DNA of 64,000 bases, from positions 76,336,300 to 76,400,299 of the forward strand of contig CM049314.1 of the NCBI GenBank assembly GCA_026874595.1, in the 5' to 3' direction. The stretch is from Sipunculus nudus. Taxonomy: Eukaryota; Annelida; Sipuncula; Golfingiida; Sipunculidae. The notes beneath the pieces were generated by a model, which had not been told where the DNA came from, ran no database searches, and worked only from the letters and a program-made list of their open reading frames with translations. Below are positions 1-64,000 of this stretch, one piece after another (positions within the stretch are counted from its first letter, which is position 1; every line of letters begins with the position of its first letter). The position numbers were made by a program, and so were the translations under genes.

Positions 1-312
1 TCTCCTTTGAATGTCTCGTAATCTTTGAACCCAACAGTAATTAAATAATAATTAAACATTTACTTCAATATAATCTTTATCGTAGCTGTAGGAGCGGACT
101 TCTTCACCTACGGCGCTCGGGCGCCATCTTTTCATTCTTCAGCGTAGCTTTGGCTAGCCATCGTTCATTACCAAACAATCGAATTTCTACTTTGAAGCTT
201 TTGACTGAATATATATTTACTTTAAAGTGTCATTAATGTATATTTATATTGATTAAATCACACCTCTTCCTTATGTGTGAACAGGTTTAAATGAGATGTG
301 GTTTATTTTTAG

Positions 313-408
313 CATTGGACTGTAGCAGCGGCTCATTAACACAGACCCAGTGCAATTTGTGTAACACAGCAGGTCTTGGGGCTTACTATAACAGCGGCTC
401 TTGCAACA
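313..408 (+). CDS. Exon A1, 4-Cys module
   Basis: Acceptor ttttag, donor gtaagt, phase 1-1, 31 residues plus a split codon. C-x9-C-x2-C-x13-C, with AGLGAYY before the last Cys. The pair B1 shares only about half its residues but keeps QCNLC and AGLGA. Confidence 0.88.
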
Positions 409-3400
409 GTAAGTAAACCTTTCAAATTTCTTTAGATTAGTCCCTCCGCCGGGAGGGTATGCGTTCATCCCCGTTCGTGTGTGTTTCTGTCCATAACACA
501 TGCAGTCATGAACGGAACCTCATGAAACTACCAGGGCATTTCGGGAATGGCATACTCTTTGGCATATAGCTATCCAAATTAACACACGTTTGTTGAAATT
601 TAATGTAAAACACGTTTTTTTGTTTCTTTATTCGATATTCATATCAAATAGAAGTTACATGTCATTTAAAAAAAGAATCATTAATTTCTAATATATTAAA
701 ATTTATGCAGAAGGATAAATGATAGATAAGGAATAAAGAAAAACACCTGGACATATTTATATGTATTTTAAATTCATGTAATTGTTAATGCATACTTACC
801 GCCAGGTGTGAGATGTATCGTGTGCTTCATAAAAATGAAAGATGTAAATATATTATTTCAGACGTGAACTGTGCTGACAATAATGCCCTGACCACTCAGG
901 CCGCCTGTGAATCGTGCCGTAATCGCTACTGGGGCCTGGACTGTGACACTACACGTAAAGTATATTTTATATGACTGGTAATTGTGTCAGGTACTAGTTA
1001 TACTTAGACCCTATTAAACTCTTCTTTTTATAGTTTTGTATGCGCACGAAATATTTATAGCAATTAATGGTATAATATTTATTAACTTAAATAAATCCAC
1101 AAATAATTTCAGAGGTATTCAGTCAAGAGGTAATTTTATAGGCTACGATAATTGCATCAGTATAACATGTTTTGTTACCATTCGTAGAATGAGCTATACT
1201 AGTTGATAATACCTCATCAACGAATATAAAGAAACACCTTTGACGATTCAGCAAAAGTACGAAATTAAATATTTATATATATATATATTTTTCTGTATTA
1301 TATAAATATATAACTGTTAATGTTCAGTAACTTTGATTTCATTCAGTTTGTAAGACCGGAAACACATTTTGAGTTGCTCTCACTATTCACGTACAGATCT
1401 CGATTTTGAGCAGCGGTTTAAGGAAAGGAGAATTTAGCACATAATTTATGTATAAGAAGTGAATTTTTTTAAAAAACAGTTCCCATAACTGCCTCTACGC
1501 TTGTCAAGTCTTGGGGAAGCGTTACTGGGGACGCTTTGTGACATTTTCCTGCGTTAGTCGGTATTTCCTACGATATCTTTTTCTTCAGCCGCTGATCTCT
1601 GTACCGGGTCGCTTAACACACCGGAAAAATGCACTCAGTGTCTCTCCCATATGTGGTCATCAGGATCATGCGTCGGTAAGTTTTTTATAGTTCTCGTCCA
1701 CGATTACGTAAACCTTTAGTATGATAATCTTTGTATTTTAAGGCAGTGATTATGAATCTTGTATGTCTCTAAATGAGCACACCAGGGGCCTCCCACACAT
1801 CACTTTATAAATAAGCTCTAATGTCTCAGATTGGTGTCTGTTTTTTAAACAGTAAAATCTTAGAAGAAGTGTAATTATGAGATATAATTTTCCATTATTT
1901 TATTTTTTTTTGTATTAATGGACTATCTTAAAACTCAATGGTTTTATTTTGAGTAAATCAATAATAAAAGGTAGAAATAAAAAACCTCTGAAACGTAGAG
2001 TCAAAGAAAGAACAATATGCATAATCGATTTTAAACAATTTCCCCTCAGCGAGTGTTTTCTTAGTAGTGGCTGCCCCAATAGTATTTATAACTACCAGAA
2101 AAGGTAACAGTATGAAGGATGCCACAACCTTAACATCAGGTGCCTCTAAGCTCATATTTATAATGTTTTTTTTTTTAAATTGTCCTTCAAGACTATCTCT
2201 TCCGATGCTCATCTGTTTGAATCATGATTGAATGCGCCTAAGCATTATTGTCATATAACAATGTTGAATTGATTAAACAGCTTTGGACTGTACCTTTTTT
2301 GTTAGCGGTTGACTGTACGGATCCAAGTTTGGACGAGGCTTCCTGTAAGCGCTGCCGTCCATGGAAGTTCTGGAGCGGAACCGCCTGCCAAGGTAAGTAG
2401 CTTCGGGATCAAGATACATCGCTTATTTCTAATTAACCCTGTCCCCGATAGGGAAGGGAAGCCCCTGTCCCCGATAGGGAAGGGAAGCCCCTGTCCCCGA
2501 TAGGGAAGGGAAGCCCCTGTCCCCGATAGGGATGGGAAGCCCCTACGTATCACAAACTCTACCGTCCTATGTTGTTTATGTATTTCTATGTACTTTCTTG
2601 CACTTGCGTATGTCATTCGTATAATTTCGTACATTTTCGTATGTCATTCGTATAATTTCGTACATTTTCGTATGTCATTCGTATAATTTCGTACATTTTT
2701 GTATTTTTTCTGGATGAAGAAGCAGGTACCGATTAGTTCCTTTAATTTAAAACAATGACACCATCTAGAGTGGGAATATGGAAATAATAGGAATTGCAGG
2801 TTTTGAAAATAAAAGAATAATTTCTGCTCTTAATGCTGCGTATTTTCTGCTTCAGCCAATGACGCCGACTGTGCCAACCCGACAGCCATCACGGACCAGA
2901 ACAAGTGTACCGCCTGTTACCATGCCTACTGGACCGGCACAGCCTGTGCAAGTTAATAATTATTTCATATTATATAACTTGTAAAGTATATTTTATGTAT
3001 TTTTTCGTTTATTCTATTAGTATCACTATATATAATATATTTTGTGCGTTATTAATATTTGTTTGTGGGTTGCATGGATCTTTAGAGTTTTGGTTTAGTA
3101 ATATATCTCAACCCAAATATCAAAGTAACCGTCCCTATTTTGCCTCTATAGTAAATATATAATCTTTTTCTTTTATAGCATTTATCCTGCTTTATTTTAC
3201 TTATCACCTTTCCACCATGCTTGGGTCACTTTTTCTAGTATTGACTGTTCAAAAAATGGTAAAACCATTCTGCTTATATTTCCTCCTCAGCGGTGGACTG
3301 CGATCTTGCTGACAGCCAAGCAAAATGTGAGGCGTGTGACGGGTTCAAGTGGTCAAGCAGCAGCTGTACCCGTGAGTAGCGTATTATAGCAAAATAAACC

Positions 3401-6400
3401 ATCACAGAACACCTACACGGAGCATCAACAATCACAGAACACCTACACGGAGCATCAACAATCACAGAACACCTACACGGAGCATCAACAATCACAGAAC
3501 ACCTACACGGAGCGTCAACAATCACAGAACACCTACACGGAGCGTCAACAATCACAGAACACCTACACGGAGCATCAACAATCACAGAACACCTACACGG
3601 AGCATCAACAATCACAGAACACCTACACGGAGCATCAACAATCACAGAACACCTACACGGAGCATCAACAAACACAGAACACCTACACGGAGCATCAACA
3701 ATCACAGAACACCTACACGGAGCATCAACAATCACAGAACACCTACACGGAGCATCAACAAACACAGAACACCTACACGGAGCATCAACAATCACAGAAC
3801 ACCAACACGGAGCATCAACAATCACAGAACACCTACACGGAGCATCAACAAACACAGAACACCTTCACGGAGCATCAACAAACACAGAACACCTACACGG
3901 AGCATCAACAATCACAGAACACCTACACGGAGCATCAACAATCACAGAACTCCTACACGGAGCATCAACAATCACAGAACACCTACACGGAGCATCAACA
4001 AACACAGAACACCTACACGGAGCATAAACAATCACAGGACACCTACACGGAGCATCAACAAACACAGGACACCTACACGGAGCATCAACAATCACAGAAC
4101 ACCTACACGGAGCATCAACAATCACAGAACACCTACACGGAGCATCAACAATCACAGAACACCTACACGGAGCATCAACAATCACAGAACACCTTCACGG
4201 AGCATCAACAAACACAGAACACCTACACGGAGCATCAACAATCACAGAACACCTACACGGAGCATCAACAATCACAGAACTCCTACACGGAGCATCAACC
4301 ATCACAGAACACCTACACGGAGCATCAACAAACACAGAACACCTACACGGAGCATCAACAATCACAGAACACCTACACGGAGCATCAACAAACACAGAAC
4401 ACCTACACGGAGCATCAACAATCACAGAACGCCTACACGGAGCATCAACAATCACAGAACACCTACACGGAGCATCAACAATCACAGAACACCTACACGG
4501 AGCATCAACAAACACAGAACACCTACACGGAGCATCAACAATCACTGAACACCTACACGGAGCATCAGCAATCACAGAACATCTACACGGAGCATCAAAC
4601 TACAGACGCTACCTACCTTCCACAGTCTTATTCAGTATGGATGTCACTAGATGTAACAAGTCATTCTGAAAACCCCAAACTTAATTGAACCGTTCTTTAA
4701 TCTGTAGGTCCATTTTGTACAAAACTATCAGACAAGAATAGGTACAGGAGAGGTTAATATTCGAGTATAAAATAAGTATATGCAAATAATCGGGGGGGGG
4801 GGCGTATCATGCATGACTCGTACATACCAAGATTACAAACTTAGCCAAGCGACCATGTGGTCTTATTTAAGCATTCGTTTTCTTGCACAACATGAGTCTC
4901 AATTTGTTCCACTAAAGTATGACCATTGAAATTTTGCACAACCATAGCAAATTATTTTATAAATGTAATAAACTCAGAATCTGAATAAGCACTCTTTATT
5001 TTACAACATATTAGTTTAAATGATGAAGCTCGAGGTATCTCGTTCCGTGCAAACCGATTTATATTAAAAAGCTGATTATTGATTTTAGAGCCAAATAAAT
5101 TCTGAATAAAGTGTCACCAACAAGTCGAGGTTATCGACACATGAAAGACGCCGTGTCATCTAACCACAATAACTAGAAGCTTGTAAAATGTAAATGTAGG
5201 GTTTTCTCATGAAGTTTTATAGTAAATGTTAGGCTTTTACTCCCCTTTACTACATTGTCAAACTTTATCTAAATATTCATCTTTCAAAAATTAATCGCCA
5301 ATCTTTCATGGACACGTATCGGTAAAATATACTCTATTTATGTAAAACGACGCAACAGCGCAGCCAACTGAATACAATTCTGAGGACCGTTATCGAATAA
5401 GCATCTAGTATTTTTGCTTCTGATACTATTAAAGAATCGTTTCTATTGTGAACGGAAAGTATATCTTATTTCAGCGGTGGCATGCTTGGGCCAACAACTC
5501 TCCAGCCAGGATACCTGTGAATATTGTAGACACCATATATGGCACGGAACCTCCTGTTCAGGTAAGTGACGTCATCAAGAATGTTAAGTCAGCAGATATG
5601 TGACATCCTCAGGTAAGTTACGTCTCGCCTTGTATGAAAAAAGTGCTTGTGATTGAATGAATCTCCCGATTCCATCCCTTCGAAGTCACAAAGACAACAG
5701 GATAATAAGAATAATTTCTAATAGAGATGGTCAACTTGATATTTTAATTACAGATTATCCTGATTATCCTGCCCACCTGTTTTTTCATACGCCGGGCATA
5801 TGACGGTAGTATAATGGTATAGAGACCGTCCGTCCTTCCGTCCGTTAACTGTTAGTGTCGTTGGATAACTTACCGCGGCTTCGATGGATTTTCAGCACAC
5901 TCTCCATAACTACTTACCAATGTATTATCTCTCCCGAGTTCGATTATGGCCAAAATCCACATATATTAAATTAGGTCTATGGGTCACTGATCCACTCTGT
6001 TGTGTCGCCACGATAACTTTTGAAGAATATGATATGAAGGATTTTGATAAAACTTACCAGAAATGTAAATCAGTAAAATATCTCGCATAAGTTCGATTTC
6101 TAGCAAAATCCATGCATATTTAATGAGGTCGGAGGTCACTACACTTTGGATGCACAGTGGTGACTTAACAAAAATCCTATGGATTTTCATGAAACTCATT
6201 TTACATATTTATCAATGCAGTTCCTCATTATCAATTAAACTCTCAGCAGATTTCACGCATATTTAATGAGGTCAGAGGTCACAAGATACACGACGGGCGA
6301 ATTATGCACGTTTGCGATGTTCCTTTTAGTTTCTTTTATGGTAAGACATAATTTTTGGCACCAAAGGCAAAAAAAAAAAAAAAGTAAAGAAAATGCTTGA

Positions 6401-9177
6401 TTAATCATTGTGAAGTATTAACTTACTTAATGCGATTTTCCAATTCTTTAGCGACATCGTTCGGCGATCCAAAGGGAAAAGAAACAACAGAAAGCAGTAA
6501 CAACGTCATAATAGGTCGCGTGCAAAAGAAATACAGAAACAATGATCAAATGCTACCGACCCTCTTTTTTATAACGATGTTTTTTTCAACAATGCACGAG
6601 CTCTCACTGTTACGTCATTCACGAGTTGTTGATACGAAACAATGGCTACTCACTAGGGATATCTTAATATAAATATTCAAATATAAATATAGAATATAAA
6701 ATACATGCATATTACAGATTAACCATTTTAATAATTTTAACATTTGTTTGTATTAAATTCAAAGTTCACAATATCAGTTTGCGTTTAGTCATATGAATAG
6801 TAACAGCTACATCATGTCAATTATTTCAGAGTATTGGAATGCAAAATGAACGCAAACATAGAAACATGTTCATCGTCTGTACGTTTTTCTTTATGTCATA
6901 TTTGATAATTTATTAATTTTAGCTGCGGAATGTAGCAGCACTGGTCTCACACAAGCCCCGTGTAGTTCTTGCAAAGACATCAAGGTTTGGACAGGCAGCA
7001 CGTGCGCGGACTGTGAGTAAATCTGTAAAGACACTTGTTTTAAAGTTTTTGTTTCAGTTGAAGGCATTTTATAAAACGACATAAAGGTAAATTTAAATAC
7101 TAAATGTCTCACCCGGCCCATTTTAATCTTCAGTTTAATCACATAATACCTTTTGAATTCCTCCAATATGATTTTCATTCCTTGTGATTCTAAATTTCTC
7201 TGCCAGGTGTCTGGCGGAGGTTGGGATATCTATACTCTTCTTTGAAACTATGGCAACGGACACACAACTTACACCGGAACACAAGCTCTCATTGTACTTA
7301 CTCTTGGCCCTATGCCAGAAACAATGAAATCAAACCAACGAGAGCAGGTGTCGCATGTTTAAAATTTTTGCTGGATGCACAATGGTCTGATTACAATTCT
7401 TTGCTCTGTGCGCACCATAGTGTTCCTGCCCGGGTAACCCTTCCATAGAAAGCAGCGGTTACACAAAACGATGTCAGGTACCTCTGCGTCAGGAGCGTAG
7501 TTGAGGTCTTGAACTAAATATATATACAAGATATATAAATATACACACACATACATACATGTGTGTGTAGCTGTCTGTTACTTTATTCATGATAATTTTT
7601 ATTTTTTTTGTTTTAGTAACGACTGGACAGTGCTCCACGAGCGGCACGGCCACAACTTGCCCGGCGTGTCTCGGTAAAGTGTATGACGGGTCTTCGGCGT
7701 GCATAGGTAATGACCGGGCTTCAATTTTCATTTAAAACCAGATGGTATTTTCTTTTTTAGAAAAACAATCCGAGACGACCATAGGTTGATTACACCTATA
7801 ACTATCAATTAAAATTTAAATTGGTGTACGTAAGAATATATATATGTATTGCTGATCATTCTGTCCATGTTTAATAACGATTATTAAAAAAAGAAATAGA
7901 ATTCATGCATTTACGAGACATATATCATTAATATAGTTATATATGAAAATGTTTGTGAAATAACATATATATTAAACTATACTTATTTTACAAACTATCT
8001 TATACTCAGTTATGTATGTATATTGTTTTATATTTTTATATTATATTATATTTTATTATCACAAGTATTACCAACTTGACACATAATATTGGACATGACC
8101 ATACTTAGTATATTCAGCATGTTATACAATATATTATATTTTATTCATTATATGAGTGTATGTTATATTGTATTATCGCAGCTATTACCACAACGACAAC
8201 CCAGGCAACATGTGAAAATAACTATGGATATGTTAGTTTATCCATGACCTGCCGAAGTGAGTAACAAATCAAATGATATATTTTACTTAATCAATATTGT
8301 TACAAAAGCATAGAAGTTATGGTAAGAAGGTGACAACTTATATGGTTAAAGTGTGTATAGGAATTAAAATATTAAATCAGTTAGGTCATTGTTCCAGTTC
8401 TGATTAACTGTGAATCTATAATTAACAGCCCGCAGTTATAGAAACAGATATACATGTAGATAGATACACATGCTTAGTCACGTGGACATTTTGAACACCA
8501 TAAAATATTGTAGGGCCTATCGGGGAAACAAGCCCTATCGGTAGCACACAGGTCCAGCGTTCCACCACTTCGTCAATAAAACAAGCTTCAATGGCGAGAG
8601 AGATATTTCGGCCTTGATATGTTCTAAACTACACCCCTTTGAAATCGTTCTGACAACGGAACGAAGTGAATCAATTGATCATCCCAGGAGTCGCACTTGG
8701 GTAAACTAAGTGGCTGTATGTATTACGAAAATCACCCTTCTTCGGACCTCAAAGGCGGCATCCCGAACGAGCCCCCTTTTTTGCCAAGTAGACATCTTTC
8801 ACAGGTTAGAGTATAGTTTTACCGATCCGGGATGGGAACGCATGTCGGTGGTACACAAGTACAGCTTTTCAACATCTTCAGCTTCAATGGCGAAATATTC
8901 AGGTCCCCCTTTATATGCACCCCATAATAATATAACCATACACGCGTATCCTCAGACACACAATTCTATTCGGCCTCTCAGCAGAGGAAGGTCCGGAGTT
9001 TGTATTATGTATTTATGTGTGCTTTAGTAACCAGTTCTGTCTTCCCACACCAGGTGTCCTTACCGATAACATATGCAGTGGCGCCATCTCCAGCCAGGCG
9101 GCTTGTGGATGGTGTCCTGGCAGGTACTGGAATTCTGGGATCTGTACCAGTAAGTATTTTGGTAAATAGTGATATTA

Positions 9178-9212
<35 letters not shown>

Positions 9213-10252
9213 TATGTATGTTTTCAGTATAAGTTAATTCTAAACCAGGATCAGCTAAATAAAATATTTTGTTTTAAACTAAAAATGAAGAAAAAATGGA
9301 ACTTAGGTCCATAATTATTATTAACAATATATAGACATGTTCCCAATATATAGACAGTTTTACAATGAATGTCAACGGATGATTACATCGCATCGCTAAC
9401 TCGTGGGGCAGGGAGGATATATACCTCAGATTTCCCTGTATTACTCTGCTGTACATGTGCAACCAAGTAGGACGCCGGTACAAGAAAAATGAATATAGAA
9501 AGACAACGATCAATAGGAGAGAAATTACAGATGTAACTTCTGCATTATGTGCAATAACACAACATGCACCAGTAGAATGAGCCATCTGTTAATACTGAAC
9601 AGTGAATCTGTTAATACTATTTATAAGGAATCAACCATCATTAACATCTGTCTCAAAGTGACACTACCCGGTGGGAGGGTAGGAGGTATTTTTGTAATCT
9701 GACATTGATTTCGGTATACAGGCGGGTAACCTGAAATGATGCCAGGGGCTGTAGCTTGAGCCCTTAACAATAGGCGGGAGCTGGGGATTATCAATTTCGA
9801 ATCTTCTTATTTATATATAGCTTAACTTGGTCTCTCATGTATTTGAGAAGTATTTTCATTTGTCAAGCTGTCATTCTGTGATGTCGTGTTTTTTCCTTGA
9901 CACAGCTGTGACTTGCACAGCTGCGTCGACAGCTGCCGAGTGCAACGCCTGTTCCGGTAAATACTGGGATGGAGACGGCTGTGAAGGTTAGTGCGTCTCA
10001 GGTGTCCAGTATCAAGTTACGGTAAATTATCAAAACAAATGTCACCCCTCATTATTTTGTTTTACTCTTAATTCTGTGTCAGAATTGAATCAGGAGTTTT
10101 ATTTGTTATATGGAAAATATTGAGAACTCACACAGCCTATATGCGTCAATACTACTGTAGAAATACATATATCCAGAAAGGTAATGTTAATGATATATTC
10201 TACAGATCATACAATATTACATAAATGTTATATGATATCTATACACACACAA

Positions 10253-10330
<78 letters not shown>

Positions 10331-13300
10331 GTAACACCTTAATCTAAGACCCTTTAGTGTGCCGTTTAGTCATTGTTATTGCCTTCGCACGCCTAGAGTG
10401 GGGCTAAGGTATAGACTGTTCAGTGCTTAAACAGCCTGTCTGCCTGTATTGTCTGCACTGGTCTGGTGCTGTTCACATTTAAGGTCTACCTGGTTTGATA
10501 GGCCCGAATTTCTTCACTGAGAATAGGGGTAATTTATTTGCTTCCGATGCGTGGCCACGCAAACTGTTCAAGCGTATACGCACGTGTAGTGCGTCAAAAC
10601 ATGAAAACAGGGATGTGATGCATTGAAACACAGGAATTACGGATATGTTTACATACACATATATAATACAGATTGGAGAGGACTGAACAATCCCCGGAAC
10701 CATGTAAAATCGGCACGAGGGTCAACCTTAATTATCTCTTTAATTTCCTTTCAACCATTTAAAATACATTACAATATACATATTATCAAATTGAAATAGT
10801 CGATTAATTAATCAATCAAATTTATTTTTTACAAATAGGCCCCGATTATTATCCTGTTGATATATATATATACACCGTGCCATTTCCCCATATATCACAC
10901 ATACACACACAGCAGTAACATATGACAGGGAGAATTATAAACTTGATTTTTATATCATATTATGCTCATTGAATGTGTGATGAATCTCTTAACGGAGCTT
11001 GCTAAATATAAATATTTAACACAAATATGAACGTTCTCCCTCTTTCAGATGTCAGTGCACTGACGTGCTCAGGAACCGTATACACACAAGATGAATGCGA
11101 GTCTGGATGTTCAAAGAGCGACAACAGTGCCCGGGAATGGTCAAGCAACACAGGACAATGCATCGGTAAGGTGTATTTAATAAAATCTTTGTGTGGACGT
11201 AACCACATTTTTTAAATGATTTCTCAGCTTATCTATTAATAAGAACGCCTGCAAAATTCGATTTCGCTTTGTGAGTGCTAGTATATGCAAGTGGAAGCAC
11301 TGTCATTTTAGGAATTTGACATTATTTGGCGAAAGGTCTATCACATTGCCACCAATGAGACACCTTGTGTATCCACAGTGACATACCCGTACCCAACGAG
11401 CCCGGCAAAAAACACAGGCCTGTCCAAAGCGCGAAAGGATACTATGCTGTTACTCAAGTCCAGCGTACAAGTTATAAACTTTGGATACGATATGATACCA
11501 AGCAGGGTACGACAAGAAATCCTGGCCTATGGGCTTCGTATCTTAACGTATATGTACAAATACAATATCGATTCTGCGTCGTATCGAATCCGAATTTTCA
11601 TGATGTTAACGCTGGGTTTAAGTAGCTTTGTACTTATACATGCCTTGTCCTTCGTTATATCTTCTGTTGGTAGCGCATTAGGCTACTGTTTCATGACAAG
11701 ACAAGTAGCTGATCAGTATCAGATAAGGTTATCCCATCCCCTTTTGCACGAGATCCGTATAACGTACGGAAAAACACGATACGAATCTATGGTCTTTACG
11801 ATACGACGTTGCGATTGAAAAATATGAAATGGTATCGAATCGGAAATTCGTAACGTGTACGCTAGGCTTACACAACAAACAATATCCTTTATGCTATATG
11901 CTGAATTACGGATGTCAATGTAATAGCTGAACGTGAACACAAGACGCTCTCTCCCGTATTATTAAAACAAGAAAATCACTTGTGACATTCACTTCTCATC
12001 AAACGGCACATGACATGACGTCATTTTCTGTATCGCGTCATCGCGTTTCATACATGGCCGTAGGATTACAGACCATCGCAGTACATACTATGTATCAAAA
12101 CCTCTAAAGTGTTCTCCTGGGTTATTTATGTATTGATGTATTGAGACCTCACACTCCCGAACTTTCTTCAGAATTTCTATTGAAAAAGTTTTTAAAATTT
12201 ACTGCGGACAAAAAAAACACACATACACGTAACATCACACGCAGGATCGACAAAAGCCCTTACCCACTGCACCCGGTAGAGTTAATTATGCTATGCAGGT
12301 CTTGTGTAATTCGTGCTCTTTTCTGTGACGCAGGATTTATAAGTGACGTATATACAGAGTTTGCCTTTTTGTCTACATGTGTTACAATGAAACGCCTGCG
12401 GTTTGTTTATAGAAGACACTCTATAGAGCCATAGAACCAAGTTGTATATGTTAATATTTCATATTTTTATGCGTATGTATAGTTTATAATTGGTTGGTGC
12501 TCCTAGCACTCCACTTTAGTAATATTCGATGCCTCTGTAATAATTTTGTTAGTTAACGCTGAAGACTTTATTTTTCTGATTAATTTGAGTTTACTAAATA
12601 ACAAAATCAAGTGGAATATTAAATGTGTCAGGATTGATTAGTCAAGCCTTATACCACTGTGTACACTTTGGAAATTTTTTTTATTGTTCACGAACGCTTG
12701 TCAAGTATTGGATTTTCAAAGTATGAATAAATCAGGGTAAATATTTGACTTTAATTTTACCTTGATTACTTTAAGCTTGTGCCCAGCACTGTCTGACTTG
12801 TCACGTGGTGAACTCCGCTTCAACAGCGCCATCTGTCGAGTGTCTAACTTGTGAAGATGGCTACGTCCTTGACTCCGGTGCTTGCGTCTGTAAGTAACTG
12901 CAGTGTAATCTTTAAATACGCGCACCAGCCATCACAACCACCCCGTTAAGATGACCACTCTCTGTTAGTCCTTGTCAAATCTAACGTAAATTACCATAAA
13001 AATATTCCCACTTACAGGGCCATCCCGATATGACGACCACCGATGCCTTGGTAGACATCCGGTCTTAGAGAATGAACTTCTAGAGTTCAATAAAACCGTG
13101 ACCAACATTAATTTATTGACTTAGCAGGTCCAAATTGTCCGGCGTGTTCGTTCCGCATACTGAAACAATTTGTCAATATTATATCACGGTGTCTTCTTGA
13201 TTAATATCTTCGTCAATAAACATATAAGTTACATGCTAATGTAATAAACTTTATTAATTAATGATACAATGTGAAATATAATTTGTAAACTATTCACTTT

Positions 13301-14138
13301 ATCGCCGGGTTGGAAATAATTTGTGTACCATGACCCGCTAACTACCCGAAACGACTACATTGGCCGGTCCCTCAGATGGTCGTGTTAGAGAGATTTTACT
13401 TTGTTTATACAATACATTTACAGTTAATTGTGAGCTGACGAGCATTATCAATCTTAGATTAAAAGTAACGATTTTTCATCAAAGGCTACTCTTAATATGG
13501 TAAACTGCAAATCATTTTGTCGGTGCACACTGTAAAGTCCACACATTTACTGATGATGTATACTTTATGAGCTAACACTGGAAGTCCACACAGATCAGTC
13601 ATTGTAATATTAATTGTTGGTATACTAAAATTACTCATAAAAAGGAAACGCCGTTGATATAACTTTTTTTTGTTAATAATTAATATCTTAATATTTTTTA
13701 ACATAATATGTATATTGTACATAATATTTACATATTATTGTGCTTCTAGGGCGGAAAATCCTTAATATGCAGTTAAATTACAATATATGCTCTATTTTCT
13801 AAATATTAAATTATATATATTAATATTGAACTATATTCTAAATATTGAATTATTTGTATTAAATATTGAATTATGTATATTAAATAAATATATATATATA
13901 TTTGTATATATATTTATTCATGGGTTTAAATAAAAAGCGAAACTTGTGCAAAATATTTCTTTATTCATGGTCAAATGATACATGTAAGTACATATAAATC
14001 AAACCTACAACGCAATCACTGTGTTTCCATCCCAAAAAATCAAACTTCACTTTTTGAAGAGGGTACTCAGCGTGGTTAATTGGTCTTTTTTGTGCAGGTG
14101 ATCCTATTAGTGGAGTGATCAGGGGTTTTAAGGCAGGG

Positions 14139-14179
<41 letters not shown>

Positions 14180-15878
14180 AGAAGAAAACAGTTATTTCTA
14201 AAGTTGTATGATTTCAGCGTGTACCGCCGCCACACTTAACACCCAGATTAAATGTAACACCTGTAAACGGCCATGGAGCAGCGGAACGTGTGGAAGTAAG
14301 TACAGCATGTCATAGTCTCGTGTGCTTGACTTCATGTAACAAAATACAGTATCAAATTTTACGTTAGACTATACTGAAAGTATTCATTCCACGTAAAGGT
14401 TCTGAATGAGTGTGTTTTTTAATTTAATAATATATAAAAAATTAAATTAGGTTGTCTTTGATTAACTGGTAAATTTTCCTTATCTCTTGTTTTGGCGATC
14501 TCGAGAGTATGTTTTATCAGATATTAAATATCCCTGGAATTGCTGGAGTTATGAGCACCAGATTTTAAGGACATATTGATATGGTGATTGGTATTTCAGT
14601 ATAAGCTGCAGACAGTGCAGCTTAAAAGTAAAGCTTGGGTCTCTTGTCGAGAATGACAGACTACAGATATCAGTCTGATACTTAGCAGAACACAAATAGT
14701 TACCATAAGATTAAGAATGTTAAAAAGTAAAAATAAACAGACACCTTCCTGAACGCTTCTTGCAAATGCCATATAAGTTCATTTGTGACATTCATTGATG
14801 TGCTACGGGCCTTAGTATTGCGTCAGTTTCAGCTGAGTATCATGGTCCATGGGCCACTTTTGTGACAAATAGATAAACAAGACTATTTTAAGGTGTTGAA
14901 AACTGCACTCTAAATAACTCTTATGAAGTAGGCAGCCTTTGGCAGTGTGGGGGTATAGCACATGCTACATTCGCTACCAGTTAGTTCAGAATATATTCGT
15001 TTTGTTTAAGATCTAAGTATTGTCTGAAAATCATATAATGTTCATTTTTGTCAGAAAACGGGACATTGTTTTATCAATCTTGATACGTGTTATACTTGAC
15101 AACACGGTTTCAATAGAAAAGGGAATTTTCATTGACATATCAGTCTAACGTGATTTGTATACGAAATCACCCTCTCTCTCTCTCCCCACCCCACCCAACC
15201 CCACCCCAGAGAACCAACACACCTTACAGTTCACACATTGGTCAACAAATGCAGGTACTATTGTTGAAAGACGTCTGGTACTCAGGCCAACAGAACCAGG
15301 TTTAACGAGCTCAAGCCCTTCTTATTTGATCTGCTGGGAATAGCTTATTTACACCGATTTGTGCAAGCCTGGACGGACTGGTTGAGGACTCCTATTTTCT
15401 ATATTTTCTTATTTTTTTCCTATTGTCTCCCATATTTTCCAGCATTTAGATCATAGTCTCCTATATTTTCCTTTATTTTAATGTGCACATTTTTGTTTCT
15501 GACCCAATTATTATTATTCAATAATTAATGACATAAGAATCTATTTTATAAAAAAATCAGCTTTTTTTAAAGAACTCTCCTGTTAATAGATGCAGCTATG
15601 CAAGTTAAGCCATCTAAATAAATTAAACAGACATTTGGGATCTGCCTAGAGAATTGATGGACATGTTAAGCTACTGTGTAACCCATGATGGTACAGTGGA
15701 AATTCCTTTATGTTCCATTTTTTCTTTGCAGTAATTTCCTATAAACTCCTATATCTTTATCTGAAGTGATGCTATAAAAATCCTATGTTTTTTTTTTTGT
15801 GGGAGACTTGCTTGTGACCCGATGACTATTCAAGAAAAGGACCATCTCCAGGCATAGATGTATATCTAAGAACGGTAA

Positions 15879-15938
<60 letters not shown>

Positions 15939-18900
15939 CCAGATACAAGACCTTGTTCCTAACAGATCAGTTATTGTAAGTGACTTGTCTTTGTTAATTG
16001 TCTTTCGTTTACAGCATGCCCGGCTGATTGCGTTGACTGCAGCACTGCTGGGGCGTCCGGTTGTGATCAGTGCGTAACGGGCAAAATCTTCAACTCTGGA
16101 ACCCAAACATGCGAAGGTAAACACACACAATCTATACTATTCCGGTTTGATTAGAAGGATTGCGACGACACAAAATATCAGCAAATAAAGTAAATAACAC
16201 TGAATTGAATTTATTCGATTTTTTCTTAGAATTATGACATCTGGTTCCTGTATGAAGTTTATCTACCAAGACAGATAGTATGAGAGGTGTTTAAACAGAT
16301 TTTGCAATGGGCTTTAGTATAATTAAAACATACCTTAATATTCCATCTTTCACTTTATAGAGCTGCCCATATGTAAATTGGTAAATTAAAACTTCAATTA
16401 AAATTCCTGGAGTTAAACGTCTATCAAAATTATTGACCTGTTTAATCATTTCATGATTCCAAATTGTATACTAGTATGTTGGACAGGCTCAACTTTCGGA
16501 AACTGGTGGTATTAGATAAAACTAATTAAAACTCCAACCATTGGCCTGTCGGAACTAGTTCAGGGGTTCGCGACTCATTTACGTTTCTCTCAGCATGGGA
16601 TTACGTTATATTTACCATATTTGTAGTGACAAATGAAACTACTGACAGGTTTAGGTCGGTTGTTCATGATTATTTGCATGGGAGCACTTTATATTATCTA
16701 AATATGTTATTTTATGTCATGAATGTCAACTTGTTTTATTATGAGCCTCAAGCAGTTTGGGCGACGGGTCTTATTTGTGAAGGTGGTCCTATTAGTGGGG
16801 TTGTCTTAAGGCCCATATTATATTTTAAAATTACTGCGATCAGCAATATCGCATATACAGTATAACCCCTTTAATTCACCATTCGTTTTCTCACCAGCCT
16901 CAACCACGGAGGTCCCGTTGTGTTGTCTGCTAATTCACTTTAAGAAGTGCTCCTTATCCTTATCTTCAAAATGAACACTCCTGACATAGCGGTTAAGCAC
17001 TACAGCCGTTCCATATCTCCTCTGCTTTAACCGCTGCTTTATTTAGCAAGTATTTAGTTGTTCCAACACCAAGGCGGACACATGGCCAAGGATCAGACAA
17101 GCGAGAGCGGAGCTTAGTTGGTTTAAATACTTGGAGTTGGATGCACAATGCGATACCATGATCTTATTAGTCTGATCACAATTTTTTGCTCTGTCCCAGC
17201 CCTGGCTGTGAAACCAGTAGAACCTTGCTTTCAGAGCAGGGGGTAAATGCGTGTCATGAAACGACTGCAGTGTCTATTTAGAACCAAGGGAGTGTAACAA
17301 CAAAAGAAACCCGAATCCGCCATCTTCAGTTTACCTCAATTCATCTCAACTGAGGTGGTCCCGCTGTTTGCAAGAAAACGAGGGTTTACGGTAATTATTC
17401 TTAACCATTCTTTTACAGACTGTGCTCTGAACACCGAGGCCCGATGTGAGGGCTGTGGCGCGAATTATTTTCTATCATCGGATTCAAGCTGCAACGGTAA
17501 TTACATGACTGTCGAGGTTCAATTTCTAGGGTATAACATTCTTTGTAACCTTTTATCATTGGGTTTAATAACATGAACTGAGTGTGTCACGGAAATTTGG
17601 ATTTGACTGAATTATATTCTGCGTTTAAATAAAACACATGACATTTATCTCATTTTCTAATCCCTTATCACCTATAAATGTCAAAAAGATATTTCCCAAA
17701 TAATGGGATTATTTAAAAATATTTTACCAAACATTTCAGCCTATATGGCTGTTTCAGTATGGTAATCCTTTATAGAATTTATTTACAAACGTTTTTAGAG
17801 ACAAAAATGGAGATTATTATTATTTATACTAAAAAAAATAATAAAATTAATTATTATAATAAATGTAAATATCAGTGTTAATGAAAAGTAATGCAAAAAT
17901 GATGATGCATATTCATATAAACATGACGTAAAAAATTATTTGAATAAAATACAAACACAAAAAATGGGTTCTGTGGCTATGGCCTGCGACATGATACAAC
18001 CTATGACATGAAATGACCTGCGACATGATTTGACCAACATTTCCTACAACATGACATGGCCTACAAAATGATATGACCTAAAATGATATGACCTAAACAT
18101 GATACGACCTATAATAAACTGTTGTAGAATTACTTACATTTACTCCAGCTTGTCCATCAGGATGTTCCACCTGTTCCCATAGCAGCGGTACCACCACGTG
18201 CACAGCTTGCAACGAGAATTATTACCTGGAGAATGGAGGATGTACAAGTAAGTGTAAAGCACATTTTTCAGTGTAGTCGTGATGCCTCTTGATATGTAAC
18301 TAAATGTGAAAACAATTTAAGGATAAATTCACAAAACTAGGAAAACTATCGAACACTAACCCTTATTTTACCACCTTATAGTTAAAGCTTTCTGTTGAAT
18401 ATGACGATGTCAGCTCCCGACCAGTTCACTACTGTGTATATTTCGACCAAAGAGAGTTTCAGGTACTTTTGTTTAAATGGATAACAATTATTCCACTACA
18501 TAATTAAACAGATGAGTACAATGTTAAATACTCTCTCTGTCTTTCCTTATTTTGTTCATTAATCCTCTGTTTTCTCCCTTTATAGGTTGCCCGGGCTCCC
18601 TCGGCTCTATGAATACTCAAACTGTCTGCGACCAATGCGGTGGCACCACAACCAGGGGGGTGTACTTTGACTCCTCAGCAAACACATGCAACCGTAAGTG
18701 CCACCCTTTTGTTGAAAATATATGCTCCAGTATGTGTTTCGTAAAATAACCATAAGAATTTATAATTCGGTACATCAAGTATATCATCATAGTTCTTCAC
18801 TTTGTCATTTTATTTGGATGAGACACTGATGCTGCCTTTGGATCACAATAACGGTACAACTTGGTCTATTTTCAATGTATGGAGGAGATATCTGTTAAAA

Positions 18901-21900
18901 CGTTTGTACTATTATCATGCTTAGTCTGCATAAGTGACGTTCATTTCACCGATAATTTACAGAATGTATTGCAAACTGCGCCAGTTGTACTTCTGCGACA
19001 ACTTGCACCACCTGTTCTGGAGCGAGAGTGTTTGTCTCAAGCAGTACCTCTTGCGAAGGTAATAAAGAACTTTAATAATAAATATCAGTCTTGGCATGTA
19101 AATTTATGTCATATATTCTACACTGAATAAAAGTTTTTAATTAAAAAAAGCACCATATTTTACTTGAAAATAATTTTAAAAAATGAATTATAGGTCATAT
19201 TATACGGCATAAAGAATATATGTTATATCATAGAGTTGAACTAGAGACAATTGTTTAAATTGCCTTTTTAGCCTGTGTGAGAGTTAAGGGAAAGACTGAT
19301 TTCTTTGTTGTTTCCATCGCGCATCCCATTTGAACATTTTTTTTTCGGAATATTCAGATATGTCTCTTCCCGTTTGTCTGTTACAAAAATACCAACTATA
19401 TTTGCTTCACAGTTCAAGGTAACCTTTTCTACAGTTATGGTTCCATCACCAGTTAAAGGGAAATCATTCCTTCACCCCCATACTCAAACTTTATCCATTT
19501 GTTTGCGGTTGTCTTTTCTTTTTAACGTCATTACCTGAATCCCACACCTGTTCAACAGACTGTCCTGCAAATTGCCAGGCCTGCTCCAGCACCACTTCTT
19601 GCAGCCAGTGTGATGCAAATCGTTACTTTGAATCTGCCAGCAACACGTGCAAAGGTGAGGATCTCTTCATTAAACGCTACCGCTACCTAAAAAACCGTAA
19701 CTGGAGTCATCCATATTCTTCCTTATTCAAAGCCTTGGTCTGCAGAGTGTGATCTTTTATTTTTCAACACCTTTGGTGTGGATGGTTGTCTTCTTATTCT
19801 ATATTTTCTATCCGTTGGTTTACCAATGGAGCTTTGGTGGCAGATTGCGCCATTTTTATGTAGGTAGCTAAAACTTGCATTAGTTTTGTAATTTCGTTCC
19901 TGATTTAGGAAGGATATGGCACAATTTTGAAATATAAAACACACTATTCCGTTGAATACAAAATATTTCACTAAATCCAGAAAACATAGACCTGTCATTA
20001 AAAGCGTATTCAGGCATTTGTTAAGAAATCGAGAGTATGAGACCAAGGTGAAGATCCATATTTTCTAATTCGGTTTTCACTCTGGATGAAATTTATATAT
20101 GCTAATCAAGGAGGTGGTCTTCTGTAACATCAACGTTATAATCACCATTTATACATGTACATATGATTTCAACATACCGTTCGCATGGGCTTTACAGGTG
20201 TATGTGTGTATAAGCATTAAGAGGAATGTTCTTTTTAGAAAGACTGCATAATGTTTCTTATTCATTTCAGCTTGCACCACCATCGACGCTCAGTGCGCCA
20301 CCTGCCAGACTGCCGTCAGTACTTCCTGTGTTTGTAATTCAGGATATTTCTGGGATGCATCGGCAACTCCTCCACAGTGCACAGGTAGAAACGTTCACTT
20401 GTTTTCTCACTCAATAATATTTTTGAGATTTTGCATGTTTTTTTTCAGTTAAAGTTGAAAGTAAGAGTTAACCAAGACTCTTCTCAATGCCAAACAGCAA
20501 TATCAGTTAAAAACATTTGATACTGACATATTAATACAATTTATAAAGGTCAAGTTCGTAAGTACTGAACATATTTATTGAGCATTTATAACCGTAATGG
20601 CACATAATAATGCAATGCACTCAATAGTTAAACGATTGTTCTAATTTTCAAAACATCACATAATAAGCTGACTATTTCAACTTAACCTTTTAAACCTTTA
20701 AATTTAAAGGTATGATTGCTTCTTAATTTAAGGGGACATAACTCTGCGTAAACATTATTCAGTTTTCAGTTCTCGTCCCTAACGTTGGTGTTTGTTTCAG
20801 CCTGTGTCTCCGGTTGTGCCGTATGCACTGATGCAACAACCTGTCAACAATGCAAGTCAACCCACTGTTTTAATACAGCAGACAGTACCTGTGTCGGTGA
20901 GTATTTCATAGTTTCTATGCACCGGCCTTGTTTATTCCATCCATTGGCCTGATCATCTGCACGATCGTAAACGATTCCATGCTTGATTTACGATACATAG
21001 GTAGGTATATAGTGTATCAATAAATTTTTGTGTGTTTCATGTACAGCCTCCGCCAGCTGCCATACCTGCGCACAATCCACTGATGGTGTAGTTACATGTA
21101 GCTCCTGCAAGGCAGACTACACTCTGGAAGTGTGTGTTGGTATGTATCAAGACCAGACAGTGTATTTTTTATTGCAAGTAACTTGAACAATAGAATACCA
21201 TTATGTTTATAAGGGAAACGTTCATTACCTTCCTTATTTCAGTCTCAAGAGGCCCCAGAATTCTCGGTGAAAAACCTTTAATCCTGATAATAATAAAGTG
21301 TTTAAAATCCAATTTATTTTATTTATTATGCTTTGGAACTAAAGAATAACTCCCTTCTTCTCCTTTCACAATCATAATAAAGTATTATCGCATTTTTAGC
21401 TTGCACAGACAGCAACTGCCTTACTTGCAACGCGGACAAAGCTGTTTGTGAGACATGCAAAGCTGGATATTACGTCTCTGATGGAGCTTGCACCCGTAAG
21501 TATCACTTAGATGTGTGAAGTTATAAAATGTTTATCGCGATGGATTAACATCACACAGAACCGATGATAGCTCGTTCATTTGGAATTTCCGTATTCATGT
21601 AGAACTGTTCTTAATAATTACATTGATTAAAAGTGAGAAAAATATTCAAAAAAATATAATTTATATTTATTCAAATGTCCAGAATGTCCAGGAGGCGCTG
21701 AATGTTTAGCATGCACTGACGGGACTTCCTGTAGCAACTGCGGCGCCGGAAAATATTTTGATTCAGCAGCTTCAAGCTGTACCTGTAAGTATTATGTTCA
21801 TATGACGGTCATGGAAACTGAATACAAAATAAAGAACCTTTTTGTTATCAGAAACAATTTATTTCTTTAAATATAATGATAGAAGAACTTCCATTTGCTT

Positions 21901-24900
21901 CCGGTTATTAGCAAAAAGGCCATGCATTAAACTTATTCGATGACACTGTAGGCAAAGCGATGTTTAATCGAAAAGAAATAAAATCATATTTCTAGTGTTG
22001 CCCGTTCATGTTAAAGACATGAATAGACATGGCGATTATAATCTGTGGTAGGATCTTTGTTACAAGTGAATTGTATTAAGATATGTTCCCTGACAGCGTG
22101 CGGAGCTGGCTGCAGTGCCTGCTCTCGTGGTACAGCCTGCGACACTTGCGCAGCAACGAACATGCACAAAGTGCCAGGGACGAACACATGCAACAGTAAG
22201 TTACATCAAATCATGCTCATGATGTTCAACTTGTTTAAGAAGTCTTGCTTTACCCAAAATACAACAATCGGTGTATCACTGCATATTTCTGACTGTTGAA
22301 CTCTTCAGTTTTTTAGGAGGAGTTTTTTTATATGACTCAACCCCATAAGGACCAAGCTAAATTGCTAATTCATTATGACGTACAACGTATAAAGAATAAC
22401 CGATAGAACATGCCCAGTTTCCTCTAGATTTTCATCTCACGAGAATTTAGACATTTACATTATTTAGGGGATATGCAAACCTTAGTGATTCTTGTATCAC
22501 CGTTCGTACCTTTTCAGCAAAATGTACAGATAAAACGAGATGTTTCAGTGAGACCCCTTTAATGTCGATATATTTTATCAACGTGTCACACTAATTTCCT
22601 GATGTAGTGAGTTATATTGTAGACTGCCCTAGTCAATGTGCCCAATGTACCAGTGACACACAATGCAGCCTGTGTAACCCTGGATACGCATTAGACTCAA
22701 ACGGAGCCTGTGTTTGTATGTCTCATTACTTTCCCTACGTCTGCTTGACGGTGACTTCATATATAATTATCCATTAATTTTCAATATTCAGAGTAATGAA
22801 AACTGGTTTTTAATGGAGAAATTATCTATTAAGACCGCATAGTCTGTGTTCCGTGTTACTTTGCTGCTTCTATAAAACGATCTGTTGAGACCTCATAGTC
22901 TGTTTTCTTTGTTATTATGCTGTTACTATAAAACGCATGCACTCAGAGCGTTATGGTTGTTGTAATGAACCGAGGTAAAGATCCAAGAAAATAATTATGA
23001 TTTGAGAATTTATCAAATTTGTTATTATTAAATAATATTAAATACCTGATAATGTTAAATTTTATTTACAGACACCGTTTCTGTTTTGAGTGGTAAATGG
23101 ACAATAAATCACAGGTATGATTTTGATGAGGTTACATCTGTGTTAGTCATTTGTATAAACATGCTTTCAGCCTGTTTGTCCGGGTGCACTGTATGTTTGA
23201 ATTCCACGATCTGCTCAGACTGCGGCCCTGGAAAGCACCTCTCGGAAACCGGCGGGACACAGGCCTGCAATGGTAAGTTTTATCATTTTATAGTGCACCA
23301 GTGTCCATAATTACGGAAAGGCATCCAGACATTAAAAAAAAATATTATTAAATGTAAAAACTTTGAATGCATGTGGTGTGTGCCTAAAAATACTTGTGCT
23401 CTTCCATTAATTATCAATTCTAAAAAACATGCTTTTTTTGGTAAAAAGTTCATAAACAGCTCGACGCGATGGTGGTCAGGGCCGTTCTTTTTTTACGCTA
23501 TATGATTTAATTCTAGAACCACACGTATATTTTAGTGGAACACAAACTGTGACAAAATTTTATCAAATCGGTTGATGGGTCCTCTCAATTCTACAGCATG
23601 TCCAGCCGGATGCTCTGCCTGCTCAGCTGCTGCTGACGGTACCGTCACCTGCTCCGCCTGTAACGTTGGCTTCTACATGGATTCAACAAGTCTCTGCTCA
23701 TGTAGGTAAACCTATACTCCTTTTTACGACCTCCATTCCAGACTTGCAGCTTTATTGAATCAATATCACTAATAAATGAACAATAAAACAATAAACTTTT
23801 TAAACTTCCTATTGTGCACATTTATGAAATGGTTAAGGAGAGGCAAGAACCTATTTTTATGCCCTCGGCACAAAGTGGCCGGGGCTTATAGTTTTACCCA
23901 TGTCCGTCATTCCGTCATTCCGTCATTCCGAAATCAAACAGTTGTACGGACTTTTTTTCGCAATGCCTGCCCGATATTGGCCTGAATTTTGGTGTTTGGG
24001 CAGATAATGACCAGTTACAGATCGAGTTCGCGTTTCGTCCCGGTTGACCTACTTTTGACCGTTTTACGGCTCCTAAACTAAGAAAATTCCATGAAAAATA
24101 GAAATTTTCATGACAAATACACATGTACGGACTTTTTTTTCGCAATGCTTGCAGATATTGGCCTGATTTTTGGTGTGTGGGCAGAAAATGACCAGTTACA
24201 GATCGAGTTTGCGTTTCGTCCCGGTTGACCTTCTTTTGACCGTTTTACGGCTCCTAAACTTAGACAAATTCATGAAAAATAGAAATTTCATGACAAATAC
24301 ACATGTACAGCCGTTTTTAGCCCTCAGCTCATAGGCTGATGGGCTATTGTCGTCACCCAAGCTGTCCGTTTGTCCATCTGTCTGTCCGGTGTCTGTCCGT
24401 CCGTCCGTTCCGCATCTGTTAACTTTTACCATGTGAGCGGGATATCTCTAAAAGGATTCAGCGTTGGAATTTCATTTTATCAGTGAAGATGTATATCGAT
24501 AAAATCTCGGTCAAGTTCGAAGATGGGTGACCTTGACCCATTTTTATACATTTTAGAGCTGATTATAGAAAAACACTCAGACGTTTATATCTCAGGAACC
24601 ATTGTGTGGATTTTCACAAAACTTACTATGATCATTGGGACTGATGGTCTGTATGTGCTGCACAATTTTGGTGGCGCCACCTGCAATTTCTGATTTTTTA
24701 ATGAAATTTTATCGGATTTATTTCAATTTTGGCCTTTTGTGCAGGATATCTCCAAAGGTATTCAACACAGGAACTCCATTTCTTCAGTGCTATTGCATTA
24801 TATTTACAAACTCTTGGTCAAGTTCAAAGATGGGTGATATTGACCTACTTTTTAAGGTCACAGAGCTTTGTATAGAAAAAAACTTAGGAGCCTATTTCTC

Positions 24901-27836
24901 AGGAAGCATTTGGTGGATTGTTATAAAACATTTATATACCTCTCCAATTTAAATTTATAAATGATTATCAACTTTTGCTAATATTCTAGTTTCGCAATGC
25001 AATGCTTACAGATACTGGCCTAATGTTTGGTCTGTGGGCGCATAATGACCACTTACAGATCGAGTTCGCGTTTCGTCCCAGTTAACCTATTTTTCACCAT
25101 ATGACAGATCCTGAACATAGAAAATTTCATGAAAGACAGAAATTTTCATGAAAAATGCACATATATGAACTTTTTTTCACAATGCCTGCAGATACTGGCC
25201 TGATTTTTGGTGTGTTGCTTGATAATGACCCTTTACAGATCGAGTTTGCATTTTGCCTTTGTTGACCTACTTTTGACCATACAACACTTCCTGAACTTAA
25301 AAATTTTTACAAAATTTAACAAATGTTTCTAATTTGCCCCAGGCGGGGGCATTCGTGTCGTTCCGACACATCTAGTTTTCATTTTACATGGTAAAAACAA
25401 ATTAATCATAATCCATATGTTCAAATAATAATGAGAATGACATAATCCCTGCATGAATTATATATTGTTTCCTTTAAAGTGAAAGTGTTAAAGCTAGGCT
25501 TTATTTTTAATTTATTGCATTTAAGGTATGTCCCATTTATCATGGACCTTTCTTTGTGTATTTCCTAAAATGTTTTACTTTGTTCTGTATTTTTCTTTGG
25601 TAGCCTGCAGCAGTGTGACTGCTAATTGTGCCGCCTGTTCGAGTGCGAGTGTCTGCACCGCCTGCAGTGGAAACAACATGATCAATGACGTCGGAACCAC
25701 ATGCCTTCGTAAGTTATTCCGTGGTTTAACAGTCCTATCCCTGACCTCTAGCAATTGGTATATAATGTGTTTGAAACTTACCCATCAATAAAAGGAGAAT
25801 AGCATGGCGTGATGTTTCTCTTATAAAATAACATTCAAATGGCCTTTAACGTGCTCTTTTATTGCATTAAAACTAAATATGCACGTATATGCGTGTAAAA
25901 TGAGTATACACTAATGTTCTTGTATATTTCTGAACAATCAGAATTGCGTATATGCGTGTAAAATGAGTATATATTAATGTTCTTGTATATTCCTGAACAA
26001 TCAGAATTGCGTATATGTCTGTACAATGAGTATATACTAATGTTCTTGTATATTCATGAACAATCAGAATTGCGTACATGTCTATAAAATAAGTATTTAC
26101 TAATGTTCTTGTATATTCCTGAACAATCAGAATTGCGTATATGTCTGTAAGATGAGTATATACTAATGTTCTTGAATATTCCTGAACAATCAGAATTGCG
26201 TATATGTCTGTAAAATGAGAGAATACTAATGTTCTTGTATATTCCTGAACAATCAGAATTGCGTATATGTCTGTACAATGAGTATATACTAATGTTCTTG
26301 TATATTCCTGAACAATCAGAATTGCGTATATGTCTGTACAATGAGTATATACTAATGTTCTTGTATATTCCTGAACAATCAGAATTGCGTATACGTCTGT
26401 AAAATGAGTATATACAAATGTTCTTGTATATTCCTGAACAATCAGAATTGCGTGTATGCGTGTAAAATTTGTATATACTAATGTTCTTGTATATTCCTGA
26501 ACAATCTGAATTGCGTATATGCGTGTAAAATGAGTATATACTAATGTTCTTGTATATTCCTGAACAATCAGAATTGCGTATATGCGTGTGAAATTTGTAT
26601 ATACTGTTCTTGTATATTCCTGAACAATCTGAATTGCGTATATGCGTGTAAAATGAGTATATACTAATGTTCTTGTATATTCCTGAACAATCAGAATTGC
26701 GTATATGCGTGTAAAATTTGTATATACTAATGTTCTTGTATATTCCTGAACAATCTGAATTGCGTATATGCGTGTAAAATGAGTATATACTAATGTTCTT
26801 GTATATTCCTGAACAATCAAAATTGCGTATATGCGTGTAAAATTTGTATATACTAATGTTCTTGTATATTCCTGAACAATCTGAATTGCGTATATGCGTG
26901 TAAAATGAGTATATACTAATGTTCTTGTATATTCCTGAACAATCAGAATTGCGTATATGCGTGTAAAATATGTATATACTAATGTTCTTGTATATTCCTG
27001 AACAATCTGAATTGCGTATATGCGTGTAAAATGAGTATATACTAATGTTCTTGTATATTCCTGAACAATCAGAATTGCGTATATGCGTGTAAAATTTGTA
27101 TATACTAATGTTCTTGTATATTCCTGAACAATCTGAATTGCGTATATGCGTGTAAAATGAGTATATACTAATGTTCTTGTATTTTCCAGAACAATCAGAA
27201 TTGCGTATATGCGTGTAAAATGAGTACATACTAATGTTCTTGTATATTCTTGAACAATCAGAATCAGTGGTACGGTGATAAGCTTAATTTAGTAGTCCTC
27301 TCTGAAAAGGACGTTGGACAAAAAAGGCGCTGTCATATGCTTGAAAAGGTTATTGTCCACACACAAAAGGTGTACCTGTGGCGCTATTCTCTCTCCCTGT
27401 CACACACATTCCATAGTGTGTTTCTTCAGGTTCCATATACACCTTCATCTGGCCTTGAAAATACTTGGCATGAGTTTTACGCCTGATTTCCCTTTAAATC
27501 TTACTTATGAATTATACATTTTAATGTTGTATTTTTTTTATTCATTATAGTCGTGCAGCTTTTTTTTTCATTATATTGTAGTATAAATACTTACAAATTC
27601 TTTTCAATTTGCAGCTCTCAACATTCAAGGTTGTCTGTCATACTACGATCGTCCAAACTATTGTATCAATTGTGGCCAATTCTATACCCAAGACAAGAAT
27701 GGTACCACGTGCGAAAGTAAGAAACCATATGCCATCACTTGTGATGTTTGGTTAACTTTTTCTAGAATAAGTTTATTAATCTTGGTCGATGTTTTAGTAG
27801 ATCTAATGGTTGTCAGGCAGGACTGTGATGAGTTTA

Positions 27837-27873
<37 letters not shown>

Positions 27874-30800
27874 TATATATATATAAATAAACGTTTTTGT
27901 ATTTATATTAGTGATTTATTATAAAAACGTCTAATTTTTAGAGAGTTTATCAATGCACTTTCAGTGCTCAAATGTTTTCTGATGTGAAGAATGGTCAGTG
28001 TGGACATGGATAAGGACAGATTTTATATACAGATATAATCATGTGTTTAAATCATATCATCTTATACATTTCTATTGTACTCTACATATATTCGATATTT
28101 GCTCGTAAGGGTGTAAAGAACAGGGTAAATAAGAACATTTGATAAGTTTATCATTTTTCGCCAGAGGCTTGTTACCATTGCATCGGAATTGACTGTCAGG
28201 CCCCTGACAACACCACGGCATTGGTTCCATGCAATGGACTCGGAACCACACATAGTTGCATGGTAGGAATTTATAGATGCAAAAAATAACAAAAGTAAAA
28301 CACTGTCTGTATATGCCAGGCTGCCAAGCGATCTTACTCTTTCTATTGATTTGGTGTCGGTCCTGTTTTAATCCCTTTCTTTAATTTACTCCTTTTTCTC
28401 TCTATCTGCTTTCAGCCGTAATATGCAAAATGTCGTGTATTCCTACGAAATTGTCTTTGTGAATGAATGATTGAATGAATGAATATTTTATTCAGAAATA
28501 TGAGGCCTCGGGCCCATAGTTCCATATGTGCATATATCACATGTAGAAAAACAAAATAGACAATGTTTTCAAACTTGAAAAACAACATCACAAAGATAAA
28601 AGAAATGAAATAATAAACAAATGATAATATATGATATATGCATTCCAAAATATTAACAAAAAAAAAATCATCATGTAGAGGTCATTTCACCCATATATAT
28701 ATAAATATACATAAATTTACGGTTCTCATAAGATTAATAAATATACAAGTTAATAATTACAAATATATGCTTGTGTATACACATATTCTCAATACATATA
28801 CATGCATAACTACATATTAAGCCATATTTAATCATAAAATATATTTTATAAATACAAATATATCTATATTAATACAATTTTAAATGAAACTTTAAATATT
28901 GAACTCTCTTAATGTGGACAATTTACTTAAATTTTAATATGCATATATAATAATATCTAAAAGTTTTACTACTCAGCTACCCAAGGACTTGTTTTGAGCA
29001 CAGCTTCCAATACATAGTATTGTACCTCAATTGTTTTTATCCATATATATATATAATACACATACATACATATATATACACACATATTTTTTATTTTTTT
29101 TATTTTTACTTGATCAAAGTTGACATAGTTTTATTCATATATTAATATTTATAACCAGAGTAAACAAGTGACCATTCAACTATTTCATATGGATAATCTG
29201 TTTAATTTAGTTATTAACTAATGAATTATTTCTCTTTTTGACGGCATAGTGTACAAATGCTGCTAAACTATAAATAACATCAGTATTTTTACTTGACATA
29301 AGAGATATAATATCTCTTAGTTCATTGTATAAAGGACATTTTATTATGAAATGATATTCATTTTCACCTATCGATTCTCCAAGTTTCAAACAATAATTAC
29401 AGATTCTTTGTGTCCAGTGTATACTTTCATGTCTTCCTTTCTCAATTTGTAAATTATGTGAAGAGCAAGTTAACCTAGCTAAAATAATCTTGTGACTATT
29501 ATTTCTAACAACATTCAAATATATTTCGACAGAAAGAAGTGATTTAAATACAGAGTATGTTTCCAAACGCCTGTTATTTGAAATGTTACTTATCCATTCT
29601 TGTAAACATATGTATTTGAGTCTCTGCTGCAACTGAAAGAGAAACAATTTTGTATCTCCTACATCTTGATGTATCCAAACATAACCAAATCCAAGTGAAA
29701 ACAGTATATTTTTAATTTTTGTTGCCCATGTTTTTCTCCCTAATTCATCAAGATGATGTAATCTAACATATAACTGTTTTAGGTATCTATGCTGTGTCAT
29801 TCTTAATAATTTTGTCCAATATGTAATACATTTCAATAAATAAATTTCTTCAGAATGCAGTGTAAAATATAATTCATTCATAAAAAATGTAAATAATAAA
29901 GGACTAATCATACAACTCTGTCTTGTTCTACAGTACATGTAAAATAATCAGTTAAACCATTACTAGTTAACACACAAGACTTCAATTTGGAATACATAGA
30001 TTTTAATATGTTATAAATTTTACCTCTAATGCCTATTTTATGAAGAACATGAAATAATAATGTCTTTGTATAAAAATGTATAAAATGAACTTGGAAATTT
30101 CAAGCACCATGTGATATCAAATCTACAAGTATAACTGAGCACCATATTTTGTTTAAATGTTTACTCCTATTGTCCTATTCGTCACCCAAGAATCAGCATG
30201 AAATTATAATGTTGTTACGTATTGTTAGGTCCTTATCTTGTTCTTCCTTTTTCCGTCTGTTTCCTACTTTTGTCCTACTCTTTCAATACTTACAGTCGGC
30301 CTGTTATCTTTCTTTACGCAATGTGTTCTTGGCAGCCTGTTGTTAGAGCACGCATAACATTACAAGTAGATACATAGCTGTGTATTATATATTTAACGAG
30401 TGTATATGTTAAATAGACATTTGTTGATTATAAGGATAACATGTATCGCAGAAACGGAAAATGGAAAGCGACACACATTGATAACACATTTTGTTGTTGT
30501 CATAGTTACGAATATCATTGAAACCTGAACTTATGGTGATTATAGTCCGTTTCATCCCCTCATGTCCACCTGTTTTTTGCTATGAAAATTTTTATTATTT
30601 ACATTTCAAGGGAAACAATTATAGTGTAGAGCAGAGGATTAAAGAACCTAATTTTCAACAAGGTAACTAAATACCTAACTTACGCCTTATTTGAGAAACA
30701 GAATTTTCTGAAAATATGAGAAATCAGTCTACATTTTACAACATATCAGACCCATTTATGGCGGTCAAGGTCACTGGTCACATGCAAAATCAACCTCAAC

Positions 30801-32290
30801 TGAAACTGCTGATTGGATGATCTCATGTAAACACTCTAAAAAATATAACCAGCTAAAACAAAGATGGCTGCTTATGGAGGGACACATAATATCTGCCAGA
30901 TCATGATAAAGAGACTAAAATGTTGTGAAACATAAACGGGGGATTTAAAGTAAAATTCTTAATTGCCATATTAGGTTGTCACTTCCATATACTGTTTTCT
31001 TGGAAATTATTGAAAAATATAAACTTATAAGCAAATCATCTACAAAAAACAGGTGGACAGCAGGTGGTGAAATGGACTATAATGCCCACTCTTTTAGTAA
31101 AAAGACCTAAAGCTTTATATTAGCGACGCCTGTCGGCCACAGTTTACACTAAATGTACCGGGCCTTTATTTCAGGAAAATCTCTGATGATTCATTATAAC
31201 AAAGAGTTATCTTTTGAGTTTGACTTAATTTGACAAAACTCGTGATTCTAGGCAATCTGTCACCAACCCAGCATGCGCATATAAATGGAAAAATTCGATA
31301 AATAAAATAGGACTAGTCTGAACAATAACATACAATTTGCAGGTATTCTCATTGTTTAACTTAAAAAACCAGAAAATTACTTCTTCGGCATTAAGTAGTA
31401 TGTTATACAGATGATATGCAAGTTAAACAATTATAAGAATATACATAGATGAAAAAGGGTTTTCATATTTCATTTAGGGTCTGAAAACCACGGACAGTGG
31501 CGTTACGTACTACACGTACAGCTGTTACAACATCACAGAAAAACCCTGTGGAATCTGCGAGACAGCGGGAACCACTACCGTACGTACAAATGTTCTCTTA
31601 TAGATTTAATGCACCGTCCTCCTTTTTCAACCTTTCTTTTTTAATACAAAGGTGGTGTTTCGGGGGCTACCTTGTGTTGTCTGGCGCGTTCCTGTTAGGA
31701 CTGCCGATATATTGATACATTGGCAAAATCAAGAGGTCAGATAGATAAGTAAGACAGATAATTTTAAAATTTATTTGTTAATGACATTTTTTGTGTAAAC
31801 TTCTGTATCCAAAATTCACATGGTAATGCTGGTTTATGCCCTTTCTCGGTCCAATGGCAAATGAATTTAGTATATGCCCATTTTGGTTCATAGAGAAATA
31901 ACCTTTATCTATATCCTTTCTTGATCCAGTGCGTAGTGACACTGGTCATTCCTTGACAATTTCTTCAATCAAAATGTTACTCTTAAACTTACTTTATACG
32001 GTGTCAGTAGTTTTAGAGAAAATATGCACCTGTTTGAAATCAACATTTATAGCAAGTTTTAGTTCAGTTCAACTGTTTGCTGAATACTTCAGACCGTTTT
32101 ACAGAAGCAGGGTTGGAATTTCGTAAAGGTTATTGAAATTGATAAATGTCAACACCAGGGCGGGGTTACGTATGGATTCCCGGCCATGGTGCTGCAAATG
32201 TTCTTAATTCGAATGGTGCCTTTATGAAATTCCATACAGGGTACATTGAAATAAATAACATTTTCACTGAACTGATAACATAAGGTTTAT

Positions 32291-32329
<39 letters not shown>

Positions 32330-32929
32330 TTTATATATTATGATATATCTGATATTTGGAAAGCAACCCCTATATCTATGGTTATTGCATTGATTTGCTC
32401 TTAGACCATTTAATAGAAATAATAAACAAAAAAGGGGGTTCAGGTTCTTCATGTATTGGGAATGGGCATGGAATTATTTATGATATATGAAATGTCTAGG
32501 TCCTAAAAATACATATACATATTTGCCAATTATGCACGATAATGGTATGTTGTCATTGAGCCGTCCAAGATAATCCCAATAGTCGTATATGATAAACAAA
32601 CTCTGTTGATTAGATTTGCCAAATATCAGAACATAACTTTGAAGGATCAATACCAGATCAATACTAGACCCAAAATGCAGCACCTTGTTAGTAACTGACG
32701 GGTAATGTTTTAAAAATTAATCCGTTTTTGTGAATACAAATTGAAAATCATGTACGAAATGTAAAGCACATTAATCTGTATGCATTTGTTGTTGTAGGAA
32801 TGTCGCCAGTGCTGCAACACTGCCATGTGTAACAGCCTCCCCTACGGAAGTGAGGCATCGTCGATCATCGTTGGTGGCGCCCCCATATTTATACTGGTTG
32901 CATTACAATGCTTGCTGACTTTAAGTTAA
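313..32929 (+). CDS. Gene A (span): Cys-rich module / LU-domain GPI-anchored protein, 5' incomplete
   Basis: Span of a 35-exon gene; exons A1-A35 are listed separately. The spliced visible CDS is 3,386 nt and stays open to TAA at 32927-32929 (about 1,127 residues). Seen: A1-A32 are all phase 1-1 cassettes, each coding one module with 4 or 6 cysteines (exon 10 only 2). A33-A35 code a Ly6/uPAR domain with terminal CCNTAMCN, then small residues and a hydrophobic C-terminus without a charged cytoplasmic tail, as in GPI-anchor signals. Known: furin-like repeats use the C-x3-C-x2-C...C-x2-C spacing seen in exons 14, 16, 18 and 20-31; LU domains are extracellular. Inferred: an extracellular GPI-linked receptor, adhesion or defence molecule. 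The start codon and signal peptide lie left of the window. Automated annotation could label it 'proprotein convertase 5-like' because of the furin-like repeats, but no protease domain is visible. Ligand and function are unknown. Confidence 0.9.
862..954 (+). CDS. Exon A2, 4-Cys module
   Basis: Acceptor tttcag, donor gtaaag, phase 1-1, 30 residues. C-x11-C-x2-C-x8-C with RYWG; 21 of 30 residues match B2. Confidence 0.9.
955..1588 (+). other. Intron A2-A3 with a possible exon relic at about 1479-1552
   Basis: After an acagTT sequence, the stretch 1479-1552 reads in one frame as an exon-like peptide containing NC, AC, KRYWG and a final SC followed by gttagt, which resembles the RYWG part of exon A2. 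The Cys-bearing frame is off by one relative to the phase-1 rule of all neighbours and B has no counterpart, so I treat it as a decayed exon copy, not a coding exon. The rest is AT-rich with nothing recognisable. Confidence 0.3.
1589..1675 (+). CDS. Exon A3, 4-Cys module
   Basis: Acceptor cttcag, donor gtaagt, phase 1-1, 28 residues. C-x9-C-x2-C-x9-C with MWSSGSC at the end; 20 of 28 residues match B3. Confidence 0.9.
1676..2305 (+). other. Intron A3-A4, nothing recognised
   Basis: 630 bp of AT-rich sequence with homopolymer T runs; I see no gene or repeat in it. Confidence 0.7.
2306..2392 (+). CDS. Exon A4, 4-Cys module
   Basis: Acceptor gttag, donor gtaagt, phase 1-1, 28 residues. VDC start, C-x9-C-x2-C-x10-C, RCRPWKFW core; 20 of 28 residues match B4. 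Confidence 0.9.
2437..2543. repeat. 26-bp tandem repeat, 4 copies
   Basis: Unit ccctgtccccgataggga plus agggaagc, starting at 2437, 2463, 2489 and 2515; the last copy differs by one base. It lies in intron A4 just after the donor site and is GC-rich compared with its surroundings. Confidence 0.95.
2607..2705. repeat. 31-bp tandem repeat, 3 copies
   Basis: Unit begins cgtatgtcattcgtataat and recurs at 2607, 2638 and 2669, in the same intron as the 26-bp repeat. Confidence 0.95.
2856..2951 (+). CDS. Exon A5, 4-Cys module
   Basis: Acceptor cttcag, weak donor gttaat, phase 1-1, 31 residues. NDADCANP start, C-x11-C-x2-C-x9-C, AYW; 24 of about 31 residues match B5. The weak donor is the poorest consensus among A exons. 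Confidence 0.87.
3291..3371 (+). CDS. Exon A6, 4-Cys module (short)
   Basis: Acceptor cctcag, donor gtgagt, phase 1-1, 26 residues. C-x8-C-x2-C-x9-C. ADSQAKC is shared with B6, but B6 has a 5-6 residue expansion before its last Cys. Confidence 0.9.
3397..4598. repeat. 30-bp minisatellite, about 40 copies, intron A6
   Basis: Unit aatcacagaacacctacacg plus gagcatcaac. Copies are nearly identical, with recurrent variants (aaacacag for aatcacag, agcgtc for agcatc). Because 30 is a multiple of 3, long stop-free frames appear on the minus strand with a repeated decapeptide (VDAPCRCSVI). Absent from the matching intron of gene B, so gained or expanded after duplication. Confidence 0.98.
5475..5561 (+). 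CDS. Exon A7, 4-Cys module
   Basis: Acceptor tttcag, donor gtaagt, phase 1-1, 28 residues. C-x10-C-x2-C-x9-C with CEYC and HHIW; only 16 of 28 residues match B7, but CEYC and HH are kept. Confidence 0.9.
5562..6922 (+). repeat. Intron A7-A8 with degenerate dispersed repeat (about 5760-6330)
   Basis: Contains gaccgtccgtccttccgtcc and two related stretches with 'catattta(at)gaggt(c)...ggtcac' at about 6110-6145 and 6255-6285, similar in style to the repeat in intron A30. An A13 run sits at about 6370. No coding potential recognised. Confidence 0.45.
6923..7012 (+). CDS. Exon A8, 4-Cys module
   Basis: Acceptor ttttag, donor gtgagt, phase 1-1, 29 residues. C-x9-C-x2-C-x10-C. One of the most divergent pairs with gene B (B8 has 31 residues). 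Confidence 0.9.
7335..7425. repeat. Dispersed repeat copy 1
   Basis: Shares the core 'gctggatgcacaatg...gtctgattacaattctttgctctgt' with 17145-17195 in intron A16. Same orientation, moderately diverged; class unknown. Confidence 0.55.
7617..7706 (+). CDS. Exon A9, 4-Cys module
   Basis: Acceptor ttttag, donor gtaatg, phase 1-1, 29 residues. C-x8-C-x2-C-x10-C; CPACLGKVYDGSS is identical in B9 (25 of 29 residues match). Confidence 0.92.
8182..8256 (+). CDS. Exon A10, Thr-rich 2-Cys linker module
   Basis: Acceptor cgcag, donor gtgagt, phase 1-1, 24 residues. It opens with ITTTTTQA and holds only two cysteines (C-x12-C) around ENNYGY. The whole layout is conserved in B10, so it is a real, distinct cassette: possibly an O-glycosylated hinge (inference). 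Confidence 0.88.
8257..9053 (+). repeat. Intron A10-A11 with degenerate direct repeat
   Basis: Two related stretches, about 8515-8620 and 8830-8915, share 'gatgggaa../tcggggaa.. acaca(g/a)gt.cagc.tt..aac' and 'agcttcaatggcga' ends. Likely a dispersed repeat; no gene seen. Confidence 0.4.
9054..9149 (+). CDS. Exon A11, 4-Cys module
   Basis: Acceptor caccag, donor gtaagt, phase 1-1, 31 residues. TDN.C, C-x9-C-x2-C-x9-C with RYWNSG; B11 is three residues longer (34) between the first and second Cys. Confidence 0.9.
9180..9209. repeat. (TA)n microsatellite
   Basis: About 15 TA units just inside intron A11. Confidence 0.98.
9906..9986 (+). CDS. Exon A12, 4-Cys module (short)
   Basis: Acceptor acacag, donor gttagt, phase 1-1, 26 residues. 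C-x8-C-x2-C-x9-C; AECNAC and GKYWDGD are shared with B12 (17 of 26). Confidence 0.9.
9987..11048 (+). other. Intron A12-A13
   Basis: 1.06 kb containing the CT/TA microsatellite at 10261-10327; otherwise nothing recognised. Confidence 0.7.
10261..10327. repeat. (CT)19(TA)14 compound microsatellite
   Basis: CT run 10261-10298 followed directly by a TA run. A similar CT-then-TA compound occurs in gene B at 43737-43776 but in a different intron. Confidence 0.98.
11049..11165 (+). CDS. Exon A13, long 4-Cys module
   Basis: Acceptor tttcag, donor gtaagg, phase 1-1, 38 residues, the longest cassette. Spacing C-x9-C-x3-C-x16-C departs from the CxxC core: CESGC instead of C-x2-C. 32 of 38 residues match B13, including the CESGCSKSD block. 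Confidence 0.92.
11166..12775 (+). other. Intron A13-A14, no gene recognised
   Basis: 1.6 kb. Contains a 146-codon open stretch (11378-11818) with no Cys-module character and no good donor. Two related direct segments, 11579-11623 and 11832-11873 (gtatcgaatc.gaa..t...gt.acgct.gg.tta), suggest a degenerate repeat. Confidence 0.5.
12776..12889 (+). CDS. Exon A14, first 6-Cys furin-like module
   Basis: Acceptor tttaag, donor gtaagt, phase 1-1, 37 residues. C-x3-C-x2-C-x13-C-x2-C-x10-C; STAPS.EC and DGY...SGACV are shared with B14 (25 of 37). Confidence 0.9.
12890..14217 (+). other. Intron A14-A15, AT-rich
   Basis: 1.3 kb. A (TA)n run lies at 14144-14177; the rest is very AT-rich, with no gene recognised. 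Confidence 0.7.
14144..14177. repeat. (TA)n microsatellite
   Basis: About 17 TA units, 40 bp before exon A15. Confidence 0.98.
14218..14295 (+). CDS. Exon A15, 4-Cys module (short)
   Basis: Acceptor tttcag, donor gtaagt, phase 1-1, 25 residues. C-x10-C-x2-C-x8-C; CKRPWSSGTCG is identical in B15 (21 of 25). Confidence 0.92.
14296..16014 (+). other. Intron A15-A16, low-complexity
   Basis: 1.7 kb. Irregular 'tcctatattttc' repeats at about 15385-15480, and (AT)28 at 15881-15936. No gene recognised. Confidence 0.65.
15881..15936. repeat. (AT)28 microsatellite
   Basis: Uninterrupted 56-bp AT dinucleotide run, about 80 bp before exon A16. Confidence 0.98.
16015..16116 (+). CDS. Exon A16, 6-Cys furin-like module
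   Basis: Acceptor ttacag, donor gtaaac, phase 1-1, 33 residues. C-x3-C-x2-C-x7-C-x2-C-x12-C; DCVDCSTAGASGCD is identical in B16 (25 of 33). Confidence 0.92.
16117..17418 (+). other. Intron A16-A17 with dispersed repeat copy 2
   Basis: 1.3 kb. 17095-17210 resembles 7335-7425 (shared 'ttggatgcacaatg' and 'gtctgat.acaatt.tttgctctgt'). A short element 'tgtg(a/c)aggtg(a/g)tcctattagtgg' at 16776 also occurs at 14091. No gene recognised. Confidence 0.55.
17419..17496 (+). CDS. Exon A17, 4-Cys module (short)
   Basis: Acceptor ttacag, donor gtaatt, phase 1-1, 25 residues. C-x7-C-x2-C-x11-C; CGANYFL and SDSSCN are shared with B17 (19 of 25). Confidence 0.92.
17960..18118. repeat. Irregular tandem repeat of 'catgatatgaccta'
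   Basis: About eight imperfect units of 15-22 bp built on acatga(t)a(t/c)gacct in intron A17. Likely slippage-derived. Confidence 0.75.
18149..18247 (+). CDS. Exon A18, 6-Cys furin-like module
   Basis: Acceptor ctccag, donor gtaagt, phase 1-1, 32 residues. C-x3-C-x2-C-x8-C-x2-C-x10-C; CSHSSGTTTCTAC is identical in B18 (27 of 32). Confidence 0.93.
18586..18693 (+). CDS. Exon A19, long 4-Cys module
   Basis: Acceptor ttatag, donor gtaagt, phase 1-1, 35 residues. C-x12-C-x2-C-x16-C, as if the second and third Cys of a 6-Cys module were lost. Only one residue differs from B19 (34 of 35). Confidence 0.94.
18963..19058 (+). CDS. Exon A20, 6-Cys furin-like module, identical in B
   Basis: Acceptor ttacag, donor gtaata, phase 1-1, 31 residues. 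C-x3-C-x2-C-x5-C-x2-C-x12-C. Protein identical to B20, with one silent base difference, and both flanking introns align closely. Confidence 0.94.
19559..19654 (+). CDS. Exon A21, 6-Cys furin-like module
   Basis: Acceptor aacag, donor gtgagg, phase 1-1, 31 residues, same spacing as A20; 29 of 31 match B21. Confidence 0.94.
19655..20270 (+). other. Intron A21-A22, nothing recognised
   Basis: 616 bp. The last 70 bp align with the matching end of the B intron; no other feature seen. Confidence 0.7.
20271..20384 (+). CDS. Exon A22, 6-Cys module with CxC core
   Basis: Acceptor tttcag, donor gtagaa, phase 1-1, 37 residues. Spacing C-x6-C-x2-C-x7-C-x1-C-x14-C: the fourth and fifth Cys form CVC instead of CxxC. 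36 of 37 residues match B22. Confidence 0.94.
20801..20896 (+). CDS. Exon A23, 7-Cys module (odd cysteine)
   Basis: Acceptor tttcag, donor gtgagt, phase 1-1, 31 residues. The usual six cysteines plus an extra one in THCF (C22). The next exon has only five, so the unpaired cysteines may bond across modules. 29 of 31 match B23. Confidence 0.94.
21047..21139 (+). CDS. Exon A24, 5-Cys module (odd cysteine)
   Basis: Acceptor tacag, donor gtatgt, phase 1-1, 30 residues. The first Cys of the 6-Cys pattern is replaced by Ser (SASC). Same in B24 (27 of 30). Confidence 0.94.
21400..21495 (+). CDS. Exon A25, 6-Cys furin-like module
   Basis: Acceptor ttttag, donor gtaagt, phase 1-1, 31 residues, C-x4-C-x2-C-x6-C-x2-C-x10-C; CKAGYYVS is typical of furin-like repeats. 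29 of 31 match B25. Confidence 0.94.
21683..21784 (+). CDS. Exon A26, 6-Cys furin-like module
   Basis: Acceptor tccag, donor gtaagt, phase 1-1, 33 residues, C-x5-C-x2-C-x5-C-x2-C-x12-C with GAGKYFDS; 29 of 33 match B26. Confidence 0.94.
22097..22195 (+). CDS. Exon A27, 6-Cys furin-like module
   Basis: Acceptor gacag, donor gtaagt, phase 1-1, 32 residues, C-x3-C-x2-C-x5-C-x2-C-x13-C; GTACDTCAATNM is shared with B27 (27 of 32). Confidence 0.94.
22196..22622 (+). other. Intron A27-A28, nothing recognised
   Basis: 427 bp; no gene or tandem repeat seen. Confidence 0.7.
22623..22715 (+). CDS. Exon A28, 6-Cys furin-like module
   Basis: Acceptor tgtag, donor gtatgt, phase 1-1, 30 residues, C-x3-C-x2-C-x5-C-x2-C-x11-C with NPGYALDSNGAC; 28 of 30 match B28. 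Confidence 0.94.
22716..23170 (+). other. Intron A28-A29
   Basis: 455 bp. Contains a short direct repeat of about 65 bp (near 22832 and 22886: 'gagacc.catagtctgt.ttc.ttgttattttgctg' type). No gene. Confidence 0.55.
23171..23272 (+). CDS. Exon A29, 6-Cys furin-like module
   Basis: Acceptor tttcag, canonical donor gtaagt, phase 1-1, 33 residues, C-x3-C-x2-C-x5-C-x2-C-x14-C. 30 of 33 match B29, whose donor is gcaagt instead. Confidence 0.94.
23273..23596 (+). other. Intron A29-A30, nothing recognised
   Basis: 324 bp; the matching B intron is longer because of a 3 x 129-bp repeat. Confidence 0.7.
23597..23701 (+). CDS. Exon A30, 6-Cys furin-like module
   Basis: Acceptor tacag, donor gtaggt, phase 1-1, 34 residues, C-x3-C-x2-C-x9-C-x2-C-x11-C. 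B30 has one extra residue near the end; CSACSAAADGTVTCS is identical. Confidence 0.93.
23857..25380. mobile_element. Unclassified dispersed repeat inserted in intron A30
   Basis: About 1.5 kb bounded by 'gccctcggcacaaagtggcc' and 'gtgtcgttccgacacatcta'. It contains roughly 180-bp internal units (from about 23943, 24124, 25000 and 25165) that share 'gcaatgc.tgc..atatt/ctggcctgattttggtgt', 'acagatcgagtt.gcgtttcgtccc' and 'aaattttcatga.aaata'. No open reading frame fits a transposase. The matching B intron is only 357 bp and lacks it, so it inserted after duplication or was lost from B. Confidence 0.6.
25604..25708 (+). CDS. Exon A31, 6-Cys furin-like module
   Basis: Acceptor ggtag, donor gtaagt, phase 1-1, 34 residues, C-x6-C-x2-C-x5-C-x2-C-x12-C; 32 of 34 match B31. 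Last 6-Cys module. Confidence 0.93.
25880..27264. repeat. 63-bp satellite, about 22 copies, intron A31
   Basis: Unit tgttcttgtatattcctgaa plus caatcagaattgcgtatatg plus cgtgtaaaatgagtatatac plus taa. From about 26450 onward units alternate between 'aatgagtatatac' and 'aatttgtatatac', together with 'caatcag' and 'caatctg', giving a 126-bp higher-order unit. 63 is divisible by 3, so minus-strand frames of 315 and 391 codons stay open. Missing from gene B (intron 412 bp). Confidence 0.98.
27615..27716 (+). CDS. Exon A32, 4-Cys module before the LU domain
   Basis: Acceptor tgcag, donor gtaaga, phase 1-1, 33 residues, C-x9-C-x2-C-x12-C with CLSYYDRPN and a probable N-glycosylation NGT. Returns to the 4-Cys type. 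25 of 33 match B32. Confidence 0.93.
27838..27869. repeat. (TA)16 microsatellite
   Basis: TA run in intron A32, followed by a shorter TA run. Confidence 0.97.
28165..28262 (+). CDS. Exon A33, first part of the LU domain
   Basis: Acceptor gccag, donor gtagga, phase 1 to 0, 98 nt, 32 residues. ACYHC...DC is the typical LU opening (C-x2-C-x4-C), then two further cysteines. QAPDNTTAL and GLGTTHSCM are shared with B33; NTT is a possible glycosylation site. Confidence 0.92.
28461..30095 (-). mobile_element. 5'-truncated LINE (non-LTR) retrotransposon fragment
   Basis: Minus-strand reading at about 30090-29937 gives reverse transcriptase-like text (HVLHKIGIRGKIYNILKSMY). After a frameshift near 29930, ORF 29938-29207 (243 codons) begins with RQSCMISPLLFTFFMNEL, matching the RQGc.lSPlLFn.f.NdL motif of LINE RTs, and ends with a region typical of their C-termini (RICNYCLKLGE..., NEYHFIIKCPLYNELRDII). 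The catalytic F/YxDD block between these is missing, so an internal deletion is likely and the element is dead. The 3' end is a (GAAT)n tail at 28461-28484. Sits antisense in intron A33; absent from B. Confidence 0.85.
30539..31083. mobile_element. Non-coding TIR element (MITE-like), 545 bp
   Basis: Terminal inverted repeats of 41 bp (30539-30579 and 31043-31083) match at 36 of 41 positions: attatagtcc.tttca.c.cc and ..tgtccacctgttttttg. The ends allow a TA target duplication (TATAGTCC...GGACTATA). No coding capacity. Lies next to the LINE in intron A33 and is absent from the 378-bp B intron. Confidence 0.8.
31478..31579 (+). CDS. Exon A34, middle of the LU domain
   Basis: Acceptor atttag, donor gtacgt, phase 0-0, 34 residues. 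YYTYSCYN, KPCGIC: three cysteines. 20 of 34 match B34; fastest-changing part of the C-terminal domain. Confidence 0.92.
31580..32797 (+). other. Intron A34-A35, nothing recognised
   Basis: 1.2 kb, AT-rich, with a TA run at 32297-32326. No gene or transposon recognised. Confidence 0.7.
32297..32326. repeat. (TA)n microsatellite
   Basis: About 15 TA units in intron A34. Confidence 0.97.
32798..32929 (+). CDS. Exon A35, LU C-terminus and GPI-anchor signal, stop
   Basis: Acceptor ttgtag, phase 0, 43 residues and TAA. ECRQCCNTAMCN carries the LU hallmark CCxxxxCN. Then SLPYGSEASS offers small residues for GPI attachment, followed by a hydrophobic tail (IIVGGAPIFILVALQ) ending within five residues. 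No charged cytoplasmic segment. Confidence 0.95.
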   Translation, partial: ECRQCCNTAMCNSLPYGSEASSIIVGGAPIFILVALQCLLTLS

Positions 32930-32941
32930 TATATCGATGCA

Positions 32942-32947
32942 AATAAA
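32942..32947 (+). promoter_or_regulatory. Candidate polyadenylation signal, gene A
   Basis: AATAAA 13 bases after the stop codon. Further AATAAA copies at 33072 and 33107 are equally possible and would give a 3'UTR of about 150-200 nt. Confidence 0.45.
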
Positions 32948-35900
32948 TGTACTTGATATATGTGTGTGACATTTTGTATGCTAGCATCGCCTGCATGTAC
33001 GGAAAGCGTGGCCTAGCATGATAATTTTAGCAAGAGGGGTTAGAGAAAGAAATGATTTCATCATAAGCGAAAATAAAACCTTTCACTTATTTTGTAATAT
33101 TTGGTAAATAAAACAAAGCAGTAGCATAATTTGGTGGTCCGTTATGTCAGAAATGTTTGCAGTAATGTTGATTACCGTGATTGTACCAAGCTTGCCAATT
33201 GAGTGCACATCTGTTGATATTGCTCATAAAATAAAATAGACAAAGGGTGCAAACAAAGTAAATATTAAGTATCCATTTGTCCACAATGTTCATCTCCTGA
33301 GAGAACTTGAACGGACTCTAGCTCTGACTTTTCCCAGAATCGATTCCAGCTCCGAACGATTTCTTGCTCAATCGTCTGCTTGGACGGAATGTAGTTCCGA
33401 CGTCTGATAGAACGGAGTCTAGCTCCGAGTTTTCAAAGAACGGACACTTGCTAAGACTTTGCGGGAACCGACTCAAGTTCTGAGTTTTTTTAAGAGGACT
33501 CTTCGACTTTTATTCGACATATTTGTATATATGGCGCTATATTAACCTTTCTTCTAGCATAGACCTTCTCAAAAGTTAGTTTACATTAGGGCATAGAATC
33601 TTGGTCATATTTGGAGGCGCATAACTTGAGTAGCCAATATCGCTGAAAACAGTCGAACTGCCGTTGGCAAAGATTTGAATGCCTACGTCGTAACTTGTTT
33701 ATCTGGCACAACAAAGGCAATTATAATCGACACAATGTTAAAAACAGTCACGGCGATAATTCAAGAGTTATGTTTCGAAAACCTAAGAACTCTTCTGTCA
33801 GCCCGTTAAGGGCAAAGCTTGAAAGCAAGATGAGCTTTACACCTCTCTGTGGAAACTAAAAATTAGATCAGCGTGACCTGTAATTTCCAAAATATAGAGA
33901 TACAACTAAGTAAGCTATCATTTGTCAATAACAGGACACATATTGTAACCGAAAGAATAAGGAATCAAAATTATGAAGCGAAAACTCCAGACATCATCTG
34001 CATGCATGTTAACATGGCGCAAATTAGAACTGAAGGACCTATAATCTTCAAACTGCTAACTAACCCAGGAAGGTCCTCTTGTTGGAGCAAAAACTGGGTC
34101 ACCTTGACCCGAATTCCTTGAGTTATGAATCGAAACACTTCAAAAGCAACTGTTCTTCATCAACGGGGCAAAAACTATTACCTTAAAGACCCATGGAGTT
34201 CATACTTGGGAAATGGAACAGTTTTGCAATTACACAAAAAGCGGACAACTAAACGTTAAAATATACTGTGTCTTGTGGTATAAACAACTCAGATTATTTT
34301 TTCATCAGTACATTAACCTATAACTTCGCAGAAACAGCAGGAGCCAGCGCCATCATATTTTATGCAATAATCAGTCACATATCAAATGTTGTCGGACTGA
34401 GCTTTTTGTGGCACCACCTGCATCGACTAGCGTTTTAAGAGGAAAACTTTCAAACCTTCGAAACTCTTCTTCTCCTAAATCATTCAGCCGAATTGTTCAA
34501 TATTTCAAAGAAATGCTCCTAGAGACGAGCCTTCATAAGCTTGTTCAAATGGGTTAGGTTCGAGTTAAAGGAATTTAAATTTAGTCATTTGACCAAATAA
34601 GCGTACTAACATTACAACCTCAGAAACGAAAGGAGCTAGCATCACCAAGTTTCATGCACATATTGGTCACATGAATCATATTTGGAAGTTTGGTTCTTGT
34701 GGCGTCACCTGCACCCACCTGTTTAAAAAAAAACCAAAGACTTTTAATTTTAGCCTCTTTCAGCTTCTACATTAAAAATGCTTTATGATGAAATTGTCGA
34801 GCAGTCTATGGTTTATTGTTTCACTAGATTTTCTCAATTGTATAAGTATAGATTGGGTCAATTGATTTTTGGTAGAGTCATATGAAGCTGAAGTTAGTCT
34901 TGTGGCCAATATAAAACCTATTTCAAATTGAAGGTTGCAATAGTCTTCTTCTACGAAACTGTTGTTTCAATTTCTGTAACAATGTACAAAAATAATTTTA
35001 GGTGGCTTTGTTCAAGTTTACTTCATTGATTTTTGGCAGAATTATTGGACCTTTAACAATTAAAGGACTGTGAAATTCAAAGCTAGTAGATGTATTGTAT
35101 TATTAAACTGAGCTCTTTGGGTATATAAGCAGAGCTTTACAGCTAACATAAATAATCTGTGTCCATTCCAGCTTATGAGTAAGATAAATTCATGAATGAA
35201 ACATGTCTGTATTATGCTTTTGCGTTGAAAAAGCATCTGTTATTATTCTTTACATTCCGATAAACATAAATTTGGCAGCTTGTTAAGAGCATTGTATCTT
35301 TCAGTATGTATAAACAGATTTGGCAAGATGTTAAGATTTAGCCTATCTTTAAATAACTTGGCAGACTGCCAACCATTTCATATACGACGAAAAGTTCAAG
35401 TCTGTATCTATTTAAAGCTTTTGCATTCTGCCAACTGTACCAGATTTTGCAAGAGTTCCCTCAGTGCAGTTGCTGCACCTAGCAAATAGCTTCGCTTTAC
35501 CAGGGACAACTGTGCTCAGCTGAGCTTGTCAGCCCAATGCACCTGACTCTGGAGAAATTTTATGTTTCGGCCTGAAATTTTGGCTTTTCCATGCGTCTTT
35601 AATGGCTTCGTCGTATTCAAGACTGGTAGCGTAACCTACTATAATTCTTTAGTGTATGTCCCTTCTTATTTCTCAGAATTATTGACATATCAGCCTGAAA
35701 TTGTGCATGCCCTTACATTTCGGATCGTTTTGTTGGCGCCACCTTCAATTGTATTTGGGTTTCATGCATCTGCGCACAAACTCAAAAGTGGTTTGCAGTA
35801 TTTGCCTGAAATTTTACATTTGCATACATCATCGATGGCTTTCTCTGACACAAGACTGTTAGCGCCACATACAATCATTTTTGTGTTGCGTACATACACG

Positions 35901-38590
35901 CCAGTATTTCAGGAGTAACGTTTGCATAATCGTTGCTTATACTCGGGTTCAAACCGTTTAGTACTTACAATGATCATACGTATTTGATATACATGGCTGT
36001 ACAAATGTACTTGAAATCTGTTCATATGTACACATGTACTTGAAAAGTAATGGTAAAGCATGTTAGCATGGACATATTATTTATGTATATCCCATTGCAC
36101 AGGTTCGTATTTGGCCAGAAGGTTTATTTTAAAAGCTAGACCAAACAGAGGTAATAATCATGAACGGATAAATAACAGGAATGTTTTCATTCTATTTTAG
36201 TCATGACGTTTCTTTATCAGTTATATAGTACAATATTAAAGTTTCATTTTCACCTCGATACAGTAGTGCGATATAAATATCTAAATTTTTTTCTGATACA
36301 CTGAAACTCATTTATTTTCGTTTTCTTCTTTTTTTGTGCTATTAAGAATAATCATTTAACAAAATGACAGGACCAGATGTGTTTAAAGGATGTGGAGATC
36401 CAGGAACTTAGGAAGGGAGTGATGTTGTGTTACACTAACTTACTAACCCCATTAAGTCCATGGCTCTCGGAAAGGGAAACCGATTCTGAAAAAGGGAATT
36501 TCCCTCTGCAAGGGGAGTTTTAACCCAATTGTGCCCTAACCGCCCCGTGAAGATATCATTTACTAACGCTTCAACACAAACAGCGCCCGAAATGACGATT
36601 TCAGTCACATATAAATAATTCTATATCTATCACATAAGATATTACACACTAACTCTTTATGAAAAAAATGTGTCCTCGTCGAAGGGAAATTAAGATTTCC
36701 AGTATGAGCAGTTTGCATTGGAAAACTTTGATATTTGCAATTTTGAAAGTACTCTCGTTTTAGTACTCTCTAATAAAACAAATCTGAACTGAGAAAGAGA
36801 TAAGAACAAACCGGTGTCAGGAAAGGACTTAAGAAAGTATTAAGAAAATGTTTAATTAACTGTACCATATTTTCAGTTTTGGTAATTTCCAGCATAAGAA
36901 AATACTTTGGAAAATAACAAGAACTAAAGGCACAGTGGTTGACAAAACAAAAGCACTCGTTGACTCAAATAAGAATTGTCTATGTCCCCATTACATGGGC
37001 TTTATTTTCACATTCCTTTTAATTTCATTTCCATAGGATATTAGGTGTTTGGTAATTCATGTTTATATTGTAATGCATCACATATCGTACATAATAAATT
37101 ATCTCATTTTGAAGACCGATGGTTGGGTAAGTTAAGATAACATCTGTGCAGTAAATTGTCGATGAATAGCATCTTGTGAATAATATCAGTCAATGTACCT
37201 AATGTTGATTCCAGGAATTTTTAAAGGTAATATGTTAAAAGAATTAAATGTATATCACTATGGGTATATTTTATTATTGCCATATATTTGTTTACTTGTT
37301 TGCAAATGAATGGCTGGAGAAAGTTACTTGCACGTCCCAATAAGTGTATAAATGAATTGCATTTAGTTGACAAATTGGAAGACACCAAAGGATATATGAA
37401 ACCATTCCACCTAGCCACAACTCGCACGCGGGTAACCTTCTTCAAGATGCAAGAACCCGCACGCAGGTAACTTTCTTCCACAAACCAACAACTCCTGGGC
37501 GGGAGCCTCTCTTGAAAATGCTCTCATTCGAAGGCCATTTTGCACGAATAACAAAACAAGTAACTGCACTATAACCTTTTATTTAAAACCTCATAGGAGA
37601 CTATACAACAGAGTTTATATACGGGGTATATTCAAATCAAATATAAGCACTGACGGTAGTTTATAACAAAGGGTGTAAGGAACCTTTAAAACATGTCTCA
37701 AATTTTTTTTAAACCAATTATTCTGGTTATTTATTTTAAGGCATATATCCAACTGCTGTAGGACTAAAATTCCCAGTTGCATTATGATGCATTTTAATTA
37801 ATCTGTTGTTAAACTATTGTTCGTGACTCTGTTTGTCTCCATTCAGCAAAACAAAAGGGTCCACTGTCAATGAGACTGATATCACTCAACACGATTTAGC
37901 AATTATTCCAGATGTCTCACCAATCTATGTTAAGCTTACTCCAACTCATTCCACACAATTTCTGTTGGAGTTAGGCTTACCCCTTAACAATAAACATACC
38001 AGGGTCTACCTCGACTTTAAAATCATGGTTAATATCAGGCTGAGGACAGGGGAAGTGCAATTTTGAAACTTAAATGAACACCTAAACACAAAATTGTGTA
38101 TCGGGTGACACTAAGGTAAATAGCTCATCAGAGAAGTGTATAGAGTGTCAGTAAAATATTAACCTCAGCACGAAATGTGTAAAGGGTACCAATAAATAAA
38201 TGTATCATCACACTAGGTGAAGAGGGTAGCAGCACAAAAGTCCAAACAAAATTCTTATCGACCGGCCGGCGGCGATAACGATTATATATTATTTGAAAAT
38301 ATAAAAAATTGAGTAATTGTGGAAATGTGTTCTTGAATATAAGCATTTTTAAATCTCAACCCAGGGGTAGTTATCGCTGATCTGCTTTGAATAATCATAA
38401 TCTGGGAAAGGCAAACGTTGCCATCTGCAGATTTCTGCATCATCATGCTCGACAATTTCGAAGATTATGGAATTCTAAAAATCCAGATCCGCGACTCCTT
38501 TATGAAAGTTAAACCGGCCCGGAGTAACCAAGCCAGGGAATTACTGGCACTGGGTGACGTTCAAATACACTTTCCATGGTTGTATGTTTG

Positions 38591-38596
38591 TTTATT
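38591..38596 (-). promoter_or_regulatory. Candidate polyadenylation signal, gene B
   Basis: AATAAA (tttatt on +) begins two bases after the gene B stop codon; position is unusually close, so the true site may be further downstream. Confidence 0.35.
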
Positions 38597-38597
38597 G

Positions 38598-38723
38598 TTA
38601 AGCCAAGAAACGCTGCAGCGCAACCAGGACACACATGATTGCGCTACATGCGATGATGGACGAAGCGGCACTTCCGTAGGGTAGGCTGTTACACATGGCA
38701 GTTTCACAACATTGGCGGCATTC
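38598..38723 (-). CDS. Exon B35, LU C-terminus and GPI-type tail, stop
   Basis: Acceptor tttcag, phase 0, 41 residues and TAA. ECRQCCETAMCNSLPYGS nearly matches A35, then the tail differs (IIACSAIMCVLVALQ) and ends RFLA. The Arg in the tail is atypical for a GPI signal. Two residues shorter than A35. Confidence 0.94.
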   Translation of the reverse strand, partial: ECRQCCETAMCNSLPYGSAASSIIACSAIMCVLVALQRFLA

Positions 38724-41700
38724 CTGAAATATAAAGGAACAATTTTTTATTTTTAAACAGTACACTGGTCATGGAAGTATAAGTATTGAAAGCCTTCAGT
38801 TTGAAGTGTTCTCGTTTATCCCTATGTTTAGAAATTCACTGATTTTTTTGCAAGTGGAAAGAAAGCATGGACTTATAACAAAAAAAAAAGATTTTTGACA
38901 ATAACCTGTTTTTTTCAAATTATGTAACAGAAAGCATATAGACAGCCTATTTTGTTGTTTTAGTGTTGATACTGATATATAATAAAAGGAAATTAGCACT
39001 TCGGTAGTATCAACCTGCATACAGCCCTGATAATATAAGGAGGTATTCCTATTTGAAAATATAGAGTGCCTACGGTTTTGATGCCAGAGAGCTGTCAAGG
39101 TTAATTTCTGATTGACGTTAGCACATACACTTTAACATGAATAATGAACATGTATTGGCTATCTGTCATTTTGTTAAGCTGTACTGAATGATTTCTGAAA
39201 ATCCCTCTTTCATATATCTATTGCTACAAGAATTCTTGGTAGGATTTATATGACATTAGGAAGGTAATGGAAATATCCAATTGATTCACATTAAAATAAA
39301 AAAATCCTAAGGTAGACGTTTGGGCATCCTGGTTTACACCGCGTTTATTACTTATGATCCCGAACTCCCTCCTATTAAACTACAGTGTTTCCCACGAAGT
39401 AAGACCACATGGTATGGTGTACTCACGTTGGTTGATCCGACCTGCTCGCACATTCCACATGGTTTCTCAGTGGTGTTGTAACAGCCGTAGGTGTAGGTGG
39501 TGGTGTCACCGCTTGAGGTCTTCAGGGCCTGGTTTATTATACAAATCTCGTGATGGCGGTGATGAAATAATATATATATATCCTAAAACAATCTATATTT
39601 GAGCACAGGATTTAAAGACAACCAGACGAGGAGGCTTTTGTTTAACTCTGTATTACACTTCCGATATTAACATATTTTCTTTCTGTTGCTCTCCTGGACT
39701 TAATTCAGTCCGCCCTTGCATAAATACATCTCGTCCATATAATTTTTGCTGAGGTTCACTTGAACGCACCCGAATGTCTTAACCTGAATTATTTAACAAC
39801 ATAAAATTGGTAAAAAAAAAATATATTCTTACTTCTTCTCAAAATCCGAGAATGTGCAAAAAGTATTACGAACATGACTATTCACTTATGTTTAATTTTC
39901 TCTTACCATACAACTATGTGTTGTTCCGAGTCCAGGGCATGGCGTCAAGGCTGTGGTGTTGTCGGGCGCCTGGCAGTCATTTCCGGTGCAGTGATAACAT
40001 GCCTCTGCAAAGCATGATAATTCCAACTATTAACAAAGCATTGTCATTTAATTTATTTGATTGTTTTAATCCAAGAGTTAAAAGCCAGGTGATTTATTTT
40101 TTATAAGACTGTTTCAACGTTAAATTACTCAGACATAAGTGATAAGAGGAACTGCCACAAGCACGTCAGAACAATGTTATGCTTTGTATAGAGACATCGC
40201 GACTTTACCCACTGAAGACTATTCAATTTCAAGTTTATAAAGTATTGCAAGCAATACTTTGGGTTTCATATAAATTGATTCGTAATGATACGAATAATGG
40301 AAAAAATTATATCAACTGTTGGTCAATTTGCGATAATTTGCTGATTTACATTTTCATGTTAAATATAGCTAACGGATCGCCAGCTAATATGAGGGCTTGA
40401 AGCCTCTTACTTGCACAGGCTGTGCCGTTCTGGTCCTGGGTATACATGTTGGCGCAGTTGACGCAGTGATTTGGACGATCATAATAAGAAAGGCAGCCTT
40501 GTATGTTCAACGCTGTAAAAACCAAAGTAGTAGATATTCAACAAAATTAACTTTTGGCACTTATAATAAAAGATCAAATAAATGATAAAAGCATATATCG
40601 CGAAATATTAAGCATATTAAGCAAATATATCATTGCCATGTAAGAGAATCAACGAATAACAATTGCAACGTTACACAATTTTAATAAAAGGAGCATCGCT
40701 TGAACTCTCATGATAATCCTTGATAACATATAACGCTTTGAACCAATGTAAAATACATCACTGGATTTTTTAAATGAGAGTTTCCAAATATTATACATAG
40801 AAAGTATATGATAAATTCTGAAGACATATTTTACAAAATATAGTTGTATTACTGCCAATTTATGGGCCCATTTTTATAACCATTAGAATTTTTGATTACG
40901 AGTAAAACTCAATGAATGACATACGGAGGCATGTGGTGCCGATGTCATTGATCATGTTGTTCCCACTGCAGGCTGTGCAGACAGTCGCACTGGAACAGGC
41001 GGCACAGTTTGCAGTCACACTACTGCAGGCTTTAATCAGAAAATACAGAGAGCTATCATGTTAAGTAACCCACGAACAAAGGTTGAAGTTAATGGTAAAT
41101 ATATTAAATGTAATAAAGTAAATTAATACCCGACCGAAACATTTTCAATATATATATAAATATTTTACTCGTCTACGTATTATGTCGTTAGATACCAATG
41201 TAAATACTTGTATATCCCCTTTTTATTTAACACAGGGGTTCTAATTAGCTTAAGATAGATAATACAACAGACTCTTGCTTTTTCTTGCCATTTTAAAGTG
41301 TACAACAAATTTAACTAGCAATAATGAGATTGAACTTACAAGTTCGAGCAGATGGAATAAAGGTCTTAGAAACATAAGGCACCTACCTGAGCAGAGATTT
41401 GTTGTAGAATCTAGGTAGAATCCAACGTTACAGGAGGAGCAAGTAACGGTACCATCAGCAGCAGCTGAGCAGGCAGAGCATCCGGTTGGACATGCTGTAG
41501 AATTCAGAACAAACAGTTAATTCACGAGCAATTATTATTTAACTAAAGTTCCAGAATTAACGTATATAGCACATTGGGCATATAGCGTAAATACAAACGG
41601 TCATATGCACTATGAATCTGAACTATTGTTTGTATCCAAAGCCATGGTCACTGGGAACTAATGGAGGGTTGAGGAAACATATTTTACCAGTAGAAACGTA

Positions 41701-43735
41701 ATACACTGGTGAATGTCATTTTTGTAATCATGAAAAATATAGCAATGTAAAATTCTGACTAGGATGATATTTGCCCTGTAGGTCTTCACACCTGTCACGA
41801 TTAAACATGGAGTAAAGAATCACCCAGTAATACACTGGTGAATGTCATTTTTGTAATCATGAAAATTATAGCAATGTAAAACTCTGACTAGGATGATATT
41901 TGCTCTGTAGGTCTTCACACCTGTCACGGTTAAACATCGAGTAAAGAATCACCCAGAAATACCCTGGTGAATGTCATTTTTGTAATCATGAAAAATATAG
42001 CAATGTAAAACTCTGACTAGGATGATATTTGCTCTGTAGGTCTTCACACCTGTCACGGTTAAACATCGAGTAAAGAATCACCCCCTAATACCAATCAATA
42101 TCTTTTTTGAAATAAACGTAATAATGGGAAAGGATCTTCTAAATTAAAATCTGACGCTGGTGGTCGCTATTTCAAAATAAATTTGTTTGAATTGTCGGGA
42201 TTTCCTAACCATACACCGAGTTTCAGCAAAACGTGTTCAAAATAATTTGCGTACATTTGCTGATGGACAAACCGAGTGCCTGTATAATGGTGTAGGTTAA
42301 ATTATTTAACTTGCCATTGCATGCCTGTGTTCCGCTGGTTTCCGAGAGGTACTTTCCAGGTCCGCAGTCTGAACAAACGGTTGAATTTAAGCAAACGGTG
42401 CATCCGGACAGGCAGGCTGAAAGTATATTTATGTATTAAATCATATTTTTTGTTCATATGACTACATGGTCTTTATAACAGGGATTTTGCAAAACAAAAC
42501 TAAGTTATAATTCCTCATATTTAATTTTATCTCTCAACAATATCTGATAAACATATACTAGTATTAAGTCTGTGCACAGCACTACTTCACGTTCATAACC
42601 CTAAATGATTATTAATATTATTATATTGTCTTTCCTTGGATTAATGATCCGTTCAGAAGCCAATACGCCCCGTTGAGGAATGTTGTAATATAGCAACATA
42701 GTAACACATATTATAGACTTTCAGGTCTTAACAGATAATATCTAATCAAACGACATTTCCATTAATGTGAACATTTTTGGATTGATATATATGATGGTAC
42801 CGCTAAGCAATAGTGCCGAAAGTAATGAGACATACAAACACAGGCTCCGTTTGAGTCCAATGCGTATCCAGGGTTACACTGGCTGCATTGTGTGTCACTG
42901 GTACACTGGGCACAGTTGCTAGGGCAGTCTGTAAAATAATTATCTCAATACATCAGGAAATAAGTAGAAGACGTTCATAGAATGTATCAGCTTTATAGGA
43001 GTCACATTGAAACGTCTCGTTTTATCTGTACCTTTTGCTCAAAAGCTACGAAGATTAAAAAACAATCACTAGGGGTTGCATATCTTCCAGGTAATATAAG
43101 GAGATGATCAAATTCTCCTCAGATGGAAATAGGTGTCTAAGTGGTCCTACCAAATCCTAGAGGAAAACTCGTCATATTCTTTTGGCTCATTTGCCATTCT
43201 TTAGAAGTTTTACGTTATAATGAAATAGCAAATTTATCTAAATCATTATACGAATATCTCTGAGATTTATATTATTAACCCTTCCTAAATCATGAAATCT
43301 GAAACCTACAGTGATACACCATGCAGTGTTATACTTAAAAAAAAGATTTCTTGAAGAAATGATTTGAGAATCATGAGAAGGCTTTGATATCACTTACTGT
43401 TGCATGTGTTCGTTCCTGACACTTTATACATGTTTGTGGCTGCGCACGTGTCGCAGGCGGTCCCACTTGTGCAGGCACTGCAGCCAGATCCACAAGCTGT
43501 CGGAAAATATTAGTTAAATAAAATTGACTGGTAAACAATCCTACCAAACAATACAATCAGCAAGTCTATTCTGTCCTATAAAAATATAAAGGGTAACAGA
43601 TCACTTTGCAGATATTTTTTATTTTCCATTGAACAAAAGTTAACTTCATTGGCAAAGAATAAGTAACAGGCATGGCCTTTCTGTAGAGAGCCGATGCAAA
43701 AGTTAAATATACTATCTATCTATCTCTCGCTCCCC

Positions 43736-43778
<43 letters not shown>

Positions 43779-45538
43779 CATATATATGTCTTCCGATAAC
43801 AACAAGTTTTTGACTTATGTTCATTTTTCTGTGGTTGACCATTACCATTGTTAACAACAAAATACTTACTTGCGCAGTTAGACGCGGAAGAATCAAAATA
43901 CTTTCCAGCTCCGCAGTTGCTACATGAAGTTCCATCAGTGCATGCTAAACATGAAGCGCCCCCTGGACATTCTGGATGTTTGAGTAAAGATTAATTGATA
44001 TTTAATTTTTTTTCACTTCCAATATTTTCTTTATCCCGATGGAGGAAAACAAACTCGAAAATATTAAATGGAATTGGCATGAAGAGAGAAAAAATGTAAA
44101 AGGGTAACCTGTAATTATTAGGAATAATCCTAAATGAAGACGGAAATTTCAAATGAACGAGTAATTATCGGTTCTGTGTGATATTAATCCTTCGCGATAA
44201 ACATTTAATAACTTCAAACATCTAAATTATACTTACGGGTGCAAGCTCCATTAGAGACGTAATATCCAGCTTTGCATGTCTCACAAACAGCTCTGTCCGC
44301 GTTACAAGTAAGGCAGTTGCTGTCTGTGCAAGCTGAAAATGCGATTATACACTATGATTGTAAAGGGAAAAGAAGGAAATTATTCTTTAGTTCCAAAGCA
44401 TGAGAAATAAAATAAGTGGTATTTTAAAGACTTTATTATTATTAGGATTTAAGGTTTTCCACAACTGTAATGAACATTTCTCTTATTAACATTATGTATT
44501 CTGTTGTTCAAGTTACTTGATATAGAAATATCCTGTTTGGTTTTGTTACATACCAACACACACTTCCAGAGTGTAGTCTGCCTTGCAGGAGCTACATGTT
44601 ACCACGCCATCAGTGGATTGTGTGCAGGTCTGGCAGCTGGTGGAGGCTGAATATGAAACAAAAAGGAGATTAATACACTATATACCTATATATGTTATGT
44701 CAATTAAACATGGAATCGTGTACAATCGTGCAGTTGATCAGTCCAATGGATTGCATTAACAAGGCCTATTACAAGGAAACTGTGAAATACTCACCGATAC
44801 AGGTACTGTCTGCTGTGTTAAAACAGTGGGTAGACATGCATTGTTGACACGTGGTTGCATCAGTGCATACGGCACATCCGGAAACACAGGCTAAAACAAA
44901 TACCAGCGTTAGGGGAGAGAACTGAAAGGCCAAATAATGTTTACGCTGATGCATGCCCCCTTCAGTTAGGAAGCAATCATACCTAGGGTCGAGATTAAAT
45001 GGTCAGTTTATTATGTGATGTTCTTGAAAATAAAAACAATCATTAAACTATTGAGTGCATTATTATGAGCTTAAACGGTTATAAATACTCAAAAATGTGA
45101 TCTTGACCTATATTAATTGTATTTAAGAGTCAGTATCAAATATTTTAACTGATGTTGCTGTTTGACATTGAGTAGATTCTTGGTTTACTCTTACTTTTAC
45201 CTTCTACTGATAAAGACATGCAAAGTCCAAACATTTATTATTGAGGGAGAATGTAATTGAAAGAGTCTACCTGTGCATTTTGGAGGAGTTGCCGATGCAT
45301 CCCAGAAATATCCTGAATTACAAACACAGGAAGTACTGACAGCAGTCTGGCAGGTGGCGCACTGAGCGTCGATGGTGGTGCAAGCTGGAATGAATAACAA
45401 ATATTATGCAGTCTTTCTAAAATGAACATTCATCATAATACTTATATTACACACACGTAAATCCTGCTTAACTGTATGTTGAAAACGTATGTACATGTAT
45501 AAATGGTGATTATTACGATAGTTTCTTTACCACCTCTT

Positions 45539-45582
<44 letters not shown>

Positions 45583-48500
45583 CAATCATAATCACGATTT
45601 CATAACAAATATCTTAGCTCTAATATTTAACTCTCAATGATCTGTATGATGTTTTCATTATTAGGCGAAATATTTTGTGTTCGACGAGACTGTTTTTTAA
45701 TCATATTTGGAAAAACTACATGGAAAACAAATGCAAATTAGATAGAAAAATAATGCAATGGGTCACAAAAGTTCCATTTGTGTTTTGAAAGGAAAATTCA
45801 CACTATGCATTTAATATATCTTTAGGAAGAAGAACATTTAGTCCAATTGAATAAAATTGAAGATTGAACCACATATCCGATTTTTTATCCATTGTGAATA
45901 AATTCTCACCTTTGCACGTGTTGCTAGCAGAGTCGAAGTAACGATTTGTATCACACTGGCTGCAAGAAGTGGTGCTGGAGCAGGCCTGGCAGTTTGCAGG
46001 GCAGGCTGTCGAATATACGTGACATATATGTAAAGCGGACAACAATAACAGGAATTTAAAGACTGATGATAATTAGTTTTTCAATGTGGGGTTTCATGAC
46101 GGGATGATTTCACCTTAATTGGTGATGGATCCCACGCAACCGATATGTTACCATTAATGTGAGAAATATCAAGTTGATACTTTTTTATAAGATTAAGATG
46201 GCCTCTCTCACACTAGTGTTGAAATGCTCAACCCCAGGGATATCGTTGTCATTTTTGTCATAAAAAAAGGGAGAGAGACACTTCCAAAAATTCTAAAAAA
46301 AACTTAAAAACGCATGCCTGACGGCTGTTTTAATTCTTTACTTGCTTCAACAAAGGTCTCGTTCATTTCCTTAGCTCTAAAACAGGCTTTAAAGGCAATT
46401 CAAACAATTGTCACTAGTTAAACTTCATGATATAACATATATTCTTTATGCGTTAATATGACCTATAATTCATTTTTTAAAATTATTTTCAAATAAAATA
46501 TGGTGCTTTTTTAATTGAAAACTTTTGATCTGTGTAGAATATACGACATAAATTTACACGCCAAGACAAATATTTATTATTAAAGTTCTTTATTACCTTC
46601 GCAAGAGGTACTGCTTGAGACAAACACTCTCGCTCCAGAACAGGTGGTGCAAGTTGTCGCAGAAGTACAACTGGCGCAGTTGGCAATACATTCTGTAAAT
46701 TATCGGTGAAATAAACGTCACTTATGCAGACTAAGCATGATAATTGTACAAATGTTTTAACAGATATTTCCTCCATACATTGAAAGTAGACCAAGTTGTA
46801 CCGTTATTGTGATCCAAAAGCAGCATCAGTGTCTCATCCCAATAAAATGACAAAGTGAAGAATTATGATGATATACTAAATTTACCGAATTATAAATTTA
46901 TAATTTATTTTACGTTAATACTGGAGCATATATTTTCAACAACAGGGTGTGCACTTACGGTTGCAGGTGTTTGCTGAAGAGTCAAAGTAAACCCCCCTGG
47001 TTGCGGTGCCACCGCATTGGTCGCAGACAGTTTGAGTATTCATAGAGCCAAGGGAGCCCGGGCAACCTAGAAGGAAGAAAACAGAAGATTACTCAGCAAA
47101 TTACACAGTTACACAAAGAGTATATATCAATTCATATATTTCAAAGTACACATGCACTCATTATTTTCTCTCTGTAATTAAATCTTGGATGTCGATCTAT
47201 TTAGACGGGGTAACTTTACACTCATTTTGGTGGAAATACCTAATGTGAACTGATGTCATCATGACATCACTGGGTGACATCTCAGTTGACATGAATTAGT
47301 AAACAGCAATTTTAACTGAAGTGTATTTAACTTTTCTACTGTTCAACACTTTCTAAGTTTGGAAGGTGTATTTATCTTCAGATTTGTTCTTCCATGTCAA
47401 GATGCAACGTAAACGGAGTTTCGAAAGAGACAATAATTTTTACACTTACCTGTACATGCTCCATTTTCCAGGTAAAAGTTTGCATTGCAAGCTGTGCACG
47501 TGGTGGTACCGCTACTGTGGGAACAGGCGGAACATCCTGTTGGGCAAGCTGGAATATATATATATATATATATATACATTTTCATGTTATCGCGGAGTAG
47601 ATCCTAACAGGCCACTTTAAATATGTTGATGTGCACATTTCATGTCATATTCATTGTCAGTAGAAACAAAAAGTCCTGTAAATTTTGTTTGTCATTCTGT
47701 AGGCAGGTAGTACGCTAAAGAATAGCGACGCATACAGTTATATCAAATCCAACGAGGGGCTCGAAAAAATGTTTCTGTCTTTACGATCGTCACCCTTCAT
47801 GGAGGCGCTAATTCTATTGTAGCGAAAGGGACCGTTATGTAAGCGCAAAAACACGTATGCACTTTCTATTAATATGAGAAAAACAGAATGCAGGTTTATA
47901 CGTCTAGACATTCACACTTTATATGTTAGATGCTCTTTATATGTGAGATTACCATTGCAGCTTGAATCAGAGGCGAGGAAATAGTTGGCGCCACAGTTCG
48001 TACAACGGGTGTTAGTGTTCAGCTCGCAATCTGAAATGAATTATAAATATATAAAAATTCGTGGAGCTATTTAGTCTATTCCACTGAAAACATTTTTTTC
48101 TACATTTAATTGCGATAATAATACAATGTGCACAAAAACGTATGCGAGTTGTTTTCATATCGGACCAGTTCCAAGAGTTTTGCATTAACGTTGTTTGTGT
48201 AGCCTGTTTGGATTTTATATAAGTAATTTGATGAAATCGAGAAATTACAAATCAAATATACTTGCAAGATTTTTGCAAATTAAGGAAGTTTAATTTTCTT
48301 CATGAAACAGTATGTTTGGAATAATCGTTTTTGGTATACTTACCTTCGCATTTGCTGGTGGCAGAGTTGAACATTTTACCGGATGCGCACGTATCACAAC
48401 CAGACGCTCCAGCGGTGCTACAGTCAACGCAGTCTGTAGGACATGCTGAAAGGACATAAAGCGTAGCGTAAATTCCCATGCCTACACTACCTTACTTTTT

Positions 48501-51500
48501 GGCCTTTTTATTTAATATTACCTCTAAGGGGGCTGTGTTCTAATTATCAGATCGTTTTGCCTATTGTAAATATTAATAATAGGTTTGGTGAGTTATTGAA
48601 GTCGGGATCCTCCTAATAGCGGTCAAACCTTAGATTTAATGTAATTACTTTAAAATATATAAATTCAACGATTTTGTGAATAATGAGAGAAAATGTTAAT
48701 ATATTTAAGAATGTGCTAGTTTATTACATTTTACAATATAACTGAGCATACAAAATGTCGGGGGGGGGGGGGGCCACATAGCGAAGACAGATCATGTTTA
48801 GTTATGTCTTGTTCACACCGATGTTATCTTTGACGACAAGGTCATCTTATTGAAGAGGTTACCAGGAAAGAATATGCCAGCCCTGCCTACTCGAACACGT
48901 CAGTTAAATATGGGCAATGCGCATGCGTGTGGGAAAGATGCAATACTTACTTCCACAGGTGCCACTGCTCCAGGGTCGTTTGCAGCCATTACATTTGGCC
49001 TGCGTGTCCAATGTAGCCGTGGTGCACGCTGAGATAAACAGGTATATAGGTTTAAGTTTGACTTAGGTGTCCCACATACACTGTTAATATAAATACACTA
49101 GTGGCCTATGGACCGTAATGTTTATCTGAATTTTACTAGGGATAATAAGTCAATAATACATAACTATAGGTTAAAGTAGTTAAATTTGTGTTTTCAATAA
49201 CCGTGCTCCAAAACCTGTCTGCGTGTAAACCATTAGAATCCAGGGTCTCATCAATGCCTATCCTACAATTTTTGACCTTTTGAATGTATTTTAACTAAAC
49301 GTTATTCACATCTAAAACATCCTGAAACAAAGCTTCGCTCCATAATGTAAGGAATTAGGGCCACGGGGAATAAACATTGAAGTTGCAAAGTGGAATGGTA
49401 AGCACAATAAGCAAGAACCTCCTAACAACCATCGATAATATGTATGCCCCACCAATGACCAATCTCCAATTTTCAAAGAATTTCTAAGAATTCACGAAGT
49501 AAGGAATTGTACATGGTGCCTACCGGCTTTTCCTGCAGTTAAAATTATTCTAAGTATACAATCAAAATGTCCCGGCAATCTATCCAGCCGCTTTCTTTGT
49601 AGCCGGGCCTTCTTGTAAACATATTTACTGACCGGAGTCTCAGCTTTTGAGGTGCTTCAACACGTGCTTTCAAATTGGAGAACACAAGGTACAGGAATTT
49701 TATTGAGTTTCAAGAGGACCTACCAGAACCCCCACCAGAACCCCTGTTACATGGGAGTTTGAACGTCCCGGGCCTATTGGTTATAATGTGTGCCCTGTTG
49801 ACGAGCTAGTGTTGGACCTACCAGAACCCCTGTCAGCATGGGAAGTTTGAACGTACTGGGCCTAATGGTTAAAATGTGTGTTCTATTGACTAGCATGTGT
49901 TGAGGTTTGATGCTTGTGACAAATATATGTATGATCTAATGGGACTATTCTGTACATATTTGCTCTCCTGATTTTCCCAAGAACTGCTTTCTTTTTATGA
50001 CAACTGTATCAATAGAATAACTGCACTTTTTCTACGTTTTAAAAATATGTTCAATATAAACAAGGGAAACAAAAGTGGTACTTACAGACACATGCCCCGG
50101 AGACGACGGTATAACCATCATCGCATGATAGACATTCAATTGATGGCGCTGTTGAGGCGGTGTTAGCCACCTGGCAGGTTTGACAGTGGGAGGGACAGGC
50201 TTAACATAGAAAAAAAGCAGGTTAATCAAGAAAAGTCGGCACGTTTCTGCCAATTATTTCTCAACTTCTGTTTCAGTCAATCTTAATCTGGATATTAAAA
50301 AGGCTATGTCGTTACATTTAAGATTTTTTCATGGAAAATATGTAAGTTATGTATTCTCAATGTTGAGAATATTACGTTAAAATCTACGCACGGAAAAAAA
50401 GAAGAAATATAAGGGAATCAATAGAAATCCGGGCACAAGTTCATGTGATGCAGGTTCATAGTTCATGAGCAAAGAAAAAGAAATGTTGGTAAATGCTACT
50501 GGTTGTAGTCATCTGAAAGCTCTGCATGAGATTTTTTGAGGTTCATTTTAATTTGACAAAATCAGGAAACAAACAATAAGATTCCAAAAAAGGTATTTCA
50601 TAAGTTTTTTATATTACATGATGAACAATACACCTTATGTGTCTTTATATCTTTTCCATCAAATAGCCCCCTGTATTTATTCATTTCAGGGATAGTGTCG
50701 AACACTGTATAGCATTAGCTAACGGAAATGGCAGATTTCCTTCATTAAACAATCACATACAATTTCCTTTCAGCATCATATTACGTCTTATTTATAGAGC
50801 CTTTAGCAAAGGCAGATAACGCTGAATAACGTTTCTTGTTATTATAAGAAGAATATCGGAGATCCTCTTTATCAGCACACCTATATATTTGACGTGTTTC
50901 CGGTTATCATTAACTAACCAGTCACGATATTATCCACACACATATATTATTCCAAACATGCAAAATGAAATAAGGTGTTTTTTATCGCGGCTATATCGCC
51001 ATGCGCCCTCCCTGAAGCTGTAATGGCGGACATAGGATTAAAGGGCCACCCTTGGACAAAATTGATACGCTTCCTCATAAGTACTTCAGCACTACGTCAC
51101 CTTATTGCACATACTTTCTCATTATAAAATTAAATGCAAGAACATTTAAATAATGATTGACGCCCTATACTTTTAATAAAGATATAATGTAGCTTTTTGG
51201 TTGTACCTCGTGTTAAGTTTTTTGGGTTTAATAGATGAAAACGAAGGTAAATTAAATCAAACGGTTTGAACATAAATGTCAAAACCTACTTATGCATTGT
51301 CCTGCGCTGCTGGAAAATTCCCGGGCACTGCCGTCACTTTTCGAACAACCGCTCTCGCACTCATCCTGATTGTGTACGGTTCCTGAACACGTTAGTGCGC
51401 TCACATCTATAATAAGAAGAGCTCTGTTGAGAGATCTGGCCCATTCATTTAACACCCAATCTTTTTCTCTCCCAAGTGTGCTAAACTTGAAACTGAAGAA

Positions 51501-54500
51501 TGAGGTCAACTCAAATTTTCATTGTGAAAGAATGTATGGTCCTAAAGAAGTATGTCTAGTTCAAATACAAGATTGCTAAATAAGTCTTGCTTCACTTAAA
51601 TAGGGTATGAATGAAACTAAGAAAATGTGAATACCAAATAGAACTTATCATAATATAAAGATAAAGTGATTACACTCTAATTGTTATACTGAGTAAAAGG
51701 TTAAGTAATCACAATATGACTGATCTAGAGTTCATTAAGAATGCTTACTTGAAAGTTCATAACGATGATAACTTCATCAAAAGATTCCATAGCTACCCCA
51801 CTCAAAACTTGAAATATGTACATAAAAAGCTAGGACATTGTAAACACCTACCTTGACAGCTGTCTCCATCCCAGTATTTACCGGTACACGCATTGCATTC
51901 AGCGGACGAGGAAGCGGATGCACATGAGGCAGCTATTTCAGTAAAAAGGTAGAATTTAAGAATGAATCTGTCATAATATAGCCTGATCAATCTTACTCCT
52001 AGCGTGAAATTACACACTAAATTTAAATACACATTTTATATATACATATTATATAACCATGAACATATTTACTGATAGAAGTATTAGTGTTAAAATCCTG
52101 ACTAACTAATACCTCTTTCACACCGAAAAAAAACCCGTATTGAAACCGTTTTTAATGAGAGCAATCACGCGGCAAGCCAAAGCGTTTTAGGAGGGGGTAT
52201 CGATCCGTTTTGAATGATTTTGTCCGCTTTGCTAAAGTGTGTGACAACTTTAGAGCGGTTTGGATCTAGATCTAGATTACAGCGCAAGCGCGAATGTTTG
52301 TGTCAGCATGTGTTACATTGATCCACATGTGAATTGTACACCGGATGCTTCGGTGCTAGATTCCCGTGTGAAGGCAGTAACAGAGATTCAAAATGATTTG
52401 GCCAAACGTTTTGTGTGTGAAAGGGGTATAATATTATGGTCTGATAGGTATCAATAAATATAAAATAATCATGGACAGATTTACTTATACAGGTATTTGT
52501 GTTAAACCCCTTCCTCACCGATTAAGGTCCTAAATGATGGGTATATACAGATGTATGGAGGGCGTGTACTTATGAAAACGTGCTTACCTCTACAGGTACC
52601 GCTATTCCAGTATTTATCAGCGCACCAAGAACACGCAGTTTGGGAGGTGATGGCAGAAGCAGATCCACTGCAAAGGTTGTCCGTGACGACACCTGGTGGG
52701 GAAATTGGGAACAACTTGGTAATTCCATCTTGGGTATCATGTATTCATTTATTATAGTTTAATTATATATATATGAAAGACGTGATGATGATGACGTTGT
52801 AAAATAGATATGTAATATAATCTTTAATTGTTAGGTTAATTATTTTATGATGAACAAAGGAACATTTACTGTATGCAATATCAGACAAAACAAAAAATTA
52901 GATATAATGGTTTGACAGTGTTTGTATTCACTCACTTCGACACGACATGGTCCAAGCATAGCCGTAATTGTTGTCGCAGTTTGCTTGAGTTGTAGTTGAT
53001 GTGATGGCTGTGTTAACAAAATGAGGTATTAAACTTACATTGAAAAGTTAAATTCCTTGACTAGACCTTGAACTACAATTGAAATTCTTTATGATTGCAA
53101 AAGTCTACGTATTTAAAGAGATAATACAACCTTACTGAATAATAATGTGTATACAAGAAAGATGGCCTCCGCTGCTTCTTTTCGTAAAGTTCATTAGCCC
53201 CTGTGGCTGCAAGCATGCATTTTTCTTCTTATGACCCATTTAGTTTGAACGATCATTCACAGCTTTCAGCTTTGAAAGAAGAAATTTAATATTCCTTATA
53301 TATTTTAATTGGTTTATACTTTAGAAATAACATTTATGAAGACAAATACCTGTAGTATATTACGTGTCCATGTTGTCTTAATAATAATCAGGGGGGTTTG
53401 CAGTTTATATATATATATGTTTTCTTTTAACTATTATGCCTATAGAAAGGTTTAAAACAAATGTTCTGCTATTGCTAAGCAGGTACTAATGATGTAGTTA
53501 TAAATTAACGTTTGGTGGGGTCTTAATATGTTTAAATGAGCATTTATTTCAACCTAAGAAGAAGTAATTATACTACCGGTACAAGATGATGACCCATCAT
53601 AAACTTTGCCGAGGCAAGCAGGACATGTAGTGGCTGTTCCGCTGGAGGAGCACTGGCCGGATGTAACTTAAATGAGAATGTGGATTATATTTAATTTTCC
53701 CTCAATGCAACACAAACAGGAAGGCATCAGTATAAACTTTATTTGAACAATCGGAAAGGTTTGCAAATTTCAACCCAAAGCAGAGCTAAGTCCGCCATAA
53801 TACACAGACTGAAATAAGAAATATAGTTGCTTATATAGCTAAGAACATTACCTGGCATTCATTTTGTTATGAAAGTTATACTTTAGTGAAACGATTTTAT
53901 TGTAAGTAGTAACATTATTTACCAGGGGAAGCACTATCCGACCACAGAAACACGAAATCATAATAGAATTATAAGAATTCAGAATAAACTGTATAGTCCA
54001 AAAATAACTAAGTGACAAATTCCATATTTTTGTTTGTACATACAATGTAAATCCATTGAAATATATATTTAAATGAAATAAATCCCACACTTACCTCAAT
54101 AGTGCTTAGTGTAACTAATGCAGCAAAGCGATTTCGAGTGTAATGTATCTTTGGACTATCTTTTGACAGACCTACTATTTTTATTAAAGCACACGCACGA
54201 AAAAATCTTAATGTTAATTTGAGTACTTACGGGTAGCGCAGGCGGAATTTGAATACACCAGTATGTTCTTGCATGCTTCACACGTACCCTGTGTCTGAGA
54301 GTTAGACGCTGCGAGGCAGTCAACAGCTGAAGCAGTGAAAATGATATTTCATTAACGATACATAAGTCAATATTCAGTCGAAGCTGTGAAAACATATTCG
54401 TCGTTACATTATGATTAAGTCTAACTTGTAAAAAAGATCTATACATGAGAAACCACTAGTTTTACTCGTATGCCCGGTGCTCACTTAAAATAATATGATA

Positions 54501-57500
54501 AAAAGTGCAGTAGTTAAGAACAACCATGCGCTTTGAAAATGTTACGTACAAGCAAGAACCACTAGGTTACAGAAGAATCAGATTAACAATAAGCTGATAG
54601 AATAGTACCTTTACAGGAAGAAGAAGCCCAGTAATGGTGCATGCAGTATTCACAGTTATCCTGCGTGCTTAGAGCCTGGTCATGGCAGTTTACCGCTGAA
54701 ATCAAAATATAAATTACTTATGAGTTCTTTGTTTGACGTTCTGGGAAATTACCATTATAATACGAAGCCTAGCTTTTATAAACTTATAATATTGATAGAA
54801 ATGTTGTAATAATGTTTTCCTCAAATATATTGTGGAAACATGACTCCTGCTTTCTTTGTGTTACAATTTCAGAGAAACGGAGAAGCAAACTGTATTGAAA
54901 AACAAACGGAAACACGATCCAAATGTCTGTTACTACCGAATGCCACCAACCGAATGTGATTTTCTGCCTCTCACAAGGCAATGTTCATTTTTGTTCAAGA
55001 TCCTGGCAGATAAGTTCAGGGTTATGTCGTTCATTTGATTAATGTCTGAATATTCTACAGCTATATTAAGGCATGATGTTTAAAATGAATAGGGAGATTT
55101 GTATATCATCTTGTACTTTCTCCGTCTATCAGTTCTGTGATCTTAAATTTCATTCCTTGTCTCTCAGGTTGGTATTTTATAAAATTTGTCGTAGTCTGCC
55201 AGACCTGTCAGGTTTCATTTCCGTCATAATCTGTTAGGCAGATCACCTGATCTAACAATTTCTTCACACTAATTTCATCCAGCCCTACAGAAAACAAATA
55301 ACGGATTGCCACAAACCGAGTTATGAATAATGTTGGTATCGGCTATTATAACTAGTTGTACAATTTATGAAATATAACTAAAGTTTATAGTTATTTGCTG
55401 CCACATTAAACTGAAGATATGTCTTCGATTATACTAAATCCGATTATAGGCAAATAAGTCCCACTTTGTGTGTATGATCTGCTGTTGTTTGGAATATCAT
55501 GCGTATTTCATTTGTAATTTCCTTGTTTTTAAATTCTTCGTGTATGGCAATTGTCACAAGTACTGAAAAGCATAGATCTACTGTTCTTTGGCATTAAGGT
55601 GAGTATTGAATTTTCAATAGCCTTGTAATTGGTTCGCACTATACCTCAGTTATCAAATCCAATACCCTTGTTCTTATTAATATCTTGAAAAGTACGTGGC
55701 AGAAAATCTTTAAGAGAGCTCTTTAACCGCAATAGAATTAACCATTGTGGTAAAAATAAATGTTTCATGTGATTATATTGAATGAAAGATTTTATGTAAA
55801 TCACTCACTTAATGATAATAAAGTTCCAAATGATCTCTTTTCAAAATTAAATAGGTTCTTCCAGATTTACCTGAATCAATAGGGCAGTCTCACCTCTGGA
55901 ATCTTTATGAACGAGACTTAACGTCTTTATATAGTAGATTAAGAGTTTAATTTTAAAAATATATTTTATAAGCAAAGAAAAAATACCATTGGCGATAATA
56001 TGTTTTGCAAAATTAAGTCTCAGCTCTTTATATATACCTCAGAAAAAATGGTTTCAGTTCTTGAGCACATGTTGCAAATTCTTTGACCTTCAGAGGAGAG
56101 ATATTGGTCTATGACTTATCTTCTTTATTTGATTATAATTGCTAAAGGAATATCTGTTCTTGGTCAATGAGACGTGTGTCCCAAAACGAAAACGGATGAA
56201 CGCCGACGAAAGTTAATCACTATAGCTGAGATGACTTACTGAGAGCTTAGCTGAAATGCTGCTACAAGAAACATTTAAAAAACCAACATGTGCCAGTCAA
56301 ACAAAGTTCATGTACCAAAACCCCCAATAACCACATATATTGCCAAGAAAAATTTTCATTGGAGACCTTCACTGGTAGGTTGCTTTTATAAAAGTTATAT
56401 ACCATGCATTTACGTAAGCCCTAAGATGCCCTGATTAAGTACCATTCCTTCAGAATTAGAACCAGTGTTAACAACCATTTTGTTTACAAACAAATTAAAA
56501 AAAATATAACATTAGCACTTGTAACATATTCTTTTTATAGGGGTCAGAAAATGCATTTAATGACATTGTCCTCTACAACATACCCCACATACAAAGTAGA
56601 GCCCTTCTCTGGAAAAGGACATGTCGAAAACCTACGGGTGTCTAGGTACCTGTGTGGTCACCCGGTAGCATTTGACATCGCTCCACCCAAAAAAAAAAAG
56701 ACTAGAACGTGCGGGTATCCTTCTGATTGAACACCCAGTGTCTTTAAGCAACTACATTCGACAAGCGCCTCTCGATTCGACTCGTGTAACTGTTCTTGGT
56801 GTAATATGGATTAGGAATAATTTTATTGTCGTCTCTTTATGACTTAATTAACTACGATGTTTCAAAATGAAAGGCAGTAATGGCTAGCATGAGCGTAGTT
56901 ACTTGATAGTGTCCCATACACCACATAACTGTCTCTTCAAACCATTTCTTACATATTTGGTCGTGTATACAAGACAATCTTATACTTTAATCGTTTGGGA
57001 CGGCTGTACGTCTTATATCAGTCCTTCTTTTTATATGTAGCCGATAATACCTGTTTCAAACCCCTACAAAACAGTCGAATCAAAGAAGAAAGGTATTTCT
57101 AATATTGTACTTACCGACACAGCCTCCGGCGTTTGAATTAGCCGTCGCATCCCATTTATATCCTGAACATGCATCGCATTTTGCTTGACTATCGGCGCTG
57201 GAGCAAGTCACTAAAAAGGACAATTGTTATACTTAAATCCATTGTTTCTGAAATTCTTGAATGTGATGTTTGATTCACTGTCGTTAATTATGCATCAGTT
57301 ATTTTCTATTTAATGCATTATTATCTTAACTATATAAATAATATGAATGATTGATAAATATTTCGCTCTTCTTAGTAGCAAAATCTCATCAATTTCCTTA
57401 GACGTTATACAATTTTTGCATGGAAAATATTCGAAAGCACAGCTTAACCAATCAAACTATAAGAGGATAAGTATAAATATATGTATGAAAATTTACCAGC

Positions 57501-60500
57501 TGCGCAGTTTGATCCGTCCCAGTAGGCCCCAAGACAAGCAGTGCATTTGTTCTGGTCTGTGATTCCCGATGGGTTCGCGCAGTCGGCATCGTTATCTAAT
57601 TAATTAATAATAATAATAATAAGTCGTGAGCAAAAAGAACACACTGTGCATGCACTTCATTGTAGTTGCCTACAAATCAAGAGTGAAAACACGTTTTCAT
57701 ATTGATCAAAATATGATTCGAAATGTCCAGATGGTGTCAAATGGTGAACGTCGATTTTTTTTTTAATTTCTCATTTAATCTAAACAAAAAAAAATCAAGT
57801 AAACATACGTATTTAGAGTCAGGGAGAGCAAGGGTCCGGAGGACAAGATTCTTGACGTATACAGCACATTTTCCTCAAGTCAATGGCTACTTAAACTGTA
57901 TATCCAACTATTTAAGCAGAAGCTATAAATATGTGGGATATTATTTGTCTAGATAAACCTCCTGATAAATGTTGTGGTAATCAAGTACTACCGGCATTTT
58001 ATTATATAGAATATAGAATGAAATTAATTGAAATATCCGATCAACCTTTGAGATACCTCACGATGTCAGACAATATATCTGCAAGGTGATTAGGGTAGCC
58101 GTTGATCTTACCTTGGCATGCACTTCCATCCCAGTATTTATATGGGCGGCAGCGGTTGCATGACGCCTGGTCCAAACTCTGGGCCGTGCAGTCCACAGCT
58201 AAAACCAGTCGAAGAAATGCAACATGTTTTATAATTCATTTCAAATATTTGGTTAATTTTGGATTTTTTTCGCAACCATAAAGGAATTATGTTTTTTTTT
58301 GTGGTATGCCACTATTTTTTACTCCAAAACGATCAAAGGAAAAGTTCAGGTATTTTCAAATTAATATCATAATTATATCTGGTTACATCCATCCAATAAT
58401 TTTATTTCTTGATTTATTTTATTTTATTATTTATTTTATTTCTATATTTCTTAATTTATTTGAAGGCGGCCTTCATCCAGACGCTTTTTCTTTTACGAAG
58501 CAATAGAAAATTGTTGTAAGGTGAATAATATATTAAATTAAATATGTTGGTAGTCGAATACCATCCTTAAAGACCACTTTAGACCAGGAATGGTCAATAT
58601 ATAACTAACACCTGTAGACAGGGACGCACCACTGACAATCCAGTGTCGCATAAGCATTCCGTGTAAACACGGCTCATTAGGTGTAAACAGGGTACGTTTC
58701 GTGTAAACACGACTCATTAGGTGTAAACAGGGTACGTTTCAGTGTGAACAGGACTTATATTTAGGCTGATATGAGTGTGCACATAGAGTATAACACTAGT
58801 ATATGTCATGCCCAGCTTATTGTAAAAAATACACTGAAAAAATTAATAAATAAATAAATTAATAAAATAGTATATAAAGATATTTGTCGACAGATAAGTT
58901 TTCTGCAAGGGATTGGTTTAGTTTCCGGATTGTTGACACTTTTACCCGTTAAATTTCTTTTCGAATAATATGGAACCGGTCGATTTCAATATTTGGAAAA
59001 GATGGTGTGGTCGGTGATTAGAATCATTTACTATAGCATTTGTTTCTGAAGCGATCTCTTATTGTAAATGGATTTAGAAGACGGTACAGAAGTCCCGCCT
59101 ATCTTCCCAGCCGTTCAAATAACCCTATTAAGTAGCTCCCGTTCCTAAGAATTTATGTTTCCTCCCCACACAGTGACAGAAAGAGCGTCAAGACACTCAC
59201 TATAACTGCTCTGTAAACTTTTAGCAGAACCGTTTGGCCTGGACCAAACCCTTTAAGTCTAGTTAAAAAGTACAACCGCTTTTGGGCCCTCTTTATACAA
59301 TTATTTACATATCCCCCCCACTTCAAATATGATGATATGGTGATACCTAAAATTTAAAATAATCCAAAATTTTCACAGCAGAACCATTCATTTCTTTGGG
59401 CAAGACCTCTGATCTTTTACGCCGAAAGTTATTGATCATCTCCTTGATTCCACCAACATCAACTCTAAGTCTTATCTAATTTATTGTATTCAGTTTGAAC
59501 TTCGCTTTCATCAGTGTGAACAGGACTTGCATCAGTGTGCATATTGCTTTTTTTCACATGTGAACAAAGCTAACGTCAGCTTAGACAGGGCTTTCTTCAG
59601 TGTGAACAGTGCTTACTTAAGTTAACAGGGCTTGCTTCAGGGTAAACAAGGCTTGCTTCAGTGTGAACAGTGCTTACTCGGTGGTAATGATGCTTACTTG
59701 CAGAGTGAAGAGAGCCTTTTAATTATTTCACTTCAAAGCCATACATGATGGATTAATGAATATGAATATTATTGCTGCGCTTAAATAAGGCTTAACATCT
59801 ACATTTTCCTATTTGTGTAAACGCATATATCATGTCTGCTGGACAAAGTAAGACACAAATTCATATAAAAGCTAACCCTAACCCTAAACGCATATATCAT
59901 GTCTGCTGGACAAAGTAAGACACAAATTCATATAAAGGTAATAACCTTTTTAATAATAACTGGTCTCTGCCGGTCAGTGGGTTAATTCTAAATGTCGCTA
60001 CATAATTGATTGTAAAGGTTTTGTTGAAGACACAATAGAATACATATGGGTAATATCGAGGCAAACAGACAAAAAACTTACCCACACAGCTTCCACTTGA
60101 CCACTTGTGAGAGAGACATTGTTTGCATTTTGACTCACTGTCAAGTGCTCCAGTACAGAGGGTTGCGGCTGTTAAAGAAGATAAAGTAGTAGAACTAGTA
60201 GGAAGTAGTAGAACTGGTTATAAAATCATATTCGATCAATGAACGAAACAAGAAAAAAGACCGCTGATCAATGATTAATAATTTGATGCACCTCCTACAC
60301 TACCATAAAATATGCTTTAGAGCATTGTGTCTAAAATATACACGGAGTTCAGTCTCACCTTCAATCGGTCTGAAAGGTCACGTTACCGAACAGGTTGTTT
60401 ACACTTGTTCGCTACACAAGATTCAGTTTTAATGCTGATACTCTATATCCCTTCTTTCTTGTATGTCTCATAAGGCTAGAATATAACTTTATAATACAAT

Positions 60501-63500
60501 TCCTGTCGTTTATGATCGATTTTGTCACCTATTTAACTGATTATGAAAAAAAAAACGACAATCATTGATATTATCGATTAATTGGCACTCCGGTCAAGGA
60601 TGTACAACGAAGAAGTTGCAAAAGTGGCCACCCTTTAACAGAACAATCACATGTTAAATAAAAAGTTTATCTCATATTAAATAATTCATTATATTAATTT
60701 TCAATTAAATAAAGTTAGATAAAAAATTACGTTGTGTCTCGCAGTGTCCCCCCCAATAGCGGTTTTTACAAGATTCACATGCACTCTGGGTTGTAAGGGT
60801 GTTTTCAGCTGCACAGTTGACGTCTGAAACGTAAAAATATAAATAAAATATCAGTGGTCTGGTAAATCCAACAAAGCTGTATTGAAATAATACTCATGAT
60901 AATTAACGTAACACGAGTAGCCTTTGATATAGACGTGTGTGAGTTTTAGTCTTATTATGACCTAGTGCCGCGTCGTAGAGGGCCAAGAAGATAATATTCA
61001 GAAAAGCATGGCTCTTAAGGATTAGCTACTGCTGTTTTAATATAATTATTCTTAAACGCATTTACATTATCTTTATATTTTTCTTTTACTATACATTAAA
61101 TGTTTCTATGAGCTAAACTTTACATTTTCTTTTACCTGACTAATTGTTTTACCTGTATGATTTCTTTTAATTTCATGTTAGTCCATAATTTAATTCATAT
61201 CCACTTGAACAATTTTGCTGGATTAAAATTTAACTATAAATAAGCATTTTATTTGAAACTGATAGCCCTTTCACACCGTGTGCATGTGTGTTTCTTTGTC
61301 GACAAATCGGTACACTTAAAATTTGTAAACATGCGGATGTCTTTTTACATTTGAATGCATGAACTGAAGTTTTCCAGTTATGATGCTTTAATGATATAAC
61401 AAACTATATTTTTCTAGAGAACTTTTGATGTATTTAATTTATCCTTCAATTAAACATTTACTTGTAGGACATATAAGATCCTTACGAAAATCTCCTTTTC
61501 CGTTTGAACAATTAACACGCCTGTCAAAAATCTATTAACAAAGGTTACATAAATACATTTCCAATTAGCCATATAATTTAATTTAGAATTTAAGATGGAT
61601 TAAATGTATAAAATGTGCATTTTATATCCTTGGATTAAGACGTCATAAACATATGCCTGTGTTTTGTATCATGAGAGCATGGGAGTTAATAACTCCACGT
61701 TATAATGGTTTAAACGTAAGTTCGGCTTCAGTATTCAGGATGATAATGTAGAAATGCTTGTTCCTTTTTCAAATACTTTTCCTAGCCGCCGCAACTCATT
61801 TGTAAAGATCATTTAGCTTCCCAAATACCCTATGATACTCACTGTTGCATTGGTTATTGGAGTAGGTGGCCCCAAGACCAGCAGCGATGCACAAATTACA
61901 CTGGCTTGAGGTGAAAGAGACTACGTTGCTGCAGTTCAAGGCTAAAACATAATAACATGATATTTCGGAAAAATATAGATTGGTTTAATGAACAAATAAA
62001 ATGCTGCATAAACAGATAAATCTATTTGAAATAAAACTAATAATTATTATAATAATAATGGCAACATTAATAATAACAATAATGGTATATATATACATTT
62101 TCATATCTAAAGAACAACTATATGTATAATACATATATATTAGCTTATATTTTATATGGTATTTAGAATAAAGGTGCGAAATCTAAAATATTGTGTATTT
62201 TCGAATTAAGTATTTGTCTTATCTGTATCTAAGTGTCCATACTTTGGCAGCTGGAGGTCAGATACTTGTTGTTTCCACAGGATTCACAACTAGTCTGCGT
62301 TGTTGCAGCTGAAGCGGCAGGACAGGCTGGAAAAGGATACGCAAGAATTTAAATAAATGTGTTGTTTCTTGTAACGACCGTTACAGTTTTGTTCTTTTAT
62401 AGAAGACAGACACAGGAACTCACAAGTTATAGGAACCAGAAAAAAAATGATGTGTGTTTATACTAGCCACTTGACCATAACCGACCTATTATATATAAAG
62501 GCTGATTCCTATCAATAAATGTACTCCTGTTGCCCCTGCAAGGAATATCCCCTTCATATTTTGCGTATTTTATAGGTAGCAGGTGTCGTCACAAAGTAAG
62601 ATGTTTATGATTCTTTCAGGTTTAGGCTAGGTAAATTTGTATGAAGCAAGCTGATATGATGGTTTATATTTTGTGTCCCACTTGATGCAACTTTTAACAT
62701 TGTATACAATTAACGATTGTGTCGGTACAATAAACCAAATTTTTTTGGGTGTAATGTAAATAAAAATACCCTACCAATTTCAAGTCGGTATCTGTAATGT
62801 ACTGTTTACCTGTTGGTATGTCATTATAACTTACCAGAGCAGGCATTGCTCTCCCAATATACACCAGAACAGGCTTGGCAAGAAGACTGCACATGATTGG
62901 CCAGCGTTATGCTTGAACAGTCTGCCAAGAGAGCATACTTTTATTAATAAAATACAGATATCGCAAAGATGTTGTTGCCCCGTTCAACATACTCAGGTTA
63001 ACATAGATTATTGGTGTCACATTTGATGATTTTTTAAAATGCACATTTTCAGAGGCAACACTAGCAGGCCATGGTTATGAAACCATGAAAAATCATCTGT
63101 AATTGCCTCAAACAAATACGAAAAAAAATCTAAAACATCAAATGGCTCATGGCTTTATTCTACTGCAACTCTTAATGAATTTAATACGGCAGAACAGATG
63201 GGATAAAATCGTAACAGATATTTTGAGTAAAGGATTATTATAAAGCAGCACAGATATATTAACAAGTTAGAGTATGATGGCTATTTACCTGTACAAGCGC
63301 TATTGGAGAAAGCCTTTCCGGAAACACACTGGGAGCATGTCGTTGTACTCGAGCAGGAAAGGCAGTCAGCCATGCAAACTGAAAACAAGGAATTTAACAA
63401 TTGATAATGAAATAATTTATCATTCTAGTATTAATTTACTGTTATCTTCTAATCTCCGATTATATGTCTTTACAGCCGAGCAGGAGTACTGCGCATCTGT

Positions 63501-64000
63501 ATTTTTTGGATTAAAAAAACCGGGATTATAAAAATGAAATCAAACACAAACTCTATGCTGGGACAAGAACCCTGCCGTTGAAGAATTTTACCTTGATTTT
63601 TTTAGTAAATTACGAAAGTTGTGACCATATAAGGGCCCGATCGCTTTTTGTCTGTCCCCGACAACAGATATCGCTATTATAGATGAAAAGGTCATTAAAA
63701 GATGAGCCATTTTTATGAATATGAAATTTTATTCATCCAAAAAAATTATTATTAAAATTTATATAATTAGGCTAAAAATCATCCTGACTGAATGGACTGA
63801 GATTTTTTTAATCCTGAGGGTAATAGGACCACCAAATCTGAAATACTGCTTCAGATAGTATTGTATTTTCCTTATTCATCTGATCTTTTACCTACATCAA
63901 ATACAAGTGCAATCAAGAACTTACGTTTACATGTATTGGTATCCCAGAAGTGCCCCCTGGTTGCTCCAATGCAGGTTGGACAATTCGCGGATGTAAATGA
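38598..64000 (-). CDS. Gene B (span): inverted paralog of gene A, 5' incomplete
   Basis: Span of a 39-exon gene on the minus strand; exons Bu4-Bu1 and B1-B35 are listed separately. The spliced visible CDS is 3,753 nt, open throughout, ending in TAA (38598-38600), about 1,250 residues. Each of B1-B35 pairs with the same-numbered exon of gene A, with the same intron phase and nearly always the same Cys spacing. The C-terminus is an LU domain plus GPI-type tail (CCETAMCN, then a hydrophobic stretch), although the tail contains an Arg four residues from the end. Introns are generally shorter than in A because the satellites and transposons of A are absent. One intron (after B29) uses a GC donor. 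Divergence is uneven: exons 19-31 nearly match A, the 5' exons do not. No frameshift or stop breaks the reading frame, so both copies look functional. The gene continues past 64000. Confidence 0.9.
38724..39426 (-). other. Intron B34-B35, nothing recognised
   Basis: 703 bp, shorter than the 1,218-bp A counterpart; an A10 run lies near 38880. Confidence 0.7.
39427..39528 (-). CDS. Exon B34, middle of the LU domain
   Basis: Acceptor accag, donor gtgagt, phase 0-0, 34 residues, same three cysteines as A34 (YGCYN, KPCGMC). Confidence 0.92.
39529..39906 (-). other. Intron B33-B34, compact
   Basis: 378 bp versus 3,215 bp in A; lacks the LINE and TIR element, so it approximates the empty site. Confidence 0.8.
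39907..40004 (-). CDS. Exon B33, first part of the LU domain
   Basis: Acceptor tgcag, donor gtaaga, phase 1 to 0, 98 nt. ACYHCTGNDC, then QAPDNTTAL; 28 of 32 match A33. Confidence 0.93.
40005..40410 (-). other. Intron B32-B33, nothing recognised
   Basis: 406 bp, AT-rich, no feature seen. Confidence 0.7.
40411..40512 (-). CDS. Exon B32, 4-Cys module before LU
   Basis: Acceptor ttacag, donor gtaaga-type, phase 1-1, 33 residues; CLSYYDRPN is identical to A32, NGT glycosylation site kept. Confidence 0.93.
40513..40924 (-). other. Intron B31-B32, compact
   Basis: 412 bp; no trace of the 63-bp satellite that fills the A counterpart. Confidence 0.8.
40925..41029 (-). CDS. Exon B31, 6-Cys module
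   Basis: Acceptor aaag, donor gtatgt, phase 1-1, 34 residues; differs from A31 at two positions. Confidence 0.93.
41030..41386 (-). other. Intron B30-B31, compact
   Basis: 357 bp; lacks the 1.5 kb dispersed repeat of intron A30. Confidence 0.8.
41387..41494 (-). CDS. Exon B30, 6-Cys module
   Basis: Acceptor tacag, donor gtaggt, phase 1-1, 35 residues, one more than A30 (TTN insertion near the last Cys). Confidence 0.93.
41700..42083. repeat. 129-bp tandem repeat, 3 copies, intron B29
   Basis: Units start at 41700, 41829 and 41958 with 'aatac(a/c)ctggtgaatgtca' and end with 'gagtaaagaatcaccc'. Copies 2 and 3 are nearly identical. Specific to gene B. Confidence 0.97.
42315..42416 (-). CDS. 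Exon B29, 6-Cys module with GC donor
   Basis: Acceptor ctcag-type, phase 1-1, 33 residues, 30 matching A29. The donor reads AATG|gcaagt where A29 has AATG|gtaagt, so this is a GC-AG intron; no in-phase GT donor lies nearby. Confidence 0.9.
42417..42835 (-). other. Intron B28-B29, nothing recognised
   Basis: 419 bp; no feature seen. Confidence 0.7.
42836..42928 (-). CDS. Exon B28, 6-Cys module
   Basis: Acceptor ttacag, donor gtatgt, phase 1-1, 30 residues, 28 matching A28. Confidence 0.94.
42929..43397 (-). other. Intron B27-B28, nothing recognised
   Basis: 469 bp; no feature seen. Confidence 0.7.
43398..43496 (-). CDS. Exon B27, 6-Cys module
   Basis: Acceptor acag, donor gtaagt, phase 1-1, 32 residues, 27 matching A27. 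Confidence 0.94.
43497..43869 (-). other. Intron B26-B27 with microsatellite
   Basis: 373 bp containing the CT/TA run at 43737-43776. Confidence 0.75.
43737..43776. repeat. (CT)12(TA)8 compound microsatellite
   Basis: CT run to 43760 followed by a TA run. Confidence 0.97.
43870..43971 (-). CDS. Exon B26, 6-Cys module
   Basis: Acceptor tccag, donor gtaagt, phase 1-1, 33 residues, 29 matching A26. Confidence 0.94.
44237..44332 (-). CDS. Exon B25, 6-Cys module
   Basis: Acceptor tttcag, donor gtaagt, phase 1-1, 31 residues, 29 matching A25. Confidence 0.94.
44554..44646 (-). CDS. Exon B24, 5-Cys module (odd cysteine)
   Basis: Acceptor ttcag, donor gtatgt, phase 1-1, 30 residues; STSC again lacks the first Cys. 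27 of 30 match A24. Confidence 0.94.
44795..44890 (-). CDS. Exon B23, 7-Cys module (odd cysteine)
   Basis: Acceptor tttag, donor gtgagt, phase 1-1, 31 residues; extra Cys in THCF kept. 29 of 31 match A23. Confidence 0.94.
44891..45270 (-). other. Intron B22-B23, conserved with A
   Basis: 380 bp that aligns along most of its length with intron A22-A23 (416 bp), for example 'ataaccgt..a.g..cataataatgca' in both. Confidence 0.7.
45271..45384 (-). CDS. Exon B22, 6-Cys module with CxC core
   Basis: Acceptor ttccag, donor gtagac, phase 1-1, 37 residues, one difference from A22 (K for Q). Confidence 0.94.
45385..45909 (-). other. Intron B21-B22
   Basis: 525 bp with an (AT)20 run at 45541-45581; nothing else recognised. 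Confidence 0.7.
45541..45581. repeat. (AT)20 microsatellite
   Basis: Uninterrupted AT run in intron B21. Confidence 0.97.
45910..46005 (-). CDS. Exon B21, 6-Cys module
   Basis: Acceptor gacag, donor gtgaga, phase 1-1, 31 residues, 29 matching A21. Confidence 0.94.
46006..46596 (-). other. Intron B20-B21, partly conserved with A
   Basis: 591 bp; the donor-side 150 bp aligns closely with intron A20. Confidence 0.65.
46597..46692 (-). CDS. Exon B20, 6-Cys module, identical to A20
   Basis: Acceptor ttacag, donor gtaata, phase 1-1, 31 residues, protein identical to A20. Confidence 0.94.
46959..47066 (-). CDS. Exon B19, long 4-Cys module
   Basis: Acceptor ttctag, donor gtaagt, phase 1-1, 35 residues, one difference from A19. 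Confidence 0.94.
47067..47449 (-). other. Intron B18-B19, nothing recognised
   Basis: 383 bp; no repeat or gene seen. Confidence 0.7.
47450..47548 (-). CDS. Exon B18, 6-Cys module
   Basis: Acceptor attccag directly preceded by a TA dinucleotide run in place of a pyrimidine tract; donor gtaagt; phase 1-1, 32 residues, 27 matching A18. Confidence 0.92.
47553..47576. repeat. (TA)12 microsatellite at a splice acceptor
   Basis: Occupies the expected polypyrimidine region of the exon B18 acceptor. Confidence 0.95.
47953..48030 (-). CDS. Exon B17, 4-Cys module
   Basis: Acceptor tttcag, donor gtaatc, phase 1-1, 25 residues, 19 matching A17. Confidence 0.92.
48344..48445 (-). CDS. Exon B16, 6-Cys module
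   Basis: Acceptor ttcag, donor gtaagt, phase 1-1, 33 residues, 25 matching A16. Confidence 0.92.
48446..48950 (-). other. Intron B15-B16
   Basis: 505 bp with a G12 run near 48760; nothing else recognised. Confidence 0.7.
48951..49028 (-). CDS. Exon B15, 4-Cys module
   Basis: Acceptor ctcag, donor gtaagt, phase 1-1, 25 residues, 21 matching A15. Confidence 0.92.
49029..50085 (-). repeat. Intron B14-B15 with a two-copy direct repeat (49719-49908)
   Basis: Two copies of about 90 bp share 'gacctaccagaacccc', 'catggga.gtttgaacgt.c.' and 'gggcct(a/t)(t/a)tggtta.aatgtgtg'. The remaining intron shows no gene. Confidence 0.75.
50086..50199 (-). CDS. Exon B14, 6-Cys module
   Basis: Acceptor gttaag, donor gtaagt, phase 1-1, 37 residues, 25 matching A14; both copies use an aag acceptor. 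Confidence 0.92.
50200..51289 (-). other. Intron B13-B14, nothing recognised
   Basis: 1.1 kb; no gene or repeat recognised. Confidence 0.7.
51290..51406 (-). CDS. Exon B13, long 4-Cys module
   Basis: Acceptor ttatag, donor gtaggt, phase 1-1, 38 residues, 32 matching A13; CESGC core kept. Confidence 0.93.
51407..51851 (-). other. Intron B12-B13, nothing recognised
   Basis: 445 bp. Confidence 0.7.
51852..51932 (-). CDS. Exon B12, 4-Cys module
   Basis: Acceptor aatag, donor gtaggt, phase 1-1, 26 residues, 17 matching A12. Confidence 0.91.
51933..52587 (-). other. Intron B11-B12, internal direct repeat
   Basis: 655 bp; 52090-52340 contains short repeated text (for example acattgatc and ttagcgg-like pieces) and a repeated 'tt.aaacc..ttc.caccga' near 52085-52125 and 52500-52520. 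No gene. Confidence 0.4.
52588..52692 (-). CDS. Exon B11, 4-Cys module
   Basis: Acceptor caccag, donor gtaagc, phase 1-1, 34 residues; three residues longer than A11 between the first two Cys. Confidence 0.91.
52936..53007 (-). CDS. Exon B10, Thr-rich 2-Cys linker module
   Basis: Acceptor acacag, donor gtgagt, phase 1-1, 23 residues; ITSTTTQAN then CDNNYGY. Smallest cassette in the window. Confidence 0.89.
53008..53576 (-). other. Intron B9-B10, nothing recognised
   Basis: 569 bp, AT-rich. Confidence 0.7.
53577..53666 (-). CDS. Exon B9, 4-Cys module
   Basis: Acceptor tttaag, donor gtagta, phase 1-1, 29 residues, 25 matching A9. Confidence 0.91.
53667..54230 (-). other. Intron B8-B9, nothing recognised
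   Basis: 564 bp. Confidence 0.7.
54231..54326 (-). CDS. Exon B8, 4-Cys module
   Basis: Acceptor ttcag, donor gtaagt, phase 1-1, 31 residues, C-x11-C-x2-C-x10-C; weakly similar to A8 (29 residues), assigned by position. Confidence 0.9.
54609..54695 (-). CDS. Exon B7, 4-Cys module
   Basis: Acceptor tttcag, donor gtacta (weak), phase 1-1, 28 residues; NCEYC and HHYW parallel A7. Confidence 0.89.
54696..57114 (-). other. Intron B6-B7, 2.4 kb, nothing recognised
   Basis: Longest intron of gene B. I found no exon, tandem repeat or transposon; the 30-bp minisatellite of intron A6 is absent. Confidence 0.65.
57115..57210 (-). CDS. Exon B6, 4-Cys module with insertion
   Basis: Acceptor ttttag, donor gtaagt, phase 1-1, 31 residues against 26 in A6. 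C-x8-C-x2-C-x15-C; ADSQAKC shared, then an Ala/Asn-rich extension. Confidence 0.9.
57497..57595 (-). CDS. Exon B5, 4-Cys module
   Basis: Acceptor attag, donor gtaaat, phase 1-1, 32 residues; NDADCANP and ITDQNKCTAC identical to A5. Confidence 0.91.
57596..58111 (-). other. Intron B4-B5, nothing recognised
   Basis: 516 bp. Confidence 0.7.
58112..58198 (-). CDS. Exon B4, 4-Cys module
   Basis: Acceptor ttttag, donor gtaaga, phase 1-1, 28 residues, 20 matching A4. Confidence 0.92.
58199..60081 (-). repeat. Intron B3-B4 with several small repeats
   Basis: Holds a 42-bp-scale duplication at about 58660-58740 (cgtgtaaacac(g)gctcatta plus ggtgtaaacagggtacgttt), an irregular run of 'tcagtgtgaacag.gcttact' units at 59510-59700, and a 52-bp direct repeat at 59818-59869 and 59885-59936. 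Confidence 0.85.
59818..59936. repeat. 52-bp direct repeat flanking a telomere-like motif
   Basis: Two identical copies beginning taaacgcatatatcatgtct and ending attcatataaa, 67 bp apart, joined by gctaaccctaaccc, i.e. two CCCTAA (TTAGGG) units. Confidence 0.93.
60082..60168 (-). CDS. Exon B3, 4-Cys module
   Basis: Acceptor aacag, donor gtaagt, phase 1-1, 28 residues, 20 matching A3. Confidence 0.92.
60169..60730 (-). other. Intron B2-B3, nothing recognised
   Basis: 562 bp; no counterpart of the exon relic seen in intron A2. Confidence 0.7.
60731..60823 (-). CDS. Exon B2, 4-Cys module
   Basis: Acceptor tttcag, donor gtaatt, phase 1-1, 30 residues, 21 matching A2; NRYWG kept. Confidence 0.92.
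60824..61842 (-). other. Intron B1-B2, nothing recognised
   Basis: 1.0 kb, AT-rich. Confidence 0.7.
61843..61941 (-). CDS. Exon B1, 4-Cys module
   Basis: Acceptor ttttag, donor gtgagt, phase 1-1, 32 residues; QCNLC and AGLGA tie it to A1. Confidence 0.9.
62243..62326 (-). CDS. Exon Bu1, 4-Cys module
   Basis: Acceptor ttccag, donor gtatgg, phase 1-1, 27 residues, C-x11-C-x2-C-x9-C. No A partner within the window. Confidence 0.88.
62327..62834 (-). other. Intron Bu2-Bu1, nothing recognised
   Basis: 508 bp. Confidence 0.7.
62835..62921 (-). CDS. Exon Bu2, 4-Cys module
   Basis: Acceptor ggcag, donor gtaagt, phase 1-1, 28 residues, C-x12-C-x2-C-x9-C with VYWES. Confidence 0.9.
62922..63288 (-). 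other. Intron Bu3-Bu2, nothing recognised
   Basis: 367 bp. Confidence 0.7.
63289..63378 (-). CDS. Exon Bu3, 6-Cys furin-like module
   Basis: Acceptor tttcag, donor gtaaat, phase 1-1, 29 residues, C-x3-C-x2-C-x5-C-x2-C-x10-C. Shows that 6-Cys modules also occur upstream of the 4-Cys block. Confidence 0.91.
63379..63924 (-). other. Intron Bu4-Bu3, nothing recognised
   Basis: 546 bp. Confidence 0.7.
63925..64000 (-). CDS. Exon Bu4, partial Cys-rich module
   Basis: Donor gtaagt, open to the window edge; CPTC and HFWD then a last Cys. Its acceptor lies beyond 64000. Confidence 0.8.

Follow-up and report, generated by a model that had tools for sequence, protein, structure and literature searches.

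The 64,000-nucleotide stretch of the Sipunculus nudus genome analyzed here (C9:76336300-76400299; hereafter the window, with coordinates given in its own numbering unless a contig is named) carries two convergent paralogous genes, A on the forward strand and B on the reverse strand. Both encode a long series of cysteine-rich modules, one exon each, followed by what we assign to the LU type of domain and by a hydrophobic C-terminus. The cassette array is confirmed as real at the coordinates below and does not arise by chance. The initial annotation of this sequence, which mentioned over 30 cassettes, recognized the array but set the count too low, as each gene has 42 modules. We consider it fairly probable that the product is a GPI-anchored, fixed-length, disulfide-ladder surface rod with an LU foot, likely adhesive or ligand-presenting.

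Two genes of 46 coding exons

The window truncates both genes, with A beginning 11.8 kb to its left and B 5.6 kb to its right, and both were completed from 40 kb flanks on either side. Inside the window are 32 of the 42 modules of A, and 35 of B together with part of one more. Each gene has 46 coding exons, consisting of a signal-peptide exon, 42 one-exon Cys modules and three LU-type exons, spread over about 44.7 kb in A and 31.0 kb in B. The first exons of A and B are candidate signal exons, and just 5′ of the ATG both have similar short sequences that include an acceptor-like site. Splicing gives proteins of 1,462 aa (A) and 1,473 aa (B) with no internal stops, so that the assembly proposed at the outset succeeds and the array, LU domain and hydrophobic end described there on spliced frames stand in models open throughout, from signal exon to stop.

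Most of the cassettes were already recovered by an exon scan that imposed neither length nor phase, from 313 to 28262 (+) and from 63378 to 38635 (-), with some boundaries that differ from the final models. The final boundaries were selected on splice-site score, a length divisible by three being required, and seven scan candidates without the module pattern were removed by hand (four on the forward and three on the reverse strand, one of these three overlapping the last LU exon of gene B). The module exons are phase 1-1 in 42 of 42 cases per gene, which is not an independent test because the refined scan demanded a length divisible by three. A and B agree in codon and phase for 44 of their 45 introns. 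This agreement is largely, not wholly, independent because some seven boundaries were decided by inspecting the sequence in comparison with the second copy.

The signal exon of gene A (55 nt, + strand) lies left of the window at -11780..-11726, with modules 1-10 following between -10780 and -492. In the window, the final model places forward-strand modules 11-15 at 313-408, 862-954, 1589-1675, 2306-2392 and 2856-2951; modules 16-20 at 3291-3371, 5475-5561, 6923-7012, 7617-7706 and 8182-8256; modules 21-25 at 9054-9149, 9906-9986, 11049-11165, 12776-12889 and 14218-14295; modules 26-30 at 16015-16116, 17419-17496, 18149-18247, 18586-18693 and 18963-19058; modules 31-35 at 19559-19654, 20271-20384, 20801-20896, 21047-21139 and 21400-21495; modules 36-40 at 21683-21784, 22097-22195, 22623-22715, 23171-23272 and 23597-23701; and modules 41-42 at 25604-25708 and 27615-27716. 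The LU exons, also on the forward strand, are exon 1 (28165-28262; Cys 1-5, phase 1 to 0), exon 2 (31478-31579; three Cys, phase 0-0) and exon 3 (32798-32929), which holds C-x2-CC-x4-CN, a short spacer and the hydrophobic tail and ends in TAA at 32927-32929.

Gene B, on the reverse strand, has its signal exon right of the window at 69622-69568, modules 1-6 between 68748 and 64709, likewise to the right, and module 7 cut by the window end at 64008-63925. From there the final model places modules 8-12 at 63378-63289, 62921-62835, 62326-62243, 61941-61843 and 60823-60731; modules 13-17 at 60168-60082, 58198-58112, 57595-57497, 57210-57115 and 54695-54609; modules 18-22 at 54326-54231, 53666-53577, 53007-52936, 52692-52588 and 51932-51852; modules 23-27 at 51406-51290, 50199-50086, 49028-48951, 48445-48344 and 48030-47953; modules 28-32 at 47548-47450, 47066-46959, 46692-46597, 46005-45910 and 45384-45271; modules 33-37 at 44890-44795, 44646-44554, 44332-44237, 43971-43870 and 43496-43398; and modules 38-42 at 42928-42836, 42416-42315 (with a GC donor), 41494-41387, 41029-40925 and 40512-40411. 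The LU exons lie at 40004-39907, 39528-39427 and 38723-38598, the third again including the hydrophobic tail and ending in TAA at 38600-38598.

Two introns of gene A contain minisatellites. That between modules 16 and 17 has 40 copies of a 30-bp unit (3397-4598), open in several frames on both strands and without a Pfam match in the one frame searched. That between modules 41 and 42 has 22 copies of a 63-bp unit (25884-27264) and carries a reverse-strand open frame of 471 codons, for which an AtzG-like Pfam match (24.2 against a cut-off of 24) is likely a repeat artefact. The open frames of these minisatellites were rejected as coding evidence. Between LU exons 1 and 2 of gene A is a 246-codon open frame (29207-29947, -) with no Pfam match, which looks like a retroelement fragment. 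Some 21-37 kb to the left of the window are reverse-strand exons that, judged by eye, resemble sushi (CCP) and EGF-like domains and look like those of a neighboring extracellular gene.

The cysteine modules and their divergence

Each gene has 20 six-Cys, one seven-Cys, 19 four-Cys, one five-Cys and one two-Cys modules. Those with six Cys occupy positions 1-6, 8, 24, 26, 28, 30-32 and 35-41 and mostly follow the pattern C-x3-C-x2-C-x5 to 9-C-x2-C-x10 to 14-C. The four-Cys modules (positions 7, 9-23 except 20, 25, 27, 29 and 42) retain equivalents of the first and the last three of these Cys, and many have a YW-like pair; module 20 has two Cys. With genes A and B pooled, alignment A1 covers 34 of the 42 modules that have at least six Cys and alignment A2 covers 29 of the 38 four-Cys modules. 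Each of the two ectodomains contains 90 CxxC motifs and 222 Cys, all of which align between A and B; the surplus in the totals of 223 (A) and 224 (B) sits in the hydrophobic tails. As 222 is an even number, 111 disulfides are possible.

Module 33 has seven Cys, the extra one between its fifth and last, and module 34 has five, without the first. This pair (A 20801-21139, +; B 44890-44554, -) recurs in all four genes inspected, namely A, B and the paralogs on C3 and C11 described below, with identical Cys spacing in all four for module 33 and in three of the four for module 34. A seven-Cys module kept beside a five-Cys module in four of four genes suggests that the two are joined by one inter-module disulfide.

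For the fold, six-Cys module 31 of gene A was modeled from an alignment of 29 in-window modules with a pLDDT of 86.9. Foldseek against the PDB (E≤10) gave 31 matches, of which 27 come from R-spondin structures or complexes (TM 0.62-0.77), three are BCMA entries and one is a mite allergen; the E-values, 1.7-9.4 with none at E≤0.001, are not significant. The six-Cys module is predicted, from one modeled module of 42 with a query of 31 residues, to fold as an R-spondin/EGFR-type furin-like hairpin, and the Cys spacing of R-spondin Fu2 presumably fits it as well. The model of four-Cys module 15 of gene B is helical (pLDDT 85.6, from an alignment of 30 of the 34 in-window four-Cys modules) and has one unconvincing match among PDB structures (E=7.4). 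The second half of the four-Cys module (CxxC...) resembles that of the six-Cys module (hhalign, 61.5% over 16 columns). Searching the PDB with single sequences yielded no useful match.

The only repeat family that Pfam names for the modules is VSP (PF03302), above the cut-off in the C3 block (9.9e-17) and the C11 block (4e-9) and below it in A and B; an exon-by-exon search of the whole genome with PF03302 found three sub-threshold places, none in the family genes. Pfam named no other domain above the cut-off in A or B, where an Eclosion match (E 0.0027, below the cut-off) and RecR, MEKHLA and zinc-finger matches, all below the cut-off, were taken as chance. The furin-like label of the initial annotation is kept for the six-Cys modules on the predicted fold of one of them, where Pfam gives VSP only.

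Giardia VSPs have few introns and span the membrane, with a short, conserved end in the cytoplasm. They share with the present proteins their arrays of CxxC-rich repeats and differ from the 45 introns and LU/GPI-like end found here. R-spondins, which are secreted, are alike in the predicted fold of the six-Cys module, as are the furin-like repeats of the EGFR family, but unlike R-spondins the Sipunculus proteins have 42 modules, many with four Cys, followed by an LU-type domain and a GPI-like tail. R-spondins have been described as two Fu domains with a TSR, the Fu domains stacking as a ladder of β-hairpins and resembling EGFR-family Cys-rich regions (PMC3905715).

Module order is constant between A and B. 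The best match of a module is the one of the same index in 41 of 42 comparisons from A to B (the exception being module 18) and in 42 of 42 from B to A. Across the 1,459 codons compared, dN comes to 0.156 and dS to about 1.05 (dN/dS about 0.15), and selection is purifying. In modules 1-8 and 9-23 synonymous sites are saturated (pS about 0.75) while the proteins are still conserved; in modules 29-41 dS is 0.31. A long alignment that includes introns and extends beyond exon matches exists only between about 18.5-22.9 kb and 42.7-47.1 kb (18522-22868, + versus 47129-42692, -; modules 29-38), in blocks of 69-91% identity. Our reading is that the genes duplicated long ago and later underwent gene conversion in their 3′ part.

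These comparisons bear on the defense or recognition role suggested for the locus at first. In one reading of this kind, the product would be a defense or allorecognition receptor whose modules vary to recognize non-self. A long Cys-rich ectodomain with a GPI-like tail would suit such a receptor, as would tail-to-tail copies with gene conversion and the fact that the C3 and C11 blocks pass the cut-off for a variable surface protein family of Giardia. However, the 42 modules keep one number and order, with same-index best matches, in copies whose synonymous divergence is saturated, and selection is purifying, so the arrays do not bear the signature of a fast-evolving recognition array. We regard this role as unlikely, though it keeps some weight; a part in defense is possible, with nothing to favor it over adhesion or barrier roles. 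The predicted fold also invites comparison with signaling proteins built of furin-like repeats, such as a membrane-tethered Wnt or growth-factor co-receptor of R-spondin/EGFR-like kind. This is quite unlikely, as the match of the six-Cys module to R-spondin Fu domains concerns the fold of a 31-residue repeat, which carries no function, the repeat number far exceeds the two of R-spondin, and the Pfam search of A and B added no other domain above the cut-off.

The LU-type domain and paralogs on other chromosomes

Searching the genome (1,426,538,692 bases in 153 contigs) with the six-Cys block returned C3:12.74-12.81 Mb and C11:53.92 Mb in addition to both window genes, whereas the four-Cys block returned the window genes only; one scan of viral contigs gave no match. 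The family thus has at least four genes, a lower bound because the genome searches report best candidates only. In the C3 gene, 16 of 17 detected modules chain onto positions between 24 and 41, one exon holding modules 34 and 35, and three LU exons follow 6.8 kb downstream of module 41; module 42 was looked for in this gene and not found. The fetched part of the C11 gene covers positions 30-42 and three LU exons, with an intron of 152 bp between module 42 and LU exon 1. No module-order shuffle matched the observed score of the gapped chain in either gene (0 of 500 for each). For C11, an ordering with a fixed start at module 31 was equaled by 250 of 10000 permutations, the register being fixed later by the gapped chain, and a rescan found the exon for the chain's gap at module 38 between its neighbors. 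Over modules 33-41, the C3 and C11 genes have 21-27% non-Cys identity.

Five further one-exon six-Cys modules of similar type form another array at C6:20.187-20.214 Mb. A single module at C3:12.505 Mb, with module 4 as its best match, is perhaps from the N-terminal part of the C3 gene. Open frames at C11:38.0550-38.0561 Mb with several Cys repeats each, apparently GCC2/GCC3-like, were rejected as a family relative (C11:38.055 Mb), being of another repeat type; the GCC2/GCC3 ephrin-receptor-like repeats are alike in being Cys-rich and tandem, but an open frame there holds several repeats, their Cys pattern is different, and they fall outside the A/B family.

In all four genes, the exons after the modules encode a domain of 78-85 residues with 12 Cys (10 + 2, the two extra ones being judged by eye) that ends in C-x2-CC-x4-CN. 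The LU domain is described, in PMC6600238, as 60-90 residues with 10 Cys in a consensus order and an Asn after the tenth, and this Cys/Asn consensus is matched by pattern in four of four genes. The window contains exactly two occurrences of CC-x4-CN, one per gene, with 0.38 expected; the motif alone is weak evidence because six of 100 shuffles reach at least two, and its context carries the case. Profile searches were mostly silent: PF00021 gave no match genome-wide, the same profile being silent in every control genome as well, Pfam found no LU family in the A, B and C11 proteins, and PF17064 (QVR) appeared below the cut-off (E=0.011) in the C3 gene only, one of the four genes. A PDB profile search with the domain (E≤10) gave three matches, a solute carrier (0.27), taken as chance, LYPD1 (1.9) and LYPD6B (8.5). 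An hhalign comparison gave a probability of 28%, and the LYPD1 score exceeds 1000 of 1000 full shuffles, while eight of 1000 Cys-fixed shuffles score as well.

LYPD1 and LYPD6B have in common with the Sipunculus domain the Cys pattern with CC-x4-CN, the Asn after the last Cys and a hydrophobic tail, and their alignments also show a similarly placed additional pair of Cys, which lies after the seventh Cys and before CC. They differ in that the domain here follows 42 foreign modules, and the likeness in sequence is not significant by itself. The exon layout also departs from the typical one, described in PMC6600238 as two exons flanked by phase-1 introns; A and B have three LU exons entered in phase 1 with internal phase-0 introns, the usual layout being given there as typical and not as defining. 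From pattern, position, tail and weak homology taken together, we assign the C-terminal domain to the LU type.

The tails, by simple hydropathy, are 31-35 residues from the last CN in all four genes, with two to five residues beyond the most hydrophobic stretch. The tail of gene B contains an Arg, and that of one of the C3/C11 genes (labeled D) is only mildly hydrophobic. The hydrophobic C-terminus noted at first is present in four of four genes, and a GPI anchor is predicted for it from this simple hydropathy only.

LU proteins are mostly single-domain (PMC6600238), and the LU exons might on that ground constitute a small gene of their own, encoding a GPI-anchored Ly6-like protein and lying downstream of a module gene. 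We consider this very unlikely and have discarded it, since in four of four genes, on three chromosomes, the LU exons come after the last module detected, the phase-1 junction preserves the frame in A and B, and in the C11 gene a mere 152 bp would have to separate the two. The C3 and C11 genes share these LU exons and this tail at their 3′ ends, which makes it very probable that the LU exons are part of the module genes, and the joining of a long series of four-Cys and six-Cys modules to an LU/hydrophobic end, proposed from the window alone, now recurs as the C-terminal layout of four genes on three chromosomes. Part of A and B is nearly alike, introns included, but there is next to no chance that they are an assembly artefact, alleles or dead duplicates, as synonymous sites are saturated elsewhere, 46 of 46 exons are open in both copies and selection is purifying.

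A proposed surface rod

The reading that we favor, a GPI-anchored disulfide-ladder rod, would proceed from a secreted precursor that loses its signal peptide, after which some 1,410-1,425 residues would fold as 42 consecutive disulfide modules. The six-Cys modules would be furin-like hairpins, the central, mostly four-Cys block would be a related but different small module, and the 12-Cys LU-type three-finger domain would sit at the membrane-proximal end, where the hydrophobic tail would be swapped for a GPI anchor. A stiff disulfide ladder of fixed length would then stand off the membrane, its length presumably tens of nanometers, a rough guess from the dimensions of EGFR-type repeats. The six-Cys stalk and LU foot would hold the N-terminal and four-Cys modules away from the membrane, and the far end may bind a ligand or another cell. 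The constancy of module number, order and Cys, together with the seven-Cys/five-Cys pair, points to a structure whose length is fixed and whose stiffness is set by disulfides, one of them probably linking two modules; we infer the rod shape and the adhesion or ligand role.

Among the papers listed by searches of a limited literature collection, judged by titles and the starts of abstracts, none presents a named family with this layout. The description of the architecture as undescribed agrees with the literature searched, without being proved by it. The kinds of domain are known; their combination and scale appear new. We lean slightly towards an ancient, unnamed family of giant GPI-anchored Fu-LU rods with at least four genes, a fixed module order and a conserved inter-module disulfide, in which the LU domain would be a mobile, exon-shuffled module joined through a phase-1 intron to about 42 foreign repeats.

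At least four paralogs carry an LU-type domain behind a long array of modules, and in the two complete genes, A and B, a phase-1 intron makes the connection. The pair lends itself to a clean test of gene conversion and of conservation from exon to exon. As a natural example of a single-chain disulfide ladder that is very long and constant in length, the proposed rod would bear on how cells set the spacing at their surfaces.
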